Assembly: GCF_022376445.1 (NCBI RefSeq)
Contig: NW_025955019.1
Location: 1 to 64,000, forward strand
Source of the DNA: Fomitopsis serialis
Taxonomy: Eukaryota > Basidiomycota > Agaricomycetes > Polyporales > Fomitopsidaceae
DNA length: 64,000 nucleotides
Direction: 5' to 3'
Shown here: positions 1 through 64,000 of the stretch, one piece after another
Numbering within the stretch: the stretch's first letter is position 1
How the letters are laid out: every line of letters begins with the position of its first letter
Position numbers and translations under genes: made by a program
The notes under the pieces: model-generated
Database searches by the model: none
What the model was told of the DNA's origin: nothing
Seen by the model: the letters and a program-made list of their open reading frames with translations, nothing else

Positions 1-1067
1 AGGCTGACGTTCTATGCGACAGGTGCCGGCGATGGCCGCCTCTGCATCTCCCCGCCCGGACATCCACCCACGACGCCCCGGTGCCCGTGATGGCCACGTC
101 CGCAGCTCCCGGCCCAGGACCATCGACCAGGACGCCCCCGTGCCCCACCACTGCCCCCTCGTCTCCTGTGGGCAAGTCGCGATTCGGTACGGGCGCCGGC
201 GGACTCGGCGCATTCGTCCCAAGGCCAATGTTAGCCAGGTCCCCAGCTCCTCGCCGCCGCGGCCAATGCACCCAGAAGCGTGCCGGCCGCTCCCCGGTTG
301 TGGCTCCCGAGCCGTCGCCCACCACGCAGCTCCAGTGACGCCGGCCAACGAGGTGACCGTCCGGAGCTCCCGGCGCCACAGGCCGAGTCCTCCGTCGGTC
401 CATCGGAGACGAGCGCAGATGGAAGGGCCCCGTCGCAGGCCACCGTCCCCGGGACGGAGTCACCCCCGCCGAGCACGTCGCTGGCTCTCCCAACGACTTC
501 CGGCGGAATCACGGGGGTGCCACCTCCCCCTGCGCAAACACCCCCACCTCTCCCCCCACTTCGCCGGAGAGCGTGGATGTTGTCTCGCCACATGTGGGCC
601 CTGGGCCTGAAAAAGAAGGTCAGTCGCAAGAGATGAGGAATGGGGACGTCGCTGAGGGAGATGGCCCCGGGGTGTGACATGGGCCGGCGATACGGCATTG
701 AGATCATGGGGCCCGGACTTGTATCGTATCAATGTACCATAGCGCAAATCGATGTATACAATATATTGCCTGAGCACTACCCTCTGAGATGTCCACTGGG
801 ATATACCCGACGACATACTCGTATCCCCGGCCCGAGCGCACTCCCAATGTCTCGGCCCGGTGCTCCAAGCATTCCACCGGCGCCGAGCCTCACAGGAAAC
901 TCTCGGCCGGGGACTTGCACACCGCAGTGGCACCGGCTATTGCGGGCATATCAAACCCCTGACTCTGCTACCTCTCAGGCATGTCAAATGCCCTAAGCCC
1001 TCCGGGACGCCAACGTCTCGCCCCAAGCAGACACCCAAGTCGCGGCCCGAGACTCGGCCGCAATCCC
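1..1067. other. GC-rich stretch without a supported gene
   Basis: Several overlapping open frames exist on both strands, but they are rich in Pro, Arg, Ser and Gly and look like by-products of high GC. None shows a domain, a conserved-looking exon or a convincing intron. From about 810 onward the motif CTCGGCCCG starts to recur irregularly, leading into the 24-bp array that follows. The same motif returns at 8.98-9.33 kb, so this stretch probably belongs to the left mobile element. Confidence 0.5.
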
Positions 1068-1205
1068 CGGCCCGGGAGCTTTCGAAAGTCTCGGGGCCGG
1101 GAGTTTGGTAAAGTCTCGGCCCGGGAGGTTGGGCAAGTCTCGGCCCGGGAGTTTGGTAAAGTCTCGGCCCGGGAGTTTTGTCAAGTCTCGGCCCGGGATG
1201 GTCTT
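1068..1205. repeat. Tandem array of about five 24-bp units (CTCGGCCCGGGAGTTTGG type)
   Basis: Successive units of about 24 bp start near 1093, 1116, 1138, 1162 and 1186. Each carries TCTCGGCCCGGGAG followed by a variable TTTGGTAAAG-like tail. The core CGGCCCGGG is self-complementary in its centre. Related CTCGGCCCG cores recur in the 50-bp array at 8984-9182 and singly near 11360, which links these repeats to one mobile element. Short open frames across the array are translation artefacts. Confidence 0.85.
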
Positions 1206-1364
1206 CGAATATTGGGGCCGGCATGTCATTACACAGTGGGCAAATGTACACAGGCAATGCTATCGGGATACCACGCAGGCATTCAATCCAGCAGTATGAG
1301 ACTAACATTGATTCGGCGACGTGATGTAAACTACGATAACTCTGATGTGAGGGACTACGGACAG

Positions 1365-4300
1365 CTAACGCCGGCGGGTTGACCTTCGTGTCGCCGTCGT
1401 GGTCTTGCTTTGAGACTTAACCTTTGCCGGCGACGCAGACTTCTTCGTGTTTGACGTCCGGGCTGACGATTGACCATTGGCGGGCGATTCAGATAGGTTT
1501 GCCTTGGGCCGTTTGATCCGGGCGCCGATCGCTGACGACTTCTCGGGCACATCTCCAGCTTTCCGCTTCTTCTGCATCCTATGTGCCATGTCTTCCCACA
1601 GTTTGCCTATCGTCTCGCAGTGTTCGCCGAGCTCCTCGACGAAGCTCCAACCAAGTTGTGATCCGTGCACGTACTGTGGGATCTCGTCTTCCTCGTCGCT
1701 CCGGTGATCGATCTTCCTCTCGATGTCCTTCACAACCATGGCAATCGCCAAGGTAACGATAAGTCCGTTCTCTCGGCTCATCGGGGTGTCCGCAAGACTG
1801 GTACCTATTCGTGTGAGCCACGCACGGAACCGTGCTAGGACGTCCTTGTCATTGTGAATGTCCGGCGTGCATCTGGCCCGGCGGTAGTTCCAACTTGCCC
1901 AGTCCCACTTAGTCTTGGACTGCCATGCGCCGGTCTCGGACTAGATGTGGTTCGTCAGAACATCAGTGGCGAGCACGTTAAGGTGGAGCTCACGAGGTAG
2001 GGCAGTTTGTTGACCAGGTTTTGCACCCCGTCATCGGCTGTGAGCTCCCGGAGCCACTGGCGCCGTTCCTCCCAACTCTTCCCAGCGGTGGCCGGGCTCT
2101 CCTCATGCGCTGTGGTCCAGGACGACCGGTGCGGACGGCCGGCGTGTCTTTGGCCTTCTTCGGCCTTACTGTAAAGTGGACGGGAATAAGAATCCACCCA
2201 GGCCGAAGCAGGTTTATACTCACCCGGAGTTGGTAGGATGATCACCTCGTCGTCGTCCTCGGCATTGGATTCCACCGGAGCCCTTTTCTTTCCGCTGGGG
2301 CCCGCCTCCGCTTTGGAGGTGAGCAACGGGTTACGGGCCTTCTGTTCTGCTTTCCCTTTGGTCCCACCGTCGGCGGGCACGGGCTTGCAGCTTTCTTGGG
2401 GACCGGGCCCTCCGGGACTACCTCGGGCCGAGGACTGCTGGGATTCGCGGCCTTCTTCTTGGGCCGGGGTTTGCTCGGTTGGGCCTTGGATATGCCCACC
2501 GCCTTATTCCCACCTTCCGGGGCCGTCACTGCGGGCGCTGCAATCCCCTTCGGTGGGCCCGATTTCCCTGCCGGCACCGGGTTGTCGTCATGGGATACTT
2601 CCCCAGTGGGCCGGGCCTTCGAGGGTGCAGCACCTCGATCGGCAGCCTTGCCCTTGTCCTTACGGGGTGGGGAGGTGCTTCATCGTCCGTCAACTGGGGC
2701 GACTGTGCCTTCTTCTTTCCCTTGTCTTTCCGCTTCGGCGACGGTTTCGCTGGCTGCTCCTCCTCATCGGTACTCAAGTCGGCTTTGAATAGGTCGCTGA
2801 AAGTCTCCTCCGCTTCGCTCTCCTCTGCGGACGCCTCATCGCTAGCAATATCGCCGGCAGGTTCTTGCCGGCGCGCGCGAGACGGTCCGGGCGTGGCTTG
2901 CCTACGCTGTGGCTTAGGTCGCCTCGCCGAAGGTTTAGGCTTTACTGGCTCCGGGACGACGATCTCCAGCTTGGAATTCTTCCAGGCCCTAAACCGCAGC
3001 ACCGGACCCTGCGGATGGTCGTCTTGCCTCTCCCGCCAATGAGTGAGGATTGCGTCGAGGTCCCCGGTGCGCATCTTATTCGGGTCGCTCAGCACGGTGC
3101 CGGCGGGGAGGTACTCAGGGTCGATGAACGAACCGAGAGTTCTGACAGTGATTGCCACGGCACTTTGACTGTTGATCGTCCGGTGAAATTAACTGTTGAT
3201 AATATGTCAACAATGGAATGCGTATCAATCCCGGACACGCGTACCATACGTCTTCCGAACGAACGTCGCCAAAAACATACGCTTCAATTTCGTCTTTTTG
3301 AAACAGTCGTGGTCCGCCGGCGGCATGAGCGGATACCCGTCCTCGTCCTCCTCCCAGTCCATGTTTTCGATGACCGATGCCGGTCCGTGGTCCCCTTCCT
3401 CTTCGAATCCATTCCCATCTGTTTGCTCCGGATTTAGGTCTCGCTCGCGCCGCCGAAAGCTCTCACATACCGAACACGGTCTTGATGTATGCCTTCCACA
3501 TGTCATACAGCAGGCCGGTTTTCCACTCGGCATGGGTGGCAGTAAACTTCGGTACCTTCGGGGAATCTTCTTCAAGTATCATCTCGTCGTTGAAGTCAAA
3601 CCTGACAATGTATTCAACGATTCGAAGCCTAGCACTACGGTGGGCACACGTACTCTAACACACCGTTCTTCCCGTCCGCCATCGGGATCCCGACGAGGAG
3701 AAAGCACCTTGCCCCGCATTTCCTCCACATGATCTTCATGAAGTCCCGGATCATGGTGGTGCCGTACTTCTCGAGCTGCTTCCGTTGAAGGTCGGCGGCC
3801 ATACCTGCGTGTTCCAATCCTTGGCGACCTGCATGTAGTCGGCCTGGTCCTCCGGCGAGAGATTGTCGCAGAGCTCCTTCAAGGCGGTTTGGTAGATGGC
3901 CGGGATCTGGCGGCTCGGCATCGCCTTGCCTTCCTTGTCCTCCCTCTCATCCCCCTCCTCCTCCTCCTCGTCGTCGTCATCCAACCCATCCTTCCCCCTC
4001 TCCCGGGCAATCCTCGCCATGATCTCGCCCAGCTCATCCTCCCGGTCGCGGGCCGCGACCGTCCTCCACGTTATGTCCTTGCCGAGCTTAAACATCTCCT
4101 TCTTGACCTGCTCCTTCGACCCCCGTCGGTTAGAGTACCACTTATCGACGCGCTGCCGGAGATGAGCTACCAATGTTCTATCATCGTCGTCGAATGCATA
4201 CCTTTCGCAACTGAGCATCAAACTTGATTTTCTTCCGCTCTTCCAGCCGTTGAATGCTGTTCTCCACGAGCTCCTGACGTCGCTGTGGATCCTCGGAAGC

Positions 4301-4369
4301 CTGTTGATAATCCTCCAGGTTGCTGTTCAGGATCACTAGGTCCGGTTCTTGCCAGGTGACCTTTCCCAT
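1365..4369 (-). pseudogene. KDZ-associated partner protein with W[FY]xN helix motif, frameshifted
   Basis: Minus-strand multi-exon gene starting at the ATG 4369 (MGKVTWQEP). After about 55 codons an intron of about 49 nt (GTATGC...GGCAG) leads into RVDKWYSNRRGSKEQVKK, which resembles the third helix of a homeodomain (WFxNxR). Later segments are MIRDFMKIMWRKCGARCF, FDFNDEMILEEDSPKVPKF, an acidic segment, FIDPEYLPAGTVLSDPNK, a long Lys/Pro/acidic disordered region, SWEERRQWLREL and a C-terminal block KWDWASWNYRRARC to the stop at 1365. At least three single-base frame breaks are needed, near 3806, 2675 and 2395. Two lie next to G or C runs. The same protein type sits at 47272-49895 beside another KDZ transposase. 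The family looks like an expanded agaricomycete transposon partner, and a DNA-binding role is inferred only from the helix motif. Confidence 0.6.
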
Positions 4370-5267
4370 TGCGAGTTGCTGGTGAAGTGAGAATGCTAGG
4401 TGAGCAAGGTGTGATTTGTCGACGAAGATGGTGATGGCAAGAGTTCGGTAGCCTCGGGGTGACGGATTCGGTGACACCCCGAGCCTTGTTCGCCACAACC
4501 TTTCGATTCTGAGCTTAGATAACAGGCTGTACTCGGGCTACACAAATTCTACCTGAACCATAACACAACATTCGTTTCATTGTTTACTTATCACCATAAC
4601 TCTGATGTGCTGGCACGCCGGCCGCCAGAATGGGACGGTTCCGGCCGGAGCATCACGGGCGAACCCACATTGGATTCCACCGAGTCACCAAGGTGTGAAT
4701 TGTTAGCTCTCCAGTTCCATGGTACTCGGCGTATCGCAGATCCCGCTCGCCGCCGGGTCCGGTCACTGACTCCGGTTACCAGGTTAAGACAAGACCCATC
4801 ACCGGCCGTCCCGACCGGGAAGCCAACGGCAGGCTGAAACCGATCTGGCTCCAACATAGCATCCAGCAAATGCTTCTGGCACCTCGTCTAACTGGATGAA
4901 ACGCAGCGCACCGGACACGTGACCGGCAGGCGGGCCGGACCGTTGTGATCGACATCTTGCCGGCCGCATCATTATATACGCAACTGACTAATGTCCGGCC
5001 GGGCCATTATGCGCCCCGTTCTCATGCGAACCATCATGGAATCCTAAATGCTGTCTGATTTAGACGAACTGCAACACTTAGCGACTCCACGTCGGTGATC
5101 CCGGCCCCGGCCGCACCATACCCGGAACACGGGCGGCCGGCCCGCTGCATACTGCTGCACTAGTGGCAATCGCAATGGTTGCAGCAGTTTTGACGTGAGC
5201 AATGGCAATACAGAGCTGAACTCTGCCCTTATCAAACTGCTGAGCTGTTGATTGCTCTGGTAACACC
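4370..5267. promoter_or_regulatory. Intergenic region between two divergent element genes
   Basis: About 0.9 kb separates the start codons of the minus-strand partner gene and the plus-strand transposase gene, so both promoters must lie here. No TATA box, operator or repeat was identified with confidence. Short open frames in it show no domain. Confidence 0.35.
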
Positions 5268-8200
5268 ATGGGTCGACTGCGGCCAACGGCAACCTCTCCT
5301 GCAGTGGTAGAACTCACACTGACGAAAAGAAGGACTGCAAGGGGAGTGAGGTCACGGCTTGTCGAGGTGCAGAATAGCGGGTTGCAGACTCCGCCGGCTA
5401 CACCCCATCGAACCGCTCGGTCGACAACAAGACAGTCCAGCTGGACGCCACCAACCGATGATGTTGCCAACACGACTTTCTGCGAGTTCCCCACAGTTCG
5501 ACAGAGTGCCCCGCAGGTATACCAAGTGCCCATGTTGTATCGTAGACAGAGCCTCACCAATTCAATCAGACACAACCTGAGATGCTTAGAGAGTGGATTC
5601 CCTCCAGCACAACTATCTGCGATCGTTGTACGCCCACTACAAGCCTCCCGCGCTCAGTGCCGAGGGGAGCTATATGTGCTCGAGCTGCAACAGTGGCGGC
5701 GGGTATGGAAGTGCATGTCGTGCATTGGTTATCCAATCTTCTGCCCGACCTGCTGTCTCGCCGAGCACCGGCGAACACCATTCCACCGGGTTGAGCAGTG
5801 GAACCTCGGAGGATACTGGGAGCCCTCATGGCTCCGTCAAGTTGGAGTTTCAATCACTCTCGGCCACCGGGGCAGAGAATGCCCCCAGCCGGCGGTTGTG
5901 TGGAGGATGACGAGGAAGTGGAGATGGACCGGGCGACCGATCGCGCGGCCGACGATGATGGCGATGTACCAGCGGACCCTCTTCACCACGCCGACTCACC
6001 TCCGCGACCCCCGCCCGCAATGATGACTATTGTTGACACCACCGGGGTGCATTTCCTCCGGTGACGTGGTGCGGCTGTCCCGACGCCGGTGACCACACAT
6101 CGCAGCTTCTCGATGCCGGGTTGTATCCGGCGAGCCAGCGCAAGGCTCGTACGTGCTTCACCTTTGGGGCACTTGACGGTTTCCTGCTGGACAATCTGGA
6201 GTGTAAGACTACCGCCATGAATTACTACGCACGGATTCGACGGGCCACCAATCCGGCTTTTCCCCATGAAGTACCGGTGAGTGAGTGTCCAGAATACCAG
6301 CAAAGCACATGATTGAAATGGAGTAGGATCGATACCTTGAGCTGCTTAGAGTGAGCCGCGAATGGGCGTTGCTCCAGGCGAAGAAACAGTTTGGATACGG
6401 GCCACAGTGGCGAGAGGCCCCGGGCAACGGAGACCTTGCTCACTTTTGCCCGGCATGTCCGCAGCCCGGAGTGAACATACCCGAGGACTGGGAGGTGGAT
6501 GATAGGAAGTAAGTAGTTACTCTGTTCGCCGGTATACGCCAGCTGAACTGTTCTGGAGGTACCTATATGCCCGAGGATATGTCATGGATGGGAACTTCCA
6601 CGCCGAGCAAATGAAAATGCGCAAGCCCGAGAACGACGTACCGTTGATGCCGGGGAAAATGTTCATGGTTCATCCCGGCCCATACGAGGAGCACCTGAGA
6701 GTAGCGAAGGACGTGAAGATGGTGAGGGTGTATACAGCCGGCATACGAACGTGTGGCTAACACGTCCACAGCACTCAAGCTGCAACGACCACAAGGCGGT
6801 CTCCCAGGCCAACGCCGACCGGCATAAGCTCGCTGTCACCGGGATCGGCGCAACATCTTGTTTGAGGCACGGGTGCTTCCTTCCGCACTCGGTAGTGAAC
6901 TATCAGAAGGGCGAACGTCAGATGAACATGGACTACTCCCTGTCCAATGCTCTCGGCTACCGCTCGAGAGGTATTGGGCACGTCTATGTATCATACGACA
7001 TCATGTGCCAGTACCACGTCCATCTCCATGACCGATTTGACGACAATCCTTATCTTCAAATGCCGGGGGGCCTCGTCCTATACAAGTGCATTGGCCTCTT
7101 TCACATTCACGGTCACAAGGCGGAGTGCGAGCTCCGGCACTCTCTCACCTTCACCGAGGGGGCCGGGGAAGCTGACGGCGAGATCATCGAAACCCAATGG
7201 TCGGGGATCAATCCCGTGTCGGGTAGTACCCGCTCAATGTCAACATCCCACCGGCAGGAAACCCTCGACCGGCACATGAACAATTGGAATTGGAAGAAGA
7301 TGATCACCATGGGTATGGTCTAGCTGATTGTGGCATCACACATTGGGCTGACGGAGGACAGTGGCTTCGCTGAGAAGAAAAATCAAAGCCAATCGGCCAC
7401 TGCTGGCCGACATGAAGGCCGACCTCACCGCAAAGGAGGCCAGTGTCGATGCCGACATTTTGGGAGAGTGGAGGAGGGAACTCAGGATAGTACAACGACG
7501 AAGGCTGCGGGATGTGAAGGTAATGGACAGGTATCAAGCGAAGAAACAAATTAGTTGGTACACTCTGCTCTCCATGCCGAGCTCTGGTCTGATTTGGTCA
7601 CAGTGCCCTCGCGGCTCGAACTTCAGATAAAGCTTGCAGAAGAAGAGGGTGAGGCGGGGACCGCGTTGGCACAGCGGACTGGATTGCCGATGGCCTTAAG
7701 CTTGAAGAGCAACAGTCAGTGCTTTGACCTCCTTTTCCGAGCTAATTCTGATCGCCCTGCTGCAGACTCGCAATCCAGAAAGATATAAAGCAGATGGGCG
7801 CCACTGTGACGGGGGCTCAAGAGTTAAAGCTGGCCAAACGGAGGAAGCCTCTCGAGAGTCAGATCCGGCGGTTCCACCGGCGAGCGGCTGCAATTCACCG
7901 AAGGCATGACTGGGGCGTGGCAGAGGAGGAAGCAGTGGATGACGACTCGGCTGCGGAGTGGGAAGAAGATCCCAACGATCCCCCAGCACATGCCGACAAT
8001 CCATGGTCCATCTTTCCCAGTAAACCGCCCGCACCATACCCAGTGAAGGCGGCGGAACATACGAAACTCGGGCTACCTTCGAATTTCACGCGGAATGCTC
8101 TAACCGCCAATGGATTGCAACGTTGGCCGCGCACGAGCTCACTCTGCGGCGCGGACAAGCAATGATGCCTTGCAGCAGCTTCGGATTCTCATCGGCAAGA

Positions 8201-8841
8201 AATCGTTTGAGTTCCAGACAACCATTCGGCACGGGAGGAAAGATGGCAACAAGAAGCGCACCCGATCCTTACCAAGTTGGGTAAACTCGACCGAGCTGTA
8301 CAGCTTCAAGCCGCAATCTATCGCCGGGCCCGGCGGCGATGCAAGTGCTCGGCCTGTCTGCAGAGGATCAAGCTAAATATCAGCAGCTCACCCCAGATGA
8401 TCTAAAGACAGTAACCGCCATTGCCGAGCCCAACAAGGCCGGCCAACGGCACAATCCCCCTCGTGGATATGGAATGTTAACGTCGGTGGCGACATACGGA
8501 GCAATGACGAGTTGGGAATCAGTACGTGAGACGGCGGTGCGGCATTGAATAACTCGCTGACATTGCGCATAGTTCACAGGGTACAGTGGTTCCATGCCCG
8601 TTCAAAGGTCGACAGATTGGAGGAAGAAGCCGCCATATTGCGCAGGGAGCTTGACTCCGTGTGCCGATACTTTGACCACGAAGCATGCCGGTGGCGAGGA
8701 CTAGCGACCAATAACACCGATGCCGAGTACCCAGGATTTTCCCAGCATTGCCGAGCACAAGGCGCACTGTTTGATCGCCTGCGTGAAGATGCAAAGGTGG
8801 CATGGCGGGATCTGTACCTGGAGCCGAATGTCGTGATGTAG
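5268..8841 (+). pseudogene. KDZ transposase with CxC2 cysteine cluster, frameshifted
   Basis: Plus-strand multi-exon gene. The CxC2-like zinc cluster lies at about 5680-5800 (MCSSC, CMSC, FCPTCC, EHRRTPFHRV). Next come VTWCGCPD, HFCPACPQPGVNIPEDW, the MDGNF segment (about 6580), then SYDIMCQYHVHLHDRF (about 6990), FHIHGHKAECELRH and ADGEIIETQW (about 7170), which should supply the acidic catalytic core. The C-terminal region ends in a Glu/Arg-rich helix segment to the stop at 8841. Clear GT-AG introns include 6280-6327, 6722-6771 and 7313-7361. Frame breaks near 5700, 6056, 8125, 8270 and 8340 stop one protein from being read. The start at 5268 is the first ATG of the open frame upstream of CxC2 and is uncertain. 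The enzyme would cut and paste the element; this copy is probably dead unless the indels are assembly errors. Confidence 0.8.
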
Positions 8842-8983
8842 TGGTAGGATAGAAATTTACTTTGTAATCGTACCACCTACCCGGCTACACAGTCTACATA
8901 TTCCGAGGGTTGTGACGAGCTGTCAGGCCCCATGGTCCCAGCTCCGAGTCCGAATGCTTGCCCGAAGTGCCGGCCCGAGAGTG

Positions 8984-9182
8984 TGACCAAATACTCGGCC
9001 CGCGGACCAGTCCGCACTCCCGGCCCGAGAATATGACCAGATACTCGGCCGGCGCACCAGTCCGAACTCCCGGCCCGAGTATATGACCAAACACTCGGCC
9101 CGCGCACAAGTCCGAACTCCCGGCCCGAGAATATGACGAAACACTCGGCCCGCGCACCAGTCCAAACTCTCGGCGCGAGGTA
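8984..9182. repeat. Four-copy 50-bp tandem array, CTCGGCCCG family
   Basis: The string TGACC(A/G)A recurs at 8984, 9034 and 9084, with TGACGAA at 9134, exactly 50 bp apart. Each unit contains ACTCGGCCCGCG and ACTCCCGGCCCGAG. Degenerate copies of the CTCGGCCCG core continue to about 9330. The array lies just 3' of the KDZ transposase gene. Its core matches that of the 24-bp array at 1068-1205. Confidence 0.85.
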
Positions 9183-9589
9183 TCAGGCATGCTCGTGGCC
9201 CGAGCAACGTTGAGAACTCAAGGTCTCAGTTGTGTGCCCAACTCTCGGCCCGAGCACTTCCCAAATCCTCGGTCCGAGCACTCTTCAAAAGCTCGGGCCG
9301 AGCGACCAGGCAAATACTCGGCCCGGGTTAGGTGAACGAGGCGTTGGCCGCAATGTCGTATGCCTGTATACATAGTGCCCGCGTGGCCTTGGCAGAGGAA
9401 AGTCGTATCTTAGAGGGACTGTCGGTGCTCTGGTAATTCATACGAGGACATGAAATGTACTTTTGCCCGGGATGGCATCCTGCAATGTCGCATGCCAAGT
9501 AATGGGAGTTCGGTGATCATCCTGGCTCATTTGGAGCAACTGAAAGCACGACAGCAGGAGTACATGTGTAAGCATTTGGAACCAAGGAC

Positions 9590-10083
9590 TCAATCCATCA
9601 ACATTCCATCCCGCGCCTCCACCACATCAAACAGCAACATAATCCTTTCCAGCCTGGCATCAATCCCGGAAATGTCAAGGGACATTTCGCTGCTCTCGTA
9701 CGTCACCGACATGACGATCTGTCCACACAGATATCGCCTGATCGAATATGTGTGTGGCCGCTCGGGCACCACTTCGGCATAACTAAATATTAATGTCACA
9801 ATCTTGATGTACATTGAACCGTGGGAAGCACTCACGGGGTGGACAATGCGAATGGAAGCAATTCCCAGCTGAGGAAAGGAAAGGCTTCGAGCCGGAAAGA
9901 CTGCCAATGCCAGTCAATGCGCGCGGTGGGATAGGTGCGGACCAATGAGAACGCACCATGTCCATATGGCAAGTCAACACAAATAAGAGCTTGGTGTGAT
10001 TGAGGAAGGTGATGGGGGTAAAATATCACAGTTACCATTACAGAAGGCGGGCTGCGAAATGGCCTGTCGGCAACGTGCCACAC
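9590..10083 (-). CDS. Small hypothetical protein in left KDZ element
   Basis: A two-exon reading on the minus strand joins LPYGHGAFSLVRTYPTARID...LLPFALSTP to YAEVVPERPHTYSIRRYLC and ends ARDGMLMD at 9590. The joining intron of about 57 nt starts GTGAGTGC and ends ATTTAG, and the frame is kept. The start codon is not settled: 10083 is the first ATG of the frame, and a further intron beginning GTAACT may lie near 10030. The protein would be about 120-160 residues without a recognised domain. A weaker open frame on the opposite strand at 9450-9782 is taken to be a shadow. Confidence 0.4.
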
Positions 10084-10243
10084 GTGCCGAGCAGACTATA
10101 CCCAAGAAGGCATGTCTCCCCGAATGTAATCACGTGCTCAGCATCGGCGATCAGTTGATGATAACGCTTCGCACTCGCATGTTGTTACACTACTCCTGTA
10201 TCGTACACTATCCGCGTCGTCTGGACCGAGCTGCTCAACAACA

Positions 10244-11254
10244 ATGAACACCATGCTCGCCGAACTCCTCGCTGACAGCCAAAGAAACATCATGATCCCG
10301 AAGGCCCTCAAAAATCTCGCCGAGGCCAAGCAGAATCCTGCGCTGCCCGGCGCCCTTAACAATTTTCTCGTGGGCATCGTAAGCTGCCCCGGTATCGTTT
10401 GCTTGTCGTGCAGCTAACATACGACAAAACCAGTCGGTCTCTGCCCTCATGATCGGCCTCCAGGAGATGTTGAAGCCAGAGGTTGCCGCTACGTATGGTC
10501 TTACAGAAGCAATGACCACTTACTGCGAGATTGTGGCACCCCGGGGAAGCAAAGACTTGGCCATTGTCACGAATGTGATCGAGGCTGTATCCGGCATCGC
10601 ACCAGGGCAAAGTGGGGCGCCCGCTACCACCGGAACCAGCGACACTCCTTCCGGCGAGCACAACGGTAAAGTGTTTCGGTCTAAGCACAAGTTTCCAGTG
10701 ATGCTAATCCCAGCCACCGGAAGATCAACTCCCGCAAACCGTCCCCGCCCTGCCGGAAAGCAACACTCCGGAAGCAGTTCTGCAGGAGCTGCGTGAAAGC
10801 CAGCGCAGCATGGATCAGATCATCGCCGAGCAGCTCGGAGCGTCGAGAGAACAATACCGCCGTCTCGAGCAGCAACTGGAGTTAGAGAAGTTGCGTGTAA
10901 GACAATTTCAGCACCATTTGCGTTCTCGTGCTCTGCTTATGCACATTTGTGTCGTAGGACGGAGTTACTGTTCGTGCCGAGCAAATCAGCCGGGCATATC
11001 TCCCCCGCTTCCCGAACCCCCCGCCCCTCAGCCCGGAAATGATGCCGGGAGGCATGTCGAACGATCTATTCAAGTGGTTCAAGCAACTTGGAGGGGCCAT
11101 GCAGACAATGGATATCTATATCCAGGCGGAGCTCAACTTCTGGCACGCTGCCGCCCGAGCGAATGCGGCAGAGTGGGAAGCCTGGCAGCGCGGGATGACT
11201 CCAAGGGCCCCGGCAGTGGCGTCTCATTTCCGGGTCACTCAGGCTGGTGAATGA
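10244..11254 (+). CDS. Hypothetical coiled-coil protein in left KDZ element
   Basis: Starts at ATG 10244 (MNTMLAELLADSQRN). Exon 1 ends at 10378 in phase 0, with an intron at 10379-10433 (GTAAGC...CCAG). Exon 2 continues SVSALMIGLQEMLKPEV. A second possible intron begins at 10666. From about 10755 a different frame reads PEDQLPQTVPALPESNT and then a heptad-like helix (RLEQQLELEKLR), so an unrecognised splice or a one-base indel lies between. A further intron near 10899-10958 leads to DGVTVRAEQISRAYLP and the last segment, FRVTQAGE, stopping at 11254. No family was recognised. It sits between the transposase and the TET/JBP gene and converges with the latter. Confidence 0.45.
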
Positions 11255-11546
11255 GTAGTGTAGAATTTGTGTCGTTTCACCCAAGTTCCATTCATGTATT
11301 CCTCCCACTGCTTGCTTACAATGAAGACTTGCACATTTCGCCGAGATGATACGCGGTGTTCCCGGCCCGAAGAAACTCAGTCTCGGCCGGTCAACGATGT
11401 GTATGTCGGGGGCTAGTGAAGTGCACACATTTGTAACTTGGACTCGTGGTTGAGTACTGGTCCTGTAACCCTAAACACTACGAGTGCCCAAACGAGAAAA
11501 CCCATTTCCCCCCCAGCCCAACACATATCCCGCTTTCGTAGTACCT

Positions 11547-12929
11547 TCACTCCCAAGTGTTCCGCCAACTCACGTCCGGCATCCCAGCCCAGCGATGTAC
11601 ATTGCGTCGCATAAAGTATGCCACACATATCCGCTCCGCCGACGCCTGTGGAACATCATGGGGGAGGCGAGTGCCCGAGAATGCGGTGACCGTTCCGGTT
11701 TTGTAAGGAAGTCGGAGACCCAAAGTCGGAAACTTGATGTACTGCTCGGGATCGCCACCAATCGTCATCAGGATGTCGTACCACTCCTTCGGAGACAGCA
11801 TGTCCCGATGAACCGGGCTCGCTCGGTTTGTGATTACCGAAAGGGCATTGAACGGGTTGTGCCATAAATCTACAATGCTGGCCCGGTCCGGGTCGCTTCG
11901 CAGAGCTTCAATAGAGGCACGACCGGCGTCATACAAATCCGGATGCATGATGCGCAGCATGCCGGATATGATGATATGCGGATGGGCCATCTGGTCTAAC
12001 CACATGTGACCGGCGGGGCCGGTGTTCGGATCGGTGAGCAAGCGAGAGACCAGTGGGACGTCGTTGGCGCCCTGCTAAACTTTGAGCGAACAATTCGGGA
12101 AGTCTATCCGGAGACGTACAGCGTGTCCGAGCCAGAACCACCCCGGCGAAAACGCGACACACGCCGGCTTAAGGTCGTCCCCCTCCTGCGGCTCCCGGAA
12201 ATTCTCGATATTTTCCCTCCAGCTTGCACTCGCCTTGGGGCGATTGTGGGAGAGAAGTGGATTGAGACCGATTGTGGCGTGCCATATCGCTCTCTTGTAC
12301 TCGGTCATAGACAGTTGGCGGTGGACATATGTATTCTGGCGTACCTGGAAGACCTCCGTGATCACGCCGGGAAGGTGCCACATCAGCACCCGGCCCTGAT
12401 TGTCAGCGATGGTAAGCGGATCCTGGCAGTCCTCGTATTGCACTGCGGCCAATTCATCATCGTCCGGTACAGTGCATGGATGAGTCGACGCATCCCACTG
12501 TACAGTCCCTGCCTGGTGAATGAGTGGATGAGCATGTAGGCGAACGATTGATGAGTGCTCACGGCGATTCCTGTACGCGTCGGCCAGCATCTGCGCTGCA
12601 CGCCTGGCCTGGCGAACCAGATAGACGTCGAGGAGCAGTCCGGGAAGCGGAGCGGCGCCGGGGCGCGATGCCGGCACCGAGAGGAAGTAGAGGTACAATG
12701 CCTCCAGATACGAGCAGTACTGGTTGTGCACTTGGGATACTGTGACCATGGTGGGGATTGATGCAGAGTCGTATGAGCGACGTCGCAAGTCCCCAGACAA
12801 CGCCGGATGCACGTCCCTGAAAAAAAGCGGCCTCATGGTTACCTTGTGTATAGCATGTGGCTTCCTCATGGCCCAGATAAGGACTCGAAAGGATGGCTGA
12901 CCCGCTGCATGATCACTACTTATCAACAT
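11547..12929 (-). CDS. TET/JBP-type 2-oxoglutarate/Fe(II) dioxygenase with one in-frame TAG
   Basis: One frame runs on the minus strand from 12929 to 11547, broken only by TAG at 12075-12077 (context GTT TAG CAG). The upstream half contains RVLMWHLPGVITEVFQV and CVAFSPGWFWLGHA. The downstream half is the catalytic double-stranded beta-helix: FNALSVITNRASPVHRDM gives the HxD iron motif (about 11800), LRLPYKTGTVTAFSGTRL the central strands, LPHDVPQ the second iron His (about 11655), and ERICVAYFMR the Arg expected to bind 2-oxoglutarate. The family oxidises methylated pyrimidines in DNA (TET) or thymine (JBP). Basidiomycetes have many copies, often inside KDZ transposons, which matches the setting here. 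The true start is uncertain because upstream introns may exist. The stop may be a mutation, a sequencing error or, less likely, a readthrough site. Confidence 0.75.
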
Positions 12930-13025
12930 TGATGGGAGATAATATTATCATCTGCCATCCATTTGTTGACGCATCGTCCGACCAGCCGACGTTCCTTTGG
13001 CTTGCCTGATCCAGGGCTCAATTCT

Positions 13026-14170
13026 AGCGGTAAGCCGGTGCTGTACAAGGCCGGCCGGAGCGTTGGAGACGAGAGGTGCCCGGCCGGACAGCCCTCCGGC
13101 CGGCACGTTGGAACGGGGGATGGGGTGCTACGGGTGCACCGCTGGGGGACACATGGGCAGGGTGCAGGCCGGCCGGAACGTTGTGGATGAGAGGTGCCCG
13201 GCCGGACAGCCCTCCGGCCGGCACGTTGGAACGGGGGATGGGATGCTCCGGGTGCACCGCTGGGGGACGCAGGGGCAGGGTGCAGGCCGGCCGGAACGTT
13301 GTGGATGAGAGGTGCCCGGCCGGACAGCCCTCCGGCCGGCACGTTGGAACGGGGGATGGGATGCTCCGGGTGCACCGCTGGGGGACGCAGGGGCAGGGTG
13401 CAGGCCGGCCGGAACGTTGTGGATGAGAGGTGCCCGGCCGGACAGCCCTCCGGCCGGCACGTTGGAACGGGCGATGGGATGCTCCGGGTGCACCGCTGGG
13501 GGACGCAGGGGCAGGGTGGAGGGCCGGCCGAAACGTTGGAGACGAGAGGTGCCCGGCCGGACAGCCCTCCGGCCGGCACGTTGGAACGGGGGATGGGGTG
13601 CTCCGGGTGCACCGCTGGGGGACACATGGGCAGGGTGCAGGCCCGCCGGAACGTTGTGGATGAGAGGTGCCCGGCCGGACAGCCCTCCGGCCGGCACGTT
13701 GGAACGGGGGATGGGATGCTCCGGGTGCACCGCTGGGGGACGCAGGGGCAGGGTGCAGGCCGGCCGGAACGTTGTGGATGAGAGGTGCCCGGCCGGACAG
13801 CCCTCCGGCCGGCACGTTGGAACGGGGGATGGGGTGCTCCGGGTGCACCGCTGGGGGACACATGGGCAGGGTGCAGGCCGGCCGGAACGTTGTGGATGAG
13901 AGGTGCCCGGCCGGACAGCCCTCCGGCCGGCACGTTGGAACGGGGGATGGGATGCTCCGGGTGCACCGCTGGGGGACGCAGGGGCAGGGTGCAGGCCGGC
14001 CGGAACGTTGTGGATGAGAGGTGCCCGGCCGGACAGCCCTCCGGCCGGCACGTTGGAACGGGCGATGGGATGCTCCGGGTGCACCGCTGGGGGACGCAGG
14101 GGCAGGGTGGAGGGCCGGCCGGAACGTTGGGGACGAGACGTATCCGGCCGGCCTGCCCTGCGGCCGGAAC
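13026..14170. repeat. 118-bp GC-rich tandem array, about nine full units
   Basis: The string GTGCCCGGCCGGACAGCCC recurs at 13076, 13194, 13312, 13430, 13549, 13667, 13785, 13903 and 14021, a period of 118 bp (one step of 119). A degenerate tenth unit follows to about 14170. Units contain nested CCGGCCGG palindromes. Units 4 and 9 share the variants GGGCGATGGGA and GGGTGGAGGGCC, and units 1, 5 and 7 share ACACATGGGCAGG, so the array looks like a duplicated block of four to five units. Because 118 leaves remainder 1 on division by 3, long open frames appear on both strands (up to 401 codons); these are artefacts. Confidence 0.95.
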
Positions 14171-14285
14171 GTTGGTACGCTACCGTCTGCAACGTTGACC
14201 CGGACCCCTCCGGCCGGCGCCGGCCGCACCGTCTTAGACGGCCGAATCTCACTCCGGGTCTACCGTTCGAAACGTCAAATCTTAC

Positions 14286-16828
14286 TCAGTAGGCTCGCTT
14301 AGCTTGTTCGAAGAGATGAGGACACGGAACACCGGAACCCTTGAGATAGTCCGCAAGCAGTGACTCCGGTGTCGTCGTCTCGCATCCTGAGCCTTGTACA
14401 GCAGCACGGAAGGCTTCCCTCTTGTCCGCAGTCATGTTCCTGATGCGTACGTGCTGAAGGAGGGAGTCATATGACGAGACAGAGGATACCCAAAGAAGAC
14501 TGTAGAACATCTGTGCGCCGCTTTGCAGTTTCTGGACAGCCTATAAAACGAGAACGAAGTATTAGAAGTTAGAAATCACAAGAGCTCTAAGAAGCGTACG
14601 TCAGGGAAAGAGAAGCCATTCTTGCATGCTAGGCGGAGACCACGCATGAACGCCTGGAGCTCTGGGTGTTCGGGAGGTTCAGTGCCAACTATGACACGAT
14701 AAAGCATGTCTACTGCTATAACATGATGGGACTCCTCGCTGCGGTCCTGCAGTAGCTGCACCTACATTACAAGGTCAGCCGCTGAAGCTATTGCATCCTG
14801 CCAAAGGAAAACTTACGTCAAGAGATAAATATTGAGCAAGGAATGACCGAAAGCCCCTGATGTCGTCCGTTGGGCCTAGGCTGAGCCAGTTCTGGAGGAA
14901 CTCCTTCAAGTCAGGGTGCCACTCGCCGACCAATTCAGGACTAATCTTCGTTATGTCGCAGTCGTTGAGGCAATAATGCAGGAACACAGGGTCTAGCGGC
15001 TCAGGAGGTGCGCCGTTGATCATCATCAAGGCAGCCACTGCACCCAGGACGCCCAAGTCGCGAGTGCGGTTTGCTGGCAAGTATCGAGACGCCGCCATAG
15101 TCAACGACGTGGCAATGGAAGACCGCTCATCCGCTCTGGACTCAAACCATTTGGGCTTGTCTCCGCTGTACTTTTCGAATAAGAGCTGGAGTACCTCGCG
15201 CTCTATGCCTTGCCCGCATTGCCTCAGACGGCCATCAAGGCCTTGTCTGCCAGTAGAGAATAGTCAGTCAATCGTGGAATACATGGATACAGACGTGTGA
15301 CAAACATCACAAAGGACCTCTCTGGAGCGAGGATCTGAGAGAAATCGTTGGATTCCAAGGCTTGCTCTATGTATTCGCGCATCTTGGCAGCGACGTCAGT
15401 GACATCAGGGCCAGCGATGACATGTAAGGCAGCAGGAGGATCTCCGGGATTGGCCGCAGCATAGATATTGTCGGCGAAGCCGTCAAGATCAAAGTATTCA
15501 TCTGAGGCGTGCGATGTGGCAAAGGCTACCTCCCCAGTCCAGATCCGTGGTGGTAGAGACCTGATCTCAGCAATAGAACCAGTGCGTTGTAAGGAAGAGA
15601 CCGGGAAGCTAATGTTGCTACTTCCGGTGTTGGCAGTAGGATGCGAGGCCATGGTAGTCCTATCGCTGGACGCCAGCCTAGAAGAGCGGCGAAGACTGGC
15701 AGTTGGCTCAGATGGCACCGCTGCTGCCACCGCATCCTCGATCTGCGGGCAGAAGGGATTGTCAGCAGTGTTGCCAGCCTGCCGTATCACGACAACATGG
15801 TGACATACCTCTGGAGAAGTGTTGTTCGAAATGGCTAGGCCTTGAGAGAGAATGGCTAGGGCTTCCTCCTCACCATCCGATGCTCCGTCCGACTCGCCAC
15901 CAGATGTTGCAGTGGCTGCATCGTCGTCATCGGTCGAGGATGGGTGGTTGTCACACGGGAAACGTGACCAGATGCGTATGCCGGCACAGCTGTGACGACG
16001 CAATAGACCCCCGTCTGACCCCTGCAATGGCAAAAGTCCAGAGAACCTCGGTGATCTCACGACTCAAGCAGAAGGTCAGTTTCCTTGCATACATCACAAG
16101 CTCGGGAGAACTAACTGAAGTGGACGACGAAGTGACCATCCTCGAGGGAGAGATCAGGCTTGAAGTAGCGGGTCTTGTCCATGAGCATATCACTCAAGGT
16201 AAGCTGCGCGGTGAGCGCCTGCCGTTTAAGCGTAACGAGTGCTGAGTTTTGCGTAGAGCCCTTGTTGCGGAATCCAAGAAGTTGAAGTGGCTGGCGCTCG
16301 TGTTCGACCAGTAGGTGCATATTTGATGCTGCGCCAAAGATGTATCGCTGGGGTGATGCCTCCATAGCCGACACGATAGTCTTGATGAGATCCAAGACGT
16401 AGGTATGGACTGGAACGACATGGAAGTGAAGGAGGCCAAGTTTGTCTAGATCCCGATTGAAAGAATGGCGCGAAAACGTATAAAGATACAGCGTATCATT
16501 CTCATCCTAGAATTGAGCTGATGAGCACTGATACCACTGCTTGACAGTCACTGACGACTCACCCTTGGGGGTATACTTTGACCTTGATCCGGACCAAGGG
16601 TTCAGAGGACAAAGAGCCAGGCTACACCGGCATATTCATACATGATAAGTCTGTACTTACAGTCCACGGATGATACATGTATGGCATCAGGAAAAACGCT
16701 CTGGCCGCCCAACAGCTTGTATACCTCCAAGAGCTGGGACAACCTAGGGCGATTACTTGAAGAGCTCTTGTGTACCCAGCAGCGTCTCTCGGACATGTTT
16801 CATAGCACTCTGTAATTACTCGTGCCAT
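14286..16828 (-). pseudogene. HECT-like family protein, C-terminal half, truncated
   Basis: Minus-strand exons read, in order: RLSQLLEVYKLLGGQSVFPD; a segment with HERQPLQLLGFRNKGST; an acidic and Ser-rich linker; EYFDLDGFADNIYAAANPG; RSFVMFVTRLYPCIPRLTDY; RYLPANRTRDLGVLGAVAAL; EPLDPVFLHYCLNDCDI; HPDLKEFLQNWLSLGPTDD; HPELQAFMRGLRLACKNGF; and finally GSGVPCPHLFEQAKRAY with a stop at 14286. This order resembles the large HECT-like family expanded in agaricomycetes, recognised from memory. The catalytic HECT C-lobe that should follow is missing: the reading stops about 100 bp from the 118-bp repeat array. Loss of the 3' end to the left KDZ element is the simplest explanation. Introns at 14511-14575 and 14762-14774 are plausible but were not fully resolved. 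Confidence 0.5.
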
Positions 16829-18470
16829 CGCTCACTGCAATCACTGACCCATTGGCATCTCTGTAGAGAGCTAAGGCCATGCCCACCTTCAACCTCAGAC
16901 TGCTCAATCACTTAGCACCAGATGGCATCGCATTGGATAGATGAATATTATTACAGAGCACGTAAGCACTTCCAAACAACAAATCTACTGTACTAGTGAA
17001 TCAAGTACGAATATGATGCCAAAGCAGGTGGACTAGACAGTGAGTGAGCGGATTATAAGCTACGTCCCAATTTGTATGTGCAAGCCTTTACGCACATGAT
17101 ACCACCTATAGACCAAGTTGTCCGTGGCCTGTTGGGGACTGTGGGCTTGTCGCGGTTGATCTGCAGAACCGCAAACCATGGGTCAGCCCGCCCTCGTTCC
17201 CAGAATCGCGCCAGGCTGGCGCAGTAACAATAGTTGTTGGTAGGTACACTATATAGACAACTCACTAAAGCTTTGCTTTTGTTCGTCACTCCTGCCCTTC
17301 GTCCTTGTACTATCTCCTTCGCCAGTGCACGCTTCGCTCATGCCTTTCACGCTTGATTCCAATGCGTTGACTTGAGCGTGTGGTTGTTGTTTGTTGTACG
17401 AGTCGGCGGCAGCACCGCACCGCTGCCCGTCTGGCACAGTTGCGCGAGCGGCGGGTACGAAAGAGGTACGAGAGAACTGACGTATCTGTGAGCAGGTAAT
17501 ATCGATGGGCAGGTGAGTGCGCGCGACAGCGCGTGACAACAGAGACTTAGGCATTGCAAAAAATGGTACTCGCAGGTGCTGGTGAAAAGCGACAAGTTGT
17601 GAGTGAGCCTGAGGGACCAGAGACTTACACCGGATTCACGTACTAGCATTCACGGATTTGAACAAGACTCGAATCGGCATCGGCGTCGAAGTCGAAGATG
17701 TTATGCGTCGCCTCCTTCAAGTTGTCGCTCCCGTGGCTCGACGACGTCTGTGAATCCACAATGAACGGTGGCGACGGCTATCCTGCAAGGACAGCAGTGG
17801 TCAATGTATGCACAACAAACAGGACACACAGTACGTACTACAGCAGACTTTCATGAATTTGACTGAGGCCATAGTAATGGACGCGCGGTCGGGAAAGAGC
17901 GCCGGGTGACCAGCCGAGGGTGGGCACAAGAGCCAAAGGCTGGCGGTGGGTGGGCAAGCGAGTAAATCAGTGGTATTTGTGAACACGTGCGTTCGCAAGA
18001 AGGGGAAGTAAGGCGGCGGAAACGCGAACTTGCCCGCAAGGCTAGTGACCGAGACGCGTGACAAGAGGAAGTGAGTAAGCGAGGGAGAGAAGTCGAGGGT
18101 GCGTGCAGGCCGGATGAGCGGACGGACACACCGGCATTTGAGCAGGATGGACGGACTGGCAGGTAGTAGGTGTAGGCACCGTGAGCTCATTGCTCATTGA
18201 TGTGCTCGCCGAGAGGCATCCGCTACGATTCACAACGTTGTAAGCTAATGTACACGGTCAAAGAGACGTCAACAGGAGAACATAAGTACAGAGCAACACC
18301 TCCAGCTAGTGGCTGGCACACTACGGAGCAAACAAGCTGGAAACTGAGGTAGTCGGCATGGGTAGTGATACGTGACGGCGGAGCAACGATTGTGCACTGA
18401 TGTGGGAGTGGGTTCAGAATGAAACAGTATAGGAAATGGAAGACGCACACTTCAATCCTATGCCACATCC
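16829..18470. other. 1.6-kb stretch inside the HECT-like gene without coding support
   Basis: The N-terminal half of the HECT-like gene ends at an in-frame stop at 18471, and recognisable coding resumes only at 16828. The open frames between are Ser/Pro/Leu-rich and show no domain. Either this is an insertion that broke the gene or the two halves are separate remnants. No terminal repeats were found by eye. Confidence 0.4.
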
Positions 18471-19494
18471 CTAGTCTTCCCCCTGTCCTTCCTCCACGGT
18501 TATCACGGTGTAGCCGGCTTCACCGTGCAAGGGTCGCACGGCAACCTTTCCCATGGGAGAAGAAAAATAGCGGACCTTCCAAGCCGCGCGTACGTATTGC
18601 CGGGGATTAGGCAGACCCACTGGCCATAGAAAGTCGAGCTCAACGAAGCCGACCTTCATAGAGCACAGGGGTAGCTTGGGCGCCGACCTTGCGCGTATTC
18701 CAGGGCGTACAGAGTGTCTTCAATATGAGACAGCCTGTAGACAGGAATTTGCCGGAGTGGGAGTGGGAAGTGACACTGCCCGCTGGCCAAGGAAAACGAG
18801 TTTGCGAGTGCATCGAAGTGGTCGATAGTTGTCGGAGAGTTGGCCCTCAAATACCTATTCAGCCCAGGAATGACCTGGATGGTCAGGGGCTGAACGAAAG
18901 GAATGACGATCTCCCCGTCCCGTACTTCGCATATGAGGGGAAGCGATAGCGGGGCACGATGCTCCTACTCCGTTTGCACATTAGTCAGAAAGGACTGTCA
19001 AGCAAAAATGGGATGTGAAACGCACCGCAGCATATACTAGCACCTCGACCTGTGCCTTCCTCGTTCCCTCCTTCAGGCAGGCCGGCACCCATCTCTCTTG
19101 CCCACCGTAGCTCTCCGGAATGGCACCCAAGAAGACCCACCCACCCAGCCGGGCTGGCGGATCCAGTTCCTGCATACGACGGCGAACCAATTTGAACTTC
19201 TCGCGTGACAATTGGACTCTGGGGTGCGGCTTCATCCGGCAGGAAGACGTGTTGAACATCGGACACTGCGTTGTCACTGTGTATTAGCAATGGCACAAAT
19301 GAAGGACGGACTCGAAGCGATTCCAAACTCACGTAACTGAACACCGTTCCAAAGCCTCTGCTCTCCAAACAGACGATAGAGACATGGCAGATGTCTGATT
19401 CCACTAAACATCTCTCCGCACTTTGTAAAACGGTCTTGAATGTTGGTAGTGCCCGCGCCACGATCTTAGCAACTCGGGAGTCAAAAGAAGCCAT
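18471..19494 (-). pseudogene. HECT-like family protein, N-terminal half
   Basis: Starts at ATG 19494 (MASFDSRVAKIVARALPTF). It continues through SIVCLESRGFGTVF, an exon with VQHVFLPDEAAPQSPIVTRE, then LDPPARLGGWVFLGAIPESY and QERWVPACLKEGTRKAQVEV. Further on are IVIPFVQPLTIQVIPGLNRY, SLASGQCHFPLPLRQIPVYR and LDFLWPVGLPNPRQYVRAAW, ending TVITVEEGQGED and TAG at 18471. The alternation WVFLG...WVPAC followed by LPLP...LPDPR-like segments fits the front of the same HECT-like family as the block at 14286-16828. The reading changes frame near 18660, where either an intron or a one-base indel is required. The gene would be one unit with the downstream half if the intervening 1.6 kb were absent. Confidence 0.5.
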
Positions 19495-19776
19495 GGAGAA
19501 AGCTTTGCAATGAATGATGAGTAGCCAGATGGAAGTGGGTGTGAAAGCAAGTCTGAAGCGTCTCGCAGCCCACGCGAACACCTATTGAAGTCGCCCACAA
19601 GTGTTAAACCGCGTTCAAGAGCCTTGTCTATCAGGCCCGAATGTACAAAATATGACGATTGAAGCGATTTTCTCCGCGTCTCTACAAAAGAGTACATAGT
19701 AAACTAATGTGTCGCAGACAATCGCAATCGCAATGGTGCTCGTGGACATGAATAATGTGAATTCTACTGTACGGCA

Positions 19777-22700
19777 TTACCAGAGAGTCTGATACGCATA
19801 GATCCCAGCCCAATTATTCAGATAGAACCGGTTAACTACGTCCAGAACATTCTCCGACATCCAGTCTGTAGGAACAGCTCCTCTAGGGCAATCACGAAAT
19901 GCCGGTATGAGCTGGCAGGATTGTCGTATTTGCTCCAGAGGAATGATTGCGCCTTGGGGAAGGCCGTCAGTCCGCAACGCCGGCTTACTCACCGCGTACA
20001 TGAGATGCGTAGGATCTGGTGCACCCGGGAAGCGAGTGTACCATTCCACATAGGCCAGAGGCCCTCGAGGCCACCACGCGGGGGCAGGGCCACCACCTTG
20101 AGCGGCGGAGAGCTTCTTGGGCAAAGTGAAGATCACCTTGACTCTGCCAGCTCGTGTGCCTGCAATTCGTAAGGTCAGAACTGTGGCGTGTCCTGCACGC
20201 GAATATTAGACTCACCTTTGACACCAGTTGACTCCGCCTCCTCAGTATCCAGCGCGATGATAGTATCGAACCGGTTTTTTCGACCCTGTCTGACCCCACC
20301 CGGCACTGCCTTGACGACGTCAAGCTCGTCCTTCCCATCCGACAGCTCATTCCGCTTGAACTGGAATTTATGATAGACATCTACTCGATCAAACGGCAAC
20401 CAGGTTCGCGCCAGATCCTGTCGAGTCAGCCGGAGTTCGTCAGGTTGTAAGCTGTTGATGAGCCCAACCAAAGCCGTCGTGAATCCCGGAGCACTATGAC
20501 GCTCTTGGATCCTCGCGAGATGTTGTTGAGGTGCAGGCGGATACTTGGCAATCTTCACGCAGCTCGGGTGGACTGTGTGCGCTGCAGCCATGTCATCATC
20601 TTCGGCCGGTCCCACCGGGTCTGGCATCGCTCCGCCCTCGCTTCAGCTACTCCCTCGCGCTCCCCTCCTCCTCTTCCTCTGGCAGATCCTCCGCCTCTTC
20701 GTCCGCCCGACGCTCGTTCTGGAAGACCTCGTAGAGTGCCATTTTCTCTCGGCGCGAAATCCATCGGACCATTTGCGGGAACTCGTCCTTGTGATTTGAG
20801 GCTCGCCACGCGTCCTTCGCCAGGTCGATGTGCAACCTTTCGAACATTTCCGTGTTATAATTATCCGTCGTGCCAAAGAGTCGGATGGATTCGACGTAAT
20901 GGAGGAGGGAATGTAGCTTGGGTATGTTGAGGTGGTCTCGTATGCCGAGCTTCACGAGGACGTCCTTGTGTTTGTGAAATGTCTTCAGAGCCTCTGTGAG
21001 ATATTGTAGAGTAGCATCGTCGTGGGTAGGGTACTGAGCGAGATAAATGAAATCTAGAAGTGAGCGGAATGCGAGCATGACGGGTTTCGAGATCTTCCCT
21101 ATGAGACATCCCAGTAGGATTCTCGCCATGTCCTTCCGTTCCTTTCCAGAGACCTGCGCCAGAGATGAGATACCTTGTTTGAAATGTCTGATCCCAAACG
21201 CCGGAGGGAGACAGCGGAGGCGGCTGTCGAGCTCGTCCGGGCCCAGGAGATCCTCGCACCAAGACACCAGGTGCTTGAAGATGCCCTGATAGAGCTGGTG
21301 CAAGACGTCGGGAGTGACAGACATGTGTATGTCAGTGTAGGGTAGGTCGGTCCAGAACGGTCTCTTGACTCCACCGCTGACGTCCCTGTCCATGCACAGG
21401 GACTCAGCAGCGCTCGCGCTACGATCTTCGGCCCAAGCCTCCGTAATTATCTTCTCCGTTCCCTCGGCGGTGCGCTGCTCACTTGCCGATTCCGCTTCCA
21501 GTTTGTCGGCAGGGCAGCAGCACTTGGGACAAGTCCCATACTTGGAACAGGTGACGAGGGCCTGCTCCGGGTAGTCGGCGACGTAGGCAGCCAAGACTGG
21601 ATGTACTCGCCTGACGCTGCCATCCCCGCTAGTCACATCCATCCCGTCCACGCCGGCACGCACAAGGGGCCTAAGGATGACCCTCATGGCAGCATGAAAC
21701 AGTCGCTGAGACCGGGCCTTGCGCTCACGCTTCGTCAGCTTCTCCTTCCCAACCTTGGACACTGGTAGGTAGCCCAATAAGATGCAAGCGTGTTCGGAGG
21801 GTTTGCGGCGTATGGCGCGAGGTATATTGCCAAGCGTGAGGTAGACGGGATACGCGGATTTGTTGCCAGAAAATGAGTAAGCTGAGTCTTATCCGTGGAG
21901 ATGATAACTGGGGCAAGGGTCGCCCCCTCCGGTAGCAATTGCTGCAAGAAAACGGTCAGAAATATGTGCTTTATGAAGTATATGGATATGGCTAACGTAC
22001 CTGTACTGAACTCCACCAGAGTCCGGTCCACATTTCGGTGAAGATACGTCTTGTCTTGGATGTATCCGCGAAGACCCGCCGTGGTCGATAGACGATGTGT
22101 TTGGCGTGGGCGGGGTTACCGAGTAGGGCCTTGATCGCTTCGAGTATATCGCGGTAGCGTATGAGGTGAACCTCGTCTAGTCGGTCAGGAAACGTCAGAG
22201 ACGTTGTCTTCCACGTTGCTCTGTCGGGAATTGTGTCGACCTTCATAAATAGTTGCCTTACGTCTTTGAAGGTGAGCCCCAGCTTTTCCACAACCTGCAG
22301 TCCGTCATAATGGATCAGAGACTTCACTACTGCTTGAGAAAACTGGGTCGAGACGCACCCCGGGTATACTTAGAAATCGATTCAACGACTTCTGCCCAAC
22401 GTCTTCCCTAATAACCCACATGGCGACCTGCCAATCCAACTCGGATGCGAACGGTCTCCACTTGAGATTAGGGTCTGGACACGCCGCCGGTGGTCCTTCC
22501 TCGCCGTCCACTTCCATTGGGACATCATCTCCCTGAGCTTCTTCCCCTGGGTCCTCCGCGAAATACGCCTTCCACGTGTCAACGATCCTCTCCTCCATTC
22601 GTATTACCCGTCCCGCCATAGTGTCTTCTTCAACAACTCTGGTGTCCTCGTCGTCGTCCAATGCCGGCACGGTAAGCGGCGGTCTTGCAGGCGGAATACG

Positions 22701-23063
22701 AGCACTGGATGACGAGGCTTCGCCCTCACCCGGAAACCGTGAGTCTGCAGCGGGAGATGAAGGGAGATCGAAACGAAATAGTTCCCTATGCTGAAGGACA
22801 TCCAGGAAATCTTCCGGGTCTTGGTCCATGGCATCGGGTCCGGCTCCAGAGCCCGTGTCGTTGTCCGCAATGGATTCAATGACGTCTGGCACGTCGTATA
22901 CTCGTGGGACTGCGTTCTTGCCCTTCCGAAACCACTTGCACGACCGGGCGGTGGAGAGATGAGCCATGACACCTTGGCTGGTTCGGAAGGGTTTGTCACA
23001 GGCCGGACAGATATTTCCGTCTTCATAACCTGGACGGACGAACGGGGCAGTTGGTAGAGTCAT
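19777..23063 (-). CDS. Plavaka-type transposase with N-terminal C2H2 zinc finger
   Basis: Minus-strand gene from ATG 23063 (MTLPTAPFVRPGYEDG). A C2H2-like finger (CPACDKPFRTSQGVMAHLS) opens it, followed by an acidic linker, RPFASELDWQVAMWVIREDV, then after an intron of about 68 nt VVEKLGLTFKDVRQLF, RRIFTEMWTGLWW, and the core: PEGATLAPVIISTDKTQLT, LGYLPVSKVGKEK, HPVLAAYVADYPEQALVTC, KYGTCPKCCCP, DIHMSVTPDVLHQLYQGIFK, LLHYVESIRLFGTTDNYNTE. C-terminal exons end NNWAGIYAYQTLW at 19777. This order is that of the Plavaka (CACTA-related) family of fungal DNA transposons. One base is missing near 21872 (next to a T run) if LT is to be followed by FSGNKSAYPVYLTLGNIP, and the exon joint near 20630-20650 is unresolved. 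Terminal inverted repeats were not identified. Confidence 0.8.
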
Positions 23064-23898
23064 GGCCCTTAGAAAGCTAGGAACATGGGCTGAATAAATT
23101 GAATTCATAGCGGAGAAGGTTGTATACTCACCTGAGCCTCGTCCACCAAATTAGCGAGCAGCACAAGAGTGAAGTTAGAGCGCAAAACCGGCGATGGGAG
23201 CGCGCCAAACCTACAAATGAGCCGCCCATGGGCGCCCAGGGTTCATTCAGTCGCCTAAGTATGAGGTAAAGTACTCCGAGATCACCGTTCGTGGACAGAT
23301 CAGTTCGTGGACAGATCCCGCCCTTCGAACTCGGCTCTCACCTTCACGGAGTTTTAGACGGTCAACATAACCGTCAAACAGTCAGTGGGTGAGTTCTTCA
23401 AATTGGTACTGACTTTCTGCAGTGTAAAATGACATCGTACTAGTCACCGTGACTGTGCGTCGACACCAACCAGCGCGAAGCGTCTGATCTGCGACGCAGT
23501 ACTCCCTGCGAGGTAAGTCCACACGTTCTTGTTCAGTTGTACAACTTAGCTCATGCCTTACACCGCTTGGCACATGCCGTATACCGGCGTCTAGATTGCC
23601 TTTTACGGTTCGCAACGCATTGCGAACATCGCCCTGAGCATGAAACAAGGCCATTCTTACTTTATTGGGCTCCCAGTCTTGCCGGTAGATGGTGAGTTGA
23701 TTAACCAATCGCTTGTAGAGGTAGCGGTTGATATTGAGCTGAGCGACAGTGAAAAGTTGAGGGTATACTTGTGTTGTGGCGTGGCGGCAAGGTGAGCTTG
23801 TGTTTGTTGTCCCGATGCTGTTCCCATGGGCGCAACTTGTAGCGGAGGCTGACTGGTCGCTCGATCGCTTTCGACTGTCAACCAGCAGTATCGTCACC
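23064..23898. other. Intergenic region with a short direct repeat
   Basis: The 15-mer GTTCGTGGACAGATC occurs twice in a row near 23288 and 23304, and a small hairpin GACGGT...ACCGTC lies near 23359-23376. A near-palindrome CGCAACGCATTGCGAA at about 23609 recurs near 25709. The region upstream of the Plavaka start should hold its promoter and possibly one transposon end, but no terminus could be fixed. Open frames here lack features. Confidence 0.4.
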
Positions 23899-25621
23899 AT
23901 GTCTGACCACGGCGACAAGGGCAACGACCTTTCCGATCTCCTTTCCTGCTCTGACACCAACTCTGTCCGTAGCGATGATACGGAGCCCGACCCTCCTAGC
24001 TCGGACACCGATGATTCCAACCCGCCTGGAACACCTATCGAAACTCGCCACCCTACGAGAGTCACCATTCAATCCCCTGGCCAGTCATTCAGCGAGAAAG
24101 ATCGAATCACTATGCCTCGCTCTATGCTTCAGGGGGAAGGCTCCGCGCGCGGCTCACTGGAATATGACACCGTGCCTGAGAAGACCATCATGTCTGCGAG
24201 CATCGGTGTGCCTAACGGACCTGCGGCGTCTTGGAATCTACCCCCTCAGTTCCTGGAGTGGCTGAGAGAGAAAGCCGGTGTAGGGGGCGACGACTACGAG
24301 GTGGTTTGTAAGTACCTTGGAGAAGTGTGGCGTCTTCAGTTGCAGTGGGATCAAGCGGGCCGCGACGGGTTCATGACTCAAGTAAGAATTCCGGTCATCT
24401 TATAGCATTGGCTCCCGTCTGACACAGGTTCTCATAGGATGTTGTCGGGGTCGACGGGCATACGTACGAACTACTTCAGAATGTCCTGGACGAGACGTGG
24501 AACTGCAAGCTCGTCCGTGGCCAAGACTTGCAGTTTCAGCGCTGGGTGGCGTTCCTACGGTGCATGAAGTAAGTACGTAGGCTTCACCCATACCGTAGAC
24601 ACTGATAGGGTGTAGGATCGACTTCTGGCCGGTCCTTGGGAAAGCCATCGCCATTGCGCCGACGTTCGACGAAGACCTCACCAGCGGGATCGCTGATGTT
24701 ATGACTAAGGTCCTACGTGAGGCCAAGGGTGATCCCCTGGACTCCACAGTGGCTACTTTGGTGCAGAGTACCGTCAATGCGAACAGGGTGCGATTCCGCA
24801 TGAAGTTCAGCGCCGTCCATGTCGATGCTGCGAACCACTTCGGCGCCCTAGGACCCATGATATTCTTCTGCGCGGTGGCGCAGACCGAGCAAGAGTTCTT
24901 TTATCAAACACACAAGGTAAGGCTTCCACTAGTATCATCAAAACATTTCGTGACGCATCACGTAGTTGTCCCTCGCTCTGCCATCCCTACCTTCCCTTCG
25001 CGGCTTCCTTATCGCTCTCATCAGCCCAGCGCCGCATGATGCGGACGTCACCAAGCTTCACAAGATCTCCGGCACTAAGGAATATGTGCAATGTCGAGTA
25101 CTCGTCTATAATAGCGACGATTTTGGGAAGTTCGTCGAGCGCGTTGCTCGCACATCAACGCTGGAGAAGTGGGAGGAAGACATCCATCACATGGTGCGTG
25201 TTTTGACTGGATGGACATAGTCTGGATCTAATATGTGTCTACGTCTATTAAGTGGCTAACTTCAGCGGCCGGGAACCCACAGTCCTTTCCAGCAGGGGCT
25301 TGGCAGCTCTTCGCCACCCAGCTCGACCTCATTGTCCAGAGCTACGCGGACGCGCGCGAGCTTGGGTCCGCATCACGCAATGTTCCCGACGAGAGTTTTA
25401 CCGCAACACCGAAACACCCATGGCTCCTCTCGCCGAAGGACGCAGCACTCGCGCGCAGGAAGTCACTCGCTAAGGACATTGCTGTCTGCCTGAATCAGAA
25501 TGCCCGGTGGGTTGCGGGAAACGCCGTTGATCTTCGTGCAGGGGAGGGCAAGACGAACTTGAAGTGGTCGAAGGACCCGTATGGACTGAAGGGTGTGTTT
25601 CGCGCAGTTCTGTACCAGTAG
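23899..25621 (+). CDS. Hypothetical multi-exon protein
   Basis: Begins at ATG 23899 (MSDHGDKGNDLSDLLSC), in an Asp/Ser-rich front that reads to NLPPQFLEWLREKAGVGG. Later exons read VDGHTYELLQNVLDETWNC, IDFWPVLGKAIAIAPTFDED, VHVDAANHFGALGPMIFFCA, SGTKEYVQCRVLVYNSDDFG and AGAWQLFATQLDLIVQSYAD, ending at a stop at 25621 after LKGVFRAVLYQ. Plausible introns lie near 24381-24437, 24569-24616, 24917-25030 and 25195-25265. Exon-like continuity across several frames and normal amino-acid composition support a real gene. I do not recognise the family. It may continue into the next listed gene by splicing near 25590-25625. Confidence 0.45.
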
Positions 25622-25665
25622 ACATATATCAGGCGCTTCTCGCAATTCACGACGCTTACGACCGT

Positions 25666-27184
25666 ATGTTACATACACTCGCTTTGGCTGTGCAACCCTA
25701 TTTGGGCTCGCAACGCATTGCGAATCCCAACAAGGCAAGTGATCACTTATTGGACGCTCAGGTCCCGTGCACGAGTGGGCGCTCCGCCCGGCGCCTTCGG
25801 AAGATACAGATCTCAAGACACCGTTGTGCTTCTCCTCCCAGGTTGGCTGTCACGGTGCTCACGGTGCGGGAAAGAAGCGGCGGTGAACGTCAGGTGCGTA
25901 TCCGATTAGCATCTGCTCTCGATCGCGTCTTGCAACTTACCATGCCCAGCCCGTGCATCACGGCGGGAACAGTTTCGCCGCCGCCCTCTTCGCCACCTTA
26001 CTGTTGCGCCTGGATCGCGCCTCCGCACTCCACTCTCTTACCGTCCATGACGAATATACCTTGGAGAAGGGCATACGCGCGGACACGGAATATCTCATCA
26101 ACGTTGCCCTGCGTTTGAGGTCAGTCCTGAGACAAGAGTTTTGTTATGCTGAGACGTTGCCGCATGCGACGCGGAAGGTACGTACGTCTCGAATATCTGT
26201 GGTGTTACGCTAATCAGACATGCTTCATTAGTGCGCCACCTCGGAGGAAGAAGGACTCGCCCCCGTACTCGGGTTTGTCATCGTGTGCGTGCACGAGAAG
26301 AAGCACCAGCGCACCAAGCCCAGCCGCGAGGTGCTGGAAGAGTGGAAGGTGGGCGTAGAGGCGCGCAAGCAGGTCCCTCGAGAGTGGGGACAGTGGTCGT
26401 GTAGGACGTGGCGAGGACGACGAGGGCATCGGGAAGCCACAGACGTCCCAATCCAGCGCGGGCGGACGACCCCGGAGTTCGAGGACATGTTCAAGGGCAA
26501 GACATCTACCGCCATCTCGTTCAACGGCAGCGTTGTCCACGGCGAGACGGAAACAACCATCATTCTGGTACGCCCAACACACTTCCCCGTACTTCGCCGG
26601 GCCAAGACGGAAGGGTGGAAGAAGGAACGGATCATTGAATCCTTTCCTCATCTGGTGCGCCAGCCCCGTCCCCGCTGTATCCATGTATTGACCCCCCGCA
26701 GTCCGTGTTTCGAGACATGAGTGATCTAGGAGCAGCCACCCCTTTTCTTGAGGAGGTCAAGCAGCTCCTTCGATGTCACTGGGACGTCTCGCTCGCCATC
26801 CGCGAATACGAGCATGGCGACGGCGACCTCGACTCGATCTCTCCGCGCTCAAAGATCCTCGTCAAGCGCGTTCTCGGCGCGAACACTCATCAACACCTCT
26901 TCCCCGATCCAGAAAACGCCGCCTCCTACGATCTCGCCATGGACGCCGATACCATCACAGCCGGTATGCTGTGTGAAAGCGCGGCCATCATGGCGAGGAG
27001 GCTGCTCCGGTTGATCGAGACGGTGAGCGCGGTCCGCGTGGAGTCGTGGGTATACGGTGTTCGTGAAGAAGGAGATGCGGGAGGTGGTGGCGAGGAGGAG
27101 AATGCGGGGGTTGAGGGCGGGGACGCGGACGAGGTCGACGATGTTAAGGAGGAGCGCGATGTTGAGTATCTGCTCGGTGGGTAG
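25666..27184 (+). CDS. Hypothetical multi-exon protein, possibly part of the preceding gene
   Basis: Segments in order: MLHTLALAVQPYLGSQRIAN, then after about 200 bp HHGGNSFAAALFATLLLRLD, EKGIRADTEYLINVALRLRS, then EEGLAPVLGFVIVCVHEKKH, TTPEFEDMFKGKTSTAISF, and after an intron near 26567-26699 VFRDMSDLGAATPFLEEVKQ, SPRSKILVKRVLGANTHQHL. It ends in a Gly/Glu-rich tail at 27184. The start is uncertain; 25666 is only the first ATG in a coding-looking frame. No known domain was identified. Both unknown genes lie between a Plavaka transposase and a dioxygenase gene, so they may be transposon cargo or ordinary host genes. Confidence 0.4.
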
Positions 27185-27355
27185 GGTATTAGCGTCATTC
27201 ACGTTGGAACCGTGCTACTTGATATATATCTGTGCGTCAATTGAATGTTTCGGCAAGATGGGTTGAGGGCGCGGCGGAGGGCGGGCCCAAACGCTTTGCC
27301 CGGTTCACCCGGCGCTTGTTTGGGTATGCGCCAGTTGGACTCAACTTCCACTGAC

Positions 27356-30235
27356 ATGGGCGCGCTCCTCCAGCTCTCTTCGGAGGAGACCCTCGCTCTT
27401 CAACAACTCTTGGATACGCACGGCACGGAGTCGACACTCCTTCAAGCCGTGGCGAGCAGGCTGAGGGAATGCCAGTGCCAATCTCAGCCTGACGATGGCT
27501 CGCTAGGTGGTGAAACTACGGGCCTGGAAGATGAGGACGGCGAGGACGACGGATGCATAGTAGTTGACGGTAAGTGCTTGAATGTGTGTAACGTCTGGTA
27601 TGTTAATTGGCACAACAGATGCCACGGACGGCACCTCTGGCAACGAGTGTCCTAGGTCATCCAGACGCACAAGCCCAAGAAAGAAGTCGGCACATCACCG
27701 TGCCTCAGCAACTACAAATCCTAGCAAGAAAGCCGGCCCAGGTAGACGGGCTGACAGGCAAGCGTTCATCATTGTCAATCCACCCCACTGCAAAGCCGGT
27801 TCCTCTAACTCGAGCTGGGTACCCCGACGCCGGGCAGGCAACAAGCCGACCATGGGGATTAACACCTTCCTTGCCCGACTCTCCGCTTCTATAAGCTCTT
27901 CGGACGGTGCCTCCCAGCTCTCCGACGCTCAGGCCCTGCTCCAAAGCGGCGACGGCGGGGATGGCTTTCTTGACGACTCGTTGCCCTCGCTCGTTCACCG
28001 ATGTCGTCGAATGAAAGCCGGCAAGTCATGCGTCGACTTACTCCTCATGGTACACCTCATGCAGCTAGTCTGTAAGTGTACAAGGTCAGCTGAAAAAAAT
28101 ACACGATTCCTAAACACGTAGCTGAACAAATATTTCCTAGCATGCAGCGCATAAGGATGAGAAGTATATGCGACATTTACGATGAGCACGTCCGCGGGTA
28201 TGACTACGCACCGTCCCAGCGGACATTCTTACACTGGAATCAGAATGGCAGCAAGTTTGCGGCGGTAGCGTCGGGCGGTGAGTGCTGGCATGGTCTTTGG
28301 TATAAGTGAACATTATTCAGCTGAATGCGGTATCATAGGAACCATCTACGCCCTTATACTCATAGCGCAGGCGGGTATGCGGGTGGACATTGTCAAATCT
28401 GTTGGCGATTTCGCCTGGAAACTTGCGAATGTACTTCGTGATCCGGATCGAGGTAACCGTACAGTTGAACACACGCATTGTGATGTTGGCTTACAACACC
28501 AAATGCTGCTAGACACTCTGGCCGGAAAGCAAGTCATAGAGACCATCATCCCAGCTATTTCGCGTCTTCGCCAAACTATGCCCGTTCGGTTCGACACCAT
28601 GTTCTCTCCCTCACTACTCAGCGAGCTGCGATTGCCCTCCGACTCGTTGATCTGCTACGATCTGCGCCAATCTGACCTGGTTTTTGAATCGCTCCTGCTC
28701 AAGTACGTACGTCGGTTCTAGATTGTTCTGATGTCACTCACAGACTGGTGAGTAGCAACTTCAATGAAGTGCCGAGGAATTGGGACGTCTGGGCGCCATG
28801 CCTTGTGCCTGTGGGGCCGATCGGGACGACGGCGCTGACGTTCGCAAGCCGAAGTCTCTTTAGACCGGTATACGAAGATTTGCAGGATGCCCCGTCTCCG
28901 ATGACCGTGGACGACGAAGAGGACGACACAAGAGAGCGGGATATGCCCGGGGACCAGCTAGACGGAACGTCTACTGCAACAGACCTACCCGCATCCTCCA
29001 TAACTATACTGGGCTTGGACCTGTCAGCGGAATCGCTTCGGGCAATTCCCGTGCCGACTTCCCCTGAAGAAGCATTTGCGTGGACGGAAACCCAACGCTC
29101 TCTCGCGCAACTGGCGGAAACACCGGAGACTCTGGAGGAACTGCAAAGTCTGGTACGGGGTTGTGTTTCCTATGGCCTCGCCCGGATTAAATGCTGAAAC
29201 CATTATATCCTACGAACTCCCTAGCTAGATCAAAGGTCTCAGAACGGCGTTTCCACGCATCCCACGGAATATATTGCACTGCAGCCATCGGTTCTCAGGT
29301 GCGTTGTAGCGCCATAACACTGCAACAACTTATAGCTCATTATCTGCAGTGAACCACTTCGGATCTCGGATTCCCGTGGATGTCTAGTCGCCAGCGTGTA
29401 TGCCAACATGCCCGAGAAGCTGAGGCGTGCGCTGATGGTGAACCTAACCGCCAGCTTCGAGGATCAGCCAGAAACCCTGCAACAGATGTGCTCCGCATCC
29501 CAAGGAAGGCAGTACAGTTTTCCGGCCATCCATTTTGCGTGGTATAACAGGCATGGGACCAGGGTATGTGCTTAGGTGTAATGCTATGACGATGACTCAA
29601 ATAAGCGGCTTCAGGGCCATGGAATTCCTGTGGACTCGCACCCCATGCTGATAGAGAAGGAGTGCACCTCGAAGACTAATTACGCCCAGATGCTCCCTTA
29701 CATTTCCGCCGACATGCGCAAGTATTCCGGCATCTACGATAACCTTGAAGCAACCTTCAGCGAAGTATTCGAGTTCATGGCCGAGCAGGTGAGTATAGTG
29801 TCAAAATATACGTCGGACAACGTGTCTGAAGTGGGAAAATAGATTAAACATACCCTTCCTGATGAGTATGACGAGTTACGCATGGATGCTGAAGTCCTAC
29901 CGGGAAATGCCCACTCGATAGCGCACCCATTCCTGTCTCTTGTGATCAATCTGAACGTCGCTACCCTCGCTCACAGAGACCGGCAAGACAAATCCATCTG
30001 CGTGGTCCTCCCAGTGGGAGAATTCGAGGGAGGTGCCCTGTGTCTGTATGAAGCCGGGTTGGTTGTACCGCTTCGAAATGGCGATTTTATTGCTTTTCCG
30101 TCAGCGGGTATGACTCATTTTAATCTACATTTCTCTGGACAGCGTGCATCCCTTGTATTACATACCGACAGAGAGATTGATAAGTGGTCGAAGGGCGGGC
30201 GGAATGGCTGGGAGGACAACAGTCATTTTCGGTAG
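27356..30235 (+). CDS. 2OG-Fe(II) dioxygenase with long N-terminal region, TET/JBP-like
   Basis: About ten exons read in one piece from ATG 27356 (MGALLQLSSEETLALQQLL) to the stop at 30235 with no indel. Introns 27570-27618 and 28072-28120 are clear, and others lie near 28273-28335, 28702-28743 and 29562-29613. The N-terminal part has a basic linker and helical blocks (LVHRCRRMKAGKSCVDLLL, IYALILIAQAGMRVDIVKS, LRLPSDSLICYDLRQSDLVF). The C-terminal domain contains VINLNVATLAHRDRQDKSIC (HxD near 29972), GGALCLYEAGLVVPLRNGDF, THFNLHFSG (second iron His near 30115) and GQRASLVLHTDRE (Arg for the 2-oxoglutarate carboxylate). This is the double-stranded beta-helix of an iron dioxygenase resembling the JBP/TET-like set expanded in agaricomycetes. 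The substrate is unknown. It is one of the best-preserved genes in the window and could be a host gene or an old domesticated passenger. Confidence 0.7.
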
Positions 30236-30593
30236 TGTTGGCGGGTAGTGTTGGCAGGTGGTGTTGGCGCTACGCGTGTTACGGTGCCGTACGTACGTTA
30301 CGTCGCCCGAATAGATGTTGACTTTGCCAGACGCCAGTCCCTGCCACGTAACACCCAGCATTCGACTGCTCCAGCTCAACTCTACCTCGCCCTTGGAGGT
30401 ATGCAATCTCTTGAAGGACCTAGCTCGACAATTGCTGACTCGGAGAGTGCTTGCATCACGCTTCGCAAGTCGGAGGTATTCCGCGCATCTCCGCATCGCC
30501 GGCGACTCCGAAGGTTCTCACTATCAGTTGCAGAATCACCCAGGCTAACCTACCGTGCGGCGTTCTTGCTTTCCCTCATCCTCAACTCACAGC

Positions 30594-33533
30594 ATGTCTC
30601 AGCGCGAAACACGATCCACCAAGAAGTCGGCGGCCTCGGTCCCGACGAAGACGTCCTCCAGCAAGGTGGCAACAGAGACCGCGAACAAGTCCACGAAACG
30701 CGGTGCTGCAGCGAAGACCACGTCGAGCAAGCACGACAACCCGGAAACCAAGTCCTCGTCCAGCAAAAATGCGGCGACGAGAACCAAGCCCCCGTCGAGC
30801 AAAGGCGCTGCCGCTGCGTCAGCTCCCAAAGGCGCTCCCGCTGCAGAAGCTCCCGAAGGTGCTCCGGCTTCGACAACTCCAGTATCGTACCAGGAGAGCC
30901 TCAAGTTGATGAAGGATGCGCTGAAGGCTCAGCGCCCTGATCTGGCCTCCAAGGAACTTGACAAAATGGCTCGGTCGATGGTTGCGTCGGCAAACAAGCA
31001 GAAGAATGCTGAGAAGGAACGTCGGGACAGTGAGTTCCATCTAATCAATGTCTAGCTTTGTGTACTCACATCTAGGCAGCCATACAAGCGAACCATGAGG
31101 CCATGATCCGGGAAGAAGAGGCAGAGGACGTCGACATGTTGGAGAACGAGAAAGACGGGGGAGAGTCGGGCGAAGATGGGAGTGAAAATGCTGTTTCACC
31201 GAAGAGCAAGGGAAAGGCAAAAGAACGTGAGTCTAACATTGTCACCTCCATGATCACTATGCAACTGTACTAGGACCCCGCTCTTCTACGTCGAGACCAA
31301 AGCCCAAGCCGCGCAAGAGGAAGGTCATTGCTGATTCCGACGAGAACACAGAACGCGAGTCGGGTACAGAGCCTGACAAGAAGAAGCACAAGATCAGCAA
31401 TACGACGGTGGAATCGCATTCACCTGAAGCAGCCGAACCAGAGGAGGGAGACACGACAGTGCTAAGTGAGTTGTTTCACCGTTGCATACTTGCCCGACGC
31501 GCACAACCCATCCTATACTGCGTGTACAGGGCAATCACCTGACGAGGGAGATAACGCTCGAGAGGTCCGTCCCTCGGCAGCTCGCAAGCAACATGAAGGC
31601 TTGTCCAAGGAGGAGCAAGCCATCGTGGCTCGATTAGGTAAGTAGTCTTAGAAGTTCTGAGCATAGCCTCACACTGCTTCAGGCCCCAAGACCACGAGAG
31701 CAAAGGCCGGTGGCGCTTCCGGGTATGTCTCGCAGGGTGGAATGGGTGAAGGGGCTCGTAGGAAGAAGGTCAATCCTGTTGAGATACCATCGTCGGACGC
31801 GGAAGGTGAGTCTGTCATGCTCGCAGCTTTGGAAAGCCTAACTAACCAGGCGTTCATGAGATTCTACCGGCAGCCCTCGTGGCCGTAAACGGCCGACACA
31901 AGGCCAGTCGGGTCGAGGTCAAAACCAGGCACCCGTCAGCTTGGACGATGACTCCGGCGACGACAGTTCCTCTTACCAGCCGGCCGCCGATGAGCACGAG
32001 GATGGCAGTGACCAGGATGAATTGGATGAACTCGATGGGGCTGACGATGTAAGCATTGCCCGATTGATGAATCTAGACTGACCAGTTGCTTAGCTCATTG
32101 TACAGACTATCGACGACGCGGACCCCATAACCAAACGCAAGGTCAAGACGCAGAAACCGAGCACCGGGACGAAGGATGTCCTCACCTCCGAGCAGCAGAA
32201 GGACATCAAGGCTCTTTTCATGAAAGAGCCGGTCAAGAGCTTCCTGCACCGAGCAATGCAAGAGCTCCGGGTACACATCGCGCTCGAGAACGCTTGGCCT
32301 CGCCTGAAGGGCACCAGCATGGAGAAGGTCGTCATCCCGCTCATCATCATCGAAGACCTTCAAAACCTGCCGAAGTATCAGGCGGACGACTTTCAGAAGG
32401 ATTTCAGTCCGCTGTGGTTGGATGAGAAGGTCAAGGCGAAGATGGGTAGATATGTGAGTGGATGTCGCCTCAGCAATTCCATACTGACCATGATCTCGTT
32501 TCCATGCCTCAGGTCTACAGGGCGGCGGCGCAAATCCGACAAGAACTAAAGCAGAAAGCGAAGCGTGTCGTGGAGAAGGAGCTGTTGTCCATCAAGATCT
32601 CGGACACCGGTCTGGACGCAGTGAGTCGTACCGCGAAGCTGCAGAAGGCGAAGGAGGCACGCATCAGGTTCCTGAAGCAAAATAATACGTTCCACTACGG
32701 GAACGTGGAGCTGCCAGATCCTGATGTGGACCCGTCGGTACGTGTGTCACTGATCAGCTTGTTTCCTGACTGGCTAACCTGCAGCAGCTGTGGGACACCC
32801 CCGACCTGACACGCCGTTCCACAGCATCGTCATCGCTGAGGTGATGGCGCGTCAATGGTGGGTTGGGCAGCATCCAGAGGCTCTCCGCAGTGAGAACCGA
32901 GAGCGGTTTGACCTTGATGTCATGCCGCCGTCGAGCAACATGATTGCCTTGACGTGCAGTGCGGTGAGTGCCCGACTATTCCATTGACTCACTTCTAACA
33001 CACTGTTAGATCTTGGTGGCCCTGGATGAATCTCTGAAGGGCAATGCAACTGTGGCCTTCGAGGAGAAGACTTACGCGGCCGAGTACGTCTGCTTGCCAT
33101 GGGGTCGCATTCACACTGACATGTATTTTTGTAGGTTCGATCGCTTGTTGGCGGGCATCGAGAAGCTACGTCGACATGCAGACCCCAAGAGTCGTGCCTA
33201 TAACGAGGGCGTCGCCGCACTCGTTGAGTCCATGAACGACACGCTGGTCACCAACATTAGGTAAGTGGTCGGCTTTCCTCTCTGCCGGGCCTAACAGCCC
33301 CTGTTAGGGCCTTCGCCGGGATCGCTCAAAGCTCGGCCCCAAAGCACACCGGCAAGGATGTTGACGTGGACGATGGCATCGACTTGGGGCTGGTCATCGG
33401 CCGGTGGAGCAAGGGCAAGGCTGCCGCTGGGACACCGACTACTGTGTCCACGGCAGCTGCGGACCAGGAGGCCGGTCCTTCAAGTTCCACCCAGCGCAAT
33501 CCTTCAGCGGGCAACAAGGGCAAGAAAGCGTGA
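30594..33533 (+). CDS. DUF6532-like protein with disordered basic N-terminus
   Basis: Starts at ATG 30594 (MSQRETRSTKKSAASVPTK). The first 350 or so residues are Lys/Ser/Ala/Pro-rich with acidic stretches (SLDDDSGDDSSSYQP), split by short introns (for example near 31029-31075, 31225-31272, 31466-31528, 31807-31860, 32050-32091). The ordered part begins FMKEPVKSFLHRAMQELRVH and continues VYRAAAQIRQELKQKAKRVV, FLKQNNTFHYGNVELPDPD, TPFHSIVIAEVMARQWWVG and MPPSSNMIALTCSA, ending in a Gly/Lys-rich tail. This layout matches the agaricomycete family annotated as DUF6532, whose function is unknown. The exon joint near 32740-32790 needs either an unusual splice or a one-base shift. An alternative donor at 33530 (GTGAGTGC) could extend the C-terminus. 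Confidence 0.55.
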
Positions 33534-34279
33534 GTGCAGCCGGCGTGAGGTGATTGCAGATATGGGTATGGTCCCGTCTTGTCCGGTGGGCTCATTGGCT
33601 GATCATTTGCAGGTCGCGTGCGGGGCGCGTACTTCTATTCTCACATTGGGTCCAAGCGGGTGATATACCTGTCCGTCTCGTTGCTCTCACAGCTTGTATG
33701 TACTACTCATTGTCCGTCGCTCACGTATGTACTATGTATCATCCGTCTCTCACAAAACTGTAGCTGTGCTTTTCTTCCTTCACAACCAGCATATCCATTT
33801 ATAGCTCACATTGTACAACACGCGCTGGGTGTAGGATATTAGCATAGCTTCACGGGCTGTATGTTCTATGTCAATGGATATGATTTTTATGCTGCGATAC
33901 CCGAATGCAATCAACCAGATTGGAATTGATGTAGTCTGTTGAGAGATTAGCATAATGCTCTCAGAGAAATTGAAGAGCTGCCCCAATATGGGCCGTATGG
34001 CTGGCGTTCTCAACCTGTAAGAAGGATAATAAAGAGCTATTAGAGGTGTCACTGAGCAGTATAGCTCTCTATATATTGGGGGACTTGTCTTGAGCTCTTG
34101 CCGACATCTTAAAAAGATATACATCTCTTCAAGAGGTCTTCAAGAGCTCTTGGACATCTCGCCAACGTCTTGGGGGTTTGGGCGGTTTTCCCTGATGGGC
34201 TGTAGTAGAGGGGCCGCCTGTAGATGTATAATGCAATGTATGACGGGGCTCTGTGGATGTATGGTGTAATGTATCACAT
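33534..34279. other. Gene-poor stretch before the left repeat arm
   Basis: No coding exon with support. Near 34070-34160 there is a dense cluster of GAGCTCTT and AAGAGGTCTT motifs that can fold on themselves. At about 34160-34190 the string GGTTTTCCCTGATGGG resembles the right end of the insertion at 38259-41796, but no matching left end was found. Confidence 0.4.
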
Positions 34280-35190
34280 ACCTCTGTGGATGTATGATGA
34301 TACATCGCCAGCTGTAGTCGGTAATGTATTACGCACCGCGCACCGGCGTTCGCTCATACTTTAGAGACAGCGTCGGCCACCTTCCCTTTTAAGCACGTCA
34401 AGCGCCATGACGCGCCGTTGCTGTCGAGCGCGCCCTCCAGTCCATTTCGAGCGTGTGCGCCCTTCTCATGCATAACAGACCACAAGCACCTTCCGTTTTG
34501 AGCGGATCGAGAACAACCGCGCACCTTTCCTTTTGAACGTGTCCTCCCGCTCAGAGTAGCCTCGGCCCTTTCGACTGAGGTAAGCTTGCTTATTAGCCAC
34601 TGCGTTTGAATGCGTCAGACGCCGTCCTCGTATACACTACAGACATTGGGCCGCTTTCCCTTTCAAGTGTGTCCAGCTCGTAGCCTCTCGAATTTAGCGC
34701 ATCTAATGGCGGGCTGTCTCACTACATTAGAGCGGTATTAATAGAATCTAGAGCCAGAGACGCGCCTTACTCGCACGTCGTGCAATAGACGCGCTGCTCT
34801 CTCATATAAGACAGCGCACACATGCCCTCCTTCCTTCCCCCCTTTCGAGCGCGCTGGACGCACCCTCATACATCACACACTCATTCCAAGCGCACTGGAC
34901 GCTACTCTCTCATACATCACAGACTATACATCTTTGCCTTCACCCGCACTGGACACCTGCCTCTCATACATCACTCTCTCTCTGCGCCGTCTTCCCGCTC
35001 TGGACACCCACCTCATACATTACAGACCTCCGCGCCGTCTTCCTGTTCACCCGCTTTGGACACCCGTCTCTCATATATCACAGACTCCCGCCGTCTTCTC
35101 GATTGCCCACTCAGGCTCATGCATCGCAGGAGGCGGCTAAGTTCCTTGGCAAGTCCGCACTTCTCTCCTTCGTACGTCGCCTCGCCTTAG
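34280..35190 (+). repeat. Left subterminal repeat arm (CCTTCCCTTT and CATACATCACAGAC motifs)
   Basis: Two short motifs alternate: a CCTTCCCTTTTAAGCACGTC-like box (near 34380, 34487, 34522, 34657, 34838) and a TCTCATACATCACAGAC-like box (near 34872, 34910, 34966, 35014, 35071). The same boxes occur on the opposite strand at 50870-51960, so the two arms are inverted relative to each other. Such clusters of subterminal motifs are usual transposase-binding regions in DNA transposons. Open frames such as 34822-35190 read through the motifs and are not considered genes. Confidence 0.75.
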
Positions 35191-36035
35191 CTGTGCGTCG
35201 TATCCCACTGATTACTCTGGTTGTCCTCTGAGGCACGTTCAGCGCCGTGCCTCACGCGTTTGCGGGTCGCCAACGACCAGGTCCTCAATTGCCACGCAAC
35301 TTCAAGCAGTTGAGCGCGCATCTATCTTGTTTGGCACCGTCGAGTGACAACGCACGAGGAGCGGATAGAAGTCTCCTTGCATATGGGTCAATATCGTACG
35401 TCGGACGATGAACGTGCATTTTATTATGGCCTGATGATTTCTCGACAAATAGGTGCACATCGTCCCACCGCGCCCGCGCACCTCCAAGTCCATCTACCTT
35501 CCTTCTTTCGACGTGATCAATCACCGCCGTCTCGCTTCATGACACCACCCTCGGCCTTCATCGAACCTATGCGGAAACAGCTGGTGCCTGGTACGGTTTA
35601 GAAGCACGGAGGAGGCTTGGGCTACCCGTGCGTGTCTCCATCATCGTTGTGTTGTTGTTAACTCACCTTCTTTTTTGAACAAGTCTCGTTCTCGGCCTCA
35701 CGACATTTCCACTGTACAAATCTGTCTTTACTCCACTTCACCCCCTTCCTCGGATATGTACGCATCGCTGCCGCTTTGCAACGACTCCAAGGTCGGCAAG
35801 GTCATGCCGTCGACTTGCGATGAGGTGACTGTCTACCCGCGATCTACTTTCAGTCCTTATACCAGTCCGGTCTACTGTACGTCCGAGTCGTCGTCTATGC
35901 CTTAGATAGTATTGTCGTATGTCTCATGTTGATCGCGTGTCTTTTGTTGTCTGTACAAGTCTCACGAATATGAGTTGCGTATTATCACATTGCCGGAGCG
36001 CGTACTTCGAGGGAATACAGGCATAAGATATAAGA
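35191..36035. other. Stretch without recognised gene between left arm and transposase 3' end
   Basis: Small open frames of 60-95 codons occur on both strands (for example 35344-35601 and 35675-35905). None shows a domain or a convincing splice pattern. The last 100 bases should contain the 3' untranslated part of the minus-strand transposase gene. Confidence 0.4.
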
Positions 36036-38258
36036 CTACAACTCTAAGCTACAACCCGTTTGTATGTACTGATCTACGTATTGCCAGGTCTTCTCGCAAC
36101 GCTGTACTAAGGCGTGACGGATGTCAGCCTGGCGCCGAGCGTACGCAGCTCGGCCTTCAGCATGTTCTGTTGTATCTGCATAAGTGCTGGTCTCGTTGGT
36201 CCAGACGGTGTTCGAGTCATCCTCTGCATGCTGCAGCCACCACTTACCCTGCCACTTGAAAAAGGCTATAACACGTCGCATTTCCTCTTGAAGAAGATCG
36301 CATTCCTCGCTCCAGCGATGAGCGCGCGCCCGCGATTTGCACCATTCGATGCGCACAGCTAGACCGAATGTCTGAGTTGAACATTGAACACGAACACGAA
36401 TCGATGAATCACTGACCTTCATAATCCTCCTCGTCATTGTCGTCGTCATTGTCATCACTGCTGGTGAACGCGGACGTCCGCCATATCCAGGACAGTGTCC
36501 TTCTTCCCTCTGACTGCCGTGCATCTTCGGGTCCTTCATTCCTCGGACGTCGTTCTGTTCCAACGGTCGGAAGTACTTCTGCCAGCCGTGCTCGTCCGGT
36601 GGATCCATAGCGAGGAGGGCGCTATGAGCAACGCGATAGCGAGCTGCATCGGCCTGCACTCGGGCTTCAACAGTCTTGATGTAAGTCTGTGACCGTGTAT
36701 TGTATCTCTGCCCACGAACGTCCCTGTCCTTCACCATGTAGAGATGGCTCCGGGCGCGGAGGTGTCGCCGTAATTGGTCCAGTGTATCATTGGCCTGTGC
36801 ATGGCGGAGGCGTCGCTCAATTTCTTTCAGAGAAGGAGTGGGCGCGACAAGCGGATTTCCAACCAAGGCCGAAGGGAGATACAAGGGAGTGTTCTCTGGC
36901 TGAAGAGGTGCGTCCGAATCGTCTGCGGACCGCAGACGCAGCACTCCTGGCATATAGAGGTCTTGGTACCCTCGCCATGCATTTATTCGTAGCTTGAGGT
37001 TGCTACGCCTGCGGACAATCTCTGCGCGCTGCGTATCTGTGCCGTCTGTACCGATAGATGCTGCGTCTCTCTGCAATCGACGCCTGCGCACGAAGTGTCA
37101 GTAATAGTAAGGGTGTTAAAATCCGAGATCGTGCTCACTGTAGCTCCTCGATCTCGAGGCCAGCAATGATCAGCATGCTCGGAGACACGTCGCCGTGCAG
37201 TAAGACGAGATCTCCGGACTCTATAGCAGCTGACTCCTCCTCGGCGAGAGAAAGGCGTACGGAAGCCAGCGAGATGGCTATGTCCAATATGAGTATGAGC
37301 AATGATCAGGGAACTAGAGGGACTTACCACGACGAGTGGCGACAAACGGATTGTAGTCGGCTCCGTCTTCCCAAGCTTCGACCTGCTGTGTCCACTCAGC
37401 GATGTGCGTGGGATTCGTGACATGCGTGAGGTCCTGGAACTCAGCAACTTGCTTGCTGCGCTCTTCGACTGCGGTCTTGACCCTGTCAAACAAAGTCTTC
37501 GCTACGGACACGTCAATAATTACTGCGGGAGGACAGATATCATGACTCACGGAGCTGGACAACCTTGCGCCAGTTATAGTCTCCGAAGGCGTCATCAAGG
37601 ACGTCGCGACGGGAGCCCGGTCCCATCTCCTTTGTACTGCCAGAGAACCCGTTCACCGCGGCCCACCCACGCTCAACAGCCTCCCCGTCCGTGCGCCCCA
37701 CATGTTTGATGAAGTGGAACGAGTACTTGGTATGGCAACTCTCCTGATGCGCTGGAAGGTGGAATTTGGGAATGAGAAACGTGATTGTTCGCCTGTCGAC
37801 GTCCCAATCAAAGTCGTACTGCAGCATCCTTTGCCAGAGGTTGACGCTCCACTGACAGGCGATGTCATAGGAAACCACAACACGTGTCGTCGTATGCTGG
37901 CGCAGACTACTCGCAAACAGGTAGTCCATGTTGACGTACCTATATGTCATGTTCATTAGAATGTAATCACGCGCCACGACTTAATACATACCGCTCGCCC
38001 TTCTGGAGGTCGCCCACCGAGCATGGTCGCTTCATGTCGTGGCGTACACATTCTACAGTCCCAACTCCACTAGCCGCGGTGCCGTTACTTCCTCTCATAT
38101 TTGCGAGCTTCACGGCGTCGTGGCTGTTGCACGTGCTCTTCTCGACCTTCTCGCCTTTGTCGTGCGTTTTCAGGTGAGCCTTGTACTCGGTTTCCTCGAC
38201 GAAGTACGCATAGCCTCGGTTGAGACCAGGATCGACCGAGTCAGTTGATACGTCCTCA
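36036..38258 (-). CDS. KDZ transposase, C-terminal two thirds (gene split by insertion)
   Basis: The reading resumes on the minus strand directly at the insertion edge with EDVSTDSVDPGLNRGYAYFV, then GDLQKGERYVNMDYLFASSL across a short intron (38000-37949), SYDIACQWSVNLWQRMLQ (about 37870), FHLPAHQESCHTKYSFHF and RTDGEAVERGWAAVNGFSG (about 37690), which together give the YD and DGE parts of the presumed acidic catalytic site. The C-terminal region continues with IERRLRHAQANDTLDQLRRH and ends VEWCKS-type helices to the stop at 36036. One base is missing near 36525 (ACCCG run) if the reading is to enter EGRRTLSWIWRTSAFTSS; otherwise exons are intact. With the N-terminal part (41797-43243) this forms a nearly complete KDZ transposase, the probable mover of the second element. 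Confidence 0.8.
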
Positions 38259-41200
38259 TCAGGAAACCCCCCCTACGCGAATGTGGCGCAAATCGGCGGC
38301 AAATCGCCGCTGCGTGCCTGTCGCTGCGAATGGCTTGTAAATCGTTGCGAACACCTCTTGAATAAACTGAGATGTGTTCATGTACATAGTACATACACGT
38401 CATTGAATATTATGTGCATTGGGTGCTTTGATCAGCTGTGACTACAATACACAAGTTACGGTACATGTACAGACGGCTCTTCTCGTCCGGCTGTGCCCAT
38501 CTGCTGGCCGTCTCACTTGCTTGCTGTTTTTCCCGCTGGCCGTCTCTCGCCGACTCGTTTGTCTGCCCGCCTGCTCGCCTGCTCACCTACCTGCCTGCGC
38601 GTTCGTCGGCCGTATCTGCACGCTGTACATTCGCCCAGCGCGCCTGCGGTCGCCGTGCGTGTGGTGCTCGTCCGCGCCCTGTGCCCGTCCCCTTGCACTC
38701 TCGCCCGCTTGCACTCTCGCCCGCTCGCTCGCGCACCCGCCTTCCCACTGGCCGGCCTGCCAGCTGGTCCGCTGGTCCGCTTTCCTTCCAGCTTGCTGGT
38801 CTGTCCACCCGCCCGTTCGGTTTCTCATTAGCTCACCTGCTCACTCGCCCACTTGTTCACCCACTCACCCACTCGCCCTGCGGCCCACCCGCCCGTTCGT
38901 CCGCTCGCTCGTCCACACGCCTGCTCGCTCGCTCGCTCGTCTGCCCGCTTGCCCGCCCGTCCGCTCGCACGCCCGTTCTTGCGCCCACCCGTTCTTGCGC
39001 CCACCCGTTCTTGCGCCCACCCGTTCTTGCGCCCGCTCGCCCCCTGGTCGTTCGTCCGTCCGCTCATCCGCCCACCACCCATTCGTCGGCTACGTCTGCA
39101 CACAGGGCATTAGCCCTGTGTGCTCGTGGCTGACGTGTGCATGGCTGCGCCCTGTGCTCGCCGTTAGCTCACAGGCTCGCGCGCGTCTCGACTATGTACC
39201 TGGTCACGACTTCGTGGCTGTTCGCTGACGTCTGGCGTGTGAGGGTCCATTGCGTCCCGCGCGTCCTCCAGCTGTCGGAATGGCGTGACTGTCGAATTGA
39301 CGCTAGAAGACCTCGTAGTCAGCATGAGACGCCGTGAGAGGTGCGTACCTGGACAGTGGGCGCATTCTTCGGATGCGCGTTTGCTGACGGTCGCGGGAGC
39401 TTTGATCGCGTTCAGCGGCCCGGGTAAGGGTGCGGGTTTGGGCATCCGCTCCGCTGTATTGCGGGCCACGGCGAGGACGAGTGCGGCGAGGTGGGGATCT
39501 CGGCGCGAGCATTGGCGAGTGGGGACGAAACGTTGCGGTAGCGGCCGCGTACTGCGCACCCTCGGGAGCGGACGTGCACTGAAGGACGGCGTCGACGGGG
39601 GGAGCGTGAGAGCGGGTGGACGTGAGAGGGTGAGCAGGCTCGAGACTCGAGAGGTTCAAGTTGGGCCGTTGACGCCGAAAGCCATGGCGCTGTCGAGCGT
39701 CGGCTTGGTGTCCGTACGAGCAGCACAGAACGGTGAGCAGCAAGCGGGCAGCGCGAAAAGAGAGAAGACAGAGAAGTCGCATTGTGCCTGCCCTGAGTGA
39801 GATCGGTCACATGACTCACCTCGCCACGTCGCACGTTGCGCAGTGCGCACCTCGACCGCGAGCGCACTGGGCAACTGCACAGCACGCAGAAACGGCCGAC
39901 GAACGCGTGCAACGCACGCCAACAAGCTGGTAGGCGGGCGGGTGGTTGGGCGAGAGCGAGAGAGCGAGTGGATGGGCGTTGGGCGAGGACGGGGAGGGCG
40001 GGTCATCGAGTGGGAGCCGACGAGCGGGCGGCAGGTGCGGATGACGAGCGGATGGCGGGAAAGGGAGAGCGGGCTGCGAGGATGGGCGAGAGCCACAGGT
40101 GAGCGCGGACTGCGCGAGCGAGCTCCTAACTGCACACACACAGGACTTGGCAACGTGCAGAACGACACGCACGACGACCGTGAGCACGCAGAGCCAATGC
40201 TCTGCGTGCAGGCACGCCCGACGAACACGTGGCGGGCGGACAAGCGGACGGGCAGGCAGGTGGCAGCACACGCCGACCGCGAGCGCGTTGGGCAAATGCC
40301 CAGCGCGCAGACACGGCCGACGAACGCACACATGGCACGCGAACGGGCAGGCGGATTAATGGGCACCGGGCAAGCAGACGAGCGGAGTCGAAGACGGGCA
40401 GACTGGTGCGCGAGTAGCCAAGTAGGTGAGCAGGAAGACGGGTGGGTGCGCGAGCGGGCGGGCGAAAGGACGACAGGGCGGCAGGGCGAGAGGACGAGAG
40501 GACGAGAGGGCAAGCACACGGACACAGGGCGCGGACGACGACCACGCGGACGTTGACCGCGAGCGCGCTGGGCAAATGCCCAGCACGCAGGCACAGCCGA
40601 CGAACGCGCGCAACACGAGCGGGAAGGCAGGCGAGCGGGTGGACAGGTGAGTAGGCAGGGACTGACAAGTACATGACTGAGGGCGAGCAGGTGACCAGGC
40701 GGGCGGGCGGGTGCACGAGCGAGCGGGCGGGTCGGCGAGGACACAAGCGCGGGACGACACATGCCAACCGCGAGCGTACTGGGCGAATGCCCAGTACGCA
40801 AGCACGGCCGACGAACGCGCGCACAAACGAGCGTCGAGCGGGCAGATGGACGAGCGGGCGCGCAGGCGGATGGGGACGAAGGCGGGCAGACGAGCGGGAA
40901 AGCGGGCGGACAGGTAGGAACGCGAGCAGACGGGCAGGCGGGCGAGGAGTTGCCGAGGACGAGTCGGCGGACAGGGTGTGGCAACACGGCACAGCACCGC
41001 GTACAGCACACCGACCGCAAGCGCGTTGGGCGAACGCCCAGCACGCAAGTACGGCCGACGAACGGGACGTGCGCGCGTGAGCGGGAGATGGAGATAGCGA
41101 CGGTGGGCAGGGCCAGAACGTGCCCAACACACGCTGACCGCGAGCGCGTAGGGCCAGTGCCCCGCGTGCAAACGCAGCTGACGAGTGCGCCGTGGGTACG

Positions 41201-41796
41201 GGCACAGCGTTCAGGCGGAAGGTGTGCGGACGGTGCGTATGAATGGGAAACAAGCGGACGCGAGCGAGCTGATGCTCTCATTCACAGGCAAAGGGCTGGT
41301 GAGGGATGGTGGGAATGCGCAAGCGGGAGCATGGGCGAGCGGGGAGGACCGTGAGTGGGGAGGATGACGAGCAGAGAGGATCATGGTGAGTGGGGAGCTT
41401 GAGGATAACGAGGACGGCCGGTGCGGGTGCAGGCAACAATCCCAAACCCGTGCCGGTACCACCGAGGTAAGCCAACCCGCGGTCCACCGCCGACACCGGC
41501 GGTGAACCCGGGTATGGTACGGGTAGCACCGTACCTGGGTGTGGGTACGCGGGAAAGGGTGGATGAAAGTAGTAGTGGTTCGAATTATGCGTGTAAATAC
41601 AGCTGGCCAATCAATGCGAATTGAAGTATCCAATTGATATGATTGAGCATGCATTTACTCACAATTCACAACTGTTGGACATCAATTTGTGCAAATTCGA
41701 GCGAGGAAATCAGGGGGGTCAAGTAAATGGGGTGTCCAGGAAGTTTATGCAAATTTATGTGAATTTGCACAAATTTGCATGGGGTGGGTTTCCTGA
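38259..41796. mobile_element. 3,538-bp Helitron-like insertion splitting the KDZ transposase gene
   Basis: The left end is TCAGGAAACCC and the right end GGGTTTCCTGA, so the ends are 11-bp inverted repeats and also fit the Helitron rule TC...CTRR. The flanks are A on the left and T on the right. Joining the flanks restores an uninterrupted transposase reading frame across the site (RLKRK, then HEDVSTDSVDPGL). A hairpin with arms ATGCAAATTT and AAATTTGCAT ends 16 bp before the right end, as Helitrons have a hairpin near their 3' end. An alternative is a TIR element with a 2-bp AT duplication. No RepHel-type gene is present, so it would be non-autonomous. The interior is GC-rich minisatellite-like DNA. 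Confidence 0.7.
38598..41190. repeat. Dispersed 54-bp palindromic unit, about nine copies, two inverted
   Basis: A unit of about 54 bp (GACCGCGAGCGCG...TGGGCAAATGCCCA...ACGGCCGACGAACGCG) recurs near 39857, 40178, 40277, 40555, 40765, 41013 and 41135 on the plus strand, and in reverse orientation near 38598 and 39084. Its centre is a conserved inverted repeat (for example CTGGGCAAATGCCCAG). Substitutions on one arm are often matched on the other (TACTGGG with CCCAGTA; CAGAGC with GCTCTG), which implies selection or conversion for pairing. Spacers are GAGCGGGCGGGC-type low-complexity DNA. Long open frames here, up to 541 codons, are artefacts of composition. Confidence 0.85.
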
Positions 41797-43243
41797 TGCT
41801 TGCGCTTCAGGCGGAAGTTCGCGTCCATACCGACGAACAGCCGGTACAGCCAGCTATGCAAGTTGTGAGATAAACGCACTCATAGATTGACGCACGTCGC
41901 ACCTTTTCTCTGGCGGGGCATCTGCCCAATCGGAAGGCAGATTCTTGTCAGGGTGTGGACAAGCGGGGCAGAGAACTGCACAGGACCCAGGCTCTGTAGC
42001 CCGCACTCCACCCGGGTCGTGACCACGGCCAAACCGCTTCAGCATCTTCAGATGAAGCCACATGCGCGCCATACGCATGAAGCTATGGTATCGTCCCTTA
42101 TGGAAAGGTAATTTAAGTTACATCGCCAACGCGCATCACGAACGACAGTGCGTACCTTCGGTTCCTCTGTCCCCGTGTTGTCTGTCCTTCTCGAAAGTGT
42201 ATTGAAAAACTCGAAGCCCGATGCCTTCGTCTGATTGTGAAGGACGTGGTAGTACTCCATCAGGCGAAACGTCGCGGCCGTCTTGGGATCGATGCGTGTA
42301 GCCGGAAAGAGTCGCGAGCGCAGCAGTTGAGTATGTTTCGGCTCGGCAGTCTCGCAGCCGCAGTAATCAACAGCGACTTCGTGAATACCGGAAACATCCA
42401 GCACGACGAAATCGTCACCAAAGGCTCTCTGGGGATTGATGCATGCGTCGCCATATGCATGGCCCATCTGGATGCGTAGGCCTATCTTCTTGAGGGTCGT
42501 CTTGCAGAGTCGACCGTCTGTCCAGCTCTACACCTCGAGTTGATTAGTCCATCGCCCACACAACTTGAAGACGAAGCCGTACGTACCTTCAGGCGATGGA
42601 ATGGATTGCGGCGATGTCGATTGAGAGTACATTCTCCACAGTAGAACCGTAGATCCCAGCAGTCGTCGCAACGATAAAGGGTTTCGCCAGCGTCCGAATC
42701 ACAGCCCACACAAGTATTGTATGCGAAGTCACCACGTCCTTCGTGACGAATCAGCTCAGCGAGCCATTCGTCGATGGAATCTTTCGCCCATTCCCGTAGA
42801 GGATGGTCCTGTACTGACTCATTAGCCACGAATGTACGATCGAAATTACTACTCACGCTAGCGGTGCGTTTGCGATGCTTGGTGACCTCGAGATATTCAC
42901 CAATATCTGTGAAGAATTCCTGTGGAAGCGTTTCAAATGCCTCGCCATCGCCAAGCTCTGGCTCCCAAGCAACGTAGGGTTCCGGTGGCTCGTTTATAGA
43001 GGCGTTCGTGTTGCCAATGCCCGCATAGATTGGAGGTTGTGCGCCGGGAGGGGGAGCATCTGCTGTAGTTATGCCAGATGTACGCGTCGACACCCCGGAA
43101 ACCGTCGTTGCGAACGATGTATGTTGGTGGCGTGAAACAGCAGCCAGTGTGCGATCTTGATATCTGGCAGTCTCGTCGTCATCGTCGTCGTAGAACCGTA
43201 CGTTGTCTCGTGCTCGGCGCCGCTTCTTTGCAATTCGAGACAT
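41797..43243 (-). CDS. KDZ transposase, N-terminal third with CxC2 cluster (gene split by insertion)
   Basis: Starts at ATG 43243 (MSRIAKKRRRARDNVRFYDD). The front is acidic and Pro-rich. The CxC2 zinc cluster follows (NTCVGCDSDAGETLYRCDDC, FYCGECTLNRHRRNPFHRLK). An intron of about 60 nt leads into KKIGLRIQMGHAYGDACINP, VSGIHEVAVDYCGC and YYHVLHNQTKASGFEFFNTL. A second intron (about 42160-42105) leads to MWLHLKMLKRFGRGHDPGG and CPACPHPDKNLPSDW. A third ends at about 41842 before WLYRLFVGMDANFRLKRK, the DANF motif thought to carry the first catalytic Asp. The reading stops exactly at the insertion edge. No frameshift was seen in this part. Confidence 0.8.
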
Positions 43244-44864
43244 GGGCGCACAAACGGGTGGAGGAGCCGTCAGAGAACATCTCAGGGCGGGCCGTAGTCA
43301 CAAGTCACCCTGGAAAATGGGGGTGGAAAATGTTATTCAGCCCATCTCCGCCCCGACAAGGCGGGACTGTACACATGCCGGAGTATCGTCAGGAGAACAC
43401 CAGCTCTTGATCCCTTGCCACCAGATTCGGATGAAGCCTAGCCGACAGAGCAAGGATGTCAGTGGCTCTGCCTATGGTGGACAAATTGCGGCGCAGCTTC
43501 AATGCACTGTGAGGCAGAACTACATTCGGTTGCCTCTTCGGCCAGTGCCTGCTCTGTCAAACGGCCGATAAATTTGTCTCATCTCCGGCGAGCATCGCAT
43601 CGAACGCGTGGCTGCTTCCATGCACTACTGAAAAAAGTAAGTCATACGACTTCGAGGTCGATGAGTTCATCATACTTACTGTGAGTCAGTGATGTTCGGA
43701 TGGAAGCCAACGGCAACCAGTACACACATGCCTGGCCATTACAGAGGATTGAACATATTTGGGGCATTTGATTTGGAAGCTCCTCTTTTCGCTCGTGCCC
43801 ATCACCCGCCGGCGGACACTATTAGGGTACCGAACAGGGAGTACTCTAGGAATTGAACCAACAGTCTCTGCGCACTAAACATCGCCATCCCGAACACCCG
43901 CCGTGCCTACAAGTCGAACATGTGTACCACTGTAACGGTGCAGAGACGGGTCATAAGTCAACGACCTCTCAAACGTACCAGAAAGGTACTCACCGAGGCT
44001 GAGAGGTATAGAAGCGAAAGCAGTAGCGGCAGCAACACGGTGGTTGCTCGACTTCAAACCTGTACCCACGCGTCATTGACCTAGGGTGATTAAGTGTGAG
44101 TGTCGGGGCTGATTCAGTGTCGAGAGACTGGCACATACCTTGGCTAGAGTGACTGCAGAGACCCGTACTGAAGAGCGGGACGAGGTGGTGGTCGGTTTCT
44201 GAGGGCGGTAAGTCTTATCTCTGGGCTATATACGAGCAATATGGTTCTGGCTCCGATGAATGATCTCGTTGCAGAAGATCACGTACGTGTGTCAGCCAAT
44301 TATAGAACCGAAGTATGGTGTCTGCCGAATAGAGAGTGTATATCCGAAGGTCGCTTGGCCAATCACAAGCAGAATAATACTCATCTGAAATCGAGGTTGA
44401 TATGTTTAATGACGAGAACAGACTGTTTGCAGACGTACCGAGGCCCATTTGATGCGTATGAGGTAGGCCGTGAAGGTGATTCGATGTTGAGTAGCGTCGC
44501 GCAATACACGCCGGGTGTAGGTCACAGTGCTTAGTGAGGTCTCATAAACAGGTTGTCTAGTAGGCATTCGTTCGAAGTCTCGATTGGAGAGTCGCTGTTG
44601 TTGAGTCGCATGTCCGCTGGATCGTGTACACCCGCTCCGAGTCGACCATCTTTCTAGGGCCTAGGCTGTTTCCAGTCACTGTTGTTGCATATAGGAATCC
44701 AATAGTGCCTCAGAGTTAATGCTGATAGGAGGATAACACGGCACGATGAGACTCATGAGTGTGAGTAGTAGTGATGAATAGCATGGTTGCAGAGGTTAAC
44801 ATCTTGTAGGATCGTAGTGTGACAAGCACTGATCTGCGGGTTCACTGGATAACAATGTAATAGA
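43244..44864. other. 1.6 kb upstream of the KDZ transposase, no gene seen
   Basis: Only short, featureless open frames are present. The region must contain the promoter of the minus-strand transposase gene, but no specific site was identified. No repeat stood out. Confidence 0.4.
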
Positions 44865-45380
44865 TTACTTGAACGACACGTTCATGCGCTGCCACGGCAG
44901 CAGTTGATTCTCATATGCAGCCTCATACACCACACGACCCCTCTGTAGTACGTCCAACTCTGCGGCCACACAACAAACGACTTTGGCTCCCCAATGTAAT
45001 CCAACCGCTCGTGCAACTGGGTAGCTCCGATCACCCACTACATCACTATCCGTTCTCCCCGCGACCTCCTCCCATCCACGAATGCGTGTCTTGATCTCCT
45101 CCATAACGTCGGCCTCGACATCTGCGGCAGTACAGGCTTGCCACTCCTTGTACCGTCTTTCACCATTCTCCCGCAGCAACCGGTGTTGACGGTCGTTCAG
45201 AACTTCGGTCAAATGGTCCAGCTCGTCCTCCTCAGACATCCCAAACAGCTCATCCGCCTCACTCCGCTCCTCAAGCAGCCCGCGTGGGACAGTCGGAACG
45301 TAGGGGCTGGTGTAAAGCCCAAAGTCCGGAGTATCTGGAGGTGCCGCATAGGTGTGGAATGGTGTACGAGCGAGAGCCAT
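44865..45380 (-). CDS. Hypothetical 171-residue protein in second KDZ element
   Basis: A single open frame on the minus strand from ATG 45380 (MALARTPFHTYAAPPDTPDF) to 44865 (PWQRMNVSFK). It has an acidic middle (EDELDHLTEVLNDRQHRLLR) and predicted helices, with normal amino-acid composition. No known domain was recognised. It is co-directional with the transposase and the RNase HI N-like gene, which suggests it is element cargo. An upstream exon is possible. Confidence 0.45.
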   Translation of the reverse strand: MALARTPFHTYAAPPDTPDFGLYTSPYVPTVPRGLLEERSEADELFGMSEEDELDHLTEVLNDRQHRLLRENGERRYKEWQACTAADVEADVMEEIKTRIRGWEEVAGRTDSDVVGDRSYPVARAVGLHWGAKVVCCVAAELDVLQRGRVVYEAAYENQLLPWQRMNVSFK

Positions 45381-45972
45381 GATAGCGGGCGGTATGCCAA
45401 CGATGCGCTTGTGAAATGGGCTGGGTACGTGTCCAACACGAGCTGAGTAGTGCGCGCGGTTCTGACTGGTACTCGTGCCTGGCCTCTATAGAGCATGGTG
45501 TAAGGAGGATTGAACTGTACTACGACGTGTACATTGTACTCTAATAGAGTCCTTACCGAATGCCATGCGTGTACTTAGATTGCTGCGCACGTTTGGCGGC
45601 GAGCTTGGCCTCGACTGTGTGATGTTTCGCGCGTCGACCCATGAGTTGCCAGAGGTTTGCGCAAAGTATGTGCTGGAGAATTTAGTGTTGCGGGGAACAC
45701 GCGAATACCGAAGGATGTGAGTACTCGTGAGAGCAATCGTCATGACATTCAACAGGGCATTGCACAGATTCATCGACAAGGTATCTACTCGGGGCTATCA
45801 AGAAATTATGTGCGACGGACATGACCCCGGAGTGTAAGTGTTCGATGTGACAGGAGTGGGGATTGTGGAATGACAGCTCGCAGGCACCAAGAAGACATTT
45901 ACGACAGCTTACGATAGTGTTGCACAGTGCGAGCAGGGCACGACCGAACGAGACATCAAGACAGCACAGAGA

Positions 45973-46741
45973 TTACAAAACAACAAAGACCGTCCCGTTG
46001 GCTGCCGCTTCAAGGAACGCAGCCAACGCCGAGCTGAAGGTAGGGAACCTTTGATAGACGGAGTTCGGAACCCCGATGACAAGCGGCGAGGCATTAGGCC
46101 TGTTGATTGATCTCTCAGCTCGCAATGCAGTAACCGCAACGGAGACTACTTACCAGCCAGCGAAGACACCGACCGCACGACCGCGCGTCACACAGTACCA
46201 ACGTACACCGGTGCTGTCCCCGCCATCCGCCACCGTCCCGCCACAACAGTTCGCGCAGGGCGCATGACAGCCGCCACCAGGCGTAGGAGCCATGGTTCTA
46301 CCAGCAGTTGGCGGGGTAGGCTGGGGAGCTTCGATGTGAGGAGTGGACCGCCGCGTTGGAGCAGGGCCATCTTGATTCTGGACTTCTTGTGCCAGATGCA
46401 CGTTAGGCAAGGGACGGCGCGGCGCGCTGGGCCCCGCACTCAATCGGGCATGAACGTCTACTACAACAGCACGAAATTAGCAGCCTGGGTATGAGATAAA
46501 GACGGAACATTACGCTGGGCAGAGGAATTGTCGACGGCGGCCCATAGTTGACGATCTGTGTGTAGTCTTGCACGTCAGACATGACCTGACCACTTCGAGA
46601 CAAATGAATACCTTCTTCTTGCTCGGTCAAAAGGCGAAGACCAGCGATCAGTTGCTGCAATTGCTCCACCGTGAAGGGCGGACTGTCGCCAGGGACATCC
46701 CTGTCAACGCCTTTGCCGTTATTCTTGCCACCGTTCGCCAT
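45973..46741 (-). CDS. Small protein ending in an RNase HI N-terminal (viroplasmin-like) domain
   Basis: Three exons on the minus strand from ATG 46741 (MANGGKNNGKGVDRDVPGDS). Exon 1 (to 46514) contains FTVEQLQQLIAGLRLLTEQ, exon 2 is Pro/Thr-rich, and exon 2 ends RWYCVTRGRAVGVFAGW. An intron of about 50 nt (GTAAGTAGTC...CAACAG) leads to ASPLVIGVPNSVYQRFPTF, SALAAFLEAAANGTVFVVL and the stop at 45973. The pattern (W)YxVxxGRxxGVF...W...V.GV....Y..F.....A...F is that of the RNase HI N-terminal fold, which binds RNA/DNA hybrids. No nuclease domain follows. The exon 1/exon 2 boundary was not resolved in frame. This kind of protein is common beside agaricomycete transposons; its role in transposition is unknown. 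Confidence 0.6.
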
Positions 46742-47271
46742 CGTAGACAGAGGAGACAGGGGAAGGGAGAGGAGCCGGGCAGAATGATGGGGATCTAGCA
46801 AAGAGGATCAGTGCTATATAGCTCATTCCGACGGCGGACACGGAGATATGCGCATCTTCATTGGACCATGGTCTCTCGCACGATGTTCGTAAAAATCGGA
46901 TTAGGTAGACTGTACTCGCCCACTCGCTGTTCGCCTCCGACTTACAGCTCGGAGCTTCTATCTTCCATGTCGCCGCTGTCACGCCTCAGCGCGATTGAGC
47001 CCCAGTTGCAACTTGTCTGTCAAAGCCCCAATTCGCTTCAGCAGAATAAACGACGGGCACGAGTATTCGGGCCTTCTGCATCCGGATTTGGAAGGCAACT
47101 CACAAATGAAATGTTTAACGGGACCACGCCAACGGTGTTGCTTGCAAAGAGATCCATCGAGTTTGTGGTGTGACAATATAAGAACGGCCATCATGTATCA
47201 TCGCCCTCTGGTTACAGACGCATCCTGGTCAGTCTTACCGCCACCGCCAGCTCCTGTCACATCTCCGAGTC

Positions 47272-49895
47272 ATGGCTCCTCCGACTTGGGCAACTGTCGA
47301 ACAAAGGGACCTCTTGACGTCGAAGGTGGCGTCTCATCGCAGCGCACAAGCTGGACAGACATTACCGCGTTTCTGGGCTGATCTATACCGTGAATGGTTC
47401 AGGCTGTTTCCAGAGCGGGATGTCTTCTTCGCGGGTCGAACAGGGCCCATTACGGAGGAGGAATCGAAGGAGCTGAGCAAGGCCATAGAGAAACGTAAGA
47501 AGGTGAGCACGCGACCTTTCGAACAGCATCACCAGACTTCCCTGACGTGCTGCGCCTTTGAATAGACTTTGCGCAACTGGTTTAGTAACCATTCCGGCCA
47601 GAAGGGCCGCAAGGCAGCGTCTGCGAAAGTCAATATGAACATCTTCAAACCGAAAGGACGGCGGAACCTGCAGGTTCTTGAGGTATATTCTCGCAAGTAC
47701 TACGACGACTGCGTGAAGCCTGCCGTCAAAGCAGCCCTCGCGAGTCGCAAGTATGAGAGCGCTGAGAAGATGAATCTCGTGAGGCAACTGACCCGGGAGG
47801 CGTATGAGAATGAGAGCGACGAGACCAAAGCGGAGATCGAAGCCGAGGTCATCGCATCGAGAACCGCTAACGAGGCGCTCGCAGCTCTTCCAGCCAATGG
47901 TCAGGCTGGTCAGGCGCCGCCAAACCCTGTGCAACGTCAAGCGTAAGCCGTCTCTATGGTGTCGTTTGTTTGAATCTCATGCATCGATCTAGAATAATCG
48001 ACAACGTACCTGCCATTCTCCAACAAGTCCTGCCCGTGTTGCATGACTTGACGGGTGGATATTACATGGTCGTTGGCGTACTGAAGGACTGTGACGGAAA
48101 TATTACGACTGTGGCGTAAGTGACTTCATTTATATCGTTAGATAGTATGCTTACCATACTACTCTCAAGATACCACGCAGAGGACCCGACTGTGGGCTAC
48201 ACGTATGGCTCGTCGACGCCAGACTTCAAGTCGCGGGTCGTTCAGCCGTTCGCGGAATATGTTAAGGTTGAGCTAGGTATGCATAGGTTTCTTGCTCGAT
48301 GACCGATGGCTGACATACCATGTTAGCCGTACGTGAGGAAGAGGAGTTTGAGTCGAAAACCACCGGCCTTGTGCAGATGTCCGATTCCGAAGGTCGAGGC
48401 GAGAGCGTTGAAGCTGAGGCGGCGCAGACTATTGCAGAGACTGAGGTTAGCCACACTGAGGTCGCCCACACTGGTACGTCCATACACGCCATTGTTGTCC
48501 GCTTGTATGCCCATACGCACTTGGACAGATCCTGACGAGGGCGCCGCAGCAACGGAGACGTCTTCGGCAGCTCAATCTTCGGCGGACACGGCTTCAGGGG
48601 ATGTGTCTATGGCGGAAACATCCTCCGTGGATGTGTCGTCGCCATATGTGGTCGAGTCTTCGGTAAATGGCGCTTCGGACGACTCTTCTTCAGTGTACGC
48701 GACCTCCGCAGACAGGACATCGCTCACCTCTTCCCTGGATGCGTCGATGACCCTCACGTCTTCACCTTTGTTGGACGCGACTTCGGTGGACACCGTTATG
48801 GACGGGAACCTGGACCTGGGGTCTCATGACACTGCCACTGGCATGCTCGACCTACTTTATGATCACGAGCCTATCAACGCCCTCGCACCGGAGATGACTG
48901 ATCTCTACCGCCCCGAATTCAACCCCCAGCCTCCGTCGCTGTCGCTCGCTGAGTCCATGTCAGCTCCCTTCGTTTTCCCAGACGGCTTCACCTATGCGTG
49001 GGACGACAACAACCCGATGAACCCGATGACAATGGAAGGAAGCCAGATCTACGTGGGCGCCCAAGTCTCGATGCCCTTGATGGCAGCGGCGCCACCGCTC
49101 GGTTTCTTCCCCTCTGACACGTCTTCCTATCATTCTGGCTCATCTGTGCCAGCTGGATGGAACGGGATGGCCATGGAAGGCGCCATCGCGCCGATGGTCT
49201 CCCCGTCGCAGATGGTCGCCCTGTCGCAGATGGTCGCTCCGCCGCAGATGGTCGCTCAGCCGCCGATGGTTGCTCAGCCGCCGATGGTCGCCCCGCCGCA
49301 GATGGTCGCCCCGCCGCAGATGGTTGCTCAGCCGCCGATGGTCGTCGCGCCGCCGATGGTAGCCGCTGCGCCGTCGGCTCACACCTCTCCGGGCACCGAG
49401 CTCGCCGCATCGTCTCATGCAAGTACGCAGAGCGCCATAGCGTGGTCGGTGCCTTCGTCCACCGGGGTGTCATCTGCTCTGCCTTCGATATCTTCGCCTA
49501 CGCCGTCCATGACCACCTCTGCGCCGTCTACTAGCGATCACACACGTACGACGGTGTCTGACATCACGAATGTCGTTGACGCTACCACTCGTGCACGTTT
49601 GACGCAGCCGGCTACAAGCCCTTCTTGCTCTTCTTCAGAGGTCGAAGGCGTCAACTCACCTTCGTCGACGAACGGCGCACCGGAGCCGGCGAGCGCTACA
49701 GCAGCACCACGACCGCATCGTTTCCGTCGTGTGCCGGTGAACGCAGACGGGACCCGTCCCAGCAACTTACCCGGCACCCGGTCCCCCGCGAAGGAGAACA
49801 ATGTTGGGGGGTCGACGACGACGAAGACTGCACAGAAAAGGAAGGGGGCAACGAGCCCGACTGGACCGTCTAAGAAGCAGAAGGTTAGTAAGTGA
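47272..49895 (+). CDS. KDZ-associated partner protein with W[FY]xN helix motif
   Basis: Starts at ATG 47272 (MAPPTWATVEQRDLLTSKV). Exon 1 reads LPRFWADLYREWFRLFPERD and ELSKAIEKRKK, with an intron at about 47501-47564. Exon 2 begins TLRNWFSNHSGQKGRKAAS, the homeodomain-helix-like motif, and runs to about 47943. Further exons read IIDNVPAILQQVLPVLHDL and PTVGYTYGSSTPDFKSRVVQ. The rest is a long Ser/Thr/acidic tail with a PPQMVA/QPPMVA repeat near 49195-49370 and a basic end (QKRKGATSPTGPSKKQKVSK) like a nuclear signal. The gene is head-to-head with the transposase of its element, as is its relative at 1365-4369, and both have an intron at the same place before the W[FY]xN helix. A DNA-binding partner role is inferred. 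Confidence 0.6.
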
Positions 49896-50869
49896 CATCG
49901 CACGCACTTCAAGTCGCTACCGCCGTGGTTTCCATTCTTGCGTTTGAGTACTCGCGCGTGCCGCGCACATCCTGTACCCTCTCACGTTTTCTTGACCTTG
50001 CGTAACTTCTTCGATTCCAGTCGAGACTCGAGAAGTGTACGAAACTACAATACATCCACCACATAACGTGTTTTTGCATGCTTGCTCTCCCGTAACGTTC
50101 TGTATTATCGATGCTTCGGCTCACATGTACATAGTGTAGCCGCATCTGTGTCTATTGCAATATACAAGTGTCTGTCGAGTAAGGCAAAGGAATCATGACA
50201 GACTCACAAAGGACTGTCGACCGGAAGTCGAGATGGTACGTTGTTGCCGCGGTGAATGCTGTATAGGATCGCGAGAATGATGACGAAGATGAGACGGTAG
50301 TCACATACCAAGACACTGGTGCTCCCTCCGGCTCAGGCTGACTCCGTCTTGTTTCGTGTAGTCGAGACGATCACGGTGCGTCGCCCAGGAACGTTGTCGG
50401 GAAAACTTGACTGTGATGAAAACCAGGATGAGGGGCCGCAAGGACATCGCCGGAGATCAGATTGGCAGCGAGAACAAGTCAGAGAGATGGGATGTGGACG
50501 TGGACTTGGAGGCCGAAGAGGAGGTGAAGGTTGTCGTTGAGGCCGGGTGACGGCGGGGATACACGAAGTGTAGACACCGAGTGTTAGCGAGACGGAAGGT
50601 GGGAAAACGGTCGCTCACGCGCCACGGATGGGCAGGCTTGAGAGAGGTGGTTGTGAGTTACTGTTTACATCAGCGGCGCGTCCAGTGCAGCCCATGGGCC
50701 CAGAGCACTTGGCGCGCGATGTCAGCGCCATCCGACATCGTAAGGGAAGGTGCCACTGCACCGGTGCCCGCCATGTGTGTGGCGCGAGACGTATTCGATA
50801 GTGCCGGGGAGGTAGCCGTTGTCTCTAATGTACAAGCCAGGACCGAGAGCTCCGAGTCAGCGCTCAGCA
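49896..50869. other. Non-coding stretch between partner gene and right arm
   Basis: Open frames here are short and without features. The first 150 bases should hold the 3' end of the partner transcript. Nothing else was recognised. Confidence 0.4.
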
Positions 50870-51960
50870 AGAGGGAAGGCGTACCATGACTGATCCGCCA
50901 TGACGCATCTGTTATATGCTTCAAGCTCGGTGGTATCCTCCTGGGCGCGCTCAAGAGGGACTGTGCACGCTCGAAAGAGAGAGGCCTGGAGCCAGAGGGA
51001 AGGCGTGGCGGTTGCATGGCGGCGCGCCGAATGCGCCTGGATGGGAAGGATTTCCACGGTCTGTAATATACGAGGGCAGCGCGCTTGACCCGCTGGAAAG
51101 GGAAGGCGTACCACGGGCCGTCATCAACGCCAGTGGGAAGGCTGCAATGTATAAGAGGTCTGTGATGTATGAGAGCGCAGCGAGCCGGACACGCTCAGAA
51201 GGGAAAGTACCCACCGCCGTCTGTGATGCATGATCATAGCAGGGACTGTGATGTATGACTCGCAGCCTGAGCGCGCTTGACGTGCTCGAAAGGGAAGGTG
51301 TACCACCTGCCCACCGGCTCTGTATAAGACTGTGATGTATGAGACCGCAGCGAGCCGGACACGCTCAGAAGGGAAAGTACTCACCGTCTGTGATGTATGA
51401 TCATAGCAGGGACTGTGATGTATGCGTGCCTGTGAGCAGCGCGCTTGACGTGCTCGAAAGGGAAGGTGTACAAGAGCTCACCAGTGCTCACCCGCCCGCC
51501 GCCCGCCCGCCTGCCCTCCCGCCCTCACACTCACATTCCTGCCAGCTCGCTCGTCTGCCAACCTCGCTTGCCAGTTCATGCGCCCGTTCGCCTGCTCATG
51601 CATGGCCCCCGCGCTGGTGTTCACGCCCGGTTGCCCGAATTCTTGCCCCGTCTGTTCCGATTGCGCGCTCACGCTTTTGCTAGTTGTCATGTATGAGAGG
51701 TCTGTAATACATAGGAGGGCTGTGATGTACGATGGAATTGGCACGCGCCGGCGGACGCGCTCGAAAAGGAAGGTAATCGTGGTCTGTAATGCATGAGAGG
51801 GCTGTGATATATGATAGCGCGAGCCGGCAGACGCGCTCGAAAGGGAAGGCTGTGACGTGCTCTGTAATGTATGCTCGTGCGGTCTGTAATGTATGGCGAT
51901 TGGCCGGCTTTGGCACTGCTCTCTCATAAGAGGCAGCATGTATCATCTGTAGACTCTTAC
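50870..51960 (-). repeat. Right subterminal repeat arm, inverted relative to the left arm
   Basis: Boxes of the type GCTCGAAAGGGAAGG (near 51282, 51455, 51838) or GCTCAGAAGGGAAAG (near 51190, 51364) alternate with GTCTGTGATGTATGAGAG-like boxes (near 51158, 51328, 51695, 51785, 51890). These are the reverse complements of the boxes in the left arm (34280-35190). A block containing GCGAGCCGGACACGCTCAG is duplicated almost exactly at about 51178 and 51350. Their arrangement on both flanks supports one element between them. Confidence 0.75.
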
Positions 51961-51990
51961 TACAGGGTATCATGTATGATACTGCCAGCT

Positions 51991-52644
51991 CTAGGTGAAA
52001 GAGCCGTCGCTTGCAGTGGTAGTTAAACAGTCATCGACTGTGGGCTTGCGAGCGGCAGGGCCTAAAAGCGTCGGGGCGTGCCTATCTGCACCACGAGGGC
52101 CACCTCCACGTCTGCGTCCCCGTTGCACAAGAGATGGAGCTCTTGGGATGCTCGCAGCGGCAGAAGCTTGGCGCTGTTGATTGACCTGAGAAGACAACCC
52201 GACGGCAGAGCTCAAGCCACGGAAACCCGGAAATAGGTCTCCGGCTGCGGTGGCCGGAGCACCAGCGGATGGGTAGCCTCGAGAAGTAGAAGCAGAGCGG
52301 ATGCTCTGGTACGGAGTGAACCTAGAAGACGAGGCAGCCTGGGAATTCGCCGGAGGATGGCTCGGTAGCAACGCAGATGAGCGAGAAGGATTAGACTGGG
52401 ATGGATCACCGGTGAAACGAGGGTCTTGGACGTGAGATTGCGAGGCAGAGGGAGAAGCATGTGCGAGAGGATGCTGGCTATTAGAAGTGTCCATAGGAAG
52501 AGGATAAGCATGCTCTAAGGTTGGTGCCAGTGGCGGAACAGCAGTTGTTGTATCGGGCGACGGGGCAGAAGCGACAGCTTGCAGCATACGTATCAGCTGT
52601 GCCGCATGAGCCGGCGTTACGCCACTCAGCATATTCGGATCCAT
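51991..52644 (-). pseudogene. Agaricomycete transposon-associated protein, truncated at the arm
   Basis: From ATG 52644 (MDPNMLSGVTPAHAAQLIRM) the minus-strand frame reads a Ser/Pro/Ala-rich front, DPRFTGDPSQSNPSRSSALL, SASTSRGYPSAGAPATAAGD, LSSQVNQQRQASAAASIPRA and RRGRRRGGGPRGADRH, then VDDCLTTTASDGSFT and a stop at 51991. This order matches the front of a long protein family found many times in agaricomycete genomes next to transposons (recognised from memory, no Pfam name known to me). The rest of that protein is missing. The break coincides with the right arm of the second KDZ element, so the element appears to have landed in this gene. Confidence 0.5.
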
Positions 52645-53509
52645 GTGAACGATGAACCTAACAAGGATATAGCACACTTCACGTCAGCAATGATGCACAT
52701 AGACAAGGGTGCAGCATGCTCAGACTTACAAATAATGACAATGAATGGAGTGGAGAGATGATTACTATTGGGAACTTGCGGCCTGGGGGATTATGCTTCA
52801 AGTAGAGTATGGGAAGGACGTAGACATGGAGGTGAATATCGTCATAGCATCAACGAGTCAGTGTAATAAGTGCTTACCGTGTTCAAGTTAGAATACTATA
52901 GCGCCTCGACTCGGAAAGACAGAGCTGTGCGATATCGGTGCGGGCAATGACGAAGAGGACAGTCTTGAATGGGGAGTTTGCAAGACGGCGACACCGCTAT
53001 ACGATGCAGAGTCACGGAGTCCAAGTCCAAGTCGTGCGCAAAGGGGGTCAGACTCCGAGGCCTCATTCAAACTGTAGTACATTGCCGAGACCATTGGTTC
53101 CATGATGCATGACCGTGACCGCAGTGCCCGGCCAGCTTACTGAAAACAGTAGTTATCATTCTAATGAAACGGTGCTCCCAGTCATATCATTGACATACCA
53201 GACGTAATCCAAAGCAATGAAACGGGCAGACCAAAGCCCTACTAAAGCCTTACTGAATGTACCAAAGGCCCGGACCAGCCAACGCAATGTGTCTTGATGT
53301 ATTGAGCACCGGAGGGGAGTATAAGGTGCACGAAACCACCCATACACCAATGGCCGAGATACTACGGAGCTCAGATACTATGGAATCAGAGGTGAGAACC
53401 ATTGGGACCTCCAGAATCAGCGACCACGGCCCGAGTATTGGAAACATCCGAATCAGCAAAACCAGAGACCAACGCGCAATGATCAAGTGCGCGATTTTTT
53501 ATACAGAAA
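52645..53509. other. Stretch without a recognised gene
   Basis: Open frames on both strands lack known features. The last 250 bases read in frame into the BTB relic that follows, so they may contain decayed upstream parts of that gene, but no BTB motif is visible. Confidence 0.35.
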
Positions 53510-53777
53510 TACCGTCATACATGGACGTCGATGCACTCCTTCCGAGCTCTGTGATCGTGGAAAGGCACAGGAGGAGTGCTGCTCGGGCGATACTATCTAA
53601 TCCGGTTCCGAGTCAGTCCCCCGACATCGACGACTTTGACACAAGGTCCCCGAGCCCAGAGGTTCATTCGAGTCAGCTGGAACTACGACGTATCGCGAAT
53701 GGCTTGGTGAAGGTGAGAGTCCGAGATTTGATACTTATTTGAATGCACATCTCAGTGATCTGCAGATTACACTGTAG
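53510..53777 (+). pseudogene. C-terminal relic of a double-BTB gene
   Basis: The frame reads PSYMDVDALLPSSVIVERH, SPDIDDFDTRSPSPEVHSS and LRRIANGLVK, parallel to YMDVEAFLPSVDRA, SPDVRSPSPAG and LKEIAEGLAK of the intact gene at 54878-56653. An intron of about 50 nt (GTGAGAGTCC...CTGCAG) leads to the same three-codon last exon (ITL, stop at 53777). No BTB domain is present upstream, so only the end of the gene survives. Confidence 0.7.
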
Positions 53778-54212
53778 CTCAGTACCAGGACCCAGACCAC
53801 AATCGGTCAAGCAACTTGAACGGTCTCCAGGTATGTCAGACTCACTATCCGCAACCATACTGTAATAGATGCCATACGCGTTGTACTGTATTCAGGAATA
53901 GTATTCAGTGTTCGTTTCAACGTTGTCAACGTTACACGTTTGAACGTTGACTTTGAACTGTGGCATGCTGATTACATAATCAGCCACTCGCATCGTGCCG
54001 CATCATGCATCATGCCAAGCTGGGCCAAGTGTCTGCCACAACCTCTCCAGCACGAGCATCCAGTACTCAAGTACTCAACAGTACAGCGCAATACCCAGGA
54101 CGCAGCACTCAGTCTCCGTGACGCGTTGTTGCAGAGTCTAGGATCATAGCTCAGACTCTAGCTAATCCCTTGAAACAGTACATTCAAACCCAGTACGGCG
54201 GCCGGCCAACAT

Positions 54213-54299
54213 TGGTCTCGTACCCATCCGTGTGGACGCACCCCACCACCGCTCCGACACCGGTGGTGGGGTGCGTCCACACGGATGGGTACGAGACCA
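54213..54299. repeat. Perfect 39-bp inverted repeat with 9-base loop
   Basis: Bases 54213-54251 are the exact reverse complement of 54261-54299; the loop 54252-54260 is CTCCGACAC. Weaker pairing extends outward on both sides (GGCCAACAT against ATGTTGGCT in reverse). It lies in a non-coding gap between a BTB relic and the intact BTB gene. Whether it is transcribed is unknown; it could be a miniature inverted-repeat element, a small-RNA precursor or a cloning/assembly fold-back. Confidence 0.95.
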
Positions 54300-54877
54300 G
54301 CCAACATGATGCCTTCACACCAGCGGTCACCGAGCGCTCCGTCAGACTGGAATTTATGGTCCACTGGGCGATCTTAGATGCCAAAGACGTCCTCCTTTTG
54401 TATGAGCCAGATGCCGGCATACGTTCTGGTGAGTCAATATGTGTCGATTGATATCCGGGTGCCAACTGACCGCATTATGCTGCGGCATTACATACTGCAC
54501 ACCAAAACTGGCCATATCTGCCGCCCCATATCATATCTACCCTTGGACAGGAGATGGGGCTACTGCTTGAGTGGTTTTTCGACACGCAGGAGAATGCCGA
54601 CGCGGTGACAAGGCAGGCTCAGAAGCTGCAGATTGCGAACGTCGAAGACGCGTGCTTAGTCAAGTCAGTAAAGTTTCAAGGCCACGGTTTTGCCTCGAGG
54701 ATCGATGTCGATTTGGAAGCATTGGGGCGTTGTCTTCATATAAGATGAGCGCACTCCCTTCTCTTCGAGGCTCCTCACGTTCTACCTAGGACCAGCTCTA
54801 GTAAGTCAGCACAATTCTTGTCAGTCTGTCAGTCATGATATACTGAAACACCGCTCGCTCGCAGGAGCACACACATC
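54300..54877. other. Gap upstream of BTB gene with a coding-like fragment
   Basis: A 64-codon plus-strand frame at 54554-54748 (MGLLLEWFFDTQENADAVTR) has a protein-like composition but no recognised domain. It may be a fragment of a dead gene. The 5' region and promoter of the BTB gene at 54878 must also lie here. Confidence 0.3.
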
Positions 54878-56653
54878 ATGTCAACCCCGATTGACAGCGC
54901 AGCGCCTACGCTCGCTCCGTCCTCACCCACTATCCCGAACCACGAAACCGCCTCCCTAGGCAACGATCAGAGCAAGGATAGCCTCGTCAAGATCGCGCCT
55001 TATCCATTCGACAACGTTTACTCAGACGCCGACGTCGTGCTGCAGACTGCAGACGGTACGCGTTTCTACCTGCATAAGGCAGTCCTACGCATCGCGTCGG
55101 CGTTCTTCGCCGACATGTTCTCCTTGCCGCAACCGCTGTCTCCTGACTCGCCGGTTGCCGGTCGCGCTGAGATACCGACCATCCCGGTCACGGAGGACAG
55201 TGAGACTTTCGAGCGACTACTGTATACGTGCTACCGGGTCGACAGACCTGAAACGTCCTCCATTGAAGCTCATACTCTGGCGCATGTCCTTAGCGCGGCA
55301 CTCAAGTACCAGATGCCGATCGGCACCGCCATGATGAGCAAGTCATTGTCGTCTCGCATTCATATGACGCCCCTGGATGTCTTCGCAGTCGCATACCAGT
55401 TGAATCTGGAAGACATGGTGGAAGAAGCAGTCTGCGAATTCACGAGATGGCAGTCCGGGCACAAAGCCGCATCGCGTGGTTCCAAACCGACCGCCGAGAA
55501 GCCACGGCGGGCCCATCCACTCGATGAGTATTCTGTAGGAATGGATGCTTTACCCGCAGGCGTGTATTACCGACTTCTTCAACACCATGCTGCTAGAACC
55601 TTGGAATCGCTACGATCAAGCACAGAGGCCGCTGTAAGGCGTATCGTATCACGTCCTCGAGACACCGAAAAGGCTCGCGGGACCGAGATGGCTATCGGAC
55701 GACTACCTCATCCCTTTTACGACACCGCTCACGCGGATACCGTTATTCGCTCATCCGACAACGCGGTATTCTACATGAATCGCTCGCTGCTCAGTTTCGC
55801 TTCACCAGTCCTTGCCAAGTCGCTCTCAGTGTCCTCCACGACGACGGGATCCGGCGCCCCAGAGAGCGCGCCAGCCAGTCCCACCTTCGTGGCGACGCAC
55901 CGTTTCCCGGAGGATGGACGGACGCTTTCGAAACTCTTCCAGCTGTCTTACCCCATGCCTGACCCCGAGCTCACCGAGACGGGCTTCGCAGACACCAGGC
56001 TGAAGGACGCCCTTTCTGTGTTGGCGGCTGCGAAGAAATACGAGGTGGCACGAGCAGTCGCGTTCGCCAAACGTGCTTGTGTCGAGGCTGCCGGCGCTTC
56101 ACCCGTGCGTCTCTACCTGCTGGCGACGCAGTACAATTGGGACGACGTGGCCAAATATGCAGCCATGCGTTCTGTGTACGAGACCTCCGATGCCTACTAC
56201 CCAGAAATGGAGTCTGCTTCCGCTGTCGCATACCGTCGTCTCTTGGTATATTGCCGGAAGTGCCGAGACGTCATATTACGTGGCGGTGATGCCGCGCAGG
56301 AAACTGGAACACCTGTCGTTCATTCGGCTTATTGGAGCCAGTCCAGCTGGTTGAGGCGTCCAGGAGAAGCGAAGTTCTGGCTCGCGTTTCATGAACGTCT
56401 GAGCCGTTGTGTCGACTACGATTCTGAGGGTGAACCATATGTGTACATGGACGTCGAGGCATTTCTTCCGAGCGTAGACCGTGCTGCGCGGGCGAGCTCT
56501 GGGCCGCCGCACTCTCCTGACGTGAGGTCACCGAGCCCTGCAGGATGTTTCAATCGGCAAAACCTCAAAGAAATCGCCGAAGGTTTGGCGAAGGTGAGAG
56601 TCCTTGTTTGATATATGAATGTATGTCCCAACTATCTGCAGATCAAGCTATGA
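54878..56653 (+). CDS. Double BTB/POZ-domain protein, intact
   Basis: One long exon (54878-56593, 572 codons) and a three-codon last exon (56642-56653, IKL), joined by a GTGAGAGTCC...CTGCAG intron. The start MSTPIDSAAPTLAPSSPTIP is the first ATG of the frame. The first BTB domain (about residues 45-165) has SDADVVLQTADGTRFYLHKA, LRIASAFFADMF and VTEDSETFERLLYTCY. The second (about 290-420) has ADTVIRSSDNAVFYMNRSLL, FPEDGRTLSKLFQLSYPMPD and AAKKYEVARAVAFAKRACVE. BTB domains mediate protein-protein contacts; agaricomycetes have many such proteins, mostly uncharacterised. No other domain was seen. It is the only intact member of the local cluster. Confidence 0.85.
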
Positions 56654-57121
56654 TTACTGCAAAGCACTCGCAAACTTGAAGGATCATTCAATATTTTCAA
56701 TCGTCAGGTGATGTAAAATGGCGGTCTCTAGGTATGTTACCATTTTCAGCAGGCCTAACAGTATGCAATTGCTGACAACGAGGTCAGATAGTCGCCGCCG
56801 GCAGACCATTCTGTAGCGTCTGGAGTCGATGTCTGCTGGTGGTATACTAAGTACCTACCTATGAATATATGACGTGTGACCCGCCTCCGCATGCAGCGCA
56901 GTCAGCCACGAGAAATCCAGTCAGCAGATCATGCCACCAGTTGAAAGGGCTCAACGTACGTCTCATGCAGATTGCCTACGTCCACGTCAGATTCGCTCCT
57001 ACCCATGGAACATGTACTGATGCCACTCAGGCGTTTACGAATTCTTAGAATGATTGCCCAGCCCAGCATGATGGTCTGACCCCGGGTCCCAGACGGCTAA
57101 GCCGAGGATAATCTCAGTGAT

Positions 57122-58084
57122 GCCCGCCGTCTTCAAGAAGCAGCGAGGGGGTACGGGGTCGCACCTACGAAGCGTGCATACGTCGCGGCCAGTGCTGCGC
57201 ACCCCACTCGACTCTGCTTTGTCGCGAGCGTGTGCTACGAGTGGGACGGGGTGCAGGAGCTTGAGGAGGCCGCCTGGCTATCCGCCTATGCCATGGAAGA
57301 CACGCAAGTCCTGGAGATGGCACCGAGTCTGCGGCGAGCAGCCACTGGGCGCTCGTCTACTCCCAGAAATGCTGGGTCCTGGCCTCGTCCTCCGCCAGCG
57401 TAGCAAGAACATGCTTCAGACAAACAAAAGCACGCGTACCGGAGCAGACCCGGGTAACGCGAAGTCCAGTGAGTTGTGCTTCTAGTTTAGCATTCATCGA
57501 CACGTTTGCGGCGGAGCGAGCCCAACTTGAAGCTGGGACGGTGGATGGGCACCTGTGGCGGCGGACTGTCTGGTCGACTATGCTCGGATATGTACGGACG
57601 ATGATCCGAACGAAATTTCTTGTGCGTGTTCGTCGCACGTTCGATGCGTGCGTGGTTGGCAAGGCGTTGCGACGTGAAAATAGAATGTCGCGCAGTGAGG
57701 CTAGTATCTGCGGTACACGCAGTAGGACAATGTGAGTCAGTCTCTCGTATATGTATGGTGATAAGTATCAATATCATTGTGGCTCACTGTAAGTTTACAT
57801 TTGAGAGGACGCCGATCACCGTGAGGAAACACCTACTTCTCCCACAACGGCCCGAATTCTTTGGTTGTCGAGGCATTCCTTCCGGGTTCAACCTTTGTGG
57901 AGAACATTTACTGTGCTCCACGGGACACCTCAAGGTCGGCTGAGACTCTTGACGGTATCGAGCCGAGCCACGAACATGCACGCATCAAGAACTCAGAAGA
58001 ATTGCGGAAGCATTGATTTAGATGAGGGACCGCGTCCGATTCTAGGCGTACCTCATTCTCAGTAAATCCTAGATCAAGCTGTGA
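57122..58084 (+). pseudogene. Decayed copy of a double-BTB gene
   Basis: Plus-strand fragments align with the second half of the intact gene: ARRLQEAARGYGVAPTKRAY, AHPTRLCFVASVCYEWDGV and LEEAAWLSAYAMEDTQVLEM correspond to ACRLLEAAKKYEVARAAVFA, YPVRLYFVASRYGWEDVMK and DAAWRSVYETSDQYVREM of the copy at 58664. Further on VEAFLPGSTFVENIYC matches VEAFLPSVDRA, and a last mini-exon IKL with stop (58073-58084) follows an AG acceptor. A coding-looking piece between (FIDTFAAERAQLEAGTVDG, about 57490) is not explained. No first BTB domain remains. Confidence 0.65.
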
Positions 58085-58663
58085 TTGACGTAATGGCGTC
58101 AAGCGGCACCACAGCTCGAGTGAGGCTACATTGAGTCGAATCTACGAGCAAGGCTGACAGCGTGCGATCGCTTCGAATTTCACTCCCATGTATCAATCAA
58201 CTTACACTATCAGAATGCACCGACGCCAGTACTAGCAATATGGGGCTCAAATAGGAGGCATCTTCAGTACGGTGTCCAAGTCTTCCTAAACGGGGCGCTC
58301 AACTGTGTGATCAAGGGTATGCCTCGTTGCCTCGTTGAGCTTCTGCACGCGAAGCTAAGCACACGATGTACTCTAGTGATATCTCATTACGTTGATATTC
58401 CTGGCCGCCGCACACGTTGAATACACTAGACACGAGGATCGATGGTCGATGAAGCATGACTTACCAAGTTGAGCATACATCTCATACACGACGCCGACAC
58501 CCGTAGACCTTTCCTATCCCACTGACTACATATCCTCTAGTGTCTTGTTGTTCAATCGAGGGTGTGTGGTGATTTGCCATTGTTCCTCACCGAAAACCAC
58601 TGATTCTTGGCCATATCAGCCACTTGACGCTTCCCAGTTCGTACGACGGCAGCGATCCCAGCG

Positions 58664-60541
58664 ATGGATCCAATGGCAACAGTGGCTTCCGAAGCTATAT
58701 CAGCCCCGTCTTCTGCTGAAGGGACGAAGCCTGACGCACCGAATGACAGCCAAGGGTCCCCACCCAACATCATTATCACGGTCGCCGCCGCCCCGTTTGA
58801 TAACTCTTTTGCAGATGCAGATGCGATCCTACGGTCTGCAGACGGAGCGAATTTCTATGTGCACAAGAACATACTGCGGATCGCGTCTGCGTTCTTCGCG
58901 GACATGTTCTCGTTACCGCAACCACCACAAGCTGCTTCCCCGGTCGACGGCGACACAGCGACAGACGCGAGCAGTCATTCCGCTAATACGTTGCCTGTCA
59001 TCCCTGTTTCGGAGGATCGGCAGTCTTTCGACAAACTCCTGCGTATGTGCTATCCAGTCGAGAAACCCACATTCGCCAGTGTACAGGAGATATCCCCTAT
59101 CATCGAGGGAGCACTCAAATACCAGATGCGGGAGGCGACATCAGCCTTAACGAAGGAGCTGATAATCTTCTCTGACAGTCACCCTCTAGACGTGTACGCT
59201 GAAGCATGTAGAAGAGGCTTGGAAGAGGTCGTTAGTCGGGCCGCTGCAGCCTTCGCTGCCCCACTTATCAAAATTAAGAAGATCCGCTACGATACGCCAG
59301 CGTATGCCATTGACGCGTTCACGCCGCACATGGAGAATATCTCGGCCGCTTCGTATTTTCATCTCTTGGAGTACCACAGCACGCGCAGCGCTGATTCCCT
59401 GGCAGCGAAACATAGCCCTAACAGTGCGTCGTCTTCTCAGTTCTCATGATCACTGCACTCACCTGGCTTGTAGCGACGGAAGACGGCACTACGTCCCGTC
59501 CCGTACCTTCGCATCCATTTGATGACCCAGCTCCTGCCGACACCATCATCCGGTCTTCAGATGGTATTGATTTCTATGTTCTTCGCTATCTCGTCGGTTT
59601 CTCCTCTCCCGTATTGGCATCCATGCTTTCCGGAGAGGGCAGCTCTAATCCAGGCGCACCCGCCACTAGCCCACTGCGAAATCGCCTCATTGACCTCCCC
59701 GAGGACGGCCGTACTCTCGCGCTTCTGTTTCAGCTCTGCTATCCTATGCCGGACCCCGAGGTCCAGGATGGGTCAGCTGACGAGAAACTGTGCGGTGCTT
59801 GCCGTCTTCTTGAAGCAGCGAAGAAGTACGAGGTCGCAAGGGCAGCGGTATTCGCGAAACGGGAGTGCGTCGCGGCTGTTGCTGCGTATCCCGTCCGATT
59901 GTACTTCGTGGCGTCGAGGTACGGGTGGGAGGATGTGATGAAAGACGCAGCCTGGCGCTCTGTGTACGAGACATCGGATCAGTACGTCCGGGAGATGGCG
60001 ACAGCATCCGCAGCAGCCTATCGTCGATTGCTCGTCTACCGAAATGCGTGCCGGAAATTATACTCGCTCGACGAGAGGGCGCGAAGTCTGCGCAGAGGGA
60101 GGGCGAGGACGCGCCCAGTTCGTACTGGAGTAGAGACAGTTGGTTGGATGGTCGGGCGACTCGGAGGCTCGCTTCTGGCTAGCCATTCACAGATTTGTCC
60201 GGGAAGAAGCTGCAGCGGGACGCGAGCCACGCCTTCAGCCAGATGCGGTCCTTCCTCGGTCTATAATTCCAAGTGACCACACAAGCCCTGAGGTGACGTG
60301 TAGCACTGATGCCTTCGGCACTCCGGCCGTCAAACAAGGAGGCCGAGGACTCTCTGTCAACCGCACCAGGCAGCTGCACTCCACTATCAGTAGCTCGCCA
60401 GCCCCGAGTCCAAACTCCTGGACAGTGAGCAGACAGATAGTGATAGATATCGCAAATGCACTCGCCAAGGTACGCGAATTGTACGCTCTACACTATTTGT
60501 GGGCTAATGGTGAACCGACGTTGCTATAGATTGAGTTGTGA
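58664..60541 (+). pseudogene. Second double-BTB gene, frameshifted near the 3' end
   Basis: Starts at ATG 58664 (MDPMATVASEAISAPSSAEG). The first BTB domain contains ADADAILRSADGANFYVHKN, LRIASAFFADMFSLPQPP and VSEDRQSFDKLLRMCYPV. An intron (about 59425-59475, GTGCGTCG...TTGTAG) leads to EDGTTSRPVPSHPFDDPAP and the second BTB domain: DTIIRSSDGIDFYVLRYL, LPEDGRTLALLFQLCYPMPD, LEAAKKYEVARAAVFAKREC. After YRRLLVYRNACRK two frame shifts (near 60055 and 60150) are needed to reach DAPSSYWSRDSWLDG and SEARFWLAIHRFVREEAAA. The last exon (60530-60541, IEL) matches the mini-exon of the other copies. It is either a recent pseudogene or an intact gene with indel errors. Confidence 0.7.
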
Positions 60542-60724
60542 AGTTGAGGCTTCGAGCATATGATGGGACTAATATAACCTGCGGCCGTAGTAAGGGAGAC
60601 TGTTGTACTCTTGCAAGTTGTGGCTAACTGCGGAAGTCGTATGAGATAGTAATTTCAAGCATGAGTGACCTGAAACCTTGTCTGTTGCTCGCTCATGGGT
60701 CGAGGGTGGGGGGCTGCAGGACGG

Positions 60725-61398
60725 TTAGGGCGCACCGCCTGTGTACGCGTTGCCGTCGGCGTCTGTGGAAGGCGTCACGAATGGCGTAATCTTGCCCGTC
60801 GGGATGCCGTTTGCGAGGAACACCTTCTGCGCCTTCTTCGACCTTTTGCGCGGGTGCGTAACGTACCGCGCAAAGATGTCCACCACTTGTTATCCCAGCC
60901 TTCGATCCGCGCGCGAACTTCGTAGGGGGAGAAGATTGGGATCTGGTGCAGGAAGTTGTAGTGCGTCGCTGGATGTCGGTGTCAGTTGTGCGACTCGTCA
61001 GACGGAAGTGGTGAAGACATACTGCCCAGTGCCATCCAGCTGCCTGCTCGGAAGAGCGTCAGGAAGCACTTCAGCGCCGCATCCTGCAGGACGCAACCCA
61101 AACTCTGTTGGATGTATAGGCTACAGCAGACGGCGCTGCGTTCGGGAGAGCGCACCTTGGCATGAAGATAGAAGTTGACATTGAAGTCGGAGTTGTCTGG
61201 TGTTGCAGTACGAGCCACGAATTGAACGAGCTGCGTAATGAATGATAACAGATGCATTGCGAAACGAGTTGTGGACATGAATGTCCGTAGCATATTGAGC
61301 AAACGGAGAATGCGACTCCACACGATGCTGTTGGATGCAATGGGTGAGCACCACAGACGCCACCCACATATTGACCGCAGGGGCAATACATCAGACAA
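60725..61398 (-). pseudogene. THEM6-like hotdog-fold thioesterase, C-terminal part, frameshifted
   Basis: Minus-strand exons read TATPDNSDFNVNFYLHAK, then across an intron of about 80 nt DAALKCFLTLFRAGSWMALG, then across a 54-nt intron (GTATGTC...ATCCAG) THYNFLHQIPIFSPYEVRAR and IEGWDNKW. A one-base shift near 60875 (GTGGTGG) is needed to continue RYVTHPRKRSKKAQKVFLAN, GIPTGKITPFVTPSTD and the stop at 60725. The order D(C/F)N...N...FFRAGxWxALGxTHYNFL...I.GWDxKW is that of the THEM6/4HBT_2 acyl-thioesterase-like family. The N-terminus upstream of 61230 is unclear. It would be a housekeeping-type gene, and its frame break is therefore a hint at sequence errors. Confidence 0.6.
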
Positions 61399-61465
61399 GC
61401 GAGCGAGTCGGCAACTGCATTTCGTATGTGGTACTTACAAAAGGTTCCAATACTGTGCGTGCTAA

Positions 61466-62956
61466 CTAATCAACATCCAGGGCATCGGCGACCTTTGCTC
61501 CTGGAGCCCAATCAACCATGTCCACCTTTCCAATGAGGTAGCACGATGCAGGCGCACCGTTAACCAGCATCGGGTACCGGAACACGAGCCGGCTCTCGTC
61601 GACGACGGAGACCCAATCCGGCATCTTGACGTAGTCGACAGACACCTTCTTGCACGATTGGCAGCGGAACTTGAAGGTAGGGGACACTTTCGATGCCCGC
61701 TTGTGTATGCGAGGGCGGACGTCCGCCGTACTGCCAGGGCAACTTGGATTTGGGCAGACAAAGTCAATTCCCCACGCCCGACTGGCTGTGCCCTGGCTGT
61801 AAGCGTATTGCTGCAGCTGGCCGCCGTTGTCGGCCCACGTCAGGTGCAGCCCGACCGTCAGCATGAAGACACGATCATGGAGGAAAGACTCCAGCGCTGC
61901 AGCCTCGACGGACACCTTTTGCATGTACACCTTGCGCAAGAACGCCAGCAAGAGTGCACCGGCCGTCTGGACAACGAGCCCAGTCGTGAGAAACGATAGG
62001 ACAAAGTTGAACCGGTTTCTGCGACACCTTGTAAACGTTGACACCTCGCGCGCGCATACAGAACAGACCTACTCCGCAACCAAAGTTCGAAGCATTGCCT
62101 CGTGTTGGGCGTTTGTGACGACGTATCCGCATGCACCAATCACCAGACCGCGTAGCCCCAGCATCTTCGGCAGTTCGTTCCAGATGTCACCCAACAGCAG
62201 CGCCGCAACCTGTGAGTCTAAATTAGACGAGGATTACTCTATATCAGAAGACAATCACCCTGTTGACCGGGCTGTTGAGCGCACGCGTGTTTGTGTTGCA
62301 GCGGAACGTCACAAAGCCGGTGTCCGGGTCACTGTGGCACTCAATGGAAAGTAGCAACATCGGGCTGAGGTGTTTCTTCCCTGCCTGCCACATCCGCGCC
62401 TGTGCTGTTATCGTTTGGATGTTTTCCCAGCCTCGCACGGTCAGGGGGATATCGTACGAGTAGTACTGTGATTTGTCCGTGGTCAGGATTCACAGCGAGC
62501 GACTGGACGGACACACCATAGCATTCAGAAGATTGTACTCCTGCTGAAACTGCGTCTTGATGAGAGTGGTGAAATACTCAGGGCGAGGTTCGTGTGCTGT
62601 GACTAGTATGAGCGGGAACGCTGATGTCGCAAACGCCGCGTAATGCGCCGCGGACTGGCTGACGTTGTACTGCCGCCGTGGATGAGCACAGACATGTTCC
62701 TGAATTTATTACAAGTGCCTACATCCAAAGTTTTCTTGGCGAGGCGGCTGCAGCACGGGCACTTATACGCCATCGGATGGAAGTCCACGTCCACCTTCTT
62801 GCTTATGCAAGACATCGGACCCCCAAAGCATGCCGAATTGCCACAGTCAGCGCAAACGAGCATTTGAGCGCCTGGTTCGTTAATATCTCCACAGTAGACG
62901 CAGAGCTCATGTGTATGAGTATGTGGGTCAACGAGCTCCACGTCGCAGTAACGCAA
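61466..62956 (-). CDS. Hypothetical zinc-ribbon protein
   Basis: Minus-strand exons in order: ELCVYCGDINEPGAQMLVCA, DCGNSACFGGPMSCIS and YKCPCCSRLAKKTL give an eight-or-more Cys zinc cluster (about 62890-62750). Next are YFTTLIKTQFQQEYNLLNAM, YDIPLTVRGWENIQTITAQA, LLLSIECHSDPDTGFVTFRC and LLLGDIWNELPKMLGLRGLV. The C-terminal exon from about 62010 contains FVLSFLTTGLVVQTAGALLL, RAWGIDFVCPNPSCPGSTAD and KFRCQSCKKVSVDYVKMPDW, a second Cys4 ribbon, and ends KVADALDVD at 61466. The arrangement resembles a protein family repeated in agaricomycete genomes, but I know no function. The start is uncertain; exons may extend upstream to about 63300. Exon borders between 62040 and 62600 are not fully resolved. 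Confidence 0.5.
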
Positions 62957-64000
62957 AACGCACAGGGATTCCGACCGGATCAGCGATGCCCCTCACCTCT
63001 GAAGACCTATCAGAGCTGCAGCGAAACAAACAGGCGACACGAGACGCACCTGCAGGATTCATCTCAATCCCAGGCGCACCCGCCTTGTCTGGAACAGCGG
63101 TCCGCTGTCGCTTTCTTACGTGCACATCATCGTCGGGTACGAATGCTCGGCGCACAGGAATTGTTGAAGAATTCGGCATTGCCGGTGAGTGTCGCGGTAG
63201 GCAATAAAGTGCTGGAACTGTGCAAGGACCAAGTTTGCTGGCAGTGGCAGCTGGAGAGCGATGGGCAGACGCGTCCAAGTCGAACCCGGCGAGACGCGTC
63301 GCGTCACGCGACACGCGACCCTTTTCAGGCGTCTAATCTGGCTGCCAATCCGCCCTTCGTACTCCTGGGTCGACCCAAGATGACCCACCACGAACGTATT
63401 TTCTGGGCTCTGTTCCACCACTGGTCTCATTCACCCGAACTGTGCTGGCGTAAAATCTTCGCCCTGTGATTTTTCCCTCGACTTCCAACGTTTTTGCGCG
63501 GCGAACGGTGGGTGACACAAGGGCGGTAGCAGTGCACCTTCCACAGGACCTTGGGCGGTATCACCACCAGCAATTCATAATCGCACCGTTGTGTATCCTG
63601 GGATGGTCGTGGAATCAAGGAAACCCCCGCTTGCATACGAGGTACCATCCGTACCACGGAGCTATCACTGGTAGATCACTTGCGGCCTTTTCGTGGGCGA
63701 AGGGCTGGCAGGTTGGCCGCTGTGGACTCTGCCATACGCCCCGGATATCAGGAGACGGATGTGGACGGCGAAAAGCCATGGCTCCAGGGGTACGTATGTT
63801 TCTAAACACATATGGCCCGGATCGTTCAACGGTGTTCATAGGTGTTCGTAGCTAGAGAGCTCCCGGTGCGGACGTGATGACCACCATTAGAACACGGACT
63901 CTATAGTCCTGGTACAGCACGAATGAGCTGTCACGCCGAAGTGGCTTCAAGACGCACCGTTATGATCACCAAGGTAGAGCCAACCCGGTCACCCCTGTGC
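62957..64000. other. Right end of window, no supported gene
   Basis: The minus-strand frame 62928-63314 (KRQRTAVPDKAGAPGIEMNP) may be an upstream exon of the zinc-ribbon gene. The remaining open frames show no recognised domain. No repeat or transposon end was identified. Confidence 0.35.

Follow-up and report, generated by a model that had tools for sequence, protein, structure and literature searches.

A conserved second gene divergent from the transposase in many KDZ-class elements of Fomitopsis serialis

Introduction

With reference to the closest described systems, En/Spm (CACTA) encodes a DNA-binding protein, TnpA, separate from the transposase TnpD, displays short inverted motifs near both ends and regulates its own promoter. 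PIF/Harbinger is a two-gene DNA transposon in which a small helical DNA-binding protein of the Myb/SANT type accompanies the transposase. In KDZ (Kyakuja/Dileera/Zisupton) elements, additional proteins, a divergent HMG protein among them, as well as TET/JBP genes, were reportedly described by Iyer et al. in 2014. The original prediction regarded a dedicated second KDZ subunit as uncharacterised; the pairing of KDZ with a W[FY]xN protein was indeed not found described in the accessible part of the literature searched, but since KDZ accessory proteins, including the divergent HMG protein, are reportedly already in print, the partner is not wholly new.

In the available sections of Kojima 2025 (PMC12730594), TET enzymes are proposed to serve escape from silencing, with the Vandal regulators named as a parallel, and Nuwa families are given a two-protein make-up (section 3.1.4). 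Those sections do not mention the W[FY]xN gene, and the term HMG is absent from the main text of PMC12730594 and PMC12810828. Across the accessible portions of the literature searched, KDZ, HMG and transposase came together only in an Ectocarpus paper.

In this study, two KDZ elements from the window (the whole stretch of 64,000 nucleotides analysed) and their relatives in the 66-Mb genome of Fomitopsis serialis were investigated. The KDZ transposase that element 1 combines with a TET/JBP gene, the agaricomycete setting and the accessory genes agree with described KDZ elements carrying TET/JBP, whereas no head-to-head pairing, common splice site, motif arrays or W[FY]xN segment were found in the accessible parts of the KDZ literature. 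We observed that many KDZ-class elements of this fungus carry a conserved second gene, here called the partner, which is divergent from the transposase.

Results

Both elements harbor the KDZ transposase domain PF18758 (E 5e-46 in ORF 6547-7323 on the plus strand for element 1; E 5.5e-41 in ORF 37540-37980 on the minus strand for element 2) in a gene that points away from a W[FY]xN gene (Table 1), and the phase 0 intron of both partner genes lies at the same point, exactly four codons before the tryptophan, which is residue 5 of exon 2; these features agree with the original prediction, which had made both elements too small. Element 1 spans from window position 105 or less, perhaps from beyond the contig edge, to about 14296 with the TET/JBP gene inside, its left limit not being fixed because the contig starts at window position 1; element 2 extends from about 34.2 to about 51.9 kb, as judged from its mirrored motif arrays. 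A target duplication was not found for either element in the ranges tried, the Kyakuja pattern being a 7-bp duplication with CA..TG termini. The window copy of partner 1 has its frame broken near 3.8 kb, where the copies at loci C264 and C58 are open, and the KDZ2 coding region is broken by a 3.5-kb Plavaka-type insertion. ORF 12075-12944, the upstream part of the element 1 TET/JBP gene, gave no Pfam match, and the genome-wide search returned no TET hit at window positions 34-52 kb, where element 2 lies. The first intron of partner 2 (47503-47565, 63 bp) is followed by an exon opening with TLRNWFSNH at 47566, and this splicing is supported by a protein of Fomitopsis schrenkii (P0001, 324 aa) that is 51% identical to the spliced core of 279 residues over 100% of the query.

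Table 1. Positions, strands and remarks for the parts of the two KDZ elements in the window
Feature	Position	Strand	Remarks
Element 1
Motif array 1a, GGCCCGGGAGTTTGG-like	1069..1180	+	5 matches on +, period ~24 bp, downstream of partner 1
Partner gene 1, W[FY]xN family	1365..4369	-	ATG 4369; later exons and low-complexity tail by eye to 1365
Partner 1 exon/intron	exon 1 4369-4202; intron 4201-4153; exon 2 from 4152	-	49 bp intron, GT..AG; exon 2 with RVDKWYSNRR
Bidirectional promoter	4370..5267	.	between divergent partner 1 and KDZ1
KDZ transposase gene 1	5244..8841	+	first ATG 5268 by eye; PF18758 at 6739-7290; end as in the original prediction
Motif array 1b, GGCCCGGGAGTTTGG-like, inverted	8972..9251	-	6 matches on -, 1 on +; downstream of KDZ1
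TET/JBP dioxygenase gene	11547..12944	-	PF12851 E 2e-14 in 11547-12074
118-bp tandem repeat, CCGGCCGG-rich	13048..14179	.	close to right end
Element 2
Left subterminal array, GTCTGTGATGTATGA-like	34218..35085	-	8 scored matches at 34317-35085, 7 on -
KDZ transposase gene 2	36036..43297	-	PF18758 at 37573-38257; first ATG 43243 by eye
Insertion nested in KDZ2	38257..41798	.	termini CATCAGGAAACCC / GGGTTTCCTGATG; CT 2-bp duplication; PlavakaB signature fits
Third ORF	44865..45485	-	unassigned; between KDZ2 and partner 2
Partner gene 2	47272..49895	+	ATG 47272; exons 47272-47502, 47566-47942, 47993-48115, 48170-48276; then low-complexity tail
Right subterminal array, GTCTGTGATGTATGA mirrored	51059..51896	+	12 scored matches, all +

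During the genome-wide analysis, 34 of 40 partner loci had a KDZ locus in head-to-head orientation no more than 10 kb away, compared with a random-site expectation of about 0.6% per site, which ignores that copies within a group are not independent. Many of these 40 loci are copies of few elements, such as a group sharing 98% identity with partner 1; groups only 26-55% identical also keep the pairing and its orientation. Six loci are exceptions: C264, where the KDZ lies 18.8 kb away with a Plavaka hit in between, C179, where the nearest KDZ is on the same strand, and C447, C484, C667 and C789, whose contigs show no KDZ. Seen from the transposase side, the partner was present at 36 of 74 KDZ loci, and 38 displayed no detected partner. 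For the unrelated transposon Plavaka, a partner within 12 kb was recorded at 4 of 122 loci against 35 of 74 KDZ loci in the same comparison, which took in 39 partner loci (C23 joined later) and for which 123 of 323 Plavaka candidates were scored, minor fragment rows of listed loci being dropped before merging to 122.

The upstream regions (5.3-5.8 kb each) of four of the 38 partnerless KDZ loci, C307, C148, C46 and C490, contained no partner recognisable by eye or by the W[FY]x[ND] pattern; together with the partnerless half of the KDZ loci, this indicates that some KDZ lineages can do without the partner. The sole pattern hit, at C148, lies on the KDZ gene's own strand, no more than about 0.8 kb from it, and was rejected, its sequence not being partner-like. 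A 1322-aa ORF resembling a retroelement polyprotein is also present upstream at C148.

Selection was measured on eight element-1-like loci, using exon 1 together with the first part of exon 2 in 28 pairs. The dN/dS ratio was 0.109-0.265 in the 11 pairs with dS below 0.85 and 0.16-0.57 in 12 deeper pairs, the value of 0.57 coming from C484 and C34 at dS 0.91, while five pairs were not computable. Element-1-like partners are under purifying selection. A dedicated second gene kept with its transposase, as in a two-component transposon, is observed in the linkage at 34 of 40 loci and in dN/dS well below 1 in the element-1-like group; the claim that the pairing is conserved by function, which was to be judged by the linkage of family members to KDZ, is supported by that count, by the selection on element-1-like partners and by the inverted arrays described below.

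The splice acceptor sits at the identical codon in all 21 loci checked of the 40, covering both element-1-like and element-2-like groups; C501, C256 and C189 fell outside this check, the start of the W[FY]xN exon not being identified there. The motif itself varies by group, being W[FY]SNRR in the element-1 group and WFANHE, WFYNAA, WYTDQR or WFSNHS elsewhere. Protein searches for relatives returned 1, 2 and 0 proteins. When the two partner types were compared by hhalign, the full profiles gave P 0.028 (probability 1.8%) and the N-domains alone P 0.0019 (probability 14%). The homology of the two types is not settled by sequence comparison, and the common splice site is the better argument for it.

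Short-motif arrays in inverted orientation flank both gene pairs on the outside. With motifs picked after the repeats had been seen, GTCTGTGATGTATGA of element 2 recorded 25 matches where 1.7 were expected in the window, with 20 lying in two mirrored end clusters, and GGCCCGGGAGTTTGG of element 1 recorded 14 against 2.1 expected, 12 of them in two clusters. The right array of element 1 stops about 5 kb short of the right end and is therefore not strictly subterminal; a layout like that of En/Spm, with a short inverted motif near both ends, was found for element 2 only. The promoter of element 1 harbors 12 GGCCGG/CCGGCC sites in 854 bp (4390-5243) against 0.84 expected, a number reached in 0 of 1000 shuffles. 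Similar densities of 9-12 sites per 850 bp were noticed in all ten loci examined from groups C545, C163, C634, C126, C28b and C34, and C28b and C34 keep 9-11 promoter sites though their promoters are only 42-45% identical. CpG is present in the element-1 motifs and absent from the element-2 motif. The arrays are candidate binding sites of the partner.

The original prediction of a homeodomain-like fold was followed with profiles and models. The element-1-like N-domain profile (A7) matched HMBOX1 homeodomain chains at E 0.0023 and 0.0035, and the subset lacking NRR ranked WUSCHEL and HMBOX1 at the top without significance; the reversed-sequence control returned no homeodomain. Values near 0.002 carry little weight, because E values as low as that for HMBOX1, 0.0005 and 0.0014, were also reached by one partner member against unrelated Pfam models. 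In the alignment with the HMBOX1/HOT1 homeodomain (PDB 2cuf, 4j19), residues 3-68 of the element-1-like N-domain are covered and W[YF]xNRR falls over WFANRR; on the other hand, E reaches only 0.002-0.011 and the asparagine and arginine positions of the partner vary by group. The Pfam scan of the partner parts gave nothing above cut-off, the curated Pfam homeodomain model matched 0 of 7 and 0 of 8 aligned partner members, and none of its 20 matches genome-wide fell at a partner locus, where a match of this kind would be interrupted by the intron. Element-2-type N-domains matched no DNA-binding fold, the AlphaFold model (pLDDT 50) is too poor to decide on a helix-turn-helix, and Foldseek with that model gave no match at E up to 0.001. 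The profile matches weakly suggest a homeodomain-like N-terminus in element-1-type partners.

Discussion

We consider, with a probability of about 0.6, that one large KDZ group encodes the partner as its own dedicated accessory protein, most likely a DNA-binding one that reads the motifs, helps to assemble the transposase and tunes expression. It would bind DNA through an N-terminal, three-helix, homeodomain-like segment with W[FY]xN in helix 3, recognising short, lineage-specific motifs in the inverted arrays on either side of the two genes and, for the element-1 lineage, also in the common bidirectional promoter. Once bound, it may help the KDZ transposase to assemble on the element and may adjust the expression of the two genes, in the manner of TnpA in En/Spm. 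By analogy, the partner is probably a DNA-binding protein that acts like TnpA or the Harbinger Myb protein, though the KDZ transposase is unrelated to that of En/Spm, TnpA and TnpD share a single transcription unit where the KDZ pair consists of two divergent genes, PIF/Harbinger belongs to another transposase superfamily with a Myb/SANT and not a W[FY]xN partner, and DNA binding and helical structure are predictions for the partner. Its DNA binding and its role in transposition are inferences.

Another possibility, which we regard as unlikely, is that the partner is an anti-silencing factor that binds the arrays and removes or blocks host methylation, like VANC of plant Vandal, alone or through TET/JBP, with transposition requiring KDZ only. 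The CpG of the element-1 motifs and its absence from the element-2 motif fit this, as does the hand count of TET/JBP hits within 12 kb at 19 of 29 element-1-like against 0 of 11 element-2-like partner loci, resting on the 36 of 93 rows above the cut-off; escape from silencing has already been proposed for TET enzymes in the available sections of PMC12730594. However, element-2-like elements retain the partner with no TET hit above the cut-off in range, and arrays at both ends fit end recognition better than silencing alone.

It is rather improbable that the partner corresponds to the divergent HMG protein reported from KDZ elements, mainly a sequence-nonspecific DNA bender aiding synapsis, whose W[FY]xN helix is no homeodomain. 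Such a protein reportedly figures in the 2014 abstract of Iyer et al., the low-confidence model places three helices in the central segment (120-136, 143-160 and 163-185), and element-1-like central segments matched one HMG protein, ABF2, at E 0.7, but annexins outrank ABF2 in the same list and element-2-like central segments match no HMG protein. An HMG identity may also be compatible with the accessory DNA-binding protein favoured here, provided that the protein has both domains. That the partner is a passenger, host-derived or cargo, which plays no part in transposition and is linked to KDZ by the copying of whole elements, is very improbable. In favour of this reading, many loci are copies of few elements, 38 of 74 KDZ loci manage without the partner, and the first partner exons at C484 are open on a 24.5-kb contig with no KDZ hit. 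Against it, pairing and orientation persist across groups 26-55% identical, element-1-like partners are under purifying selection, and stops occur at three of the four loci whose contig lacks KDZ: in the matched exon at two of them, and twice within the matched stretch, intron included, at another.

Extending the accessory-protein reading, we offer as a speculative and doubtful proposal that agaricomycete KDZ elements consist of two or three components, with a homeodomain-like partner that would read a private array; where the motif contains CpG (GGCCGG type), TET/JBP would keep the sites unmethylated and readable, and with the CpG-less GTCTGTGATGTATGA it would be dispensable. The C654 group, with TET/JBP present and the GGCCGG cluster absent, is a counter-example. 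More generally, an element that holds both a conserved second gene and candidate sites for its product offers a direct route to assaying the need for each protein, and could also help to explain why TET/JBP demethylases occur in some KDZ elements only.

Linkage, orientation and gene structure

The 66.2-Mb assembly of Fomitopsis serialis was found to harbor 40 partner loci, that is, loci of the W[FY]xN gene that points away from the transposase gene (KDZ1 or KDZ2) in both KDZ elements of the window, between which a Plavaka transposase lies. These loci were obtained by searching with exon 2 of partner 1 and of partner 2 (the second genes of elements 1 and 2), then with four divergent members, and merging the matches. 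At 34 of the 40 a KDZ locus was observed in head-to-head placement at a distance of at most 10 kb, a count that treats non-independent copies of an element as separate loci, and a random site would qualify with a chance of about 0.6%; the linkage expected from the original prediction thus holds in its own genome. With Plavaka, an unrelated transposon, as a control for clustering, a partner was detected within 12 kb of 4 of 122 Plavaka loci versus 35 of 74 KDZ loci; for scale, 24 of 36 TET/JBP dioxygenase matches above the cut-off lay within 12 kb of KDZ. Seen from the transposase, a partner lies within 10 kb at 36 of the 74 KDZ loci; at the other 38 none was detected, nor was one recognised in the four upstream regions read, and these loci count against a universal role of the partner. 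Six partner loci lack a head-to-head KDZ within 10 kb. An element-1 copy at C264:13098-32718 (C-numbers are contigs, the window being positions 1-64,000 of C545) has a Plavaka match (23603-24625) between partner and KDZ, apparently a nested insertion explaining the 18.8-kb gap.

As had also been predicted, the intron before the W[FY]xN helix lies at the same point in both partners (phase 0, W being residue 5 of exon 2), with lengths of 49 bp in partner 1 and 63 bp in partner 2 in the spliced models; the latter model is supported because a Fomitopsis schrenkii protein matches its entire modelled core of 279 residues at 51%. The AG acceptor was observed at the identical codon in all 21 loci with DNA checked, 14 element-1-like (C545, C484, C264, C634, C28, C163, C55, C126, C28b, C139, C34, C179, C273, C654) and seven element-2-like (C545, C767, C801, C102, C667, C8, C740), and a GT donor follows the expected exon 1 in 20 of the 21, the C8 donor being unclear. 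A C34-type member connects partner 1 to the C654 group (28-29% identity, E 2e-7). Sequence comparison alone did not prove the element-1 and element-2 types related, and the common splice site argues that they are.

Features of the window (positions in nucleotides)
Feature	Position	Strand	Remarks
GGCCCGGGAGTTTGG array, element 1	1069-1180	+	5 matches
GGCCCGGGAGTTTGG array, element 1	8972-9251	6 on -	7 matches
Plavaka transposase	20647-21888	-	PF18759, E 6.9e-76
Weak TET/JBP-like ORF	29843-30235		130 aa; ~8 kb from the Plavaka transposase
GTCTGTGATGTATGA left array, element 2	34317-35085	7 on -	8 matches
Insertion in KDZ2 coding region	38257-41798		3542 bp, low-complexity; termini CATCAGGAAACCC..GGGTTTCCTGATG (CATCA..TGATG); 2-bp target duplication
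ORF between KDZ2 and partner 2	44865-45485		206 aa; no Pfam match above cut-off
GTCTGTGATGTATGA right array, element 2	51059-51896	+	12 matches
Two tandem BTB/POZ-domain ORFs, outside the KDZ elements	54839-59449		PF00651, E 1.3e-14 and 4.7e-8

State of the copies and selection

The reading frame of the window's partner 1 is broken near 3.8 kb, where the C264 and C58 copies are open. The insertion in KDZ2, with no recognised transposase, has termini and a target duplication that fit the PlavakaB signature as given in section 3.2 of Kojima 2025 (PMC12730594), and it resembles a non-autonomous PlavakaB element. KDZ2 and partner 2 stand 9.3 kb apart, versus 4.5-5.4 kb in seven of the eight other element-2-like loci having KDZ, mostly because of this insertion; the ORF between them is possibly a third element-2 gene. 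Weak TET-like ORFs were also seen by eye 7-10 kb from other Plavaka matches (C667:350949 and 342724; C29:56899 and 46630), a spacing that, like that in the window (20647-30235), resembles TET-positive Plavaka elements.

Among eight element-1-like loci, dN/dS of the partner was 0.109-0.265 in the 11 pairs with dS below 0.85 (e.g. C163-C55 0.109, C28b-C139 0.118, C484-C163 0.144, C28-C126 0.265) and 0.16 to 0.57 in 12 deeper pairs, five pairs not being computable. Selection maintains the element-1-like partner protein during element spread.

Nature of the partner protein

No Pfam model scored above cut-off in exon 2 of partner 1 or in 202 residues of partner 2. The suggested homeodomain-like fold found weak support in the element-1-like N-domain, whose best profile matches were two chains of the HMBOX1 homeodomain (E 0.0023 and 0.0035), the alignment covering residues 3-68 and pairing WYSNRR with WFANRR; WUSCHEL and HMBOX1 stayed top-ranked, but not significantly (E 0.056-0.45), in a profile without NRR groups, and the reversed control found no homeodomain. 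The element-2-like profile gave no homeodomain match, and the Pfam homeodomain model found none of the partner loci genome-wide. Since one member reaches E 0.0005 and 0.0014 with two unrelated Pfam models, below their cut-offs, an E of 0.002 is weak, and the homeodomain likeness is a lead that applies to half the family. In 2014 Iyer et al. reportedly described a divergent HMG region in KDZ elements, to which the central segment may correspond.

Repeated motifs

The element 2 motif GTCTGTGATGTATGA, at up to three mismatches, has 25 matches in the window versus 1.7 expected, and GGCCCGGGAGTTTGG of element 1 has 14 versus 2.1, the motifs in this section having been defined after the repeats were seen. 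The GTCTGTGATGTATGA arrays form a mirrored pair about 16 kb apart with KDZ2 and partner 2 inside, and the GGCCCGGGAGTTTGG arrays enclose the partner 1-KDZ1 pair. Between partner 1 and KDZ1, an 854-bp stretch of their promoter contains 12 GGCCGG/CCGGCC sites versus 0.84 expected (0 of 1000 shuffles). Apart from the C654 group, all 10 element-1-like loci examined have 9-12 sites in the 850 bp upstream of the partner; eight others (two of the C654 group, six element-2-like) have only 0-1. The C545, C28b and C34 promoters have only 42-45% identity in a forced alignment, C545 being alignable to the other two over mere 14-23 bp stretches; the site number is nonetheless kept, as expected if selection acts on these sites and not on the surrounding DNA. 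The final 300 bp of element 1 (13992-14296) recur at many places, including several inverted pairs about 2.9 kb apart (e.g. C656:116455-119336, C89:57834-60711), which probably represent short, non-autonomous relatives bounded by terminal inverted repeats.

A putative two-component transposon

The original prediction had called the partner uncharacterised, which needs qualifying, as it is known in outline that KDZ elements carry accessory genes. The literature searched, including parts of PMC12730594, PMC12810828 and PMC9674265, showed no conserved head-to-head partner with matching cis arrays. The strongest rival is a variant in which the partner chiefly counters silencing; in its favor, 19 of 29 element-1-like partner loci, versus 0 of 11 element-2-like ones, have a TET/JBP match above the cut-off no more than 12 kb away, and CpG is confined to element 1 motifs among those found.

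The transposase is accompanied by a second gene and by short-motif arrays in inverted orientation, and in one lineage the shared promoter holds a motif cluster; by analogy, this is the arrangement of a two-component transposon. In En/Spm and Harbinger, TnpA and the Myb protein, respectively, act as accessory marking proteins beside a transposase, and the KDZ partner would likewise be a putative accessory DNA-binding component with a role in transposition and the motifs as its sites: a sequence-specific protein would mark both element and promoter, and the DNA so marked would be what the transposase acts on.
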